DNA of 64,000 bases, taken from contig JAKCPI010014425.1 in NCBI GenBank assembly GCA_023213315.1, positions 1-64,000 on the forward strand, in the 5' to 3' direction. Of the stretch, positions 1 through 64,000 are shown one piece after another. A model generated the notes under the pieces. It was not told the origin of the DNA and did not search any database. It saw only the letters and a list, made by a program, of their open reading frames with translations. Origin of the DNA: Euborellia annulipes (Eukaryota > Arthropoda > Insecta > Dermaptera > Anisolabididae). The position numbers were made by a program, and so were the translations under genes. Numbering within the stretch: the stretch's first letter is position 1; every line of letters begins with the position of its first letter.

Positions 1-168
1 TTAAATTGACCCAGGCAGACACACACAAACAGACAGACAGTCACTATGTCATGAAATCCACTTTTTGGATTCAGGGGACCTCAAAACGCGTGAAGATCCA
101 TCAAAATCTGGACATCGAATTTTGACATGAATCCAATACTTTCTCTCTATATAAAAAGAAAGTAAAAG
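1..168 (+). repeat. Family A, 3' end (cut by window edge)
   Basis: Matches the last 165 bases of the complete A copy at 62697-63406: a CA-rich stretch, then GACCTCAAAACG, CATCAAAATCT, GACATGAATCCAATACTTTC and a short terminal hairpin ending AGAAAGT. The rest of this copy lies outside the window. Non-coding. Confidence 0.8.
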
Positions 169-1059
169 AAATGAATATAGAGAATTTCAAAAATAGAAAA
201 TTATTTCCAAATTTTAATAAAACGTTGTCTTTTGAAATTGTTTATCTGTTTCCCGAGTTATGCCTTAACACCTCGGTATTTTATCTATCCCTCATTGACG
301 TGATCTAAAAATAAATCGCTTCCAAGGGCCTTCCTTCGTCCCTCCAACCTTTATTGATGTTAACCAAAGTTAAACAAGACCCCAGGTTCAGGCTTGTGAA
401 AGGTCATGCAATACAAATGAGTGCCCCTATATTATATTTATGTCCAGATGCTGGGTGACAAAAATAAATCTTTTGCAGGTTCAATGGTGCAGACAATATT
501 ATACCCCCCAAGTTAAAATGCGATAAAGTGACTTCTTTCTTTGTTAGTGAAAAAGATTAATACGAATGACAAGAACACAATTTTATATTTGAACTATTAT
601 TATTTTAAAAATGAGTAATGAAAGGATAAGCAATTTGTCTCTAAAAAAAAAAAATTATTCCCTTTCACAATGGGAATCCCTAAAAATCTAAAGCTTTCAT
701 TTTTAAATTGATTAATTTATAATGGATGGGTATTATCGAAAGTCGAAGGTGTGGGGACTAGAGTCAGACGTATTCACACAATGAAGCATAATTTTGATAT
801 GTGAGAAGAAAAAAGAGACAGAAGGTACAAGAAATTTCTTTAAAATCAGGAATTTTTTTTTTTTTTTAAGGTCTTTTTCGACAACTAAGGCCATTTAGAC
901 CCCATCCCTAGGAAAAAAAATTTTCAATTCTCAAAAAAAGAAATAGGTAGAGAAAAAGATAAAGTAAAGCAAAAAAAAGTTGGAATTTGTTCAAATTTGG
1001 TTGATAAAAGGCAATAAATATGACATAGCCATTAATTGCTCCAGCCGACATATACTAAG
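169..1059. other. Unassigned AT-rich stretch
   Basis: Low-complexity AT-rich sequence with poly-A/T runs. I see no coding region, RNA gene or repeat boundary. The piece at about 300-480 is less AT-rich and may be single-copy. Confidence 0.4.
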
Positions 1060-1887
1060 CAGAGGCTTCTTTTTTCGGGGTGGGGGGCTCCGATCTTTTT
1101 TAAATTTTATATTATTTTAAATAAAATATTAATATTTCAAAATATATCGACGAGTAGCCTATATAAAAAATTAAAAAATTAAATATCTTTTGGCCAAATT
1201 TGAGTTACCTATTTGTATGTAAATTTTAAGAAAAAAAATCTGGTGTAGCTGGTCGCACAGCACACAACTTTCTCTTACTTTTGGTTCTGTGGTTGTCACA
1301 CCAGATTTTTTGTGTCGATATATATATTTAGCTTCCGCCAATATATTAAAATTCAAGATGTAAAATTTTTAAACATGGGAAAATAGGCCTATTTACATTT
1401 TGTTAGCATGGCCACCATTTCTCCTATGAAGTACAGGAGTAAAGTGTGCTTCAAACAATTTTGAGGGCAAAATAAGAATACACATTTTAAAGAGAATCTA
1501 ATAAGTAATGAATTTATTTATAATAGAGCGAATTTTGAGGAAATCGAAAAAAAAACTAAAAAAGTGCATCAGTAAAGTACTAGTAATCTTTGGCTGATTT
1601 TGTTCAAAAGCTTCGTGTTACATCATAGGGAGGTACCTAACTTAAATAAAAAATTTCAACCTTCTAGCCCTATTCATTCTTGAGATATTTTATTCACGGA
1701 TACACCCACAGATACAGACAGACCAAGTTGCGAAAACCACTTTTTCGGACTCATGGGATTTCAAAACGTGTATATCCATCAAAATCTCGACATCAAATTT
1801 TTGACATTAATCCAATACTTATATAGGTAAATGAAAGAGAAAAGTTGCCCCCCCTCCCCCCAAGAAAGAGTTGAAATGACGCCACTG
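1060..1887 (+). mobile_element. Family B hAT-type MITE with an A copy inserted
   Basis: Begins CAGAGGC followed by a G-rich run and ends GAAATGACGCCACTG, the inverted form of the family B end. It is flanked by a perfect 8-bp direct repeat ATACTAAG (1052-1059 and 1888-1895), the target-duplication length of hAT transposons. Body sequence matches the copies at 14708, 15028 and 47396. It is split by an A element (1239-1840) in the oligo-A run before GTTGCCCC. No coding capacity; it probably depends on a hAT transposase such as the one at 51521-56282. Confidence 0.85.
1239..1840 (+). repeat. Family A copy nested in B
   Basis: Starts TCTGGTGTAGCTGG in the 5' terminal hairpin and continues through the CTCCTATGAAGTACAGGAG and CATCAGTAAAGTACTAGTA blocks to a degraded 3' end. 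Somewhat diverged and shorter than the full copy at 62697. Inserted in an A-run of the B element. Confidence 0.8.
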
Positions 1888-2350
1888 ATACTAAGTTGAA
1901 CCTCCTTCCACAACCAAGTTTTATATACCGTATATAAATATTAGAAAATTTATTTAGGAGCTTACACCTAATGAGAAGGTAGATGGCAACCAGCCAAACT
2001 GCCCGCTAGTATTCTCTCTCCTTCGACAACTGAGTATATCGCGGAATGGTTCTTTTTTTTTTTTTTTAGGTAACATCTTTAATTTTCTTCCCAAACCCGA
2101 GAATAATGAAGAAAAAGTATTTTTTATTAATAATAATAAAAAGAAATTGTGTTTATGTGTTTGTTTTTTGTAAGGTCTTAAAGAGAAACGAATGTAATTG
2201 TAAACTTGAACGTAACAATTAATGTATAACAAATAGACAGCTTGAAGAGGTAGAGTAGTGGCTGTTGTATTTAAACAATAGGCGAAAATAGTTTCGACTT
2301 TAAAAATAGTTTATTTTGGAAAAAAAAAATTTTAAAAATTGGGTTATTTT

Positions 2351-2520
2351 TTTAATGAAATAACGCCATCCTCAGTCCCACCCATTATCGAGAGTATGAA
2401 CTCAAATGAGAGAAAATTGAGTCAAATATCCTACTGACAATTCCACTATGTGACTCCATGCTAGGTCATTTGAGTTCATACTCTCGATAATGGGACTGAG
2501 GATGGCGTTATTTCATTAAA
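2351..2520. repeat. Inverted repeat carrying a hammerhead-like motif
   Basis: Arms of about 55 bp (2351-2408 and 2466-2520) are near-perfect reverse complements, with one 3-base insertion in the left arm, around a 57-bp spacer. The right arm supplies the 5' half of the hammerhead-like motif at 2484-2540. Confidence 0.85.
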
Positions 2521-2540
2521 GCCGAAACTGTTTTCTCAAC
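2484..2540 (+). ncRNA. Hammerhead-like ribozyme motif 1
   Basis: CTGAGGA at 2496-2502, a 3-bp stem II (GGC/GCC) around a 14-base loop, then GAAAC at 2524-2528. This has the CUGANGA...GAAA order of a hammerhead core, with one extra base between the core and stem II. Stem I is weak. The catalytic reading is inference. Confidence 0.45.
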
Positions 2541-3147
2541 AGAGAGTTTTATTTTTTTCCCATAAAAAAAGTACACACTATTTCAAGTTGTACACTTCAA
2601 TTTTTTTTTTTATATTAAATGTATTAACTTACGGATCAAAGGCTTTGAACATGACATCTTAAAATAAAAAAAATTACTCCACGTTCCCATTCATATTCAC
2701 ATCTGTTCCATTTATATATTGAATTTTTCTATTGTTATTTTCATTTTTCCATTTGCGTAAACGAACACTCAATGAGGGGGGCTGTAGTGTGATCGAAATT
2801 ATAATTTATTATTATTCCGGTCAATGGAAAAAAATATTTTTGGGTATATGGAAGACTTATTTTTGAATTTTTTAATAAAAGATATATTATCTCCCTCAAG
2901 CACGATTTAAACATTTTTTCAATTCTATTAGTTTCAAATTTGGGTTTAACTTATAAAATTTCAAGAAATAAGTTTAAAACGTTTTTTTACAATTTTTGAC
3001 AAAACTCAGATAATCACCATTACTAGGCCTATATATAAAGCCTAGGTTCCGTTTGTGCCGATCAGGTACTGATTAGCTAGAGTTACAGGGAGTGGAGCAG
3101 GAAATTTGAAAATTTCCAAACAGTCAGCAATAATAAATTTGATGCAT
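2541..3147. other. Unassigned AT-rich stretch
   Basis: AT-rich sequence with poly-T and poly-A runs. No ORF with a recognisable product and no clear repeat end. Confidence 0.4.
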
Positions 3148-3236
3148 TTGCTCGCCGAAGACGAGCCCCTTTTGGGCTACGCCCCCTGGACCCCCTTGTT
3201 CAGGGGGCGTAGCCCAAAGGCGGGCTTTACCACTGG
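3148..3236 (+). mobile_element. Helitron-type 3' tail
   Basis: A GC-rich island in AT-rich DNA with stacked hairpins: GCTCGCCGAAGACGAGC, then an inverted repeat GGGCTACGCCCCCTG / CAGGGGGCGTAGCCC, then GGCGGGCTTTACCACTGG. The last part aligns with the Helitron end at 35271 (GGCGGGCTTTACGACTAG); CTGG fits the CTRR end rule. The 5' part was not found upstream, so this is a truncated tail. Confidence 0.55.
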
Positions 3237-4441
3237 TGGATTATATAAGTCTATCTCGCTCCAATTAAAATTTTATATATCAAAATATCTTTAAATTAAA
3301 ATAAAAAGTTCCAATCCGCCAAGTGATAAAATGATCAACATTGTCTTAGATAAGATTTTTTTTTTAATTTAAGATCTTTTTAGGCATCGGAGGCCATTTA
3401 GATGCGGTCCCTAATTATTTCAATTGATTGGTAGTCAAATCAAATGAAATAAATTTTTGTACGATCCCCAATTTATTTTAAAAGAGGAATAATAAGTGAG
3501 AGTATTAAAATATATTTATAACTTACATCTCGGCAGGTTTTAATAATATTTAAGTTTTTCTTTATCTAAAGCCCCCCCCCCCTTAGCAGACAATACCACT
3601 GGTGATTTACAAAGTTTTAGAGTATTAATGGTTCTGCTATTTCTAGCTCAAAAAGTTTTTTTTTTTCTAATTTATATCTCATTAATTATTCGTTTTATAG
3701 TAAAACTTTTCAAGTAAACTACTACTATTACTAATACAAAATTTAGTTAATATATTAACTTTTATAAGATTTTTTATTTTAATTAAAATAAAAAAATTGT
3801 TTCCTTCATCATATCCGTTTTTTTTTTTTTTAATTAAAAATTTTAATTACTATATTATAGTAAATGTTGGTCCTAAAAATTTTGGTTTGGTCAATATAAA
3901 CGTTTATTCGAATTGGGATATAAAAAAAAAATTTTGTGCAAAAGTTATGTAAGATCTCAACCTCCAGAGATCGAACTTTGTTCTTATTGAGCTCTGCACA
4001 TAATTATTGTATGTTTGAGAATATGTAACGTTGTACGCCCTGTAGCTATGTCCTGGCTTCATTATAACATCAGCATATCATTAATAATTTACCAAATTGA
4101 GGCAGCTAAATAATACTGAGGGAAATTTATAATATATTCCTCTATAACGATACGTAACCAAATGATTAGTAATTAACTATTATTATTACTATTATTGAAG
4201 ATTAGATACCACTGTCAACAACGCAACGTCATTTTTGAAATTAGTCTTATATTAATTCAGAACCAACCAAATAGTCTTTGTTCTTAATAAAATATCACAA
4301 CACTTGTTCAAAATAACGAAATAAAGCTTTTGGAACAGCAAAGGTATTTATCTTATTTCTTCAATTACTTTCATACTTTTTTGGAATGTCTAATTCTCAA
4401 TGGAGCTTTAGAGAATGAATAGAATTTTACCAGTGAGCCCC
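3237..4441. other. Unassigned AT-rich stretch
   Basis: AT-rich, with long T runs near 3357, 3656 and 3821 and a C run at 3572-3582. Nothing coding or structured that I can support. Confidence 0.4.
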
Positions 4442-4634
4442 ACAATTAAGTCCCACCTGATAGCTTTAGCCTTAAGTATATGTTATAGTATATGTTGTAA
4501 AGTGAAATAATTTTAATGACCGAAAAGGTAAAACGTAAAACATTTTACCTTTTAAATTTTAAAATTATTTCACCATTTACCATATTCCATACCATATACT
4601 TAAGGCTAAATCTAACAGGTAGGGACTTAATTGT
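4442..4634. repeat. Palindromic fold-back element of about 190 bp
   Basis: ACAATTAAGTCCCACCTG at the left is matched by CAGGTAGGGACTTAATTGT at the right, and CCTTAAGTATATG by CATATACTTAAGG further in. The ORF that crosses it is a by-product of the palindrome. Probably a small non-autonomous DNA element; the target duplication is unclear. Confidence 0.6.
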
Positions 4635-4803
4635 AACGCTCATTGTACCTAATAATGAAATGCGTTACAGAATCTGGAGACAAAGTTCTTTATTCTAATA
4701 AATTTTCAGATATTAGTTTACTAGAAAAGCTAAATAATAACTTTTGCATCAAGGAAGGTTGCAGGAGCAGAGACTGGAAGCCAAATTTTTTTCTTTAAAT
4801 ATT

Positions 4804-4855
4804 TTATTGTGCCGACGTTTCGGTCTCGATAGCGGCCATCTTCAGGGTCCAATAA
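4804..4855 (-). ncRNA. Hammerhead-like ribozyme motif 2
   Basis: On the minus strand: stem I strand TTATTGGACC, CTGAAGA, a stem II region with GG...CC, GAAACGTC, then GGCACAATAA. The flanks pair as CC/GG and TTATTG/CAATAA around a small internal loop, which matches a type I hammerhead stem I. The tail continues A-rich to TTTGGCTTCC, like the other motifs. Confidence 0.6.
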
Positions 4856-5374
4856 GTGTCAAGGAAATATATATAATTTGCATTAGGCAGCTATGTGTAA
4901 TGATGCTCAATAATTGAATAATTGAAAGATCTCTCGCCTGATGCTCTTTTAAGAGTCTCACAAATCCAGAATCCTGCCTAGGAGTGTCGCCCGCAGAAAG
5001 TGCTAGTATTTAAAAAATTCGTTTATCTTAATTTGATAATCTTTTAATACAAATCAATCTAAGGGGTTTAAATACATGATTTTTTTTTATTTCAAACATG
5101 TTTCAAGTAAAAAAGCTTTTTGAGAGCCACTGTTCGAGAAACATTTTTACATATTTAATATAAAATAAAATATTTTAATTAAAATTCTCACTTATGTTTA
5201 GTTTAAATATTTATTTTTCTTTTAAATTACATTTATGAAGAGAAGAAAATCCTTATTAAAAATGCTCTTAAAAGAGTAGCTAGCAGCTAACTTATATGAA
5301 AATTAAAAAAAAAATTAAAAAAAAAGTGATATAAAATTTTAATTTATCTTTTTATTTTCTCAATTTATATACAC

Positions 5375-6383
5375 TAGGGTGGTTGCAAGGTATAAGGAGA
5401 GAAAATTTTTTTTGGCTGTATTTTCGGCGGGAACCTCTTAAAAGTTGACAATTGGTGTAAAAAGTAGATTGTGAAAGTTTGAGCTCGATCGGATAACGAT
5501 AAGACCTGCCTCATCGGCCCTAAAGTTCATCGATTCCCCTAAATTTGACTATTAACATCTGTAACTCCTAGACGGTTAGTCCAACAAAAAAAGTTCATCA
5601 GTAATTTTTTGAAGATTAAATTTACTAAAAAAATTTACTAAAAAAAAAAGTCCTTTAACATTCTTTAGTAAAGCCAACGGTTTTCATGGTATGGGCAAAA
5701 AATCGAATATGGTTAAGAGGCACATCACATTGATTTTCAAATAACACTAATAGGGGTAATGAAATTTTTTTTCGAGTTCCGAAATATTTTCATCAGATTC
5801 TTAAGTAAAATGACCTCCTGAATCCAAATATGACCTCCGTTTTCCCCCACCCCGTACCGTTTTTGGGGGGGAGCCCCCTACTTATGTTATTTCCACCTCT
5901 TAATCGAAGGGCCATGAATTAAATATAGAGGGATTAAAAGGAATTATTTTAGCCTTAATATTTCTTCTGAACGTCAAGAAAAGTGAAAAGTTTAAAAACA
6001 TTCACGATCGCTAACTTTTTTTTCCCGCCTCTTTATTATTATTTTTTTTTTTGTTCATCTAAATATCTCGCGGCACCCCTTAGCGATTCTCGCGGGACCC
6101 TTGGGTGCCGGGACACACCGGTTGGGAACCACTGATCTAAAGTATTATCAAAAAAAGCAAAAGCAACCTTCTCTTGGTTTAAATACCACAAATGATTTAG
6201 AAGTTTAGACAATGCTATCCTTGATATGTCTCCAAGTTTTATTAAACTTCAGGCCCGTTGAGGCAGGTCTTTAGGTTATTCGATCACGCTCATCCTTTCC
6301 CTATCTCACTTTTACATAATTTAGCAACTTTCTAGAGGTTCCCGCCAAAGATATTCGGACATCAATTTCTTGCGACCACCCTA
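5375..6383. mobile_element. Non-autonomous hAT, TAGGGTGG ends
   Basis: TIRs TAGGGTGGTTGCAAG / CTTGCGACCACCCTA are flanked by a perfect 8-bp duplication ATATACAC (5367-5374 and 6384-6391). Sequence similarity between the two ends runs well past the TIR (GGCGGGAACCTCT and AGACCTGCCTCA in both). 1009 bp, no transposase. It contains the end of another hAT at 6064-6134. Confidence 0.85.
6064..6134 (-). mobile_element. Truncated hAT terminus (CAGTGGTTCCCAACC)
   Basis: The plus strand reads GGTTGGGAACCACTG at 6120-6134, the complement of a CAGTGGTTCCCAACC end as in many animal hATs. It is preceded by a GC-rich GGGTGCCGGGACACACC block. Nested inside 5375-6383; the other end was not found. A related end lies at 59952. 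Confidence 0.5.
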
Positions 6384-6554
6384 ATATACACTCTGTTAAG
6401 AAAAAAAAAATCTGTAGGTTAGGGTGTAATAAGAAAGATATATATTTGTGAAATTCAAAATTTCATATTTATAAAATGTGAATCGAAAAATATTTGGGTT
6501 TCGCGAAAAAATTTGAATTGTTTATCAATTAAAAAAATCTTTTTTTGACATAAA

Positions 6555-7493
6555 TGGACCCTGTTATGCAATGGTGTGTCAAAGACCAAACATCGAGTTT
6601 TGAGAAAATCAACAATAAAGTTTTTTGTTTACATTGGATTATATATAATTTTACTTTCTCTTACCTATGTATATATGTAATATATATATAGAGAGAAAGT
6701 ATTGGATTCATGTCAAAAATTCGATGTCGAGATTTTGATGGATCTTCACGTTTTGAGGTCCCCTGAATCCAAAAAAGTGGTTTTCGCGACATGGTCTGTC
6801 TGTGGGTGGGTGGGTGGGTGGGTGTGTGTGTGGGTGGGTGGGTGGGTGTGTGTTCAATTTTAAGCATGAAGGAATTGAGCTAGGAGGTTGAAATTTTATA
6901 TTTAAGTTAAAGACCCCCCGGGACCGGAAAAATAAGCTTTTAATCAAAATCGGCCAAAGAGTACTAGTACTTTACTGATGTACTTTTTCAGTTTTTTTCG
7001 ATTTTCTCAAAATTCGCTCTAACGATTTTGATTAAAATTCAAAAATCAATTATTTTTTAGATGATCTTTCAAATGTATATTCTCGTTTTGCCCTCAAAAT
7101 TGTTTGAAGGACACTTTACTCTTGTGTTTCATAGGAAAGATAGGAGGAATGGTTGCCATGGTTACAAAATATAAATATTTTGCCATGTTTACAATTTTGA
7201 CATCTTAAATTTCTAATATATTTGCGGAAATTAAATATATTTCGACACAAAAAATCTGGTGTGATAAGCACAGAACACAACTGTCGATTACCGAAGGTAA
7301 GAGAAAGTTGTGTGCTGTGCGACAGTCACACCAGATTTTTTCTTGTCAATTGTGCAAGTAACATTAAATATAAATTTTTTTAGGACATATTTCATAAAAA
7401 ATACTATTAATTAAAGCATTTGAAACAATATTCCGTGCTTAACTCAATTTTGAATTTTTTGGTCTTTGACACACCATTGCATAACAGGGTCCA
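6555..7493. mobile_element. Family D element split by an A copy
   Basis: Inverted ends TGGACCCTGTTATGCAATGG / CCATTGCATAACAGGGTCCA enclose about 256 bp of D sequence plus a 683-bp A insertion. The D body matches the uninterrupted copy at 47735-47958, which therefore serves as the empty site. No coding capacity; superfamily not certain. Confidence 0.85.
6653..7335 (-). repeat. Family A copy inserted in D
   Basis: Nearly complete A in minus orientation. Comparison with the D copy at 47735 places the ends at TCTGGTGTGAC (7335) and AGAGAAAGT (6653), within an oligo-T run of D. It has the 5' hairpin, the internal blocks, a CCCA/CA microsatellite (6801-6853) and the 3' hairpin. ORFs reading His/Pro/Thr repeats here are translations of the microsatellite. 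Confidence 0.9.
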
Positions 7494-8647
7494 AATATAA
7501 AGAACATTTTTTTTTTCAAATACAAAAAAATGTAAAATTTTGTGAATCTCCGATAATAATAATAATAATAATAATAATAGTTCTTAGGTTTAGGAGAACT
7601 ACAGAATTAGCTTTGAAACTACAAATGTGCTTAGAAATTTAACGGTTACAGAATACAATAATCTCCTTTACAATTATTTTCACAGCTCGTGCGTTCTGCA
7701 CGTTTGTGATCTCAAAGTTAATCAGGTAGCACTAAATGTTACACGAGTGCTTTGATTTTTTTAATTGTTTAATAATACCTAATTTAAACCTAAAATCTTG
7801 TAATTTTACTAATTTTTCCACTAACCATCCAATCATCATGGGACAAATAGTCAAAATCTTACGGAAAAAATGGAACCTTTTGCAACTATGCTTATCGAGT
7901 TTGTAAATATTAGAAGATGATATTGAAAGCTAGTTTGGGAGCTCCCTTTTGGACTTGGGTGTATGATGGATGACTGCCCACTGATTCGATGATTGAATGG
8001 AATCCATAAACGCATTTTTGATGTTGAACTTTATGATTAAATTATAAATTAAATTTATTCCATCTCGATTTTATTTTTATTTTTTTAACTGAAAATTGGG
8101 TTCGAGCGAAATAGCGATGTTCATACATTCAATTTCCTTTTAAAAAGAACAAATCCTTTATTGGTTTTGAAGCCGAGAGGGTAAAGAGATATCATATCCT
8201 GCCTCTTTTTAGCGACTTTAAAATAACGGGGGATAAAGTCATAAATGACGTTTTAGGAGCTTTTTTTAGAGGCTTTTTTTAAAGATACCTGGTAAGATCA
8301 AGATTGATCTGAGATGACGATTTGATATTTGTTTTCTGAGAAATATACGAGTTAAAACGTAATTCAGACATTAATCTTTTTCATATTAAAAAAAAAAAAA
8401 AAAAAAAATTATGTAGCGAAATTATTATTATTACAAGCTATATTTATTTTATCTTTTTGTTTCAATGTAAATCTATGAACATAATGTTTGTTACATTTCT
8501 TTTTTTTTTTTTTTAATTTTGTTTGGACTTAGCCACTGAGGATTGGTGCCTCTAAGTGGCTTTAGTTAGTAGGTTTTGGTAAAAGGATTGATAAGTTCTA
8601 TAATCAAAACGTTTTACTTGATAGGCATAACAAGATGATGTCTCTCT
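7494..8647. other. Unassigned stretch with (TAA)n
   Basis: Contains an ATT/TAA trinucleotide repeat at 7554-7579 and poly-A/T at 8389-8408 and 8500-8515. The piece at 7590-8300 is less repetitive and may be single-copy, but no exon is evident. Confidence 0.4.
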
Positions 8648-8904
8648 CATGGGCGTAGCCAGACATCTTGTTAGGGGAGGGGCAACCATTCGTTAGGACG
8701 AGAGGAGGAGTTTGCAATTAAAATAAACATAGATTATTAATTATTTATTAAATATAATTATAATTAATTATTTTTCTTATATAAGCTCATTTAAAAAAAA
8801 AATCCCCAATTGGAAAAGTATATATTTGTTTTTAATAGATAAAAAATTTTCAAGACAAGCCAGGGGGGCATTGGCCTCCCTGCTCCCCTCTGGCTACGCC
8901 CATG
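8648..8904. mobile_element. Family C hAT-type MITE, 257 bp
   Basis: Ends CATGGGCGTAGCCAG / CTGGCTACGCCCATG, with G-rich and C-rich runs just inside. Flanked by GTCTCTCT (8640-8647) and GTCTCCCT (8905-8912), an 8-bp duplication with one mismatch. Non-coding. Confidence 0.8.
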
Positions 8905-9557
8905 GTCTCCCTTGTTGCAGTCAATACAATTATTTTGTCGCTTATGACGAGAAGTGAACCCCTAGGACACAAAGCGAGACTTCTACCTGTGCTAAGACTC
9001 ATGGCTGTTTGATATTAGGTTTGTTCGTTTATTGCAATTGGATGCACATTGGATACCCATTGCCCAAAATGTGCTTTGAAACGTCGTTTGATTAGAAAAA
9101 GTGGGCGGAGTTAGGACGGAGTTGGGGCGGAGTTAGGGTAACTTCCTCTTAGTTTGATTCTATCCTTGGGAAACCCTGGGTAATTTCCCAGGTGTTTGGT
9201 TCAAAATTGAGCATCCATGGGCAAGCTCCCAAGTCCCGCCCCTCAAGCAAGTGGGCGGAGCCTGGTAAGCACTTGCCCGCTCCCAGGTGTTTGTTTTTCT
9301 CGCTTTGGGTGCCGGCAGGGTGCCGGTGGACGGGCAAATTTACACGTGATTCATAGCAGGTGTAAAAATAGGGTAAGAGAAAGTTCTACAGATTGAAGTT
9401 AGCGACAAGTTAGCGCGGTACAATTTTTTAGAAAAACACATGTTCACTTCGAAGAGTTGCTACCTTAAGATCAAATTTCTGTTTTATAGATTAAAATCAT
9501 TCCCTGATATTCCCTGATTTAAATTTAAAAAATTGTAAAAATTTCATTTTAATCTTT

Positions 9558-9640
9558 TTTCTATTTATATTAAATCTTGGAACAAGATGTTTTAAGCATT
9601 AAATGATATTTATTTTATTTTTCTTTAATATATATATACG

Positions 9641-9675
<35 letters not shown>

Positions 9676-10355
9676 GGTGATTCTTATTTTGGACTTTTTC
9701 GATTTTTTTTCAATGATAGTCCTAAATCGGTTGCAAATCTATAAAAAAATTCATGCCAGTTTTAGCTCCTAATTTTAATATAAACCCGTACCTCCCATAG
9801 TTAAAGTTTTTAATGGAAATAAAATAGGAAAAGTTGTGTTATAACTTTGGAATTTTTCACTTCATGTACTAATGAACAGATCATCAATTTGACTAGTTCA
9901 AGCGTTATTCGAAGTCAAAATTAACTAGAACTTTGATTTTAACCTCGAATAAGGCTTGAACCAGTCAAGTTGGAAAAAAATCATAAGAGATCTTTTTTGT
10001 AAAACGTTAAATTTTCTATAAGAATTATCATTTGCCGACATGATCTGTTCATTAGTAGCCTACATGAGGTGAAAAATTCCAAAGTTATAACACAACTTCC
10101 GGGTTTATATTAAAATTAAGAGCTAAAACTTGGCATGAATTTTTTTATAGATTTGCAACCGATTTAGGACTACCATTGAAAAAAAAAATCGAAAAAGCCC
10201 AAAATAAGAATCACCCTAATATATATGTTATGTTATGTTAAGTTTGTTGAGGAAGATTTTCTATCATATTTCTGTTTATATTTTAATTTTCTATTTATAT
10301 TAAATCTTGGAACAAGATGTTTTAAGTAATAAATGATATTTATTTTATTTTTCTT

Positions 10356-10390
<35 letters not shown>
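9558..10390 (+). repeat. Direct repeat flanking a hAT element
   Basis: An 85-bp block (TTCTATTTATATTAAATCTT onward, ending in a TA repeat) occurs at about 9558-9660 and again at 10288-10390 with few differences. The TAGGG hAT at 9673-10218 and a short unique piece lie between the copies. Confidence 0.75.
9673..10218. mobile_element. Non-autonomous hAT-like element, TAGGGTGATTC ends
   Basis: TIR TAGGGTGATTCTTATTTTGG is mirrored at the right end, and the inverted similarity runs more than 100 bp inward. The flanks are ATATATAT on both sides, consistent with an 8-bp duplication but inside a TA microsatellite, so not decisive. The first seven bases match the hAT at 5375. 546 bp, no ORF. Confidence 0.7.
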
Positions 10391-10396
<6 letters not shown>

Positions 10397-10625
10397 TATT
10401 AGATAGGTGTTTGCTCTTAATAATAACTTATTTGAAAATAAAGATCCTTGTCAGCAAATCTTATCTTGTTTAAATGCGCAGATTCCCATATAACTCGCCA
10501 TGCTTTTTCTATAAATGGAATAAACTATTTTTTTATAAAGTTAATCGCAGATTACAGGCTGGAGAGGTTGAACATCTCAATTTATATATAAGGAAACCTA
10601 AATTTTCTCTTATTCTTTATTAAAA

Positions 10626-10850
10626 AATTTTTTTCGCTCCAACGATTTTGATTAAAATTCAAAAATCAATGATTTTTTAGATGCTCTTTAAAATGCAAAA
10701 TGAGAACATTTTTTCTATTGAAATCTTTTGAAGCACATTTTGCTCTTGTACTTGATAAGAGAGATGGTTGCTATGGTAACAAATACAATCTTGAATACAA
10801 ATGTATCGTCAACACAAAAAAATTTTTTTTAGGTTTTTTGTCATCTATTG
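10626..10850 (-). repeat. Family A fragment
   Basis: Minus-strand A middle part: the block CCAACGATTTTGATTAAAAT, then the segment related to TTCCTATGAAGTACAAGAG (diverged here), ending near GTCAACACAAAAAA. Both terminal hairpins are missing. Confidence 0.65.
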
Positions 10851-11306
10851 AGGTGTTGGATTATTCAATAACTAAATAGTTTTTTAAGCATCAAGGTTTA
10901 GGCAGTGAATAAAAATTTGAAAAAAACTCCAAAAAATTCCAAACAAAAAGTGAAGTTAGAAACAAGGGATTTTTTAATTAAACCAGGTTTGCTGCTAACT
11001 TCACGGCTTCTTTGAGTTTTTAGGGTGGTAAAGTGGCTTACTACTTTATCGACAAGTAGGCGGGAACATATGCAATTGAAGGAAAACATGTGCGAGTCGT
11101 GTTTTGTCTGGTGAGGTCTGGGTAAGGTTTCGGGGCAGCCCAAAGCCAGCTCAAAGCACACCCCAAAACAGCACAAGAGCATCCAAAAGTAGCCTGACAG
11201 CTATGTTAGTTTTCACATAGAGAGGGGGTGAGAAGGCGTGTATCTGGGGAAATGTGGGCTTGGGCTACTTGTGCCCATCCACGTCGGGCGATAAACGAAC
11301 AAACCT

Positions 11307-12642
11307 ATTATTAGCATAAATTTCACTTAATAAATAAATATTATTTTTTAATCTGCTCTTTATAATTGATGTTTTAATTAATTATCGACTTAATAAATGC
11401 CTTTATTACATTCTTTACCCTCCTGTATTCAAAGGCATTTTATTCAAATATTTATTCATGTTCAAAATTTGATAACCTGTTTCGTGTCATTTTCCTTTGT
11501 TCTAACTTTCGAGATTAAAGAAAAGCAAAAATATTGTCAAAACGTTAATGACTTAATAATCTCAGCTAAGAAGAAAAATAATTGAATGAGTTAAGATTAA
11601 AGAATATTATCCAATAAGGTGAAATGACTTTAAATAAATTCAATTAACTCGAGATGAGAGCAAATATCCACAATCTGAGCTCTAACTAAAATAGCCAAGA
11701 AAACTAATGGATATCTATCTCCGTCTCTTTCCCGCTTTCTCGTTTGCACCCTTTTGTTCCTTTTCAGTTCTTGTTCATTATAAGAAGATACTGATGAGGT
11801 GAGAATGAATATAAGTTTATGTAAAGGAAAGAGAGGGAAGTAAAAAGGACACCGAAGCATCTCTTGAAGGGGAATTCGGTAAACCCGGTGTGAAAGCAAC
11901 TTGCCTTTTCATGTCAGCACATAATAAATTAAAGATGGCTTCATCTCGCTGAATTAAAAAAAAAATGTTATTAATTATTCCGGGTCTCTATGCTTTTATA
12001 TATAAGAAATAAATAAGTACTATGAAATCCGTCATTTTTTTTTTATTCTCTAGGACATTATTCATCCATATTTGTCAAATCGATTACCACAAAAGTGAAC
12101 GAACCAGAAAATTAAAGTGGAAATACAAAGGGCTAACAAAATCAAAAACATACTATAATATAAATTATTATTTTTCTTTAATAGTGCGTATGAAATATGT
12201 ATTAAATTAATTTAACAGAGATATGTGCCCATAATTATGAAAGTAGACCTAGTCTAAATAAAGTTATCCACAATCAAAAATGTTAAAGTTCTATCAATAA
12301 TTACTGGCACAACAAGAAGCGTATCATTTCGACACACTACCTTTAAGTTCCTCCATTCATGGTTAACATTGGTGCACAACCAGGGCTTTCTGTGTTTTAT
12401 GGTTTGGGAGATATTCGGCTGTAAGTGAACAATTGTTTTTTCACGAAATACCCACTAAAATTGACCGGGCAATCCAAATTTTCAATAATATACAGAGCGA
12501 ACAAAAACATAACTTTGCTTTGTTACACCCTGTATACAATTAGCGATCATTGTGGTCTAAGATCCGAAGAGGGGACGATTTGCACCCAGGTGTTTAACGG
12601 ATGAAAATTATTTTACCTGAAATTTAATAAGTTAAATAATAT
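11307..12642. other. Unassigned stretch; possible mariner-like end near 12530
   Basis: Mostly AT-rich; the ORFs at 11397, 11630 and 12022 have low-complexity products. At 12300-12540 a less AT-rich block ends in TTACACCCTGTATAC, whose complement resembles Tc1/mariner-like ends. No partner end was found. Confidence 0.3.
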
Positions 12643-12894
12643 ATCGACGCTCTCAGTAGAAAAGTGTCTAGCTCCACTTTTGTTCTAAAATCATTTTTTT
12701 GTATTTTCTGTTGAAAAATATCATTCTCCTTATGCCCTGAACTGGGTAGAGCGTAATTCAAATTTTTCAGTTCGAAAAGTTGCCGCACGAAAAGTATTTA
12801 ACAATGGCTCTAACAATGACAATGAAATGTTTTTTGGAGCTCCTGAAAAATAAACAAAAATGGAGTTAGGCACTTTACTAATTAGAACCTCGAT
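12643..12894. repeat. Family E element
   Basis: ATCGACGCTCTCAGTAGAAA at the left and TAGAACCTCGAT at the right form imperfect inverted ends, with a further inverted pair of GTGTCTAGCTCCACTTTTGT / ACAAAAATGGAGTTAGGCAC. About 95% similar by eye to 44644-44894. Non-coding; probably a MITE. Confidence 0.7.
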
Positions 12895-13029
12895 ATCGTG
12901 AATAGGTTGCCTGAAAAATTCCTGTGCAGACTATAATTAATTACAAATTCAAAAAAATATTTTTTTTTTTTAATTGCATCTGTTTGTTTAAGATACAACT
13001 TAAGGACCAATCGAAAGTATGAAGCCTAT

Positions 13030-13215
13030 GGTAATCGAAACTTGTGCACCGTGGCAACCATTTCTCCTATCTTTCCTATGAAGTACAAGAGTAAAGTGGT
13101 CTTCAAAAGATTTCAACCCCAAAATGAGAATATACATTATAAAGAGCGTCTAAAAAATAATTGATTTTTGAATTTAAATTTAGTTAGTAAAGTTCATCAG
13201 TAAAGTATCCGCGAC
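13030..13215 (+). repeat. Family A fragment
   Basis: Middle part of A in plus orientation: CCATTTCTCCTATCTTTCC, AAGTACAAGAGTAAAGTGG, GAGAATATACAT, then CATCAGTAAAGTA. No terminal hairpins. Confidence 0.7.
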
Positions 13216-13644
13216 AACCGGGATTCAGCACAGGTTTTTCGCAGGCAATTGCATTCGTAATAAAATTATCTTTATTTTGATATAACAATATCGACATCAA
13301 ATTTGATTTTTCTCATTATATATTTTTTAAAATTTTAATAAACATTCAATTTATTGGAGTTTTATTTTTTAGCGACCAGAAAATCGCTTTGGATTTAGTA
13401 AAAAAAGAAGTGCTTAAAGTAAATCGTTTAAAAAAAGAAGATTAAAGAATCGACCTTTCGTTTGTTTGAGTAAATATAGCGGATATAAATAAGTATGAAA
13501 GGTGGTTTTGTTTTAAATGTAAATAGGAATCTCATCAAACAGAATTGATCTAAATAGAAAGCAAATCCAAATTCGATTTATTGTAAATTGTTTTTATTTA
13601 TTATAGTTATGATTTATTGATTATTATACTTTTTTCAATTTAAT

Positions 13645-13681
<37 letters not shown>

Positions 13682-13990
13682 TTTTGTTGGAAAAGTCATT
13701 ATCGAAATTTATCCATCTGTCTATCCTATAAGAAACTTACTAGCAATGTTGAACAATCATTCTCAAATGAAAAAAAAAAGTTTGTTTAAATTTTTTTCTT
13801 TCTCTTTAGTGTTTACATTCAAGTTTTATTTCAATGGTTATTTAAGAGCACTGTAAAACAAAGAGGAATTTTTCCAACAAAAAATAACATCTCAACACCC
13901 TTCACACTATTATTTCCATCTCTTTCTAAATTGTTAATTGTTCAGTTCCTAAGGGCAATAAAATAATTTATAAAATTAATTCATATAAAA
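13216..13990. other. Unassigned AT-rich stretch with poly-T
   Basis: Holds a long T run at 13650-13679 and otherwise AT-rich sequence. The last 13 bases are the left target duplication of the SINE that follows. Confidence 0.4.
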
Positions 13991-14255
13991 GCCCTCGGGG
14001 CTTGGTGTAGCGGGGTTAGCGTGCTAACCTTGTATACGGAACGTCGCGACGTCGCGGGTTCGGACCCCAGGCAGTCCGATGATTTTATTTAAGCCATTTG
14101 GATACCAAATGGCTTAAATAAAGGCCCGGGACCCCAAAAAAATATTAAACAAAAAAAAAAAAAGGTTTAAAAATTTTTTTGGGGGGGGGGAGAAAAGGGG
14201 GGGGGGTGTGTGTGTGAATGAGAAAAAAGTGTGAGTGTTAAAAAAAAAAAAAAAA
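13991..14255 (+). mobile_element. tRNA-derived SINE (family S), full length
   Basis: The head resembles a tRNA: GGCTTGGTGTAGCGGGG and GGTTAGCGTGC in the A-box region and GGGTTCGGACCCC as B box. The body carries TGATTTTATTTAAGCCATTT and a small palindrome around CCATTTGGATACCAAATGG, and the tail runs GTGTGAGTGTTAAAA into poly-A. Flanked by AATTCATATAAAA (13978-13990) and AATTCATATCAAAA (from 14256), a target duplication typical of LINE-driven insertion. Not a functional tRNA. Confidence 0.85.
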
Positions 14256-14707
14256 AATTCATATCAAAAATAAATAGAAAAATTAAGTTTTCATAGAGGT
14301 ATCATATTTGTATGAAAAACAGTGGATTTGATTACCTGCCATTTTAATTCTTTAATGGATAATTAATGATAAGTTGATTAGCCTAAATTTTTTAATCACT
14401 ATAAAGCATTATAAAATACTATAACAAAATGTATTGTTACCGGAAATTTTTCTTTAGTTTAAAAAAAGTAACGTTCATTCTATTCAGCAAATAAAAGCGG
14501 ACATACCATCCGGCTTAACTCACCACCGGACCAGACCTCTATAAACCGGAATGTCCGGTTCCAAATCGAACTGCTATAAATTCAAAAATATTACAAAAGA
14601 GCCTTTTATTTTATGAAAAAAATATGTAGGCCTATATTTTGATTCATAAAAAATAATTAATCGAAATAAAATGAGAAATTACGATTGGAATTTGTCGCTG
14701 TACTATA

Positions 14708-14979
14708 GAGTGGTGTCATTTAGGGAGGGGGCAGGGGGGCATTTGCCCCTCCCTCTAAGGGCTCTGATTTTTCTAAAATTTTATATTATTCTTAAATAAA
14801 ATATTTTAAAATACGAGTATACAAACTGTACAAAATTAAACAGACAATTAATTAAATTAAATATCTTTTGACCAAATTTGAGTACCTAATTGTAAGTAAA
14901 TTTTAAGAAAAAAAAATGTATACCCCTCAAGAAAAATATTTGCCCCCCCCCAAAAAAAAGTTAAAATGACCCGCCACTG
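14708..14979 (+). mobile_element. Family B MITE copy
   Basis: AGTGGTGTCATTT with G runs at the left and AAAATGACCCGCCACTG at the right; internal TTTGACCAAATTTGAGTACC and TAAGAAAAAAAA as in other B copies. I could not match a target duplication, so one end may be altered. Confidence 0.75.
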
Positions 14980-15027
14980 GCCGACATACACCGGAAATGA
15001 ATCGCTAGCGCTTTATATATACAGTAG

Positions 15028-15291
15028 CAGTGGGGTCATTTCAACTTTTTCTTGGGGAGGGGGGGGGGCAAACATTTTTTTCTTAAAATTTCCCACTTAC
15101 AAATATATACTCAAATTGAGCCTAAAGATATTTAATTTAATTAATTGTTTAATTCTCTACAGTTTATATACTCATAGATATATTTTGAAAGATTTTATCT
15201 AGAATAATATAAAATTTTATAAAAGTCAGAGCCCTTGGGGGGGGGGGGCAAATGACCCCCCGCCCCCCCCCCCCCCCAAATGACGCCACTA
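15028..15291 (-). mobile_element. Family B MITE copy, opposite orientation
   Basis: CAGTGGGGTCATTTCAAC at the left, long G/C runs and AAATGACGCCACT at the right. Flanks TACAGTAG and TACAATAA match 6 of 8. With the copy at 14708 it forms a head-to-head pair only 48 bp apart. Confidence 0.75.
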
Positions 15292-16757
15292 TACAATAAT
15301 AATTTAGGAATTGAGTCGAAGGGTGTACGTAAATATTATATTCATGTAATGCTACATGAAACAGGATAAGTAGATAATTCACTTATGAAGATGAAACACG
15401 AGTGTTGACATACGTATCAAGTGTTCAATTATAATTAATAAATATCTTGATACAGAACCCAGTTTTTTTATTTCAATTTACCGCAATGTTTTGAATTTCA
15501 TACGTTACAAAAACGAAACTTGATATTAACATACTAACTCTTTAATTTTAAACTGGTAACCGTCGGCTCTAGTTGAAACATTATGTTTCAAATCAAAACA
15601 AATGTTTTCTTACTTGAATTTAAATCTGAATACTTTAAAAGAAAATGAATTTAAGCCCCTGAGGCCATTTAAATATAGTATCTAAAAAATAAAATATTAA
15701 CATCTTTTATGAATTAACGTATGTAAATATAAATAAATAATTTATTATTTATTTTTATATGTTTACTCTACAAAAAGTAATTATTCGTTCTTTTAGTTAA
15801 AAATATTTTTTTTCCTGTTTGTTTAAAATGAAATACATGTAAATGTTTAAAAAGAAGAAATAACATTTTCCATTAACTATATTATAAAGAATTTTTAAGG
15901 AAATTATTTTTTTAAATAATCGAAGTGGAAATTTATTTTTTATAAATAAGACCTAATAAAATAATTGTATAAAGGCTGTCTGATTGTGAATGTGGGAGTG
16001 TTAATTGCGTGTAAATAATGTTTTTGTCAGAGAGTCTAATAGAAGCTCGACTAGGGAGGCTCATCAGTCACAGGGGACTCATAGAGCAAACTGATGCCCC
16101 CTTAGTTGCCATTTAACACCCTTGCCCCCCTCTCATCCTTTCTCACAAAACAACCCCCAGGTAGTCATGTCACCAAAACGTGACGCATGCCTCCACCCCC
16201 AAAGCCGATGACAAACTTGGCACGAAAGCTTTTGGAAAACTTGCCCTAAAAGACAAATGATTCTAACTTAAGTCGCTTTTTTGCCCTATTCTTTTGTTTT
16301 AAGGGGAAGTTTTTTTTTCTAGTCTTATATGACTTGAACGGAAGTCGAACAGTCACTGTTCTCATTTTATCAAATAATGTTATATCCAATGAAATTCGTG
16401 TATATAAAAAAAAGAGGGTTTTATCTTTTGTTTTCTTCAAGTTTCTATAAAACTCATTTTTGTTTGCTATTGTTGTTACCCTTATTATATTTTCATTCTT
16501 TTTACCCTTATTGTCAAATAGATAAAAAAAATATTTTCTTCTTTCTCTTTAACATACCACTAAACAAAGCTGTAGCCAGGGGCGGGAGCGATTCCCCTCC
16601 CAGATCTCTAAAAGAAAAATTATTATTCTTTAAAATTGATTCATTTGAGAGAGGGGGGAGGATGCTCTCGGATCATATGAAACACCCCAAAAGATTTCTG
16701 GCTACACCGTCCTGAAACTAAATAATTAGAAGCGAATGATTTGTAAAAAAAAAATAT
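15292..16757. other. Unassigned stretch with a less AT-rich island
   Basis: AT-rich outside 15970-16230, which is clearly richer in G+C, has no similarity to the repeats here and may be single-copy DNA. At 16560-16710 a SINE/MITE-like GCTGTAGCCAGGGGCGGG / GGCTACACCGTCCTG pair suggests a diverged C-type element. No exon identified. Confidence 0.35.
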
Positions 16758-17080
16758 ATCTATATATATATATATATAAAAATGAAATGGGAAAAATGTA
16801 TGTATGTATGTAAATATGTATGTATTTGTTCTATAGAAATCCACAATTTTCAATGAATCCATTTGAAATTAAGTACACATATAGTATATGGGTCTGGAAG
16901 TAACGTAGTAATAATTAGTAATAATCTCTTAAATATTTGGGAAAATTAATTATTGTATAATCAAATTTCTTCAATATGGGAACACAAAATCAACAAGTTG
17001 GCTAGGAAATTAGAGAGGCAGGTAGATGCTTTGTGAACCAGCTTCCTGGCTTCGCCCCCTGGATCCCATCAGCCTTTCTT
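16758..17080 (+). mobile_element. Helitron-type element, 5' part
   Basis: Starts TCTATATATATA then AAAAATGAAATGGGAAAAAT and a (TGTA) repeat, and shares TCCATTTGAAATTAAGTA, AGTAACGTAGTAATAAT and GGAACACAAAATCAACAA with the arms at 34715-35826. Truncated after GCTTCGCCCCCTGGATCCC, so the CTRR end is missing. Non-coding. Confidence 0.65.
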
Positions 17081-17869
17081 AATTATGAAAAAAAAAATTA
17101 TCATTACTATTCCAAACCAGTGCCGGAGGATTTATTTACATACATAGAATACACAAATATTTCTCTATACATTTCCTATGGGAGAAATCGTAACTTTAGG
17201 AATTAATTACTCAAAAAGTTTTAGGAATTTCGGGATGAAAATAATTTTCCTGTAATTCCTAGAAGGTCCTTTTAAGCATAAAAAATTTCGTTTCAAAATT
17301 CCAATAGGAAGTTGTCCAAATAGCGTAACAGACGGACAGACGGACATTAGTGAATTATATAAATAGATATTTTTTTTTTTTTAATTAAAATTTGATTAAT
17401 AAATAATGAATGGAAGTAAAAGTTTGTTATAATTCTTTCAAAAAGAGTAAATATTTATTGAATTTATTTTTTTTATTTAAACATTTAACTAAAGTTGGGA
17501 ATCATTTATCATTTTCTCCATTATTAAAATTGCACTTTCATCTTTGAAAGTACTTTAAAATGAAGGATAATATTTTCAATGTAAAAGAGAAAAATTAGAA
17601 AACATTAATGGATGTAAAGAATCAACTAGATGTTTAAAAGAAATGAGGAGAATAAAAAAACTAAAAAATATGTGACCTTATTTAGATAATTTACAACTTG
17701 GAATGGTAAAATAATCATTTTTTACTTAAAAAAATGAAAAGGGAATAATAAATGATAAGTAGTTTTTAAATAAATTGTAAAATCTAGGCTCCATTTGCTT
17801 AATTTATTTATTGATTATGATATCTATACATCTTATCTTATACTAATAAGGTGCGTACACATCTGCGCT
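17081..17869. other. Unassigned stretch
   Basis: 17140-17370 ends in GACGGACAGACGGACATTAG, resembling the 3' part of other arthropod Helitron/RTE-like repeats. The remainder is AT-rich without features. Confidence 0.3.
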
Positions 17870-17985
17870 CTGCTCCGCTCGCGAGCACCATGTTCGTTGT
17901 TTTGAGATGCTCGCGAGCTGCTCGCCGCGATCCATCTCTTTGGATCGCGGCGGGTTCGTCAAAATAAATAATTTCAACGAACATG
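17850..17985. repeat. GC-rich stem-loop block
   Basis: GGTGCGTACACATCTGCGCTC begins a G+C-rich block with an inverted pair CATGTTCGTTG / CAACGAACATG, the palindrome GCTCGCGAGC and a strong hairpin CCGCGATCC...GGATCGCGG. It looks like the terminus of a small DNA element, interrupted by the SINE that follows. Confidence 0.45.
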
Positions 17986-17987
17986 GG

Positions 17988-18120
17988 ACGAGACCCCAGG
18001 AAGTTCGATGATTTTATTTAAGCCATTTGGATGCCAAATGGTTTAAATAAGAATGCCTGGACCCCAAATATGTATATTAATCAATAACGAATGTCGTAAA
18101 AGTCTTAAATGGCCTATGTT
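17988..18120 (+). mobile_element. SINE S, 5'-truncated
   Basis: Begins in the B-box region (GACCCCAGG) and continues TTCGATGATTTTATTTAAGC, the CCATTTGGATGCCAAATGG palindrome, AATGGCCTATGTTCCCGAAA. Lacks the A box and the GT-rich tail. Confidence 0.65.
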
Positions 18121-18129
18121 CCCGAAAAG

Positions 18130-18260
18130 ACCTAGAGTATTAGTACTTTACTGGTGTTCTTTTTTTCCATGAAATTCGCTTTAAAGATTTCTTTCAAATT
18201 TTAAATATTTCCTAGTTCCAGAATACAAAACAAATTGCGCTAAGTCTTGTGTTTAAACCT
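18130..18260 (+). repeat. Single unit of the A-derived tandem repeat
   Basis: TAGTACTTTACTGGTGT, TTCGCTTTAAAGATTTCTTT and ACAAAACAAATTGCGCTAAG match the monomers at 41463-41985. A possible A 3'-end relic (ACTTTCTCTCTATATATATG) follows at 18401-18440. Confidence 0.6.
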
Positions 18261-19301
18261 CGAGTAGTATTTTTATCATATTCTTTCCTTAGATTGTCCA
18301 AAAAATTGATAGTTTTCTTTTAAATATTATTGCAACTTAAAAAACGGCGCCCTAGTTGAGCCTAGCCCCCTCCGCCCTTAAAGACTAGTTGAGGGCGCTG
18401 AAAACTTTCTCTCTATATATATGTATATATTACATATACAAAGGTACTACTACTTTCCTAGCCTTATTCCCGCAGTGCGGGATCGGCGGAATAGTTTTTT
18501 TTTTTTGCGACCAGAAGAAATAGAACAGGCCGGCCCTTCACAATATAGAAAAATTCCCAACACAGGCGAACTGCGCAGTTAACAATTAACTTAATAAACT
18601 ATGTAAAAGTTCATCTGTACTTTTGAACTGAACTTTCTTATTTATAGTTTATTAGTTAACTAGAAATAATTCAGTCCAGAAGATAATTTATAGGATGCCT
18701 GACCATCCGTTTCGGGTCCCTGGTGACCTGAACAAACAAACCATGTGACAACCAGTCATGCATATATCATTGACCCTGATGGATAATCTCATTTCTAGGT
18801 CCAAAGAGGACAAATTCCCTCCCTAACAGACATAAATATCATCAGAGGCTTAGGATCGCGGGAGAAATTGTCAAATTAAAGGACCAGGAATCTAATTTGA
18901 CAGAGAAGGTTAATGATTGCTTTTTTGCTAATAAAAATTAATGTTTATAAATAAATATTCACTTGAAAAGAGGTAGAAAAAAAAATAAAGAAATTCAAGA
19001 GAATTTAGTTAAATATTTTCATACTCACAGCTTTGTTAGATTCAAGAGAATGTTGATTGTGAATGAAAATGGAGAAAATCTCTCTCTTGGATTCAAATTA
19101 GTAGCCTGAATTCACAAAGAATAACAAAAAGATAAGTAAAAAAGGTACAATAATAAAAATAAATTTCTACCAATTATTATTATTTTATCATCTTTTTTTC
19201 CTTTTGAATATTTGGTTGGACATGTTTCTAAATTTATATTGCGAACGGTATTTTAAGGAATTTCTCGATGCGATTTTTTAAAATTAATTAAATTTATTAA
19301 G
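18261..19301. other. Unassigned stretch with possible single-copy island
   Basis: 18475-18580 contains TTCCCGCAGTGCGGGATCGG, a small hairpin of unknown origin. 18690-18910 is richer in G+C and not repeated in the window. No exon could be supported. Confidence 0.35.
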
Positions 19302-19546
19302 TAAGGGATATTCTACACGAGCAGCTAAAACGCGACCTTTTAACGAATATGATCATTTGCTATTTCAATGCAGTTTCGGTCGCATATTCGTTTGGTTGAA
19401 TAGTTTTGTATATTTGCACATTTGTATGACGACACAAAATAATACAAACATTTTAAATTTTATATATCATATATATATATAATACAAACATGTTTAAACA
19501 TGGTAATAATATGCAGCGCCACCACCACCTGTGCTTATTTTTGACA

Positions 19547-19602
19547 ATTCTACGTGCCCTGAAGATGAGAGCGACTACCTCTCGAAATGTTGGCGACAGA
19601 AT
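19547..19602 (+). ncRNA. Hammerhead-like ribozyme motif 3
   Basis: CTGAAGA at 19559-19565, stem II GAGAG/CTCTC with a 7-base loop, GAAA at 19584-19587, then TGTT. The flanks pair TGCC/GGCG and ATTCT/AGAAT around a small internal loop as stem I. Followed by an A/T-rich tail and AAGCTGC. Good fold on paper; activity is inference. Confidence 0.6.
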
Positions 19603-19799
19603 ATAAAGATTTTTATTTCACCAAGCTGCTTTTCCCTGAGAAGGCTCCTGTCCTTTTCTTCTAATTGTATATCTACAGCCATTAAACTCAAGAAAGTTAC
19701 ATATGAATTAAATTTTAAAACAGTGAGTGGCCTAAAAAAAAAAGAAGTTATCCAGCTGTCAATGGCGACCAGACTTATAAATGAATTTTAACCAAATAT

Positions 19800-19965
19800 T
19801 TTAAAAAGTATTTTGTATTTTCATGTATTTTCAAAATACTTTTTGAAGTTTAAAATGTATTTTCGATACAAGATATAAGATACTTTCGACAAATGTATCT
19901 TGATACAAAATACAGAATGTAACGTATTTCAAATACATGTATTTTCGTTACTACCCATCTCTGCT
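19800..19965 (-). mobile_element. Terminus of a TATTTTGAAATACA-type repeat
   Basis: On the minus strand it starts CAGAGATGGGTAGTAACGAA followed by many TGTATTTTG/CAAAATACA units. This resembles widespread animal DNA-transposon ends starting CAGRGATGGG. Only one end is visible. Confidence 0.45.
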
Positions 19966-20224
19966 TTCAAGCATTTGAGCGACGTTTTAGCTGCTTATGT
20001 ATTCTAGCCCTTACTCGCGTGTAAACCGGGCAGAGTCAACCGCTCGTGTAGAATAGGCAAAACTTTCAAGCGATGGTGCGACAAAACGGCGGCGTTTTAG
20101 CTGCTCGTGTAGAATGGCCCTAAACATTTTTTAAATTGAAAAATTTTTTAGGACTTAAACAATTATGATAATTAATTTTTTTTTTAAAGCAAAAAAATCT
20201 TATTTGTTAAATTTTAATTAAATA

Positions 20225-21896
20225 ATCAACCAACTTTCTCCTACTTTTGGTAATTGAAAGAGGTGTTCTGTGCTTGTCAAACCAGAATTTTTGTGTCGAT
20301 ATTAGGGTCCAACCGAAACAAGATTTTCAGCCGAAACCGAAACCGAATATTCGGCCTCAACCTTAGTTTCGGCCGAAACCGTAACCGAAACCGAAACTTG
20401 TATTTCCTATAAAATTTTTTTTATTTTACTTTTTTTTTTTTTGAATTTTTTTCCCTCCCGTGAAAATCATTTTACCTTTTGACGTGACAACGTCTTACAA
20501 ATCATGTGTCTATAGTGGCATGTTAGAGGGGCATGCACGAAAAAGTTTATTGGCTTGAATAACTCCTCTGTCTTAAGAGGTATAATTATGAGAAATATAC
20601 GGTTAGAAAGATTGAGTTTTCAGCTAAAGATTTCACCATTTATTTTTTTCCTAGCATTTTATTTTACCGCGCTGCGGTAAATTCTAATTTGAAAGTTTAA
20701 ACCCCTGTAGATTCCGAACGGCTAATCAGATCAGACTAAATAGGATGTCATTTGGTGCAGAAAGAAAACCTCCAATAGAATAAATAAAAAAATCCCGAGT
20801 AATTAACTCCAAAATTGGTTTTTTCTCGAAAAACCTCATTTTTTAGGCAAAAAAATATCGATAAATAGCCCTACTTGTGCAACGGATAGCTACTTGACCA
20901 TAAAAGCTACATTAAATCTAAATATAGTTTTAGAAAGAGTGGTTCAATACCCCAGGCCTTTTTTTCTTTTTTTTGATATGACGTCATTTTACCGCATGAG
21001 AGCACTCGACGGGATTTCGTTTTTCGAAATTTTAAACCCCTGTAGATTCCGAACGGCTAATCAGATCAGACTAAATGAGATGTCATTTAGAGCAGAAAGA
21101 TAACTTCTAATAGAATAAATAAAATAATCCCGAGTAATTAACTCCAAAATTAATTTTTTTTCGAAAAACCTCATTTTTAAGCATATGTCGCCCTTAATGG
21201 ATAAAAGTTTGGCCACACCTGTCATATATTGTTTCAATGAAAATGTTCGAACATGTTTATTTATGAAAACAAACTACTAGTAAAAAAAAAAAAAAAAAAA
21301 ACAATACTTTCTCTCTTTATATTTCAATATAGGTAAGATAAAAAATTTTTTTTTTGAAATCAAGCAAAAGACGTCACGTTAAAAAGCCACCGGCTGTGTA
21401 GAAGACACAGCTAACAACACCTAATTTTTTTTTTTAGGGAGACTAAAATTTTTTTCTCCCTCAAGTGCAAATTATTTGACCTTTTTTTTTTTTTTTTGGA
21501 TGCGAGTCTCATCCCATTTTTTCAGACTCTGGTTTCGGCCGGCCGAAAGGTTCGGCCACTTTTTGGCCGAAACCGAAACTACGGCCGAAACCATGATTTT
21601 TGGCCGAAACTGGCCGAAACCGTAACCGAAACCGAATATTCGGTCGGTTCCTAGTCGATATACATCTATATATCTATTTAGTTTCCGGCAGTACATTAGA
21701 TTTCAAAATGTAAATTTATAGAAAAATTTATTATTTTCTCAACTTAAAATTTCAACCTCATAATTGATTTTCTTCCTGCTTAATTTTGAACAGAAACATA
21801 TACATACGGACACATAGATGGACAGACAATTTTACGGGACCCTCTTTTTTTAAAATCAAAACTTGTAATTTTTGACATGAATGCAATAGGCCTACT
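20225..21896 (+). repeat. Family A copy split by a hAT element
   Basis: The left piece (20225-20302) is the A 5' hairpin region up to GTCGATAT. The right piece resumes at 21654 with GTCGATATACATC and runs through GTTTCCGGCAGTACATTAGA to a degraded 3' end TTTTTGACATGAATGCAATA. The hAT at 20303-21653 separates them. Confidence 0.8.
20303..21653. mobile_element. Non-autonomous hAT, TAGGRWCCRACCGAA ends
   Basis: Ends TAGGGTCCAACCGAAAC / GGTCGGTTCCTA, flanked by a perfect 8-bp duplication GTCGATAT (20295-20302 and 21654-21661). Both ends are built of CCGAAAC/GGCCGAAA repeats. Inside, a block of about 150 bp starting TTTAAACCCCTGTAGATTCC is present twice (20696 and 21031). A block at 21358-21420 with CACCGGCTGTGTAGA recurs at 35850-35910. 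1351 bp, no transposase. Confidence 0.88.
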
Positions 21897-22606
21897 CTTT
21901 TACTTCAGATTAATCTAATTTATAATTTGAATTATTTCCTTCTAGATACACTTAATCTTTTAAAGATAATTTATTTCACATTCATATTGAATATAACAGT
22001 TAAACATTAAGACGATTAATTTTACATCTTGAATTGATATTCTACTAATCCAAGGAAAGCGAGAATATATACTATATATGCGGTATATATAGGGTTATAT
22101 ATATATATAAATGTTTCTCATAATTACAACCCAACGTGATTTAAATTTTACAGCTCATATTGAAGATTTGCAAGCATTGCTCTAAGTTCAACAAATACAA
22201 TAGGTCAAAACGAAGATTTACTGTTCTTTGAAAGTTAAGGGCATATTTAAAATAACACCCTTGTTTAAAGTTAAATTGATGATAAAATTCTCTTTCATTC
22301 CTATTATATTATTATTATTAATAACTATCTCTTTGAATATAAATGTGCTTTTAAACTTTTATTTAAACTAATTTTTTTAATTAATGAAATTTTAATTGAT
22401 AAATTTAAAAATTTGGTTAAAGCATTTTATAGTTGTGATAAAATAAACTATTATTATAATTACTATTATATTATAAATTATTATTTGCAAGTACTTAAAA
22501 TTAATTATGCTTTAGGTTTTAACTATATTTTATTAACTCTATTAATATCATATTAACTTGGTGATTCCTTTCGTTCGTGTGGGAGGTAGATTTATGATTA
22601 AATGAC
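21897..22606. other. Unassigned AT-rich stretch
   Basis: AT-rich with TA repeats near 22070-22110. Nothing further. Confidence 0.4.
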
Positions 22607-22900
22607 CCGAGTCGAAATTTAAGTCCGACATTGAGCCTCCTATAGTAGGTCTTGGGGCTTCAAAGTAGATCTATTACATATTAAATTAGGTCCGACTTTG
22701 AACCCCAAAATGGTAGAAATTTCCGGGACCAAAGTCGGACCTAATGGGAACAAAAGTTAGGACCTATTATAAATGGTATGATCTCAGAGTTCAATGTCGG
22801 AGGTAGATCGACGTGCAGTGCTCTAAATCGGACTTCAGGGCTTCAGAAATTCAGGGCCAGAAGGATGAAAATAGGAGCTAAATTTCGACTCGGAGGGATT
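22607..22900. repeat. Fold-back element of about 290 bp
   Basis: CCGAGTCGAAATTTAAGTCC at the left and GGAGCTAAATTTCGACTCGG at the right are inverted, with nested inverted pairs inside (TAGGTCCGACTTTG / CAAAGTCGGACCTA). It would fold into a long imperfect hairpin. No ORF. Confidence 0.7.
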
Positions 22901-23679
22901 CTAAGGTCATCTTATTTGTATTAATAATACAATACTTTATTAATATTTAGTATTTCGGGTGAAATCTTAAAAAGGTTGTACCAGTAGTTTATCAGCTATC
23001 ATACTTTTTCAACCATAAATTTATTTTTATTATGGCAGACTAAAATTTTTTTAATGGAATAGACTCTGCACATAAATTTTTGTCAAAATTGGTTAGCTTA
23101 AAAATTCAAGAGTCCTTAGGCTAAAGTACAGTTTTAGAGATTTCATTTCTTAGAACAGAGGTTTGTTTCTCTTCTCTAGAGATAATAAAAGCATTTAAAA
23201 ATCGATCGAATTATAGAGAAATAGGGCTAGAAGAAAATGGCCTTAGATGCCGAAAAAAATTTAAATCAAAATAATTAGTTTTAAATTAAAACAGGAAGTG
23301 TCAGGTCGACGGAAAAAAATGTTTTAAGAGAATAAAAAAAAAAGTATTTGTACTATTTTCTTTACTTTTTAGAAAACATTAATTAGAAAAGGATTACGAA
23401 TGAAAAATAGCTGCAATTCAACAAATCCTTAGTAATTTTTTTTTATCTTTAGTAATATGTGAAGATAAATGGAATAATTTTTTATTTTGAAATCTTAGTT
23501 TTGTCATTTTGAAATGTACTATATTTGCTTTTAGAGAACAAGTGGTGAAATTTGACTCTAATTTTATATCTCACCTTTTCCCCTTTTTCCACTTATGATG
23601 CAAAATATATTAAATTTGTTTAATGATTTGGGGCTATACTTCTAATTAAAAAAATAATATAAATCAAAGTATTTACATA
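22901..23679. other. Unassigned AT-rich stretch
   Basis: No feature I can support; AT-rich up to the mariner boundary. Confidence 0.4.
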
Positions 23680-24966
23680 CCAGGGGTGTGCCTATGAAAC
23701 CGACCTTTAGAGGTGCGCACATAAACACATATTTTATAAAAGTGAAAAAAGATATTTTATTCAAAGTAATTTCCTTCGTTAGCAATACAATTCTCCCATC
23801 TTTCAGGGAGCTTATGAATCCCTCTCCAAAAAAACTCGTCTTCTTTCGAGGCAAACCATTCATCGAGCCATTTGGCAACATTTTCGTAATCTGTGAACTG
23901 CTGCTCCCTCAAAGCGTGACCCAAAGATGAAAACAAGTGATAGTCCGTTGGGGCCAAGTCTGGGGAATAAGCCGCATGTGTGAGAATTTCCCACCCAAAC
24001 GTTTCAATGGTTTCTTTGGTTCGTTTTGCAGCGTGTGACGGAGCGTTGTCGTGCAACAAGATGACTTTGTGCTGCCTTTTTTGATATTCTGGTCTTCTTT
24101 GGCGTATAGCCTGGTTCAATTTCACCATTTGCTGTTGATAACGTTCCGTATTGACAGTTTCGCCAGGTTTCAGGAGTTCGTAATAGATAATTCCCTTCTG
24201 ATCCCACCAAACACAAAGCATTGTCTTTCGTCCATATCGATTTGGTCTTGGAGTCGATGTTGATGGCTCACCTGGAGATACCCATGATGCTCGACGCTTA
24301 GGATTTTCAAAAAAGATCCATTTTTCATCTCCAGTAACAATTCGATGAAGAAATGACTTTCTTTTGTATCTGGCGAGCAGCATCTCACAAGTGGTTTTTC
24401 GGTTCTCTTGCTGCCTTTCGTTCAGTTCATGTGGAACCCATTTCCCGATCTTCTGGATCTTCCCCATAGCTTTCAGACGCTTGGAAATAGTTTCCCGAGT
24501 CACGTTTAACTGTTCTGCCAATTGTTGTTGTGTTTGAGTTGAATCTTCATTCAACAATTCTTGCAAATCGGTGTCATCAAACTTTTTGGGCGGTCGGCCA
24601 CGTGCTTCGTTCTTAATGTCAAAATCTCCCCTCTTGAATTTTTTGAACCATTCTTTGCACTGTGTTTCACCAAGAGCATAGTCGCCAAAAGCTTCTACAA
24701 GCATTCGATGAGACTCCGCGGCCGTTTTTTTCAAATGATAGCAAAAAATCAACGCCGTCCGCAAATCACTTTGTTGAGGAACAAAGGTTGACATGTTTGA
24801 CGTGGTGAAAAAAAATGTTGGGAGTATGAAATTGGAATTTTTTTGAGTTCGAAACTTAGAACAGACATAAACCAAACAAACAAACTCAATAACTAGACTG
24901 TATAGTACCAAAACTGGCCGCCAGGATTTTTCAAAGTAAAAGGCGGTTTCATAGGCACACCCCTGG
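23680..24966 (-). mobile_element. Complete mariner transposon (Mos1-like)
   Basis: Both ends read CCAGGGGTGTGCCTATGAAA toward the inside and are identical for the first 23 bases, extending to about 28-30 with one gap. TA dinucleotides flank it (23678-23679 and 24967-24968), the Tc1/mariner target duplication. The length, 1287 bp, is close to that of Drosophila Mos1 (about 1286 bp). It carries one uninterrupted transposase gene. Terminal identity and an intact frame suggest a young, possibly still active insertion. Confidence 0.95.
23757..24794 (-). CDS. Mariner transposase, 345 aa, intact
   Basis: Catalyses cut-and-paste movement of its element: binds the TIRs, cuts and integrates at TA. The start chosen is the ATG at 24794 (MSTFVPQQ...), giving 345 residues, the Mos1 length; the open frame extends 39 codons upstream but those are not family-like. 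N-terminal helix-turn-helix DNA-binding region roughly residues 1-112 (ICYHLKK-like start, then QLAEQLNVTRETISKRL); WVPHEL linker motif at 119-124. Catalytic DD34D triad present: D156 in TGDEKW, D249 in LLHDNAPSH and D284 in YSPDLAPTDYHLF. Ends in WENCIANEGNYFE as in the mauritiana subfamily. No frameshift or internal stop, no intron. Subfamily from memory of Mos1; close similarity is clear throughout. Confidence 0.96.
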   Translation of the reverse strand: MSTFVPQQSDLRTALIFCYHLKKTAAESHRMLVEAFGDYALGETQCKEWFKKFKRGDFDIKNEARGRPPKKFDDTDLQELLNEDSTQTQQQLAEQLNVTRETISKRLKAMGKIQKIGKWVPHELNERQQENRKTTCEMLLARYKRKSFLHRIVTGDEKWIFFENPKRRASWVSPGEPSTSTPRPNRYGRKTMLCVWWDQKGIIYYELLKPGETVNTERYQQQMVKLNQAIRQRRPEYQKRQHKVILLHDNAPSHAAKRTKETIETFGWEILTHAAYSPDLAPTDYHLFSSLGHALREQQFTDYENVAKWLDEWFASKEDEFFWRGIHKLPERWENCIANEGNYFE

Positions 24967-24970
24967 TATA

Positions 24971-25057
24971 TTCTTACAACAATAGTTTGCTACTTATAAT
25001 ATGGGTTTCATTATTTAAAACCACATTGTAAGTAGCAAACTATTGTTGTAATAAGAA
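24971..25057. repeat. Inverted repeat next to mariner
   Basis: TTCTTACAACAATAGTTTGC with CTACTTA at the left is mirrored by TAAGTAGCAAACTATTGTTG at 25029-25057. The unit AACTATTGTTGTAAGAATG is repeated once more at 25075-25094. The mariner sits 4 bp from the palindrome. Confidence 0.7.
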
Positions 25058-25171
25058 TGTATGTGCGTGAATGTAACTATTGTTGTAAGAATGTATGCAA
25101 CAAAGGAAAAAAAAAGAGAGAAAGTAAGAATTATTCACTGTTAACTAAGCTGTATGTTTGCCTTTTTGCAT

Positions 25172-25275
25172 GTCTAGAGTCCTGATGAAGGGAGGCGTTG
25201 AGTCCCCCGAAACGCCGTCTGTATAGTGGTATTAAAATTTGGCCTGAAAATACCTCCAGCATTTTCATTTGTTAA
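25172..25275 (+). ncRNA. Hammerhead-like ribozyme motif 4 and tail
   Basis: CTGATGA at 25182-25188, stem II GGGA/TCCC, GAAAC at 25209-25213 and GTC at 25217-25219, with a possible 2-bp stem III (AC/GU) closed by three bases. Stem I is weak. Tail TGTATAGTGGTATTAAAATT then TGGCCTGAAAATACCTCC is shared with the motifs at 57182 and 57829. Confidence 0.5.
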
Positions 25276-26829
25276 TTTATTTCAAATCAATAAATTAAAG
25301 TGGTTATATATCTTTGTTGTAAAGAGAATCAAGACTGTATTGTTTTATTATTTAGTTTTGAGGTGAAATACTCTAATTTGACCATTTCTAACTTAAGAAC
25401 TAGTCCTAAATGAGTTTGTCTAAAAAGACTTTTAATTCACTTAAAGTAACTTTTTTATTTAACTTTACAAGTTTAAAAACGACTGTTTTTTTTTGTAACT
25501 GCTTCAATCCTTAAGAACTAATCTCTACTATATAACAGTTGATTCATTGTCTGACTCTCACTGATAAGGAAAACATATTTGAAATGTGATTTACGAAATT
25601 CACGTCACTTTAAGCGCTAAGCTTGTTAGAACAAGATGTGGTCAGGTTCAAGTGACAGTCTGAATTAATGGGGTATGGAGATACCTAGAGGAAACTAAAT
25701 CATCAACAGAAGCCGGGGACAAATGAGCTTCGGTTGAGAATGAATCTATTTAGAAATTAAATTCTTAACTCATCCATTATCAATAAAGTTGGTTTATTTT
25801 TCAACACTAAGCGATAAAAAAAAGATGGTGGAAAAATATTATTTAAGTGGTATTTTTTTTATTTTATATTTCTTCCAATGCTTGTATTTTGTGAAGAGTT
25901 CGAGTAGTAGGCTTTTTTGTTTCTTGTCAGTCGAACCGAAAATCTCCCACCTATCTGGACTATTAACCAAAAATACAACTATCAGTTACTCTCACTCATC
26001 ATGATATTTGTGTTTAACTAAAAAAAAGAATATTTTTTTTTTTTTGTTTAAGAGAGGAAGATAAATACTGACAAATACAATAATAGTGGAATAAAGGCCA
26101 ATCTTAGCCCATGTAACTCATGTAGCCCACAAATCCACCAATGTGTTATTTATTATTTGTTTAATTAAACATATCACAAATGTCAGTAGTCATATCTGAA
26201 ATATTTTATAAATATGATTTAGTATCATAATTATCCTTCTGTTTGATGTGGTTTTATCAATCATTATACCTATTCTAATTTATGTATACAAAACAAAGAA
26301 GTTTCATTATACTTAAATCAAAAATATGTTACGTTTTATTAGTTTAATTGTGACGGAATTTATTATACTTTATCTGATAATTTATATTTTAGAAAAAAAA
26401 AGAAAAATACTTCATTCCTTTAAAATTATAATTTTATCTCAAGCATAATTTATATTTTTTAATCTGCATATATTTTGAAAATAACTCTTTATGAAAGTTT
26501 ACAAATTACGTTTTAATTGAATTGGAAGGTAAGCTAACATGAAAGCATAAAGGTAATTTTCTAATGTTTTTTTTTTGCTTTTAACCGTTTCTTTTTAAAA
26601 TATTTAAAATTAGTGAGTTTAGTAATGTTTATTTTTACTTTATACTGTTAATTATAAATCACAAGCTTTGTTTATTAAATTTTTTTCTACTTAATAACTA
26701 ATGGAGAAATGTTATCATAAGATAGAATTACAAAAACACTTTTATTCAATGGACGAAGTTATTTTAAACAATTTTTTTTATATAAACATAATTTATACCT
26801 TTTAATGAGGAATACAAAAATTGTTGTTG
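25276..26829. other. Unassigned stretch
   Basis: AT-rich. 25590-25740 is less AT-rich and possibly single-copy. The 71-codon ORF at 25789 has no recognisable product. Confidence 0.35.
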
Positions 26830-26969
26830 ATGCCTGGACCCCAAAATATACGGTATATATTCATAATAACTGTTATCGTTTAAAGTCTTATATGGCCTAA
26901 GTTGCCGAAAAGACTGTGTGTATGTGTGTGTGAATGTGAGTGGGAAAAAAGTGTGAGTGTTAAAAAAAA
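26830..26969 (+). mobile_element. SINE S, 5'-truncated
   Basis: Starts at GATGCCTGGACCCC and contains CTTATATGGCCTAAGTTGCC, GAAAAGACTGTGTG, the TG-rich tract and GTGTGAGTGTTAAAAAAAA. The tRNA-like head is missing. Confidence 0.75.
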
Positions 26970-27542
26970 AGAAAGAAATTGTTGGTAGTACCAACTTTTC
27001 GATCTATTATAAAATATATGAGGGCACCAGATTTTTTTTAAATTACAAGTAATTTAAAATTTATTTTTCCCTCATGAATTATGTAAATATATTTTTTTTA
27101 TTTTTACAGGCTTAAGAATGAAATAGTTCCTTATCTCATTTTAATAATGGGATGGCAGTTCAACGTGCTGGGGTTAATCAGCAGCCTTAACACGGTGTTA
27201 ATTAACCAGTCTATTGTCCCCCCCTCAAACTGAATGGCACCTGTGGAATTCCATTAATGCATTTGAAAGGACTTCATATTGACCAGATTTGCTCTTCCAT
27301 TCTCATTTATTAAAGGTTTTATCAAGCAAAAAAGAAAAAACTTTTTCTCCAAGATAATTAATCGAAAACTTGGATTAATTATACAACATTTAGTAAAAAT
27401 AACTCGTTGAATTTTAATTAGGGATTCTGAATAAAATAAAATAATTATGTCACTGTCACGGCGAAAGTTTTTTGATTAATCTTTGAGACTTACTTGCTTT
27501 AAAAGTACAAGTACAGTGATAAATAAAGAAATGAGACTTCAA
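26970..27542. other. Unassigned stretch
   Basis: AT-rich, with a less AT-rich piece at 27120-27300 that may be single-copy. No exon supported. Confidence 0.35.
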
Positions 27543-27602
27543 TACCCAGATAGCACAGTACGTCTTATGTACGTACATAAGACGTACTGTGCTATCTGGG
27601 TA
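27543..27602. repeat. Perfect 60-bp palindrome
   Basis: TACCCAGATAGCACAGTACG onward to ...TATGTAC at 27572 is followed at once by its exact reverse complement, with no spacer and no mismatch over 30 bp per arm. ORFs on both strands therefore share one peptide block, which is a consequence of the palindrome, not evidence of coding. Confidence 0.95.
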
Positions 27603-28019
27603 CTCTCTCAGAATTTTTATTCTGAAATTACTATCGGGATCCCAGTTTATATACCCAAGGAGCTTAAGCGCTCGAAGGCACACACCTCACACCCAACCGG
27701 CCTCTGGCCGTAGCCATCTACCGGCACCCCGTGAAGTTGCATCATTTTCTATCTAACTCCTCCTCCTGAGTTCATTTCTGGCTAGTGAACTAATCCTTAT
27801 TTCTGGTTCCAACCGGCTCCTTATATCCAACCTCTTCTATGCTATGAAAGATGTCCTAGTTCGAGGATGGACTAGGATGGACTCTCCCTCAGCACCGGCG
27901 TGTAGCCTACTCCTTTCGAAGAATCCATCACTGAGAGGGAACCTTCTTTACCTCCCTTCCACAGGACGGGATGTCACAGCAACTCCCTCTCCTCGTAGAG
28001 TTGTTTGGGGGCTATTGTG
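27603..28019. other. GC-richer stretch, unidentified
   Basis: Noticeably richer in G+C than its surroundings, with CACACCCAACCGGCCTCTGG and CTCCCTCAGCACCGGCGTG. No long ORF and no repeat match in the window. It abuts a tRNA-like SINE in minus orientation and may be part of the same mobile element. Confidence 0.35.
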
Positions 28020-28165
28020 GTGAGATCCAATATTCCAATCCAGTGCCCGTTTACATTAAATAAATATTTTTATTTAATGAAAAAATGCCGCAGTCCGAGG
28101 ATTTGAACAGGGATCTTCTTTGTAGAAGCCGACACCCTAGCTCACTTCACCAGACTCTCTCAGAA
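28020..28165 (-). mobile_element. tRNA-like SINE, second type
   Basis: On the minus strand GAGAGAGTCTGGTGAAGTGA, GCTAGGGTGTCGGC, then CCTGTTCAAATCCTCGGACT has the A-box/B-box layout of a tRNA, followed by an AT-rich body. It lacks a clean clover-leaf with paired acceptor ends, so a SINE head is more likely than a tRNA gene. Confidence 0.5.
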
Positions 28166-29305
28166 AGCAACTTATTAGTCTATATCAACTTTAATTAAAA
28201 AACAAGCGACTAAGATTGTGATTTATTATTCTTTTCCTCCTTATAAAAAGTCATATACAGCATTAATTAATTATTAATTAAGACAATTGGTAGACATTAA
28301 CATATTTCAAGAATTGCATGCCGCTATTCGATTGGTTTGAAAAATTGGACCTTATCATCATATTGAACCGATTAAATTGTTGTATAGTTGACGATCCCGT
28401 GAAGGAGTCGTGAGGAACCAAGGAGGGGGGTCCTTTTAGTCGGACAGGTATAGTAATAATATTTTTAAAATTGTTTTGCTTTTAATATAATATAAATGAA
28501 ATAACTTTATTTCAGTATCAATTTGGCTCTCTTAACTTTTAAAAACCCTAGCAATATAGAAGTTTGCCAAGTTGTGCTTTTAAGTTCAAATAAGGGTTAC
28601 TTCGAAGTTTTTATTTAGACAAGATATTGACGGATAGAACAGCTAAAGAGATCAATAAAAAAGAAATTTTTCAGTTAAAGTTTTGGTCAATTACGCTTTT
28701 CTTTAAGATGTGAATTGTTTTAGAAACATTTAATTTGTTTCCGCACACATGGGTTATTAAATATAGAAAATGACCTTTGTACCTTAGAGCTGAGCTAGAG
28801 GATGATCTTATTTAAACAAATATGAACCGAACTCAAATACCGAAAAGGACTTAAGAAAATAAGGACTGCAAAATTATTTTAAAATGAAATTTGGCTTTCC
28901 AAAAGTGATATCATGAAGACGGATAAATTTTTTGGAAAGCCATCTGGAAAAGATAACACTTTAAAAGATCTCTGACAAAGGTCCTTCCAAAGCTAGAGAC
29001 TTTATACGATAACCGTTATTTGTATAATATATATATTTCCAGGCTCTTTCGAGTTAGTAAAATTTAAAAGATTATATAAAAAAAAAAAAATAGAAAAATT
29101 CCCAATTTTCATCGAAAATTCCAAATAATAGTCAGCCTAATTCGAGCGAGAACATTAGGGTTTAGCAAGTAAATCAAATAATACCATAAGAGAAAAATTG
29201 AAATTCTTATTTTTTTCTTTATTTTATTCCAATATATTCATCTCAGAGAAAATCCTACCAATTCTTCTAAAATAGGGTATCATTGATCGAAGTTTGCATT
29301 AATTC

Positions 29306-29336
<31 letters not shown>

Positions 29337-29699
29337 ATGATATTTACTTATACCAACGGAATGGAAATCGCCATTGAAATCGTCTTTTTTTACCCGTTGA
29401 TTACCGTCTGCTTGCTCTTACCATTAAGCCTCCTTTCTGCTGGGTTGAAATCGTCACATTTCCTTTACTTGCCCCACCACTCTCTTTCTTTTCAATAGCG
29501 AAGGCCCGAGGTTGTTATAAATGGAAAAGTTGCGTGCCTAAAATGAAAGAGAGATGCGCTCTCGCTAAGGGTAACACAAAATCACTTCTCTTTTAGAAAC
29601 ACTCATTATTTCATTAATTAATGGTGAGTTTATAATTAAAATTAACCAAACAATAAATATGTTAACTTGAATAGTAGAAGTAGTAGAGTGACTAGCTGA
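28166..29699. other. Unassigned stretch
   Basis: AT-rich. A poly-A run at 29306-29330. The inverted pair TTTTGGAAAGCCA...CTTTCCAAAA near 28893-28945 is short. No gene supported. Confidence 0.35.
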
Positions 29700-29808
29700 T
29701 ATGTTGAATAGGGAAGAGAATTCAACCAATAATTGAGCCTCTATTTAATAATAAAATACTCTTTACTCGACTGGGATCAAGGCTGCCACCTTAAAGTGCG
29801 CGTCTCGT

Positions 29809-29847
<39 letters not shown>

Positions 29848-30201
29848 CATTCACACTTTTTTCTCATTCACACTCACACTCACACACACATTCACACTGT
29901 CTTTTCGGCAGCTCAGGCCATATAAGACATTTACGATATCCGTTATTTATGAATTTATATATATAGGGGTCCAGGCATTTCTATTTAAGCCATCTGGTAT
30001 CCAGATGGGCGTCTCGTGTTTATATGTATATAAATTAAGTAACAAAGGAAGTAAACAATTTTTTTGCCACCCCCTCCCCAAGCAAAAACTGAAATGACGT
30101 CATTGCTTGATCCCAGCAAAAACATTCCGAATAAAGAGTGCTTAATTATTAAATAGAGGCTCAATAATTGGCTGTATCCTCTTCCTTATTCAACATTTAA
30201 C
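29700..30201. repeat. Inverted repeat with SINE and B fragment between arms
   Basis: Left arm 29700-29784 (TTGAATAGGGAAGAG, AATTGAGCCTCTATTTAATA, CTGGGATCAAG) matches the complement of 30106-30201 with small differences. The spacer holds SINE S (29813-30008) and a family B end (30053-30103, GAAATGACGTCATTG). Confidence 0.75.
29813..30008 (-). mobile_element. SINE S with 13-bp target duplication, 5'-truncated
   Basis: Minus-strand SINE: poly-T start, CACTCACACTCACACACACA, CTTTTCGGCAGCTCAGGCC, then CCAGATGG where it is truncated. Flanked by GCGTCTCGTGTTT at 29800-29812 and 30009-30021, an exact 13-bp duplication typical of LINE-mediated insertion. Confidence 0.88.
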
Positions 30202-31132
30202 TTATTTTTTTACTGATGTAAAAACAATAGATAATTTATTAGTATAAACTCTTTATGCAAAACTCAAAAACCTAATGCCTTAAATTGACCAGCCATGACA
30301 AACCGATAAAATAGCTGGTTCAGAAAAAATACATACTGTAGGCCTATATAAAACTCTATTTATGATTATAAGTGAATTTGGTTTATAGAGAAGATAAAAA
30401 AGTGAGTTATCAGTGATTTAAAAAGCTTGAGCAGGGAGAGCAACTTTGAAGGTTAAAAGGTGTGGCAGCCAACCCTTTCAACCCTTGAATTCCAGGAAAA
30501 TTCACCCACTTTATACTTATAATCCCAAATTTATGACCAAAACACTTGGTCTGAAAATCTCTTGGAATATTTCTTTGAGGATTTTTTTCTCTTTTCTTTA
30601 TTAAAAAAAATAATATAATATAAAAATACAGTCTGTGGAAAAATTCACCTTTTCTGAATATTTCCTTTTAAATTCTGAAACTTATTTTTTTAATTTAACA
30701 AGACATGTGAGTGTTTTTTTATTGATGAGGCCAAACATCCCACATGTCTTGTTAAATATATCTATGACTCAGTTAAAGTCCGAATCGAGGTATTTTGAAT
30801 ACTATTATCTTATTCAAATAATAGATCTCGAAAAATATTTAGTTATTTTTTTTAGTTAGAAATAAATCTAACAATATAAAACAAGTATATAATAAATAAA
30901 TATGGATGAAATTAAATAATTTGTTGGAAGTATCAATTTTAAGATTTTAAATTTAATTAATCTGTGGATAAGTTTGATTAAACTTACATTTATAAACATG
31001 GGAAAACATTTATCATGCATGCCACAAGAAGGATTACTTGGTTGCCTAGCCACAGGCGCTCTTTAATTTTTACTTTTTTTACTTGCAATCAATGTAATAT
31101 TGGTGCCAAAGAATATTATTTATTAAGTCAAC
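30202..31132. other. Unassigned AT-rich stretch
   Basis: No feature supported. A small inverted pair AACAAGACATGTG / CACATGTCTTGTT lies near 30698-30755. Confidence 0.4.
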
Positions 31133-31271
31133 TAAATTAAGTAGCTTCTTTCATGGCCGGTTCACAATATGATAGATGAGAGAATAAATAAAACAAAATT
31201 TTAAAAATTCTCTTTTATTTATTCTCTCATCTGCCATCTTGTAAGTCGACCAAGAAAGAAGCTAACTTGAT
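31133..31271. repeat. Compact fold-back element of 139 bp
   Basis: Left arm GTAGCTTCTTTCATGG to AAATTTT and right arm AAAATTCTCTTTTATTTATT to GAAGCTAACTT are reverse complements over about 62 bp with few mismatches and almost no loop. Likely a small MITE. Confidence 0.75.
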
Positions 31272-32584
31272 TTAGATAATTTAATTAGATATACTGGTCT
31301 ACACTAAAAACTTAATCAGTCATTTTAGAGTGCATGAAAAGCATAAAAAATTGTCAAGTATACTTCGCCCGTTTTTGTGTACAGGCCTACTGACCGCGTC
31401 ACATGCTTAAGGAGGGCTTCATGCTTAACCAGGAAGGCTTCGATACTCCCGTCATCAAACGAAAAAATAATTTAATTGTATGACATTTTTTATTATTTAT
31501 CATTTGACAGATATTATAGATTATTTTATTATTATGATTAAATGGCTTTACTTTTTCATAAAGATAGAATCAAATGTTTTCTAATGAAAAAATTATTTTT
31601 TGACCCTTCCCATTTGGGGATTTTGGGACACAGTATTTTTTATTGATTTCTTCATAGTCCTTTAAAAGACTGCAAAATTTCATTTCGAATTCCAATGGGA
31701 AGTTCAAACTTAAAAAAAAAAAAAAAAAATTTAAATATTCATACTCTGAAATTGTTTTTAAAATATTATTAATTGATAAAAAAATTCAATTTGAGATAAT
31801 AGAGCATATGCTGATTTGATTCAAGTGGATGAATGACCATAAGTCGAATCGGTATAAATTGAAGTTCTCATTTGTTGGGGGCAATGTTAATATCCCTATG
31901 AATGACAGATGTCTCATGTCGATTAAGCGAAGTCCTCTTTATGAAGTTGTGCTTCCAATTCTCTCTCATCTTCTCCTAACTAACATTAAATATATTTCAT
32001 CTCAAAGGAACTTCATTCAGTCCAAGTGTGTCTAATCAAATTATAGAATTATGATTCGAGCATTAACGTATTAGGGAATCTTAAAAGACAAAAACTTTTC
32101 CAGTTTTTTTTTATTCAACTTTTTAAGTTTCTTATACAAAAAAAATTCACATTTTTTTCTTTTATCTGATTTTTTTAGCCGTATGATAGATTTAGTTAGT
32201 ACAAGCAAATTAGAGTAGCATATACTACAGAGATTCTAAATGTCTCCGAACACTCACTCAAAGTGATTGATTTCTATTTCTATTTGCTTTAAAGTCAATT
32301 TATTAACAAATATCATGATAAATGACAATTTAATTAACTTTTATTGTTTTAAAATTTAGAAATTTAATATTTACTTATTGCAACATAATAATAGGTACAT
32401 ATGCAAAGTGAATTTTTCTCTTAATATCTTAAGAAAAAATGTCATTAAAGAAGAGACATTAAAGGTCTGTTCGTTTCGCTTGCCATTGCAGTATAATATG
32501 CACATTTTGTCCTGCATTCTGTTCGTTTAATTTTGTGCACATTACATGCACGCTAGCATAACTTGCTAAGTGTTTAAAAAAAAA
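31272..32584. other. Unassigned stretch
   Basis: AT-rich; poly-A at 31711-31728. 32464-32570 has GGTCTGTTCGTTTCGCTTG and TGTTCGTTTAATTTTGTGCA, similar to the ends of the element at 9017-11306. Confidence 0.35.
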
Positions 32585-32735
32585 TCTGGTGTGACTGGTA
32601 GCACAGCACCAAACTTTCTCTTACCTTCGGTAATCGAAAGTTGTGTACTGTACTTGTCACACCAGATTTTTTGTGTCGAGACATATTTAGGTTTCGTACG
32701 GTATATTTGAATTTGAAAAATTTATAAACTATTTG
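32585..32735 (+). repeat. Family A, 5' hairpin part only
   Basis: TCTGGTGTGACTGGTAGCAC, CAACTTTCTCTTACCTTCGG then the inverted arm TGTCACACCAGATTTTTTGT: the complete 5' terminal hairpin followed by the first internal block, then truncation. Confidence 0.85.
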
Positions 32736-32756
32736 TTTATTTATTCATCAAATACC

Positions 32757-32840
32757 GGAATGCCGTGTTTGGGTCTAGTGGTAAAGGCACACCGAGTACA
32801 AATTGGTGGATCAGTGGTTCAACTCCCGGCGGCAAACCCT
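32757..32840 (+). other. tRNA-like sequence (SINE head or tRNA pseudogene)
   Basis: GGGTCTAGTGGTAAAGGC resembles an A box/D arm and GTGGTTCAACTCCCGGCGGC a B box/T arm at tRNA-like spacing. The acceptor strands do not pair cleanly and the anticodon arm is poor, so I do not call a tRNA gene. Confidence 0.45.
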
Positions 32841-34714
32841 TACTTTTGTCGGGCATTTGAATTAATAAATATTGAATTATATAAATTTCCTTCGCGGCTT
32901 ATATACGCGATGTATATAATATCTTAAATATTATATATGTAATTTCTTATTTATTATAAAAATAATTTAAACAATCCAAGACAAAAATGACAACTGAAGG
33001 TTAGGTTAAGTTATGAAGAACTCATTTTGCAAGTTCATGACTTCAATCGAATAGATAGCAAAAGTTGCACTTTTTATTCAAGGCAGTTTGGGTATTTTTG
33101 CACTTTTTGACCTAGATACCGTGCCATGGCCACTTTGCACTTTTTACCATGGCAAACAATCAAATTTTGAGAAATTTACTAGTAAAATTTATCTTTTTAA
33201 ATAAAATATTTTAAGCAAAAAATAAATTGTTATAGTTACCCATAATTATTTGTCACTTTAAATTAATAAATATATAAATTTGCATAAAGTTTGGTTGTTG
33301 CATAAACTCTAGCTTGAATTCATTATTCAAAAGAGTGTCATCACTAAATTATAATACGAATTTTTAAATAAAATAAAATATTCAAAGTTGCGGGAAAGTT
33401 TGTTTTATACAAATCCGGATCGTCTGTTGGGTCCAAATGTTTCCATTTCTCACTTACTTGTTAGATCCTATTTTCATAAGAGTCGATTTTCGTGTCACAT
33501 TTTTCCACTTTGTTTAATGTATGACTTGGAAGCAAATGATAAAAGGAAGAAGGGACCTTAAAACAGGATTAAACTTGAAGGTGGCAATGATTCCAAACTC
33601 TGCCCTTTAGGCTAGTGAATTATTAATTAAAATACAAGCTGGCGAGGAATTCATTTAAGCCATTTAGAGGAAAACAAAATTTAATGACCTACTTTAAAAG
33701 ACCGTAGAATATTTTTTTTAAGTGGGAAATAAAATATTACCTATATGAGTCTTGCGATCAAATTCTAACTAGTAATATAGGTAGTTATAACTTTTTATTT
33801 AGTTACAACCGTAAACTTCTCTAAGGTAAATAATTTTTATTGAAAAAAAAATAAACGAAAAAAAAAACTTATGAAAAACAACTTTAACATGCAATGGGGA
33901 AATATAAAATAATTATAATTTACAAATAGGTCATTCTATCGTTAGTGGTGTTTGAAAAAAAAAAAAAAATACGGCTATCTCTTTCACGTAGGCGTCCAAT
34001 TTACACAAATATTTTGTTAGTGAGTGTTAAGTTTTTATTTTAAAGCTAATTATTATAAAGAATGGTGATTGTCATTTGATTGTTGGCATTCATCCAACAT
34101 CGAAAATTTGTTCTCTCAAAAAAAAAAAATAAAAAAATATTTATATTTTGTTAACTTTTGAATGGAGAAGGAAGCTATTGTATTTTGGCTTCCGTGTATC
34201 CCATTTTTGGCATCCGTGCCTTCATTTGTGTGAATACACATCAATATGATTTGAAAAAAAGATATATCTCAGAAATATCAAACGAGAAGTATAAACTATA
34301 TATATGCAATTTCACCTTATTTGTAAAGAATGCCTTGGAACCAAAATAAAAAGAGTAAAAAAAGAATAATAATAAATCAAATTAAAGCTTGTGACCCAAA
34401 TTCAATAATGGACCGAGAAAAAAAAAATACAAATTCTAATAATAAAATTCTATATTTAGGAAACATTGATCCGAGGCATTAATTTGAATATCTGCCTCCG
34501 GGACTAAAATAATCTCTCTAAATGTATCAATTAATCCAGTCAAATTAAATTGAAAATTATGCAAAATATGAATTTAGAAAAAATTTTGTTAAATGTCACT
34601 AAAAAATAATGGGTTATTTCCAGATCTGTAGCACATCGGAAAAATCAAATTTTTAAGTTGGGTAGTCCTAAGACTAAGGCGAAGAAAGAAGAAGAGAAGA
34701 AGATAACTCTATTA
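32841..34714. other. Unassigned stretch
   Basis: AT-rich with several poly-A runs. No coding sequence, RNA gene or inverted repeat found. Confidence 0.4.
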
Positions 34715-35266
34715 TAAAAATGAAATGGGAAAAATGGATGTTGTAAATATGTATGTATATGTTCTATAGAAATCCCAATTTTCAATGAATCCATTTGAAA
34801 TTAAGTATACATATAGTATATGGCTCTGGGAGTAACGTAGTAATAATTTGAATCTCTTAAATGTTTTGGAAAATTAATTATAATCAAATTTCTTCAAATG
34901 GGAACACAAAATCAACAAATTGGCTAGAAATTAGAGAGCGTCCTTTATGCTGTGTGAACCAGCTTCCTACCTGACTATGGGCTGGGGGTGGGGGCTACGC
35001 AGCAGTTGAAAAACGAAGAGAGGTGACTGACCCTTTAAACAGTCATAAACAGACCCTTTTGTGCTGTTCCCAATCGGTACCCTCGCCTCGCTTGAATATA
35101 AGTTCCTTCCTTAACATCTTAACACTTGCATTGCAACAAGAAATATCCCAAATTGGGAATAAACTTGCTCGCCGAAGGCGAAGCAAGGGAATCAGGGGCG
35201 CAGCCCCCTGGCTAGGCGGAAAGCCCGCCGAAGGCGGAGCACGCGACATAATATATAAATTTATAA
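34715..35266 (+). mobile_element. Helitron-type element, left copy
   Basis: Same family as 35271-35826 in the opposite direction. Begins in ATAAAAATGAAATGGGAAAA, ends in GC-rich hairpins (GCTCGCCGAAGGCGAAGC, GGCGCAGCCCCCTGG, GCCCGCCGAAGGCGG). Its CTRR end is degraded. It forms the left arm of a palindrome of about 1.1 kb. Confidence 0.65.
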
Positions 35267-35270
35267 TAAA

Positions 35271-35826
35271 CTAGTCGTAAAGCCCGCCTTCGGCGGGCTT
35301 TCCCTAGCCAGGGGCTGCGCCCCCTGGACCCCTGCTCGCCTTCGGCGAGCAAGTTTATTCCCAATTTGGGATATTATATATGCAAGTGTTAAGATGTTAA
35401 GGAAGGGATCTTATATTCAAGCGAGGCGAGGGTACCGATTGGGAACAGCACAAAAGGGTCTGTTTATGACTGTTTAAAGGGTCAGTCACCTCTCTTCGTT
35501 TTTCAACTGATGCGTAGCCCCCACCCCCAGCCCATAGTCAGGTAGAAGCTGTTTCTCAGAGCAAAAATGACGCTCTCTAAGTTCTAGCCAACTTGTTGAT
35601 TTTGTGTTCCCATATTGAAGAAATTTGAATATAATTAATTTTCCAAAACATTTAAGAAGATTCAAATTATTACTACGTTACTCCCAGAGCCATATACTAT
35701 ATGTGTACTTAATTTCAAATGGATTCATTGAAAATTGTGGATTTCTATAGAATATATACATACATATTTACATACATATTTTCCCATTTCATTATATATA
35801 TAGATATTCATTTTTATATATATAGA
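35271..35826 (-). mobile_element. Helitron-type element with TC...CTAG ends
   Basis: On the minus strand it starts TCTATATATATAAAAATGAA after an A and ends with the hairpin AAGCCCGCCGAAGGCGGGCT (35281-35300), then TTACGACTAG before T. That is the canonical Helitron signature: 5' TC, 3' hairpin about ten bases before CTRR, insertion between A and T. 556 bp, no Rep/helicase gene, so non-autonomous. It lies tail to tail with 34715-35266, 4 bp apart. Confidence 0.8.
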
Positions 35827-36439
35827 TGAACAAAAGTAAAAAAAAAATCAGGCAATAGACGTTGTCACATTAAAAGACCACCGGCTGTGTAGACGACACA
35901 GCCAACATAGAATTTTTTTTATCTGACGCCACCCTGTAACTAAAATTAATGAACAAATTTTTTTTAAATTTTTTTGAAACAGTTTCGTCCATAGCTGCTA
36001 CGTGCGATACCCGCTTTAATATGTAAGTTGATCCTTTCATGAAATAAAAGAAAGAAAAAATTAAAAATAATTTCTTTTTATTTATTCCATCTCTAAATTT
36101 AATATCATTTTCCATTTCTTTTCTTTTATTAAATAAAAACAATTTTTTTTTTTTTGCAAATGTTTCTTTTATTTACCATCTAGCTGTTGATAATGCATCT
36201 TGAAGGAATTTCAAATTAAGATTTATTTACTTTTTAACATTTTCATTTAATAAAATCTTGCTTTTCCTTTAATTAAATTATTAGATTCTAAACGCATGCT
36301 AAAACGATACGTGCGCAATAATCTTATAAAAAAGTGGAAATAATTTTAAAAGAATTTAATTAAGTGAGCGGATAATTTAATTTCAATGATTATGTAATGA
36401 GTGTCTTTTTTATTTATTTCCGGATGCTGGTCTCTTTTT
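35827..36439. other. Unassigned stretch
   Basis: 35850-35910 shares CACCGGCTGTGTAGACGACA with the hAT interior at 21358-21420. The rest is AT-rich. Confidence 0.4.
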
Positions 36440-37165
36440 ACTTTCTCTTACCCTATATATGAAATATATAGAGAGAAAGTATTGTATTCATGTCAAAAAT
36501 CCGATGTCGAGATTTTGATGGATATACACGTTTTGAGGTCCCCTGAATCCAAAAAAGTGGTTTTCGCGACATTGTCTGTCTGTGTGTGTGTGTCTGTGTT
36601 CAATTTTAAGCATGAAGGAATTGAGCTACGAGTTTGGAATTTTATATTAAAGTTAGGCACCCCCCCTAGGGCGTGAAAATAAGCTTTTAAACAAAATGGT
36701 CAAAGAGTACTACTAGTTCAATGAATAATGGAAATGGCTGTGATGATGATTGAATAAGGAAAGCTATGCTGCCCTGCTTTCCTTATTCAAAAAGTACTAG
36801 TACTTTATTGATGTACTTTTTCAGTTTTTTTCGATTTTCTCAAAATTCGCTCCAACGATTTTGCTTAAAATTCAAAAATCAATTATTTTTTAGATGCTCT
36901 TTAAAATGTATATTCTCATTTTGCTATTGAAATCTTCTGAAGCACACTTTACTTTTGTACTTTATAGAAGAGATAGGAGAAATTGTAACAAAATATCAAT
37001 ATTTTCCCATACTTATAAATTTTACATCTTGAAAATCGATTGTACCCTACTGTCGGAAACAAAATACATGTCGACACAAAAAATCTGGTATGACAAGCAC
37101 AGAACACAACTTTCGAATACCGAAGGTAAGAGAAGGTTGTGTGCTGTGCGATTAGTCACGCCGTA
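36440..37165 (-). repeat. Family A copy with an internal insertion
   Basis: Nearly complete minus-strand A from ACTTTCTCTTACCC to the degraded 5' hairpin at TAGTCACGCCG. An extra segment of about 70 bp (36716-36788) with the hairpin GAATAAGGAAAGC / GCTTTCCTTATTC interrupts the AGTACTAGTAC block. Confidence 0.85.
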
Positions 37166-37609
37166 TTTTTATACATTTTTATATACCAACAAACATAACA
37201 AATACAAATTGATCTAATTATTTGTAGCTAACTATTTCATAGTAGGTCAAGCGAGGCTTAAAAAAAAAAATTAATATTTTATAATTACAAAGGGGGGTAA
37301 AGTAAAATGAAAATATTCCCTTGGTATTTTTTTCCTTTGTTTAGTAAAATACTTTGTAAGAAAAATAAATAAATGGAGTTGGTTTAACATTTCCCTGGTT
37401 GTTTTCCGTAAATAAATGACTTGACTCTTCTGAAAAACGAGTCGATTCCTCGAGCCTTGTTAAAGAGTTATGTTTAGTTATATTCTTAAATAATGTGATG
37501 TATATATCTTACTGAACCAAAGGAATTTGATCTCAACAAAAGTTTAAGAAATAAAAATTCTTTAGTAAAAGTAAATTTATTAGCATATAAAATTACTATC
37601 TCAAAAACT
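37166..37609. other. Unassigned AT-rich stretch
   Basis: Nothing supported. Confidence 0.4.
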
Positions 37610-38415
37610 ATTAAGCTTACGGAGCTGTGGTTTGTCTTCAATTGTTTGAAATTTAATATACTTTAAAAATTATAAAAACTACTAATGTCAAAAAGCCCAT
37701 AGTTATTAGTTTTTGAATTAAACTGCAAAAACTGAAAAAATGTCCGAAAATTTTGAAGTTTTTCTAGTATTACGCAGGTAGCACAACTTTTTTTTGATTG
37801 AAAAATGTGGTTTCATACTCCCTAAGGGGTCCAAATAACATACCTAAAATGCAGCGTTACTTCTCGTTTTGCGAATTTAATGTCGAATTTGACTGGACTA
37901 TTACTGCAATTTTTTTTTTCGATTACAAGAGAACTACAAGGGTTACTGACCCCATACTGCGCTTAAATGAAAGGTAATTAAATGTGCTAAAACTCAATTT
38001 ATCACAACTTTTCTCTAAGCTTGAGCGGTTAAGCCGATATATGGCTTTAAACATAAGGAAAACTAAAAATTGTAACATTTGTGAAAATCTTGTACATTTT
38101 TCTATCATCATATCTCAAAAACCTTTAGAGATATAGAGCTGAAGGTTGGCTTGAATTGTTTCAAATTTAATATACTTTCAAAATGGTATAAGCAACTAAT
38201 GTCAAAAAACCCATAGTTTTTTAATTAAACTGCAAAAACTGAAAAAAGTGCGAAAATTACGCTGTTTTTCTCGCATTACGCGGGAAGCGCAACTTTTTTT
38301 TAATTGCAAAATGTGGTTTCACACTCCCCTAAGGGGCCCAAATAACATAACAAAAATGCAGAAATTTTTTATGTTTTGCGATTTAAATGTCGATATTGAC
38401 TGGCCTATTAATACA
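37610..38415 (+). repeat. Tandem duplication, period about 507 bp
   Basis: A block of roughly 300 bp occurs at about 37615-37915 and 38125-38415, aligned at AAACTGCAAAAACTGAAAAA (37720 and 38227), CTCCCTAAGGGG and CAAATAACATA. By eye about 80% identical. No coding frame is shared. Confidence 0.75.
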
Positions 38416-38505
38416 ATTCAACGAGACGTTTCGGGTGAATTTTTGTAGGACTGAAGATGGGTAAATAAAATTCACCCGAAACGTCTCGTTGAATTGTATT
38501 AAATC
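38407..38505. repeat. Inverted repeat around hammerhead-like motif 5
   Basis: TTAATACAATTCAACGAGAC and GTTTCGGGTGAATTTT at the left are the exact complement of AAAATTCACCCGAAACGTCT, CGTTGAATTGTATTAA at the right, about 36 bp per arm. The right arm is the 3' half of the motif. Confidence 0.85.
38438..38500 (+). ncRNA. Hammerhead-like ribozyme motif 5
   Basis: CTGAAGA at 38451-38457, stem II GGGT/ACCC, GAAAC at 38478-38482 and GTC. Tail continues A/T-rich to TTTTTGGCTGCACCTGCTCC. Stem I pairing is weak here because the 3' part instead pairs with the upstream inverted arm. Confidence 0.5.
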
Positions 38506-39333
38506 GTTAGCTTCTATTTTTGGCTGCACCTGCTCCTTTTTCACTCAGCAAAGAGGTTCTCTATTAGAATTTCTTCATTATGTCTGGATTCTTTAATTTC
38601 TCGTTCAAAATTTTATTCTTTTACTCCTCGATAAGATTCAAACAATTTTTTTTTGATGTTTTTTCTTGTCTTAATTTCTATTTGTCTCTTTATTTTTTGT
38701 GTAAAATTAAAAATGATAAAAGCAAACGTGTTGAAATTTTTTTTTTTTACTTTATTTCTTTAGTAATCAAACTTAATTATAAGAAAAGTTTTTCATTAAA
38801 AGAAATTTCCATTATATTTTCTTTCTAAATGACGAGTCAACATCAATAAGTCCCCTATTAAGAAAAGACTCGATCAAACACGACTATTTTCTTTCCTCCT
38901 TTTGTTACAATAATGATGAGAAAGATTTTAATAAAAAACAATTCATTAAAACTTACAAACAAACTTTGAAATATTCAAGGAAAAACTTGGATAATTAATT
39001 TACCAACTTTAAATTTCATTTAAAGAAATCATTATGAAAATATTCCTAATAAATAAAAATTTTAATATTGTTATTTGTAAAAAAATAGACGTCATTTAAA
39101 ACTTCTTTTAGTTTAGTCTAATTCATTCACTGGTAATATTAAGACCAGGAGTTACCCGAGTTAAATGCTTCTCCCTAAATTAAAATTAATGACCCTAAGT
39201 GAAAATTAATCAAAGGCTGCAAATAACAAGACCAACTAAGGTTTACAAGCCACCTCAATTAAGAAGTTGTCTTTATAGAAGGAAGATATTGCCCATGTAT
39301 GTAATTTTTTAGTTTATAATTTCATTAGGACTA
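38506..39333. other. Unassigned AT-rich stretch
   Basis: ORF at 38580 is Phe/Lys-rich low complexity. Nothing supported. Confidence 0.4.
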
Positions 39334-39609
39334 TATGCTTTACCACAACGAGAAAGGATGGAAGACAGCACAGTCATTTCGCGATCTCAACGATCTTTTT
39401 GGCGAAGGAACAATAAGCGAAAGACAATGTGGTTTTCTACCTTCAAGTCTGGTGATACCAGCTTGGAGGACAATTCAGGAAGAGGTATCACCAGACTTGA
39501 AGCGGGAAAACCACATTGTCTTTCGCTTTTTGTTCCTTCGCCAAAAAGATCGTTGAGATCGCGAAATGATTGTGCTGCCTTCCATCCTTTCTCGTAGTGG
39601 AAAAGCATA
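39334..39609. pseudogene. Inverted duplication of a mariner transposase fragment
   Basis: Both strands encode MLYHNEKGWK.../MLFHYEKGWK... then AQSFRDLNDLFGEGT and SERQC, the N-terminal DNA-binding region of a mariner transposase different from the one at 23757. Left arm 39334-39459 and right arm 39484-39609 are each 126 bp and differ at about 8 positions, around a 24-bp loop. The frame shifts at the same place in both arms (about 7 bases lost after QC; WFSTFKSGDTSLED continues in another frame on the left), so both derive from one already-broken copy. A transcript would fold into a near-perfect hairpin. Cannot code for a functional protein. Confidence 0.9.
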
Positions 39610-39764
39610 ATATGACGAATATGAATATGATTTTCATCAATTGAACAGGGAAGAATATTTTTTCTGAAAAAAAAAAGTAAATGAAAGGTTAATTTTTGAC
39701 AACAAAAAACGCTCCAATATAAACAGTGGATAATTATGAATCAACCTAATAATAACACTGGTCG

Positions 39765-39962
39765 GCCCTCCGGCTTGGTGTAGGTGCTGGCCTTGTATGC
39801 CAAGGGTCGCGGGTTATGTGGATACCAAATGGCTTAAATGCCTGAACTCCAAATAAATACGAGTATACATTATAGAAATAGTTATCGTTTAAAGACTTAT
39901 ATGGCCTAAGTTGCCGAAAATACTGTATGGGTGTGTGTATGAGTGTGAGTGTTAAAAAAAAA
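39765..39962 (+). mobile_element. SINE S inserted in a TIR
   Basis: GCCCTCCGGCTTGGTGTAGG head, a deleted B-box region, CCAAATGGCTTAAATGCC, ATGGCCTAAGTTGCCGAAAA and GTGTGAGTGTTAAAA tail. The flanking ACTGGTCG (39757-39764 and 39963-39970) is the target duplication and is part of the host TIR. Confidence 0.85.
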
Positions 39963-40541
39963 ACTGGTCGACAAAAATGAACTTTTTTCTTTCACAAGAA
40001 TAAAACTTTTTCATGCTGAATTCAAATATCATTTCAATTTTGCACCATCAAGCACAGTTTTAGAGATATAGAGAAAAGATTTTTAAGTTTTTTTTGCTTT
40101 TGGCACCCCTAATGCAATTTTTACCATCCCTAATTTCAAAAAACATATATTTACGATATTCTATAGTTCCGTGGCTTACCAAAAATCATTCATTCGTGAA
40201 AATCTGTTGATTATTATTAACAAAATAATTGAAAAAAATATATACCAGTTATAAGTTTATTCCTATGAAAAAAAGCGCCTAAAAGATAGATAGATAGGCA
40301 GCTAAAGTGTTTTTTTTTTTTTTTTTAACATACTTTGATAACTATTTTGTTAATAATTTCGTTTATAATCAAGAGATTTTCACGAATGAATGATTTTTGG
40401 AAAGTTAAAGAACTATAGAATATCGTAAATATATGTTTTTTTAAATTAGGGATGGTAAAAATTGCATTAGGGGTGCTAAAAGCAAAAAATAGGAAAAAAT
40501 TCGATTTTTCTAAACTTTTAGCTTTTTGAGGCACGTCTAAA

Positions 40542-40781
40542 CAAGGGCGTCCGCAGGATTTTTTGCAGGGGGAGGGGGCAAGTCACTTCCAGATAAGTTA
40601 AAAAAAACGTACTTTGATATTAATAATGTTATACATCTCTTAGTATTTAAAGCTTTCTCACCGCAGCAAGGTGGGAAAGGTTTTTTTGTATTTTTTTTTG
40701 ATTTTATACTTTTTTTGTATCATTTTAATGTGTCCAGGGGGGGCGAGTCGTCTGGTTGCCCCCCCCTGCGGACCGCCCATG
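40542..40781. mobile_element. Family C hAT-type MITE, 240 bp
   Basis: Ends CAAGGGCGTCCGCAGG / CTGCGGACCGCCCATG with G and C runs inside, flanked by a perfect 8-bp duplication CGTCTAAA (40534-40541 and 40782-40789). Non-coding. Confidence 0.88.
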
Positions 40782-41014
40782 CGTCTAAATGACCTCCGGC
40801 TAGGCTGAAACCCAAAATTTATATATTTTTTATATCTTGAAAATTCAAAATCAAAGTAGTTTTAGAGCACATTTTCTATTAAAATTTCTTTTTCTCTATA
40901 TCTCTAAAACTGTGTCTGATAGAAAAATTTTAACTACATATCTGAATTCAGTATAAAAAAAATGTACTAAATTCACTAATCAAATTTCTTGTGAAGAAAC
41001 CTTGTCGACCAGTG

Positions 41015-41462
41015 TAATTTGTAATAAATATCCTATGGTGGGGCAAAATTATAAATAGGAAATATTATTTCATCATTCGTCTAGTTGTAATAATACGTAG
41101 TTTCAAATAAATGTATATTATATGTTAAAATAAAATATACCATTACGATAGTAGGCCTATATAATATTTTAATGGTTCGTCCTTGTTTATAATTTTCAAA
41201 TAATTTATAGCCTAAAATAAAATTAAAATTTATTATGTATATTATAATAAGATTTAATGTTTTTAAAAATAATCATGTTGAGTTTCATAATAACTCTAAT
41301 TTAATAGACATTAAATTATTTGATAACATTTTAATTTTTATGAATATGTTTACAGGTTCTCATTTTTTAATGTGCCAAATGAGTAAAAATATAATTTTAA
41401 ATAATAGAATTTTTAAATGAAAATTAAACTAATGTATATGATATAGATGAATGTTTATTCTC
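41015..41462. other. Unassigned AT-rich stretch
   Basis: Very AT-rich; the 61-codon ORF at 41235 is low complexity. Confidence 0.4.
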
Positions 41463-41985
41463 AAAAACGGCTCTAACGATTTTTTTCAAATTTAAAATAT
41501 ATACCATTCCCGGCACCAATATGAAATTGCGCTAAATCTCATCTTTGGGAAAATTCGAGTACTAGTACTTTACTGATGTACTTTTTTTAGTTTCTCAAAA
41601 TTCCCTTTACCGATTTCTACCAAATTTTAAATATTTACTATATGTGATATACAAAACAAATTACGTTATGTCTCGTCTTTGGGAAAGTACTAGTACTTTA
41701 CTGAAGTATTTTTTTAGCTTTTTTCACTTTTTTGCAAATTCGCTTTAAAGATTTCTTTCTAATATTTGAATTTTGCTATTTCTGGGATATAAAACAAAGT
41801 ACCATTGATGCCGTCTTTGGGAAACTACTAGTACTAGTACTTTACTGGTGTACTTATTTAGTTTTTTTTAATTTACTCAGTTCGCTGTGATTTATTTCAA
41901 ATTTTAAGTACCAATATGAGGTTAAGCTAGGTTTTGTCTTTGGGGTACTTCGAGTACTAGTACTTTACTGAGGTATAATACTTTT
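41463..41985 (+). repeat. Short tandem array derived from the A core
   Basis: Four units share ACTAGTACTTTACTG (starting at 41561, 41689, 41833 and 41956; spacing 128, 144 and 123), each preceded by CTTTGGG and followed by a T-rich stretch and CAAATTTTAA. The shared block equals the CATCAGTAAAGTACTAGTAC segment of A in reverse. A single related unit is at 18130. Confidence 0.8.
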
Positions 41986-42829
41986 TTAGTTTTATCAAAA
42001 GAAAAAACCACCGAACTCCAGCTCGGTCATCCCAGAACTAAAATATAAACCGTATCGGGATTACCGTAAACTGGTATATCTAACCAATAAAAGCTAAATT
42101 CATATTCTTGATTGTAATTTATTTATTAATTTTAAAAAGAAATATAATGATTGATTGATTTTCATGTAGTAGGCCTATCCGTCCTTGTTTCAAAAACTAA
42201 TGAAAATAATTAGTTTTAATTCGAAGTAATGCATCAACATCGGTGCAGTTCATTATAAACAATCTCATGTTTGCAATTTATTCTGAACAAGCGATCGCAA
42301 TTAAAATTTAAATAGTTTCAATATGGACATCATTGGTCTCTGAAAGTTCAAAGCCTGTCAGGAGAAATATGATCAAAACACAATCATTATTTTACATTAT
42401 TCATCCCTGATTACATAATTTATCAAAACTCTCAGCGCATAAATAGACAAAATCATCCGGATTATCTGACACTTCCGGATTATCTCGTCATAAAATAATT
42501 AAATTTTCTCTTTTATTTGAGATTGAACTAATTGATTTGAAATCCTTTTTATTTAGCCGAGATAAATTTTAACTGACTTCGCTTTGATTTAATATTCAAA
42601 TCATAAAGATTACCGTAGCTTTTTTGTGACAGAATTAACTTGAAAGATTTAACAAAAGTAAAAAAAAATGGATTACCGGGACAAATCGGGGCTAAGGCCG
42701 GTTTCCCACGAGGCGGATTTGAGGAAACTAGTTTATTTAACTAGTCGCCTGGAAATTGACTGCCTTCTGAGAGGCAACTTAGGGGCCGGGCGGATTCCAT
42801 TCATTTTCTACAATGCATACGTTAAATAA
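41986..42829. other. Unassigned stretch
   Basis: No repeat match. 42690-42800 is less AT-rich. No exon supported. Confidence 0.35.
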
Positions 42830-42990
42830 ATATCTCAAGAACCAAAAGAGCTATGAGGTTGAAATTTTACATTTAAGTAAGGTACCCCATGGGACATGAA
42901 ACGGTGCATGCACCCATGTACGTGCATGCATGCACGCACCTCCGCGAACGCACGCACACGCACGCTGAAACTTAAAATCCATATATACGG
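42830..42990 (+). repeat. Diverged A-like fragment with GC-rich simple repeat
   Basis: GAGGTTGAAATTTTACATTT and AGTAAGGTACCCC resemble the A block before its microsatellite. The following GTGCATGCACCC...GCACGCACACGCACGC is a purine-pyrimidine simple repeat in the same relative position. Confidence 0.45.
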
Positions 42991-43374
42991 GTATTATATT
43001 AATAATTCTCTGTATATTTTTAAGGGGTGTCGCCTTAAAAAAATCCAGATAATTCAAAATAAGAGCCGCTTTAGAGCACATTTTAACTTGACAACTTGCA
43101 TTTCCTAATTAGATAAAAGTGTCGCAAAAATAAGCACAATCTCCCTCGGACGGACCTTGGTATAAAAAGAAAACACTCACACTCAGACACACATCACTGT
43201 CAAAAAGTTGACAACTTAGGCCAATTAATTTAATAATAATAGTATTTATATAAATAGTTAAAAATGAATTATATTATTACAAAAATAAAGGAATTAGATA
43301 AAAGTGTCGCAAAAATAACCAAATTTCTTAACCTAATTTTTTTTGTGTTGTATCGAGATATATATTTATTAATA

Positions 43375-43490
43375 CAGTAGAACGTCGCTTAACGAGCACC
43401 TCTCATAACGAGTAATTCGCATAACGAACAAACCAAATTGTTAAAGAATGACTCGCTTAACGAGCGACGTTTCGCATAACGAGTACAAAA
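43375..43490 (+). mobile_element. Tigger/pogo-like terminus
   Basis: CAGTAGAACGTCGCTTAACG after TA is the classic end of Tigger-type elements. Several CATAACGAG/CTTAACGAG units follow. Only the left end is visible; no transposase nearby. Confidence 0.7.
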
Positions 43491-43664
43491 CACCGGCTTC
43501 GCATTGTCAGCATAGGAGGCTATTTAGACCGAGCCTATTGATTTCAATTGATTGGTAGCCAATCTAATGAAAAGCTCTTGCCTTATGAAATTAGTTAAAA
43601 ACACATCATAAAATATGATATAATAATTCTTTCATTTGTGTATAATGTATTTTTAACTAATTTC

Positions 43665-43725
43665 TTAAAGTCAAAAAGAAGGCAAGCCAAGAGATATTGC
43701 CGAAACGTCGCCAATAAACAATTTC
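43665..43725 (+). ncRNA. Degenerate hammerhead-like motif
   Basis: Stem II GGCA/TGCC, GAAACGTC and CGCCAATAAACAAT are kept, but the CUGANGA half is lost (CAAAAAGA at that place). Decayed relative of the other motifs. Confidence 0.3.
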
Positions 43726-44643
43726 CGTTGTATGTAGATTTCCTTGCTCGGCGACGAGTCGCTCCTGCGACTCTTGGTATAGCATTCTATGCCCAATACT
43801 GTTTAATATTAAAGAGAGTTTATACTAATCATTTTCTAATTAATTATTTTTATCAGATTTCATAGTTATAACATATATTGTCACTTTAAAAATCCAATAT
43901 TGTGAACATTTAAATGATTTGTATTATGATAAATATAATCAATAAATCAACAAATTATTCAGGAATTTTTTTTCCGTATAAAATTTATTTTCAAAAAGGT
44001 TTTTTTTAACTATGTTGAATGAAAAGGAGAAAAATAGAGTGAGTTCAAAAGAGGAAAGGAAAGATAAAATGCCGGCAAGTGAATGAATGTTATCGTCAAA
44101 CTGTAGACCTCACTTATCAAGTCACTGATTTCTTAAAGAAATCTTTTGGGAAGTGAATTATTTGTCCGACTTTTTTTTAATACAGTATATTCAAAAATAG
44201 AGTAAGAGGAAGTAATAAGTTAGAGAATAAAATAATTTTCATTATTGTTATGATTATATGCAATTAACACATTCAAAAAAAGATAAATAAGAATCTTGTA
44301 ATTAGAAGTTTTTTTTCTTTTTTTTTGTTGCTGACTTACAAAGGCAAACAACTTTTATTTTTTAGTCTTTTTCAGTATCTGAGACCATTTAGACTCCAAC
44401 ATAATTAAACGAACCCCTGACCCTTAAGACAAGAAGAAATAACTTTACATTTGTACTAACGTTCAAAGGCAAGGCAAAAAAAAGGTAAAATGAAAAAAAA
44501 GAACAAAGAAAATTTTAATTATGTTTACGACCAACTCTTTCATCTCTTTTTTTTTTTGTTTAGCGTAAACAGCTAGATCCTACAGGGTGGCCTATCCGCG
44601 CTTGCAGGCAAATGCGTCGATTATGTGATTTTCGAAAATAAAT
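43726..44643. other. Unassigned stretch
   Basis: AT-rich sequence with poly-T runs. Nothing supported. Confidence 0.4.
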
Positions 44644-44894
44644 ATCGACGCTCTCAGTTGAAAAGTGTCTAACTCCACTTTTTTCGAAATTCATTTTTTG
44701 TATTTTCTGTTGAAAAATATCATTCTCCTTATGCCCTGAACTGGGTAAGAGCGTAATTCAAATTTTTCAGTACGAAAAGTTGCCTCACGAAAAGAATTTA
44801 ACAGTGGCTCTAATAATGACAATGAAATGTTTTTTGGCTCTCCTGAAAAATCAACAAAAATGGAGTTAGGCACTTTGCTAATTAGAACGTCGAT
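44644..44894. repeat. Family E element, second copy
   Basis: ATCGACGCTCTCAGTTGAAA to TAGAACGTCGAT; about 95% similar by eye to 12643-12894. The TIR is better preserved here. No flanking duplication is obvious. Confidence 0.75.
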
Positions 44895-45042
44895 GTTATT
44901 TTTTCTTAACCCTTAATTAGGGGCTATTAGTGTATTTTTTATTGATTTCTACCCTTACTTTAGTGAGCTACAACATTTAAAATAACTTTATTTTATATGT
45001 TTATTAAAGCTTTTATGGTTTGTATTATTAGTATAATGGGAA

Positions 45043-45628
45043 TTTTTAATTATAGACCACATTTGTTAATTAATTATTTATTAAAAATAATATAAATACT
45101 GTACAATGATTACACTGCTTATTCTGGAATCATTTTCAAGTACTGTGCCCTTGCTCTAAGTCAACTAACTTCTAAGAAACACATTTTATATGCAAAATCA
45201 TCAGCACCATCTACAGTCATTCCTATAAAGTTAGACACCATCATTAGCACCATCTACAATCATTCGCATGAAGTTAGACACAATCATCAAAGCAAGTGTT
45301 TACATAAAAAGCATGATGGTAGCCTACAATAAGTTTTTTAAATTTGATTTGTTAACATTTTTTAACATTGCAACATCATGTTTCTTAAAAACACTTGCTT
45401 TGATGATTGTATCTAAATTCATGCGAATGATTGTAGATGGTGCTGATGATGGTGTCTAACTTTATAGGAATGACTGTAGATGGTGCTGATGTGATTGCAT
45501 ATAAAATGCACGTAGGTGTCCCTAAGAGAATAGTTCACTTGAGTCGGAGTACTTGCTGCAGAATAAGTAGTCGAAACTTTGTAAAGTATTTTTAATAAAT
45601 AATTAATATAAATGTGAACTATAATTAA
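45043..45628. repeat. Fold-back element of about 590 bp with internal repeats
   Basis: Outer arms AATTATAGACCACATTTGTT / AATATAAATGTGAACTATAATT and inner arms (CAGCACCATCTACAGTCATT against its complement at 45470) show imperfect inverted symmetry over most of its length. Each arm carries two copies of the CACCATCTACARTCATTC unit. The 63-codon ORF inside follows from this structure. Confidence 0.75.
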
Positions 45629-46641
45629 AATCTCACATAATAATAATTCTATTTTAATTTCAGGTGATGTTTACCTGAGAAAATAATTTTTTTCCATTTG
45701 AGAATAGTACAATATTATGCCAAAAACTATTTTCATTAATAAGTGAGACATCCCATAAAATGGTAAGTTAAAGTGAACGTTCAGTACATATTGGTTCAAA
45801 TTTTTTATTCGCCTTCGACCCTTTGATTCCTAACCCAACCGAGTAAATCTCTTAAATAAATATAGCCTACTCATAAAATAAATTTTGTTAGACTTTAATT
45901 AAATGTTTTTTAAAAATTCTGATTCAATAAATTTACACAAATTCCCTTAGTTATTCTTCAGGGGAATATTAATATTGCTGTCAACTGGTTAATATCGCTG
46001 TTAAGAGGGCGGTTAGGGGTATCTCTACAAACTTGGAAGTTTATCAAGGGGGACAAATGTTCCCTTAGAGACATCAATTGATCCCTTCTATTCCCTTTTG
46101 GCCCTCGAGCTTATCAGGAGAGAGCTTTGGAACACATTTATCCCTATCAATAGTGGGATTGAAGTTAAAATGTTAAAAATACCACACTTAATTCGAATTA
46201 ATTTAAAATCGAAACGGATTTTTTCTTTTATATATAACTTGGCAAAAAAAAATCTTCAATAACCCCATGAATAAATAATACAGGTTTTTTTTTTTACATT
46301 CATCAATTGTCTGTATTTATTTACTTTGGGGCTTGAGTCGCGACAAACATTGCTCGAAAAATTTATTTAACACCATTTCTTTAGATTTTTTTTATTACTC
46401 TCGTACAAAAAAGTTTTCTTCTATAAATTATGACTAGACCGACATAAATTTTAGTATTATATGTCTTTCAAGAAGAGAAATAACCAATGCAATAGTTAAA
46501 TATCCGTGTTCTGGAGAGTTTTTACAAGGTCCAGGGAACGATCTAATATGAATAAAAAAAAAAAATTTCTCAAATCTTGTGAATATTTATTTTATGTAAT
46601 GGTAATAATTCAATTAATTCAATAGTAAGGAAAGCGAAAGT
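45629..46641. other. Unassigned stretch with possible single-copy island
   Basis: 45950-46160 is less AT-rich and not repeated in the window. The last 11 bases are the left duplication of the SINE that follows. Confidence 0.35.
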
Positions 46642-46764
46642 TGCCATCGGGCTTGGCGTACTTGGTAGCGCGCCTGCCTTGTATACCAAGGGTCGAGGGT
46701 TCGGACCTCAGGTAGTCCGATGATTTTATTTAAGCCATTTCGATACTAAATATGAGTGTTAAAA
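46642..46764 (+). mobile_element. SINE S, internally deleted
   Basis: TGCCATCGGGCTTGGCGTAC, TTGGTAGCGCGCCTGCCTTG (A box region) and GGGTTCGGACCTC (B box), then the body, then a jump to GAGTGTTAAAAAAA. Flanks AAAGCGAAAGT (46631-46641) and AAAGCGTAAGT (46765-46775) are a duplication with one mismatch. Confidence 0.8.
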
Positions 46765-46775
46765 AAAGCGTAAGT

Positions 46776-47395
46776 GTGTGACCATTGTTAAAATTCTTTA
46801 AAAGTTCTGTACTTTTTACTTTTTATACATTATCTAGACTTTATTTGTAATTTATTTAAACAGGTTCTTTTAAGACAACTTTTACAGTTCTCTCTGTATT
46901 TCAAAGTCAAAAAAATATTTTATCTTAATAAATTTTTAATATTCCAATTATTCTGTATTCTCAAAATGTAAACAAAAGCAATATTTCAATGAACGTTTAG
47001 CATTCATTTGGGTAATTGCAAGCTCCCTTGCACGTAATTCGTATAATAAGGCAGTTGTGCCGTTAGCAAACTTCAAAAGCCAACAACTAGGTGCATGTAA
47101 ACATGGATTTATTAAAATGAATAACACGAAGGGAATTTACTTGGAGACCAAACACAATCAAAAAATTAATTAAAAACATTTATAAAGAACAGATAGAATT
47201 TTTTTTATCGTAATAATAAATTACTAAAGTCATGAAACTCCTAGTTTTTTTTTTTTTAATACCAAATAATATTTGTTCTTAAAAAGATGGTGGTCATATT
47301 CAAAACAATATATTCAAAGATATTTTGTTTAAAATAAATGAGAGCGGCCAGTGCTGTTATGGTGTAACGATGTTTATCGCGATAGAGGCCATTCA
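46776..47395. other. Unassigned AT-rich stretch
   Basis: Nothing supported. Confidence 0.4.
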
Positions 47396-47595
47396 CAGAG
47401 GCGTCATTCGGGGGGGGCATCGGCCCAAGGGCTCTGATTTTTTCAAAATTTTACATTATTCTAAATAAAATATATCTACGAAATTAAACAATTAATTAAA
47501 ATAAATATTTTTTGGCCAAATTTGAGTACCGATTTGTAAGTAAATTTTAAGAAAAAAAAGTTTGCCCCTCCATCCAAGAAAAGGTTGAAATGACG
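47396..47595 (+). mobile_element. Family B MITE copy
   Basis: CAGAGGCGTCATTCGG with a G run, GGGCTCTGATTTTTTCAAAA, TTGGCCAAATTTGAGTACCG and GTTGAAATGACGC. Flanks GCCATTCA and CCCATTCA match 7 of 8; the last bases of the right TIR are lost. Confidence 0.75.
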
Positions 47596-47734
47596 CCCAT
47601 TCAAATTAGATTGTCACAGATGTAATAAGGGGTCATCCACATATTAAGTCACGCTTTTTTTGATGATATTCTAGTCCCCCCCCCTCTCTGTCACAATAAG
47701 TCATATACAAACAAACTCCTCTACAAATATTATA

Positions 47735-47958
47735 TGGACCCTGTTATGCAATAGTGTGTCAAGGGTCACCTACCGAGTTTTGAGAAAATTAACATTAAAG
47801 TTTTTTGTTTTCATTGGATTATATATAATTTTTTTTTTGTCAATTGTGTAAGTAACATTAAATATATATTTTTTTAAGACATATTTCATAAAAAATACTA
47901 TTAACTCAATTTTTAATTTTTTTTTGGCGCTTGACACACTAATGCGTAACAGGGTCCA
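47735..47958. mobile_element. Family D element, uninterrupted
   Basis: Ends TGGACCCTGTTATGC / GCGTAACAGGGTCCA; 224 bp. TATA follows or precedes both ends as a possible duplication. It is the empty-site counterpart of the D copy at 6555-7493 (T-run at 47829-47838 is where A sits in the other copy). Confidence 0.85.
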
Positions 47959-48076
47959 TATAATAATCTCTCAAAATCAGCACTTTTGAGACGCGCAACT
48001 TAATTCAAATCCAGAAGGAATAAAATATGCTTAGGAAAAACAATAATCTCGCACACATAAATTAGGGAACAAAAAA

Positions 48077-48287
48077 GCCCTCGGCGTAGTTGGTAGCGCG
48101 CCTGCCTTGTATACCAAGGGTCCCGGGTTCGGATCCCAGGCAGCCCGATGATTTTATTTAAGCCATTTGGATACCAAATTCATAACGGTTATCCGATTAA
48201 AGTCTTATATGGCCTAAGTCGCCGAAAAGATTGTGTGCATGAGTGTGTGAGTGTGAATGGGAAAATAGTGTGAATGTTAAAAAAAAA
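48077..48287 (+). mobile_element. SINE S, full length
   Basis: Head GCCCTCGGCGTAGTTGGTAG, CGCGCCTGCCTTG and B box GGGTTCGGATCCC, body with CGATGATTTTATTTAAGCC, and a TG-rich tail ending GTGTGAATGTTAAAAAAA. Exact duplication GGGAACAAAAAA on both sides (48065-48076, 48288-48299). Best-preserved copy in the window. Confidence 0.92.
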
Positions 48288-48299
48288 GGGAACAAAAAA

Positions 48300-49602
48300 T
48301 TGTTACTATAGAATAATTTTCAGAACCGATGAAAAACGAAACCAAGAAAGATGAAACCGTTGAGCAAGAACAATCTCTACCCAACTTCGGATAAGTGACT
48401 CCGATGAATTAAATAGTTAAAGAAAAATCTTTATTAAATTCACTCCAGCAAATTAAGTTAATATTAAAACACAATTACAAAACCTACAAGAGAAATATGT
48501 ATAATTTAGAAACATTTTTAAAGAGTAGCCTTTGGCTAATGTCTTTTTTGTCTACTCCAAAAGTATATGCGTACCACGGATAAGTTACCGATGGTCTAAA
48601 CAAAAGACTGGTCATTATCGATTTAACAAAATTATTCAATTACTAATTAAAAATGAATTAGAAGTATATGGGTAAACAACAGAATTAATTGAGACCTGAT
48701 TTCGTATTGATGTTTGAACGGGTAATAATTTCTCGGGGTTTTTTTTTTCTTTCATTTGACAAAGGGCCGTAGTTAGCCATTAGATGAATGGACCATGAAA
48801 GCCTTTATTTTCTTGTTGTGCTCGTGGAGGGCGGAGTCTCTGTTCTAGAACATGCTCTGAATCAACGAGAGTTCGTGTTGAGAGCAAAAGCTCTAATTTA
48901 CTCTACAATGAATGCTAAAAGCAGCATGGGCAATTTTTCATAAAAGTTTAAAGGTATTTGTTAAGAATAAATAAATGCTTATGCTTCATTTATTCATCTT
49001 AATAATTGACTTTTATAAATTTTTTTACAATATTATTAGCCTCAACTGTGACTATAAAATTCCTGAATGATAGAGTAAAACAGGGCAAAATTTAATTTGC
49101 CGCCCCTCCTTAAAATTTTTCTGCGAAAATTTTTTTTTTTCGCGGAACCAAATTTTCCCGTCCGAAAAAATATTTTACCTTTTTTTTTTAGAGCCGCAAA
49201 ATTTGCCGCCCCCTGATATCTGCCGCCCGGGGCACGTGCACCCACTGCCCCCCCCCCCCTAGATCCGGCCCTGGAGTAAAAACTCAGAGAACTAAAAATG
49301 TGTATTAAAATTTCCTGATTGAATGTTTTACGATTGCAATACTTCCCCGTATAGATAAGAGACAGTAAAAATCTCTTTAAAATAAGTAAGTGTTCATAAT
49401 TTTAAAGAACGTTGTTTTTCTCAAGTGAAATTATAATATTTATTTATGGAACAACTTATTTTTAATCAAGCGGATAGATTTATTTTAAAAGCAAACCTAT
49501 AATTTTAAACTGATTAAAAAAAAATGCGAATGATATTGCTCGAATGCACGAATTCGTTCAAAGATTTCAAATATTCCCTGGGAGTTATTAATAAATAAAA
49601 AA
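48300..49602. other. Unassigned stretch
   Basis: 48740-48920 is less AT-rich and possibly single-copy. 49060-49275 has GCCGCCCGGGGCACGTGC with C runs and ends in GATCCGGCCCTG, which looks like one end of a diverged DNA element. No exon. Confidence 0.35.
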
Positions 49603-50419
49603 TCTGGTGTGACTGGTCGCATCAGATGTTATGAGTCGACACACATTTAGTTTCCGACAGTACTGTACATTCGAATTTCAAAATGGGAAAATATTTATAT
49701 TTTGTAACCATTGCAACCATTGGCGTAGCCAGAAATTTTTGATGGGGGGGGGGATCAAGAAATGTTTTTCAAAAATTTAAGATTATTTTAGGGTATTTAT
49801 AAATCATTTTGGTTTGTTTTTTTAGCTAGAGTAAATTATTATATTTTACTTTCTCTTACCCTTTGTGAAATATAATTTGTATTAAATATTTAGTCATGGC
49901 TTGGGTCCCATGGAGGGGGGGTTTGAACCCCCAAACCCCCCCCCCCCCCTGGCTACGCCTATGATTGCAACCATTTCTCCTATCTTTCCTATGAAGTACA
50001 AGAGTAAAGTGTGCTTCAAACAATTTTGAGGGCAAAATGAGAATATACATTTGAAAGAGCATCTAAAACATAGTTGATTTTTGAATTTTCATCAAAATCG
50101 TTAAAGCGAATTTTGAGAAAATCTAAAAAAACTGGAAAAATACATTAGTAAAGTACTAGTACTTTTTGGTCGATTTTGATTAAAAGCTTATTTTCACGCT
50201 CTAGGAGGGTAGTCAACTTCCTCTAAAATTCAGCCTCCTAGCTGAATTTCTTCATGCTTTAAATTGAACCCAGAACACGCGACCATGTCGCGAAAATCAC
50301 TTTTTTGGATTCAGGGAACCCCAAAACGTGTATATCCATCAAAATCTCGACATCGAATTTTTGACATGAATCCAATACTTTCTCTATATATTAACATATA
50401 TAGAGGTAAGAGAAAGTAA
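49603..50419 (+). repeat. Family A copy split by a C MITE
   Basis: A with a partly deleted 5' hairpin (TCTGGTGTGACTGGTCGCAT then GTCGACACACATTTAG), complete middle and 3' hairpin ending AGAGAAAGT. Interrupted by the C element at 49718-49963 in the TTGCAACCATTTCTCC block. Confidence 0.85.
49718..49963. mobile_element. Family C hAT-type MITE nested in A
   Basis: Ends CATTGGCGTAGCCAG / CTGGCTACGCCTATG with G and C runs, flanked by a perfect 8-bp duplication ATTGCAAC (49710-49717 and 49964-49971). 246 bp. Younger than the A copy that it splits. Confidence 0.9.
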
Positions 50420-51348
50420 TAATGATTATTAAATACAATATAAAGTGAATAGATTACTAGAGATATAAGAAATTATTTCAATTTAATTGGCTTTAGGAAG
50501 CATAATTATAATTTAATAAAGATTATTTTAGACATGTATAATTGAGAAAAATGATTTTCCTTATTAAAAGTCAATCTCATCCCAGGTGAAAATAAATCAA
50601 ATTTGATTAAAAATTATTATTCTCCAAAATAGAGAAAAGAAAAGTCAACGCATATTTCATGCTATAATAGAAGTTAAATAACAAGCTCTGAATAAGAAAA
50701 GGGGACCCGAAAAGTGCAAGGAAATCGACGACAGGAGAATTGGTGTCCCCCTCGATAGCCATCAACTGTTCTATATCACGCAGGCCTTTTAGGACCCTAA
50801 AGAGCCAATGTTTAGTTTATTAACCTCTTAATTCCTTACGTGCCTAGCAGTTGGCATTTATTTAAATTTAATTAATTATTAAATATTTCCTGATTGCGTA
50901 AATCCGTTCCGAGTTTAGCTAAGACATTGACATTTGAGTTCACTGGCCCAAAAAAATCATGTTAAATCAAGATTTGAAAATCTATATTTAATAATTGAGG
51001 GGTGTTTGGTCCTTCTGCCCAGTTTGGCCATCTTTCCGTAGGAATTTTGAATGAATTTTGAAATGAACGTTATAAAGGAAAAAATTTTCGGTCCCAAAAT
51101 TTCCATTTGGAGAGTCTAAAATTTTTTTGAAAATCCAGAATTCCAATGAAAAATCAAAGCAAATTAATTATATTATACTAAAAAAAATATTAAATTTATT
51201 AAATTTGTTAAAAAATCATATAATTTCTAGGAGTTTATTTTTCCCGGATAGTTTTTGATTCCGGGAAACGAGAAATCTAAAAAAATCTTTAATCATTAAA
51301 AATTTTAACTCATTTTATCATGATGAAAAATATGGCTGTTTAGCTTGA
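50420..51348. other. Unassigned stretch
   Basis: 50690-50830 is less AT-rich, possibly single-copy. 51000-51290 is AT-rich without features. Confidence 0.35.
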
Positions 51349-51472
51349 TTAGGATAGCGGAGGGCAGCCAAGAAAGAAATCAAATCAGATAAAATATAAT
51401 GAATGCTTTATCAGTTTTTTATTTGAATGTCGACGTTAGGACGCCAGTCGCGCCCTTCCTCAGGACAATCAA
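51349..51472 (-). ncRNA. Hammerhead-like motif 6 (core damaged)
   Basis: Minus strand: TTGATTGTC, CTGAGGA, GGGCGCGACTGGCGTCC, then CTAAC where the others have CGAAAC, so the GAAA half is broken, then GTCGACATTCAA. It is an inverted copy of 56317-56456, tail included (TTCTTTCTTGGCTGCCCTCC). Confidence 0.55.
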
Positions 51473-51563
51473 AATGGTCAATGAAAAATACAGATGGTTT
51501 TCGTTAAGATACCTAACACGCAGTGAAGTCATTTCGACTTTTCTTCAGAAGGCAACTTTTACA

Positions 51564-52183
51564 ACTTTCTCTTTTACCTATATGTGCGGTAATATACATG
51601 TGTTATGAGAGAGAAGTATTGGATTAATGTCAAAAAAATTCGATGTCGAGACTTTGATGGATCTTCACGTTTTGAGGTCCCCTGAATCGAAAAAAGTGGT
51701 TTCGCGACATGGTCTGTCTGGGGTGTGTGTGTGTATCCAAAATAAAGCATGAAGGAATTGGCGGGAGGGTTTGAAATTTTATATTTAAATTAGGGCACCC
51801 TAACTTTTAATCAAAATCGGCCAAAAAGTACTAGTACTTTACTGATGTGCTTTTTTCAGTTTTTTTTGATTTTCTCAAAATTTGCTCCAACGATTTTAAT
51901 TAAAATACAAAAATCAATTATTTGTTAGATGCTCTTTAAAATGTATATTTTTCATTTTATCACTGAAATCTTTTTTGAAGACCACTTCCCCCTCTTGTAC
52001 TTCATAGGAAAGATAGGAGAAATGGTCGCCATGGTAATAAAATATAGTAATATTTTCCCATACTTATAAATTTTACATCTTGAAATCTAAATTTTTTAAT
52101 ATATCGACGGAAACTAAATATATGTCGACACGAAAATCTGGGTGTAACAAGCACAGTTGTGTGCTGTGCAAAATCACACCATA
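51564..52183 (-). repeat. Family A copy in the hAT 3' region
   Basis: Minus-strand A from ACTTTCTCTTTTACC to a shortened 5' hairpin (AAATCACACCATA). It lies between GGCAACTTTT and TTTTTTTCTT, the same B position occupied by A in the copy at 1060-1887. Confidence 0.8.
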
Positions 52184-52875
52184 TTTTTTTCTTGGAATTT
52201 CCAAAAAATTAATTTGTAAAAAAATATATTTGTAGTAACAAATCTGAGAGTTTATTTGATCATCATTTTTGATATTTTAATTAGAATGAGATCAAAAAAT
52301 TTGAGGAAGAATTGAGAAGAACGTTTTTTTGTTTTTATTCTTTTTACAACTTGGTGGATCCCTTTTTCGTTTAATAAGCTAAATATATAAACTATCTTAC
52401 ATTATAAAAAGTATATTGTATGTTATATTATTTGGGAATATAAAATAAAAATAAAAATTACAAAAAAAAAAAATATATATATATATATATATATTTATTT
52501 AACCAAAAGTAAAGGAATTGGATGCTATATTGTGTGTGCATGTTATATTTTCTGGCATTTATGACATTTATGATTTGGTTCCTTTTCTTTCTTTTGACTT
52601 CCTCTTGTGGGGTGGAATGAGCGCGTGACCTTGTTTGAAGGGGCATCTTTCCGGTCAGGGTCAAGGTGGGGAAAATAGTTCGCATGGTGTTTCCATAGAT
52701 GTTGATCTTGTAGGGTTCAACGATACTTGGTCTTGATTAATCTCAGAAGAAAAAACAAAATATCTTAATAATTCTATAGTATTTAAAATTTGTATGAAAC
52801 TAAAAAAAAAAAATATTAAATAATAAAAAATAAAAATTTAATGAAAATATAAAAAATGTTACCAACCTGAGAAAT
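52184..52875. other. hAT interior downstream of the transposase
   Basis: AT-rich with a TA repeat at 52472-52496. 52550-52700 is less AT-rich; a 75-codon minus ORF there has no recognisable product. Confidence 0.4.
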
Positions 52876-55500
52876 TTAATTTGACAAAGGATAACGTCTT
52901 GGACGCATTTTTGCAAAATCATCTATAAGTTCTTCCAAATCTAAACTCTTGACCAACTCTTGTTCAATAGCCATAAGCATTAAGCTATTCAGCCTTTCAT
53001 CTCCAATTGTTGTTCTTAAATATGTTTTAACTTTTTTCAGAACAGAAAAAAAATCTTTCATTTGAGGCTGTTGAAATAGGAATGGTGAGAACAATTTCTA
53101 TAACTTTAATAACTTCCGAATAAGCTAAAGGTGTTTCTTTTAAATATTCAACCATCTCAATAAGACAACTTGATTGATTTCCTAATCTTTTATTTAAATA
53201 ATTTCTTGAAATGCATAGTTGTGAACTCAAAGGTCTGTATCAATCAATCTTGTATATTTGTAATGATTTAAAAATGTTTTTAAATTCTTCTTTTAGAAAA
53301 AAAGGAGATGTATTATCAAAACATGAAAAACAATTATATAATTGTTCATTTTGAGAAAATCTCCTATCAAATTCTGCCAAAAATCGATCAATAATAATAA
53401 AATATTTTTTGGCGGAAATAGTCTTCAATATTTGTTTCATCTCTTTTGCCAACTGTAGTTTCAATATAACTTTCTAAAAGTTTTTTTGAAATTTTTGTTG
53501 CTCTTTTTTCTTGAGTTTTTTCTATGTTTTTCTCGAAAGGAATATCCATAGAGTGAGCAAAGTGTTTAACTTCTTCGATCAAATTTTTTATTTCAATCTC
53601 TGTTCTCATTTTTTGAAGTTCTCTCGTGTTGATTGGGCAAGGTACACAATGCTGGGAAACTGGATATTGCTTGTTTGGAGTTGTTGTGATAAATTATAAG
53701 TTATTTTAAGCAATTTTTCTAAAGCATATAAATAAAAAATAAATTCTGATGACTGCATTTTCGTTTTTTAAACCTATACATTCAGGTTCGCAGAATTTTT
53801 TGTAAATGCTCAATAGTATTTAAAACAATTATTATAGCTTCAAAGCGGTCTTTAATTTTTTTGATAGATTTGTACCAATAAAACCATCTCGTAGGAACAG
53901 GACGTTCTAAAGTTAATATGTTTTGATTTTAATTCTTTTTGTGAATCAAGAAAAGTTGATGTCTTGTATTACTATTTGCTATAAAATTATATATAGAATT
54001 AATAGAAATAAAAAAAAATTATTAAGTTCAACACAATCACTTATTGAGTTTATTAAAACTAAATTTAATTGATGAGCGTAACAATGAACGTAGGTTGCAT
54101 AAGGAATTTTTTCTTTAATTCTTGCTTGAACACCATTGGCACATCCGCTCATTACACTGGCACCATCATAACATTGACCTACTAAGTTATTTAAATCTAA
54201 GCCTAAACTAGTTAGTTTACCTATAATTGAATCACAAAGTGATTTTGCACTCAAATCCTTTACATAAATAACAGCTATCGCTCTTTCTCTTATTTTATTT
54301 TTGATAATAGTATCTTAATACTATTGCTAATTGTTCTTTTTTGACAAATCTTTGGTTTCATCTGCTAAGATTGAAAAATACTTAGAATTTTTTATTTCAT
54401 CAATTATTGATTTTTTGGATTTTTTACCAAATACTTCAATAAAATCATTTTGATATTCTGGGGAAGTATAGTGGCCATATCTTTTTTTCTATTTTTTTTT
54501 TCATATTTTCATCTTCTTTGAGAGAGCCAAAATAAGTTTCTTTAAAGTTTCCTTTATTAAAGGATGTTTCTGATTCATCATGCCCTCTGAAAGGTAATGC
54601 TTGTCTTCCAAGAAAGCTTGTTGCATTTAATAATATTTTGAGATGCTTTCTATTATCACTTATTTCTTGTTTTCTTGACTTATCAATAAGTGTAGCGACA
54701 GACGATTTTTGGCTCTTTTGTATTTTGTCTAAATCTGCCCATGAACCCATCGAATTTATATGCCGCTCACTCTCGGCGTGTTGTTTTAATAAAGCACTTA
54801 TATCTTTCCACTTGGAAAATCCTTTTTCAATGAAAGTTCTTTTTCCTTCCAGTTTCCCTGGACGAAAAGTATTAGAAGAAAAATGACGGCAAGCAAAGCA
54901 AAAAATGCCATCCAAAGATTGTGAATATTCAACCCAATTATATTTTGAATAATAATTTGGGGAAAATTTTCTTCCTTTCGAACAAGGAAAATTTTCAAGA
55001 AGAGGTTGTATAGGAGTATCGAATTTTGTATTGGAAATATCATTTGGCCCTGAGAATGACGCCTAAAAAATAAGAACAATTTTTTAGAGAAAGAAAGATT
55101 TAAGTATATTCCCCCCCTCCCCGTGGCAGAGAGGCTAGGTTGTTGACAAATGTCAATAATGACAGCCTGGAAGCCAATGGGAACCAACGGATTCCAGGCA
55201 GTCCAATGAATTTATTTAAATCATTTGGATTCCAAATAGTATAAAAAAATATGCCTGGACTCCCACATAAATGTATTTAATAATTAGTATCGTATCATAC
55301 TCTAAAATGGCCTGACATGCCGAAAATACTAAAAAATAAAAAAAAAGTATATGTGATAAAAATCTTACCTTTTGTTTGGTTGAAGTGGAGGCCTCAGAAA
55401 TACTTAATGTAGAAGTGTTGGAGGATTTTATTCTTCAGAATTTTCAATTCTTTCACTTTCATGTTCATTTTTTTTTAATTTTTTAAAAAAAATCTGTTAA
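52876..55500 (-). pseudogene. hAT transposase pseudogene (TTF zinc finger, DUF4371, hAT dimerisation)
   Basis: Reading the minus strand: a Ser/Thr-rich start (SNTSTLSISEASTSTKQK) ends in an exon at 55369 with donor AAG|GTAAG; the next exon starts at 55062 after TTTTTTAG and reads in frame ASFSGPNDISN... to WVEYSQSLDGIFCFACRHF, the TTF-type zinc-finger region, then FLGRQALPFRGHDES. Frame changes follow near 54480 and 54310. Further pieces: EIKNSKYFSILADETKDLS, GQCYDGASVMSGCANGVQAR, YVHCYAHQLNLVL, RPVPTRWFYWYKSI, and the C-terminal dimerisation region with TIPISTASNERFF, LKKVKTYLRTTIGDERLNSL and the stop at 52876. Domain order fits the ZMYM1-like hAT branch. At least five frameshifts or stops; not functional. 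Probably the former source of transposase for family B. Confidence 0.9.
55095..55345 (+). mobile_element. SINE S-like insertion in the transposase intron
   Basis: GTGGCAGAGAGGCTAGG resembles a tRNA A-box region, GATTCCAGGCAGTCCAATGA the B-box junction, then TTATTTAAATCATTTGGATT and ATGGCCTGACATGCCGAAAA. A diverged S copy in the transcribed-antisense direction of the host gene. Confidence 0.6.
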
Positions 55501-56114
55501 TTGTTTTTGATTTCTTTTCATTTTTTTTGTTTTAATAAAAATAATGAGCAAAATTCAACGATCAGGAAATTAAAGCCACACAGGAAGCGTATTCTGTGCG
55601 TACGATCCGATATTGTGTATATGTTTCAACAACCTTTATTTTATGAATTTATAAATATTTTATAAATAAAGTATTATATTACGAAAGAAATAGAATATCA
55701 TTGCAAAATTAGATTTTATTTAAATCTTATTTTATTAATGATAACTTTGATTAAATATTTTTTCGAGGCTTGTAAATTAGAATAAAATAATACTATTCAT
55801 TTACCTCGATTAGGACTTTTTACTAATCAGATTGGCTGCCAACAAAAAACATTTATTACAGTCTTATTAAATATAGATTATAATATAACTTTAATATTAT
55901 TTACTTTTATTTAGTTAGAGGCGAAAAAAACAAGTGTTTTTTTAACTCTATAATTTTTCTATTTCATTGCTCATCTTTAGAGACCCGATTTTAAGCAAAA
56001 TGCTTATTGCTGAATTTTATAAGCAACCATTAGATATTTAATTTCTATACGAATTAAGGAAAAACTAAGTTCATTGAGATTGCATTTTTTATGCTTTTTT
56101 TGAGTTTTCATGCT
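55501..56114. other. hAT interior upstream of the transposase
   Basis: AT-rich. The 5' region of the transposase transcript should lie here; no promoter motif can be named. Confidence 0.35.
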
Positions 56115-56221
56115 TTTTCCCTTTCGTGCTTATCAAAATCTCGATATCGAATTTTGACATGAATCCAATACTTCTCTCTCTATATATATTAACATATATA
56201 TAGAGGTAAGAGAAAGTAAAA
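56115..56221 (+). repeat. Family A 3' fragment
   Basis: ATCAAAATCTCGATATCGAA, TTTTGACATGAATCCAATAC and the 3' hairpin ending AAGAGAAAGT, abutting B sequence (GATCAGAATCCTTGGG). Confidence 0.8.
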
Positions 56222-56316
56222 AAAGGATCAGAATCCTTGGGGGGGGCAAATGCCCCCCTGCCCCCCCCAAATGACGCCACTGCTAACACGTGTATTTGTA
56301 TTTTTTTCCCTTGACG

Positions 56317-56456
56317 TTTTGATTGTCCTGAGGAAGGGCGCGACTGGCGTCCGAAACGTCGACAATCAAATAAAAAAATCTGATAAAAGATTGATTATAT
56401 TTTTATCTGATTTGATTTCTTTCTTGGCTGCCCTCCTCTATCCTAATAACTCATTT
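56317..56456 (+). ncRNA. Hammerhead-like ribozyme motif 7 (best preserved)
   Basis: Stem I strand TTTGATTGTC (56318-56327) pairs over 10 bp, without mismatch, with GACAATCAAA (56361-56370). Between them: CTGAGGA (56328-56334), A, stem II GGGCG/CGTCC with a 7-base loop CGACTGG, GAAAC (56353-56357) and GTC (56358-56360), the expected cleavage triplet position. Stem III would be only AC/GU, as in minimal type I hammerheads known from Penelope-like elements and satellites, which often work as dimers. One extra A lies between the core and stem II. Tail reaches TTGGCTGCCCTCCTC. Confidence 0.7.
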
Positions 56457-56457
56457 T

Positions 56458-56512
56458 ACTTCGGTAATTGAAAGTTGTCTGCTGTGCGACCAGTCACATC
56501 AGATTTTTTTAA
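56458..56512 (-). repeat. Family A 5'-end fragment
   Basis: TTACTTCGGTAATTGAAAGT, GCGACCAGTCACATCAGA: the A 5' hairpin in minus orientation, directly after the hammerhead repeat. Confidence 0.65.
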
Positions 56513-57169
56513 GTGAGGGGTTTATATATTTCTAATATAAACCTATACATACATATTTATATTAAATGTCTAAAACAAGTTGCCTGAAAAATTTTGGTAC
56601 ATGATTGAGTAGTTGAAGGGACGCGAGGCCCACAAGAGAAGGGCAAACATTTATTTTTCAATATTGGTATTTCACTAATTGACTATTATTGATATTTTTT
56701 CATTATATTTTTGGAACCATTAACTCTAATTATCTTATTAAATTGGGAATAAAATAAACTTCAGACAAAATATAAAGGCAAAGCTTGTCCAATTAAATAA
56801 ATGGGGGGTTGCATGTCGAACTAAAGGGATTGCTAAGCGGGGGCGAACATGCCTGCCATCATAGGAGAGCATTAACCTAATTGTTTGCTTATACCCTAGA
56901 AGAAGTCCAGGACTTCTTTCGCAGGATTCAGAAAGGATACAGCAAAACCTTGCGATTATAATGTAATCGTTTTTATTCTAAGGGAAATGGATTTGTATAC
57001 AATATGTTGGGTGTTTTATTTTCCTCTTCAATCGGTAGGGTTATGCAATTCTTCACTCGGTATCAAATAATAATGCCGACCCCTAATCAAGGGAATAAGA
57101 TGAAAGAGGAAGGAAAAGTAAAGAACTAATTTTAATAATCAAATGGACAGTAATTCGTTTCCCGGCGAT
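56513..57169. other. Unassigned stretch with possible single-copy island
   Basis: 56800-57120 is less AT-rich and unmatched in the window. No exon supported. Confidence 0.35.
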
Positions 57170-57275
57170 AACACATTAATACTGATGAAGGAAGCGTTTT
57201 GCTTCCGAAATGTCGACTGTATAGCGGTGAAATAAATTTGTTTGCCTGAATATACGTCAAGTATTAATAATCAAA
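57170..57275 (+). ncRNA. Hammerhead-like ribozyme motif 8
   Basis: CTGATGA at 57182-57188, A, a perfect 6-bp stem II GGAAGC/GCTTCC with loop GTTTT, GAAA at 57207-57210 and TGTC. Stem I is weak. Tail CTGTATAGCGGTGAAATAAA then TTTGCCTGAATATACGTC matches motifs 4 and 9. Confidence 0.5.
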
Positions 57276-57824
57276 TATCAAACCAAGAATATGACATACA
57301 GTGTATTTAAAATGGCTTATAATCCCTAATAGAAATGGAAATGTAGCTTATTTAAATGCTTCTTAAAGGTACCCTCAGATAATTTTTTTTTTTTTGTGCA
57401 AACATTTATTTTTCAATAATCGGCTGTTTTGTCCACCTCCAGGGCTTTTTAAACTCCCTCGTGACTCGAAAGCTAATCGGGAACCAATCAAGGACTAGAG
57501 TGATTTGGCACCCGATTTTTCGATTTTTTTTCGCTATTGGCATTTGGCGGTTACGGCTCTAGAATAACAATTTCGGGCACAGGGTGACTAGGATGTTATT
57601 ATGCTAGTGTTTAATTCTTTCCTTTTATTTAATATCTGTTTGTGTTTATTAAAAAAAAAATAAGAGAACAATGTTGCCACACTTTCCTGCTATTGTTAAT
57701 AAAAGCTAATCAAATCCATAGGTAACATACTCATTTGAAACAATTGTTAACGCACATTGTTTCAATTTAGTATGTAATTTGACAAAACCAAAGGGAGGAT
57801 TAATTTATTAATCTGAATTTGATA
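57276..57824. other. Unassigned stretch
   Basis: 57410-57600 is less AT-rich; otherwise nothing. Confidence 0.35.
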
Positions 57825-57905
57825 GTCTTGAGGAAGAGAGGTGTTTAGACTCCCGAAAAGTCCGCTATATTGTGGAAATCAATTGGCCTGAATATTTAGT
57901 ACCTT
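57825..57905 (+). ncRNA. Hammerhead-like motif 9 (degenerate)
   Basis: CTTGAGGA, a GAGAGG...CTCCC stem and GAAAAGTCC, then TATATTGTGGAAATCAATTG and GCCTGAATATTTAGTACC. Same layout as motifs 4 and 8 but the core has an insertion and substitutions. Confidence 0.4.
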
Positions 57906-57990
57906 CAAAACAAGCGTTATTATTTAATTAGTACATTAAAATATTTTTTCCTAATAATGAATATAAGTAAATTTTCACATGAGAAAAAAA

Positions 57991-58636
57991 TCTGGTGTGA
58001 CTGGACACAACTTCTCTTACCTTCGGTAATCGAAAGTTGTGTACTGTGCTTGTCACACAGATTTTTTGTGTCGACATATATTTAGTTCCCGACAGTACGG
58101 AACATATGAATTCAGATGTAAAATTTATAAGTATAGGAAAATATTTGTTTTGTTACCATGGCAACCATTTCTCCTATCTTCCCTATGAAATACAAGAGTA
58201 AAGTGGTCTTCAGAAGATTTCAATTGCAAAATGAGAATATACATTTTAAAGAGAATCTAAAAAATAATTGATTTTTGAATTAAAAAAAAAATCGTTGGAG
58301 CAAATTTTGAGAAAATCGAAAAAAACTGAAAAAGTACATCAGTAAAGTACTAGTACTCTTTGGCCGATTTTGATTAAAAGCTTATTTTTCCGGTCCCGGG
58401 GGTGTTTAACTTATATATAAAATTTCAACCTCGTAGCTCAATTCCTTCATGCTTAAAATTGAACACACACCCACACACCCACACACCCACAGACAGACCA
58501 TGTCGCGAAAACCACTTTTTTGGATTCAGGGGACCTCAAAACGTGAAGATCCATCAAAATCTCGACATCGAATTTTTGACATGAATCCAATACTTTCTCT
58601 CTTATATATATTACATATATACATAGGTAGAGAAAG
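57991..58636 (+). repeat. Family A, complete copy
   Basis: TCTGGTGTGACTGGACACAA to GGTAGAGAAAGT, with every block of the family and a short CACACCCACACACCC microsatellite (58463-58491). The 5' hairpin is slightly shortened. Two ORFs here (CLKLNTHPHTH...) are repeat translations. Confidence 0.9.
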
Positions 58637-59951
58637 TAAAAAAATTGAGCAACTAATAACTACTAAATGTATATATTCAGTGAACCTTGCAAAAGAAAAA
58701 TTATCCAGCGTGGTATTAAATGGAATTTGGTTATTGATATTTTTGAGATGCCCTCGTTATTTTTAACCCGGATAATATTTAGCTCGGGAGAAAGTCGCGA
58801 GAGTGCGCTGGGGAATCGATCCAAGAAGAATACAACACAAGAGGGCGCTTAAGAGCAAGGGGATGCCTAAGGGAATAAACACGGTGTAGAAGAGACAAAT
58901 GACCTTCCTGTTCCTACGCCAATGGTCTCTCCCAAAGCGATTACATCTGTCATTTGGATTGCAATTGAATCGATCTTGGCCAACAATTCCTATCAATTGT
59001 TTTTTTTTTTTTTTTTTTTTTTTTTTGTGAGCAACATTACATTGATTAATTGACTTCTTTTGGTAAAACTGTTTTCAAAGACATTTTCACAGATGGCGAC
59101 AAACCAATCAAAGCTGAGGTAGATAAGGCTCATCTAGTATTAAGAAAGAGATCATTATAGCTATTTTATGTTTATAACAATGAAAAGAAACAAGCCGCTA
59201 ATAATAAAAATTGGGCCTAACCGGAGGCCGAGAAGTTAGAGATGATGATATTGTCCCTAATGATAATCTTAGAGCCTTTAATAAAAACTCATTTAAATCA
59301 AATGATATAATACTAAAGGAGGCGATAGATTGGCCAACAATTTATTGAAATAAATAGGGCCGGAGTCTAAATGAACTCCAAAAAATACATTAAATAGGTA
59401 AAAAAAAAATCATTGTGTGGTTTTATGAAACCACGATGCAAGTGAAACTTTTTTTTTCGGATCGTAGGCGTTTAACAGAAAATTTTCAGAAAATTATTCA
59501 ATTACGGGTATTAAAATCGCGTTTTTAATTTTAACTTAATAATTGGAAAATGGGAATGATAATGAGAAATCAATAGACGCATGTTAAAAACTGAGAACAA
59601 TATTTATTTAGTAATTGAAGAATTGAAGAATTTTAAATTATTTTAAAAATTATATTTTATCAATTTAATTAATTAATCTCACAATTATTTTTTTATAATT
59701 TGTCATATATATTAAATTTCAACTTTCCTATTTTTGTAGTCAAGGCTTGTGACGTCATGGCTGGTAGCGTCATGGCTTGTAACGCGACATGCTAATAGAA
59801 GAGCGAAAAAATTTCACTTTGAAAATTGATATATTAAAATACGAAAAATTTTTAACTGGCCTCCACACATACCCCCTATAGCCAGCTGGTTCACCCACTG
59901 ATATGGTGACATAGATGACAAATGAAAAGGCGAGATGATGAATTCTAGTGC
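58637..59951. other. Unassigned stretch
   Basis: 58730-58990 is less AT-rich and may be single-copy; poly-T at 58999-59026. 59090-59400 also contains mixed-composition sequence. No exon supported. Confidence 0.35.
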
Positions 59952-60025
59952 AGTGGTTTCCAAACTTTATGCTACCACGCCTCCCTTAAAAATATTCAAT
60001 CTTATGACGCCTCCCCCCTCCCATT
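59952..60025 (+). mobile_element. hAT-type terminus (CAGTGGTTTCCAAACTTT)
   Basis: CAGTGGTTTCCAAACTTTAT then GCTACCACGCCTCCC and GACGCCTCCCCCCTCCC: a common animal hAT end. The other end was not found. Confidence 0.55.
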
Positions 60026-60077
60026 TTATAAAATAATATAGGTATGAGGGTATTTTATGGCTGGTGGAATTTGTATC

Positions 60078-60282
60078 AGGAATGAAAGTTAGAAGAAAAC
60101 GAAGCCAGAAATTTTTCTTTAAAAATATATTTTAACAGCTTACGTTTCGGCCTTGGGAAAGCCATCCTCGGATGACCACTAACAGCTCCGTGGAAGGCTT
60201 TGACCAAAGTCGAAACGTCAGCTGTTAAAGTATATTTTTAAAGAAAAATTTCTGGCTTCGTTTTTTCTAACTTTCATTCCTG
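60078..60282. ncRNA. Inverted pair with two hammerhead-like halves (motif 10)
   Basis: Arms of about 73 bp: 60078-60150 (CAGGAATGAAAGTTAGAAGA to ACGTTTCGG) and 60210-60282 (CGAAACGTCAGCTGTTAAAG to CATTCCTG). On the minus strand the left unit reads CCGAGGA, GGC...GCC, GAAACGTA; on the plus strand the right unit keeps GAAACGTC but not the CUGANGA part. Both have the same tail with TTTCTGGCTTCGTTTT. Confidence 0.55.
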
Positions 60283-60292
60283 AAGAAAAATA

Positions 60293-60540
60293 TTTTTCTT
60301 AAATCATATTTTCACGCTCTAGGGGGTTGCCTAACTTAAATATAAAATTTCAACCTCCTAGCTCAATTCCTTCATGCTTTAAATTGAACCCAAAAAGACA
60401 CACAGACAGAACATGTCGGGAACCCTCAAAACGTGTATATCCATCAAAGTCTCGACATCGAATTTTCGACATGAATCCAATACTTTCTCTTTATATATAG
60501 GCTATGTATATTAACTTATACATATAGGTAAGAGAAAGTA
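60293..60540 (+). repeat. Family A, 3' half
   Basis: Starts at CTTAAATCATATTTTCACGC, CTCCTAGCTCAATTCCTTCA, a short ACACAGACAGA, TCTCGACATCGAATTTT and the 3' hairpin ending AAGAGAAAGT. Confidence 0.8.
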
Positions 60541-60997
60541 AAAATTAAAATACGAATTGAGATTAGTTCTTTATGCAAAAAGATGCGGTAACTCACCCCA
60601 GTAAAATTCTAAGTGGACTAATCATATCTTACTTTTCTACCTAATGAAAAAAATCACTACAAGATTCTGCAAGGGATTCGATGGGTTCCTAAGATGCCCA
60701 GTGTTATTATTATCTGTTTATGAGAGTTTCGAAATTCTCAAAAATTAATTCCGCCCCAGTAATTACAAATTTTAGAATGACAAAATGTTTCTACACCAAT
60801 ATCCTATTTGCTAAATATAGAATATAAATTTTAACTCAAACGGAATGCACTTATTTTTTAGTAAAATATTAAAAAACAATATCTTTGCGCATTATAGGGG
60901 ATGGGGCATTAACCTCCCCTTTAATAAGGAAATGCGAGTCTTCACCGCGAAATTACTCTCAAAATAATTTGAATACATTTATAAATGGCCTGACGAT
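60541..60997. other. Unassigned stretch
   Basis: Mixed composition; nothing supported apart from the left duplication of the following hAT (60990-60997). Confidence 0.35.
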
Positions 60998-61384
60998 CAG
61001 TGGCGTAACCAGGGGGGGGCGAGGGGGGCTCGAGCCCCCCCCGCCCCAGGCGCATCGAGACCTTGGCGCCCCCCGAAACCGGCATAGGCGCCCTACAGCC
61101 TCTAAGATATAGCCCAGCGAATGTGATTTTATCATATTCTTTTCATCGATTGTCTTAAAAAATTGATTGTTTTCTTTTAAAATTATATTACAACTTGAAT
61201 TCTACTATTTTAAAAGAATTTAATTCCAAAAATAATAAATAACGTATATAGAGGCTTTATAATTAAAATTTTTTTTATTTTGCAATATATAAGCCTTAAT
61301 TTGATGTTTTATGGCTCTGGAGATTTACTCAGGATTCGTATAAACCTTAATATTTAATTTTTTGGAATTCAAAATTTTTTTAGG

Positions 61385-61545
61385 CATGAAGGAATTGAGC
61401 TATGAGACTGAAATGTTATATTTAAGTTAAACACCCCCGGGACCGTGAAAATAAGCTTTTAATCAAAATCGGCCAAAAAGTACTAGGCCTAGTATTTTAC
61501 TGATGTAGTTTTTCAGTTTTTTTCGATTTTCTCAAAATGAAAGGG
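61385..61545 (-). repeat. Family A fragment
   Basis: GCATGAAGGAATTGAGC, GACCGTGAAAATAAGCTTTT, AATCAAAATCGGCCAAAAAG and TTTTTCGATTTTCTCAAAAT: minus-strand middle of A. Confidence 0.8.
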
Positions 61546-61559
61546 CTTTTACCATTCTT

Positions 61560-61785
61560 CAGGCCCGCCCGAGCCCGCCCGGAATTTTTTCAAACCCGCC
61601 CATTCCCGCCCGAGATTTAGTGAATAAATGAACGAATGTCTAGCAATTTTTAAATAAAATTTCATTTGCATGCCCGTCCGCCCGAACCCGTTTATTTAGA
61701 CTTGCTACCCGCCCGTAATTTTTTCATGGCCTCCAAAGCCCGCCCGGCCCGGGCGGGTAACGGGCCAACCCGTACCCGTGCAGGG
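61560..61785. repeat. Degenerate CCCGCCCG tandem block
   Basis: Short degenerate repeats of GCCCGCCCG/AACCCGCCC (for example AGGCCCGCCCGAGCCCGCCC) alternate with AT-rich spacers, ending in GCCCGGCCCGGGCGGGTAAC. Similar CCCG-rich termini occur in other animal transposons; the source is unclear. Confidence 0.6.
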
Positions 61786-61794
61786 CTCTAATCG

Positions 61795-61949
61795 GGGGTT
61801 CGGATCCCAGGCAGTCCGATGATTTTATTTAAGCCATTTGAATACCAAATGTCAAAGTCAAAGTCTTATATGGCCTAAGTTGCCGAAAAGACTGTGTGCA
61901 TGTGTGTGTGAGTGTGAATGGGAAAAAAGTGTGTGTTAAAAAAAAACAT
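61795..61949 (+). mobile_element. SINE S, 5'-truncated
   Basis: Begins near the B box (GGGGTTCGGATCCCAGGCAG), continues TGATTTTATTTAAGCC, ATGGCCTAAGTTGCCGAAAA and the TG-rich tail to GTGTGTTAAAAAAAA. Confidence 0.8.
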
Positions 61950-62324
61950 GCGGAATGACTTCCCCGAGACTTTCTCGTATATTCTATTGGAATTACGTCT
62001 GGGTGTGTGTGTGAACACGATTGTAGATTTCTATCAACTTTTGGATTAAATTCGTCACTTGGAAGTAGTACTTTACCTAATAAGTTTTTTCAGAAATTTC
62101 GAAATTTTCAATTTCTTTGTCATATAATGATAAAATACTCAATTTTAAAAAGTTTTTATTCTTTGATATTTTTCCGAAAACTGAATAGTTTTTGAAATAA
62201 TCACAGAAGAAAACGACATTTTTCTTAAAAGCAAAGAAAAATCAAAACAAAATCATACAGGTGTCATTAAAAAACATGTAAATATAAACAAATTCGCTGA
62301 GGAAATTACAGGATGCAAGAAATT

Positions 62325-62392
62325 TGCCCGCCGAAGGCGGGCAATTGCTCGCCGAAGGCGAGCAAGGGGGTCCAGGGGGCGGAGCCCCCTGG
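62325..62392 (+). mobile_element. Helitron-like hairpin cluster
   Basis: Two hairpins, GCCCGCCGAAGGCGGGC and TTGCTCGCCGAAGGCGAGCA, followed by GGGGTCCAGGGGGCGGAGCC, as in the Helitron tails at 3148 and 35160-35340. Truncated. Confidence 0.6.
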
Positions 62393-62462
62393 AAAATCGG
62401 CGCCCTAGTTAAGCTTCGCCCCCCCCCCGCCCTCAAAGGCTGGTTACGCCGCTGCTGACGAT

Positions 62463-62696
62463 GTCCCCGTGACGAAATCGATCGCCATTAGATAAAATAA
62501 ATTATTCTGAAAAATAAAAATCTGTTTGCTTTCTTCAACTATCATACCTCAAATTATAAATAATTATTTTAATTTTCAACCCTTAATCCACCCCTGTGTA
62601 AAAGTATATTAAGGAAATTTGATTAACAAAAATATAGGCCATATAGAAAGAATATAATGGTAAATAATGGTGACTTAAGAAAAGACAAAAAAAAAA
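62463..62696. other. Unassigned AT-rich stretch
   Basis: Short gap between the hAT duplication and the next A copy; nothing supported. Confidence 0.4.
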
Positions 62697-63180
62697 TCTG
62701 GTGTGACTGGCGCACAGCACACAACTTTCTCTTACCTTCGGTAATCGAAAGTTGTGCACTGTGCTTGTCACACCAGATTTTTTGTGTCGACATGTATTTA
62801 GTTCCCGGCAGTAGGGAATATTTGAATTCAGATGTAAAATTTATAAGTATGGGAAAATATTTATATTTTGTTACCATGGCAACCATTTCTCCTATCTTTC
62901 CTATGAAGCACAAGAGTAAAGTGTGCTTCAAACAATTTTGTGGGCAAAACGAGAATATACATTTGAAAGAGCATCTAAAAAATAATTGATTTTTGAATTT
63001 TAATCAAAATCGTTAGAGCGAATTTTGAGAAAATCGAAAAAAACTGAAAAAGTACATCAGTAAAGTACTAGTACTCTTTGGCCGATTTTGATTAAAAGCT
63101 TATTTTTCCGGTCCCGGGGGCTGTTTAACTTAAATATAAAATTTCAACCTCCTAGCTCAATTCCTTCATGCTTAAAATTG

Positions 63181-63262
<82 letters not shown>

Positions 63263-63406
63263 GACCATGTCGCGAAAACCACTTTTTTGGATTCAGGGGA
63301 CCTCAAAACGTGAAGATCCATCAAAATCTCGACATCGAATTTTTGACATGAATCCAATACTTTCTCTCTATATATATATTACATATATACATAGGTAAGA
63401 GAAAGT
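62697..63406 (+). repeat. Family A, complete reference copy
   Basis: Starts TCTGGTGTGACTGGCGCACA; the 5' hairpin (arms of about 40 bp, TCTGGTGTGAC...GTCACACCAGA) spans 62697-62780. Then GGCAACCATTTCTCCTATCT, AAGCACAAGAGTAAAGTG, CATCAGTAAAGTACTAGTAC, TTTCCGGTCCCGGGGG, an (CA)n tract, TCGCGAAAACCACTTTTTTG, CATGAATCCAATACTTTCTC and the 3' hairpin ending AAGAGAAAGT. 710 bp. No credible ORF. Oligo-A flanks hide any target duplication. Confidence 0.92.
63181..63260 (+). repeat. (CA)n microsatellite inside A
   Basis: About 39 CA units with one CCC interruption (63230-63232). The same position holds shorter or CCCA-interrupted tracts in other A copies. ORFs on both strands across it are repeat translations. 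Confidence 0.95.
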
Positions 63407-63729
63407 AAAAAATTGATTGGAGAAAAAAAAATGCCAAAAAAGATAAAAAAATAAAAAACTAATTTTTTTTTCCAATGACACCTACACTTCCCCTCCCCCT
63501 TTCAACAGCTTATATTCTCCCTCTACCCTTAGTGAAATACAAAATATTTAATTTCTGATTCAAAAGAATCATTTTTTGCAGTCAAATTATTTGTTTCTAT
63601 CATTTTTTTTTCCAACGATAAAATGCATGATAATTACCTTTAATAAGACTCTCAAGAGGGTGTGTTGACTGACGGAGTGGTTAGGGTGGGTTACACTATA
63701 TTAATTATTCACTTTAAATCACTTTAAAC
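63407..63729. other. Unassigned stretch
   Basis: Mostly AT-rich; nothing supported. Confidence 0.4.
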
Positions 63730-64000
63730 TAGGAACCGACCGAATATTCGGTTTCGGTTACGGTTTCGGCCAGTTTCGGCCAAAAATCATGGTTTCGGCC
63801 GTAGTTTCGGTTTCGGCCAAAAAGTGGCCGAACCTTTCGGCCGGCCGAAACCAGAGTCTGAAAAAATGGGATGAGACTCGCATGCAAAAAAAAAAAAAAA
63901 AGGTCAAATAATTTGCTCTTGAGGGAGAAAAAAATTTTAGTCTCCCTAAAAAAAAGGTAAAATGATTTTCACGGGAGGGAAAAAAAAATTCAAAAAAAAA
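63730..64000. mobile_element. Second copy of the CCGAAAC-type hAT (cut by window)
   Basis: TAGGAACCGACCGAATATTC onward is the reverse complement of the right end of 20303-21653, including GGCCGAACCTTTCGGCCGG, AATGGGATGAGACTCGCAT, the poly-A and TTTTAGTCTCCCT. The rest lies beyond the window. The 8 bp before it (CTTTAAAC) should recur at its far end. Confidence 0.88.

Follow-up and report, generated by a model that had tools for sequence, protein, structure and literature searches.

What are the hammerhead-like motifs scattered through this stretch of Euborellia annulipes DNA, and where has selection acted on their fold? In the 64,000 nucleotides that we analysed as a whole (the window), they look like 11 short, dispersed relics of a mobile element, each centred on a minimal self-cleaving RNA motif (Table 1). 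The stems of these relics have stayed paired despite changes in their letters, and as this kind of element is already well described, the find is real and largely expected.

Composition of the motif family

A preliminary description had listed about ten hammerhead-like motifs and one relic with a single shared architecture. Ten of its 11 sites do form one structural family, in which the core, stem II and GAAA are recognisable, intact or decayed (4845 and 51463 on the minus strand; 19559, 25182, 38451, 56328, 57182, 57828, 60188 and the relic 43673). The remaining one, listed at 2484 (here 2496), was rejected as a member, having neither CGTC nor the tail block and model E values of 0.24 and 1.8. 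Its stem I pairing (5/10) would not by itself exclude it, because the accepted copies 38451, 43673, 57182 and 60171 pair equally poorly (3–5/10). This site falls within a separate palindrome, 2351–2428 with 2447–2520. Conversely, an extra copy with its core at 60171 on the minus strand had no separate entry in the list; it occupies the left palindrome arm opposite 60188, and the listed position 60078 is the left end of that palindrome. Both the CUGANGA core and GAAA are exact in 7 of the 12 sites, counting 2496 although it fails the other tests, and the other five are altered, with 57828 and 60188 being confirmed sites whose cores have changed.

The pattern CTGANGAN{6,30}GAAA occurs 13 times in the window against 3.66 expected, a count that 0 of 100 shuffles reach; the matches comprise six family members, 2496 and six other sites. 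With a strict definition (W, closed stem II, GAAAYG) six motifs are found in the window and none in 200 Markov sequences. When six copies were used to build a covariance model, four of six held-out sites ranked above all background (best background E 0.12), namely 51463 (5.5e-11; a close sibling of one training copy), 57182 (0.0014), 25182 (0.0051) and 43673 (0.0076). The same model missed 57828 and 2496, both at E 1.8; we retained 57828 as a member because its DNA matches that of 25182 (74% identity, E 1.5e-7). An Rfam scan of the window gave no match at the gathering score, and none of the 30 hits obtained with an E limit of 10 belonged to a hammerhead family. Two hand-made scans were superseded by the covariance models and the strict count: the earlier one found nothing in the window and 0–3 matches in each of 20 Markov sequences, we guess because it disallowed extra A/T between core and stem II, and a more permissive score gave the window a best value of 27 against up to 28 in Markov sequences, and so no separation.

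The nearest pair on the same strand, 57182 and 57828, lies 646 bp apart; we rejected it as one composite unit, each member matching 25182 by BLAST with no mutual match at E 0.05. An 8-bp word stands in opposite orientation beside both 51463 and 56328; it is unexplained, and we made no use of it.

Table 1. Positions of the hammerhead sites, palindromes and candidate insertions in the window
Feature	Position	Strand	Site and properties
Listed earlier, membership unsupported	2487..2542	+	2496: model E 0.24 and 1.8
Minimal hammerhead	4802..4857	-	4845: core intact, stem I 8/10, TTGGC at +34
Minimal hammerhead	19547..19603	+	19559: stem II 5 bp, GAAATGTT, stem I 6/10, tail block unrecognisable as TGGCY
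Minimal hammerhead, TTGGCCTGA-tail group	25170..25228	+	25182: stem I 6/10
Minimal hammerhead, right palindrome arm	38439..38497	+	38451: stem I 5/10, TTGGC at +39
Relic	43661..43721	+	43673: CTGA lost, 5-bp stem II and GAAACGTC retained
Sibling of 56328	51420..51475	-	51463: 89% over 155 columns, GAAA damaged to TAA, stem I 9/10
Minimal hammerhead, best preserved	56316..56372	+	56328: CTGAGGA, stem II 6 bp, GAAA, CGTC, stem I 10/10
Minimal hammerhead	57170..57226	+	57182: stem II 7 bp, stem I unpaired (4/10)
Decayed hammerhead	57816..57874	+	57828: TTGAGGA, TTGGC at +25
Added copy, left palindrome arm	60129..60183	-	60171: CCGAGGA, stem II 6 bp, stem I 3/10
Hammerhead, altered core, right palindrome arm	60176..60231	+	60188: CCGTGGA, stem II 6 bp, stem I 8/10
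Palindrome	38408..38502	.	83% over 96 columns; left arm stops before tail
Head-to-head palindrome	60076..60283	.	82% over 157 columns; tail block near both outer ends
Candidate whole insertion, 102 bp	4757..4858	-	8-bp repeat after tail; length non-significant (0.42; narrower windows 0.205)
Candidate whole insertion, 148 bp	51333..51480	-	10-bp repeat (51481-51490, 51323-51332); chance 0.087, narrower windows 0.025
Candidate whole insertion, 119 bp	57145..57263	+	13-bp repeat (57132-57144, 57264-57276); chance 0.009, uncorrected for 11 sites

Pairing and covariation of the stems

Stems I and II are paired in 75.6% of cells against 56.9% in controls (stem II 90%, stem I 67%), a level that 0 of 500 shuffles attained. 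Cells with a double-sided change number 38 against 16.4, again with 0 of 500 shuffles reaching the observed value, and the covariation score was equalled by 0 of 500 shuffles and 0 of 6 slid registers. Less striking is the tally of pairs showing a double change (11 of 13 versus 8.7), which 29 of 500 shuffles achieve. An untrimmed MAFFT alignment of 11 rows is consistent with the covariation result. The neutral-decay outcome, named in the preliminary description as the one that would speak against selection, was absent when the check was run on the window copies, in which stems I and II pair above both shuffled and slid controls. The covariation supports the accompanying claim that selection acted on the RNA fold in the parent elements, and the decay between siblings fits the parents rather than these loci: what separates 56328 from 51463 is the loss of one stem I pair and damage to GAAA. 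On our best reading, selection acted in the parent elements while the genomic copies decay, and we propose that the stems covary because the master elements of each family retained the fold.

The tetramer that follows GAA is ACGU in 7 of 12 sites and AUGU in two, self-complementary when G-U is counted; 25182, 57828 and 2496 have no self-complementary tetramer. Lone-strand energy folding reproduces the drawn stems I and II in 56328, 51463, 60188 and 19559, and does not recover them in 25182, 57828, 60171 and 43673. When two strands were folded together the duplex was favoured in all 12 cases, 2496 included (ddG -1.4 to -13), and several of these cofolds pair stem II between the strands, an arrangement other than that of the active dimer. 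The energy folds lend weak support. A pattern scan of viral contigs returned 23 stretches, many of them closed-helix-III hammerheads by eye and the rest looking like chance matches; as the pattern itself fixes the base before GG, these stretches are uninformative on that base.

Tails, insertion limits and inverted arrangements

The statement that a common block follows all motifs proved too strong, and holds for part of the family. Six of the 12 sites have TTGGC between +25 and +68 past GAAA, and eight have TGGC(C/T) between +26 and +69; this count leaves out a TTGGC of 19559 at +3, which belongs to the 3' arm, and a TGGCY of 57182 at +103. The background is 0.155 TGGCY for every 120 nt of the window, which puts the chance probability at about 5e-5 for at least 8 of 12 and at about 3e-4 for at least six TTGGC. 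These values are to be read knowing that the eight sites include both arms of one palindrome and a pair of siblings, and that the choice of block followed inspection of the data. By eye the tails look C/T-rich; the block is degenerate in 57182 and 43673, represented only by GCTGC in 19559 and absent from 2496. Judging the 3' ends requires two matching copies: the similarity of 56328 and 51463 stops at 56447, about 111–113 nt past the start of stem II depending on the base counted from, and other groups end nearer, at about 60–90 nt.

Plausible target duplications were found at 3 of 11 scanned sites and delimit the candidate whole insertions, only one being significant, without correction. Should the 13-bp repeat around 57182 indeed be a target duplication, the insertion would include the unpaired 5' arm of this copy, and the lack of pairing could not be put down to truncation. 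At two places in the window the arrangement is head to head and inverted, with a palindromic junction; the scan found no target duplication adjacent to either.

A proposed Penelope-like origin

The parent that best matches the relics is a Penelope-like element (PLE), an assignment that rests on the RNA and on the anatomy of the insertions. Minimal type I hammerheads of such elements were reportedly treated by Cervera and De la Pena in 2014 and by Lunse, Weinberg and Breaker in 2017, the latter title naming dimer cleavage. In three reports (PMC6155905, PMC7761336, PMC7229834), PLE hammerheads are described as minimal type I motifs without helix III, present in thousands of mostly dispersed copies in many animal genomes. 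The motifs of the window, likened to these by description only, agree in CUGANGA, stem II, GAAA, the near absence of helix III and their dispersal, and differ in that several cores are decayed and no PLE reading frame is visible. For the Poseidon PLE of Anolis carolinensis (PAc), PMC11167929 places the start of reverse transcription 111–118 bp into an ORF beginning at stem II, where genomic copies also end. The copies here similarly carry a hammerhead shortly before a putative internal start and may end at the tail, and their best pair, 56328 and 51463, gives nearly the same distance. In contrast, the PAc ORF starts in the hammerhead, whereas a frame opened at the ATG of 4845, 19559 or 38451 runs into a stop before 15 codons are completed, and reverse transcription of PAc starts in an AC-rich stem loop, where the tails here look C/T-rich.

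That no reverse transcriptase (RT) is visible nearby, as first noticed, agrees with our searches of the window, which were limited. By eye, frames of at least 40 aa within 1.2 kb upstream of 11 sites showed no trace of RT or GIY-YIG, a reading that left out 60171 and took two sites at slightly wrong coordinates. A six-frame word scan of the window gave two Y/F-x-DD and nine GIY-like words, none convincing by eye, six chosen upstream frames had no Pfam match, and these searches yielded no RT and GIY-YIG reading frame between pLTRs. Such an absence is expected for truncated copies, and we therefore file the sites as PLE-derived relics rather than PLEs.

Very probably, then, the relics are severely 5'-truncated insertions, perhaps only 100–150 bp long, from several Penelope families. 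The parental pLTR transcript would carry a minimal type I hammerhead with helix III reduced to ACGU; since ACGU is self-complementary, two copies could pair through it and stem I into an active dimer. Reverse transcription would begin at the tail block, a short distance downstream of the ribozyme, and may often end shortly after the ribozyme has been copied, so that insertions of perhaps that length would contain little beyond ribozyme and tail. Several PLE families would have seeded the window, at least a TTGGCTGC-tail and a TTGGCCTGA-tail group. If this is right, part of the genomic footprint of PLEs consists of ribozyme-plus-tail stubs, unreported by the Rfam scan of the window and with no gene to annotate.

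Alternatively, the copies could belong to a non-autonomous SINE-like family (a minimal retrozyme) made of hammerhead and tail only and mobilised by PLEs in trans, instead of being truncated PLE copies. The complete-looking units of 102–148 bp with candidate duplications at 3 of 11 scanned sites would suit such a family, as would the nearly identical 5' limit of the similarity between 56328 and 51463. We nevertheless consider it improbable: the copies form sequence groups with different tails, as several PLE families would give, and no tandem array with a period of up to 500 overlaps a motif site. Retrozymes are described in PMC7761336 as tandem repeats of 150–300 bp, many with a stable helix III. 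Metazoan non-LTR retrozymes (PMC7229834, PMC7761336) share with the relics a type I hammerhead in a short element and differ in both of these features, neither of which is seen here.

Selection at each locus for a functional host RNA would fit 56328, with all its core residues and a perfect stem I, but is very hard to reconcile with the broken GAAA and stem I pair of its sibling 51463 and with the altered cores of 43673, 57828, 60188 and 60171. Least credible of all is that these are chance hammerhead look-alikes in AT-rich DNA. Such behaviour is indeed seen in site 2496 and in weak matches whose model E exceeds 0.1, and the looser hand-made score could not tell the window from Markov sequences; the strict count, the recovery of four held-out sites by a model of other copies, the covariation of the stems and the DNA similarity of the accepted sites nevertheless argue strongly against it.

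Returning to truncated PLE insertions, the palindromes at 38408–38502 and 60076–60283 resemble the head-to-head inverted pLTRs of the Adineta vaga Penelope. In rotifer Penelope, as described in PMC3846280, the junctions of such pLTRs are palindromic and one arm may bear a tail; solo pLTRs also occur, as do target duplications of 8–10 bp. The typical units there retain an RT/EN gene together with target duplications, and neither of these is seen at the palindromes here. The same paper attributes inverted pLTRs to self-priming on an antisense template, and PMC11167929 describes both strands as cleaved and extended in vitro by the anole PLE protein. It is conceivable, though rather doubtful, that the tail-outward palindromes are scars left when both cut target strands primed reverse transcription at the internal start and the short cDNAs were joined head to head; two start sites could then account for a tail missing from one arm. 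No adjacent target duplication was seen at the palindromes, and two cases cannot separate dual priming from self-priming. These palindromic stubs would be short enough for testing how PLEs form inverted repeats.

Membership of the hammerhead family

The window has an AT-rich composition, with GC at 27.5-36% over 4-kb steps and many short repeats along its length. We read the eleven sites of the preliminary description and a twelfth, 60171 (minus strand), met during the analysis; sites are named by the position of their core, and all counts out of twelve take in 2496, first listed at 2484. The layout common to the tabulated sites is 5' arm of stem I, core, one additional A or T, stem II, GAAA, CGTC and 3' arm. 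The strict motif pattern occurs six times in the window and in none of 200 Markov sequences; the plain pattern matches 13 times against 3.66 expected, family members making up six of these 13.

A model built on all 11 accepted copies recovers them by construction, the next best match being 2496 (E 0.24). A fairer test is provided by a model from six copies scored on six held-out sites, which detects 51463 (E 5.5e-11), a close sibling of one training copy, as well as 57182 (E 0.0014), 25182 (0.0051) and 43673 (0.0076), with the top background match at 0.12, and misses 57828 and 2496 (both E 1.8). We retained 57828 because its DNA matches 25182 (74%, E 1.5e-7). The eleven sites had been taken as one family; ten of them belong together, and 2496, which lacks both CGTC and tail and scores poorly in both models, was rejected. 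A palindrome including this site (86%, 78 columns) has no match to the family.

Pairing and folding of stems I and II

Covariation was assessed mainly on a loop-trimmed alignment (12 rows including 2496; 500 shuffles). Paired cells (75.6% versus 56.9% shuffled), double-sided changes (38 cells versus 16.4) and the covariation score (0.545 versus 0.226) were equalled in none of the 500 shuffles, for rows that were aligned at the motif manually or with MAFFT and whose kinship inflates shuffle tests. Slid registers scored at most 0.199, and an untrimmed MAFFT alignment of 11 rows, without 2496, was concordant (0.505 versus 0.231, 0/500). The signal is weaker for pairs with a double change (11 versus 8.7; 29 of 500 shuffles reach 11); further pair types number 29 versus 21.8 (4/500). 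Pairing is strong in stem II (90%) and moderate in stem I (67%); the 5' arm is unpaired at 57182 (4/10) and at 60171 (3/10), where it extends into the centre of a palindrome.

Energy folding of single strands reproduces the two drawn stems for 56328, 51463, 60188 and 19559; it does not do so for 25182, 57828, 60171 and 43673. A duplex is favoured in all 12 cofolds, that of 2496 among them, but in several of these stem II is opened and pairs between strands, so that the cofolds do not show an active dimer.

Selection on the fold in the parent elements, as the preliminary description had proposed, agrees with the covarying stems and with the siblings 56328 and 51463, which differ by damage: parental selection followed by decay after insertion would leave families that differ in sequence yet still pair. 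By eye, hammerheads of the viral contigs L003, L004, L005, L008, L019 and L020 show helix III closed and stem I paired, and sit shortly upstream of an ATG.

Tails, palindromes and a probable Penelope-like origin

The tetramer after GAA is ACGU at 7/12 sites and AUGU at 2/12. Of the tail block earlier thought to follow every motif, a TGGC(C/T) form lies 26-69 nt downstream of GAAA in eight of the twelve; given how often this form occurs per 120 nt across the window, at least eight would occur by chance with a probability of ~5e-5, a value for sites not all independent and a block picked after data inspection. Sibling similarity (56328/51463) stops ~111-113 nt past the start of stem II, and that of other sequence groups at ~60-90 nt. 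Candidate target duplications are listed below; at the other 8 of 11 scanned sites none was convincing. If the candidates are right, whole insertions measure just 102-148 bp.

Sites 60188 and 60171 form a single head-to-head palindrome with a tail block near each outer end; 38451 lies within a second, whose left arm stops short of the tail. No adjacent target duplication was seen flanking either. Head-to-head pLTRs, with the tail optional on one arm, are described for rotifer Penelope (PMC3846280), and an anole Penelope-like element (PLE) protein is reported to prime from both target strands in vitro (PMC11167929). The short palindromes, with their tails pointing outward, could be traces of priming on both strands of the target. 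Self-priming might also produce them, and two cases in one window fit either reading.

Minimal type I hammerheads lacking helix III are described from PLE pLTRs, dispersed in large numbers (PMC6155905, PMC7761336, PMC7229834), and for one PLE reverse transcription is reported to begin just downstream of the hammerhead (PMC11167929). The window copies are alike in architecture and partly alike in insertion anatomy, but the gene is missing here. Neither reverse transcriptase nor GIY-YIG was found by eye among frames of at least 40 aa in the 1.2 kb preceding each of 11 sites, by eye in a six-frame window scan (two Y/F-x-DD and nine GIY-like words), or by Pfam on six upstream frames; within these limited searches, the earlier statement that no reverse transcriptase is visible nearby stands. 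The copies are very probably PLE-derived relics, a type of object already described. Counting against this reading are the palindromes' lack of target duplications and the uneven end distances past stem II.

Features in the window
Feature	Position	Details
Candidate target duplication	at 57182	13 bp; chance 0.009
Candidate target duplication	at 51463	10 bp; chance 0.087
Candidate target duplication	at 4845	8 bp, immediately after tail; chance 0.42
Palindrome of 60171 (left arm) and 60188 (right arm)	60076-60283	208 bp
Palindrome with 38451 (right arm)	38408-38502	95 bp
Palindrome including 2496	2351-2520	
Mariner	23677-24969	
Transposase-like frame pieces	53982-55062 (minus)	
Frame	53391-53693	no Pfam match
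Repeat-family copy	6649-7347	pairwise similarity
Repeat-family copy	57984-58641	pairwise similarity
Repeat-family copy	62684-63410	pairwise similarity
Repeat-family copy	49964-50419	pairwise similarity
Repeat-family copy	51604-52157	pairwise similarity
Repeat-family copy	36435-37170	pairwise similarity
8-mer CTAACACG	51513-51520	
8-mer CTAACACG	56283-56290	

Other elements in the window

The mariner, with terminal inverted repeats 97% identical over 32 bases and an unbroken Mos1-type transposase frame on the minus strand (PDB 3hos, E 9.2e-180, 345 residues), may be a recent copy; its presence suggests that the DNA comes from an animal. Two transposase-like frame pieces match DUF4371 (PF14291) and would be hAT-like, a label of our own. 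A repeat family of ~400-730 bp occurs in both orientations, with ~80-92% identity among copies, and pieces of it lie close to hammerhead copies 56328 and 51463. The 8-mer CTAACACG is found in the window at its two listed positions only, each adjoining a repeat terminus beside one of these sibling hammerheads, and its orientation with respect to the ribozyme is reversed between the two.
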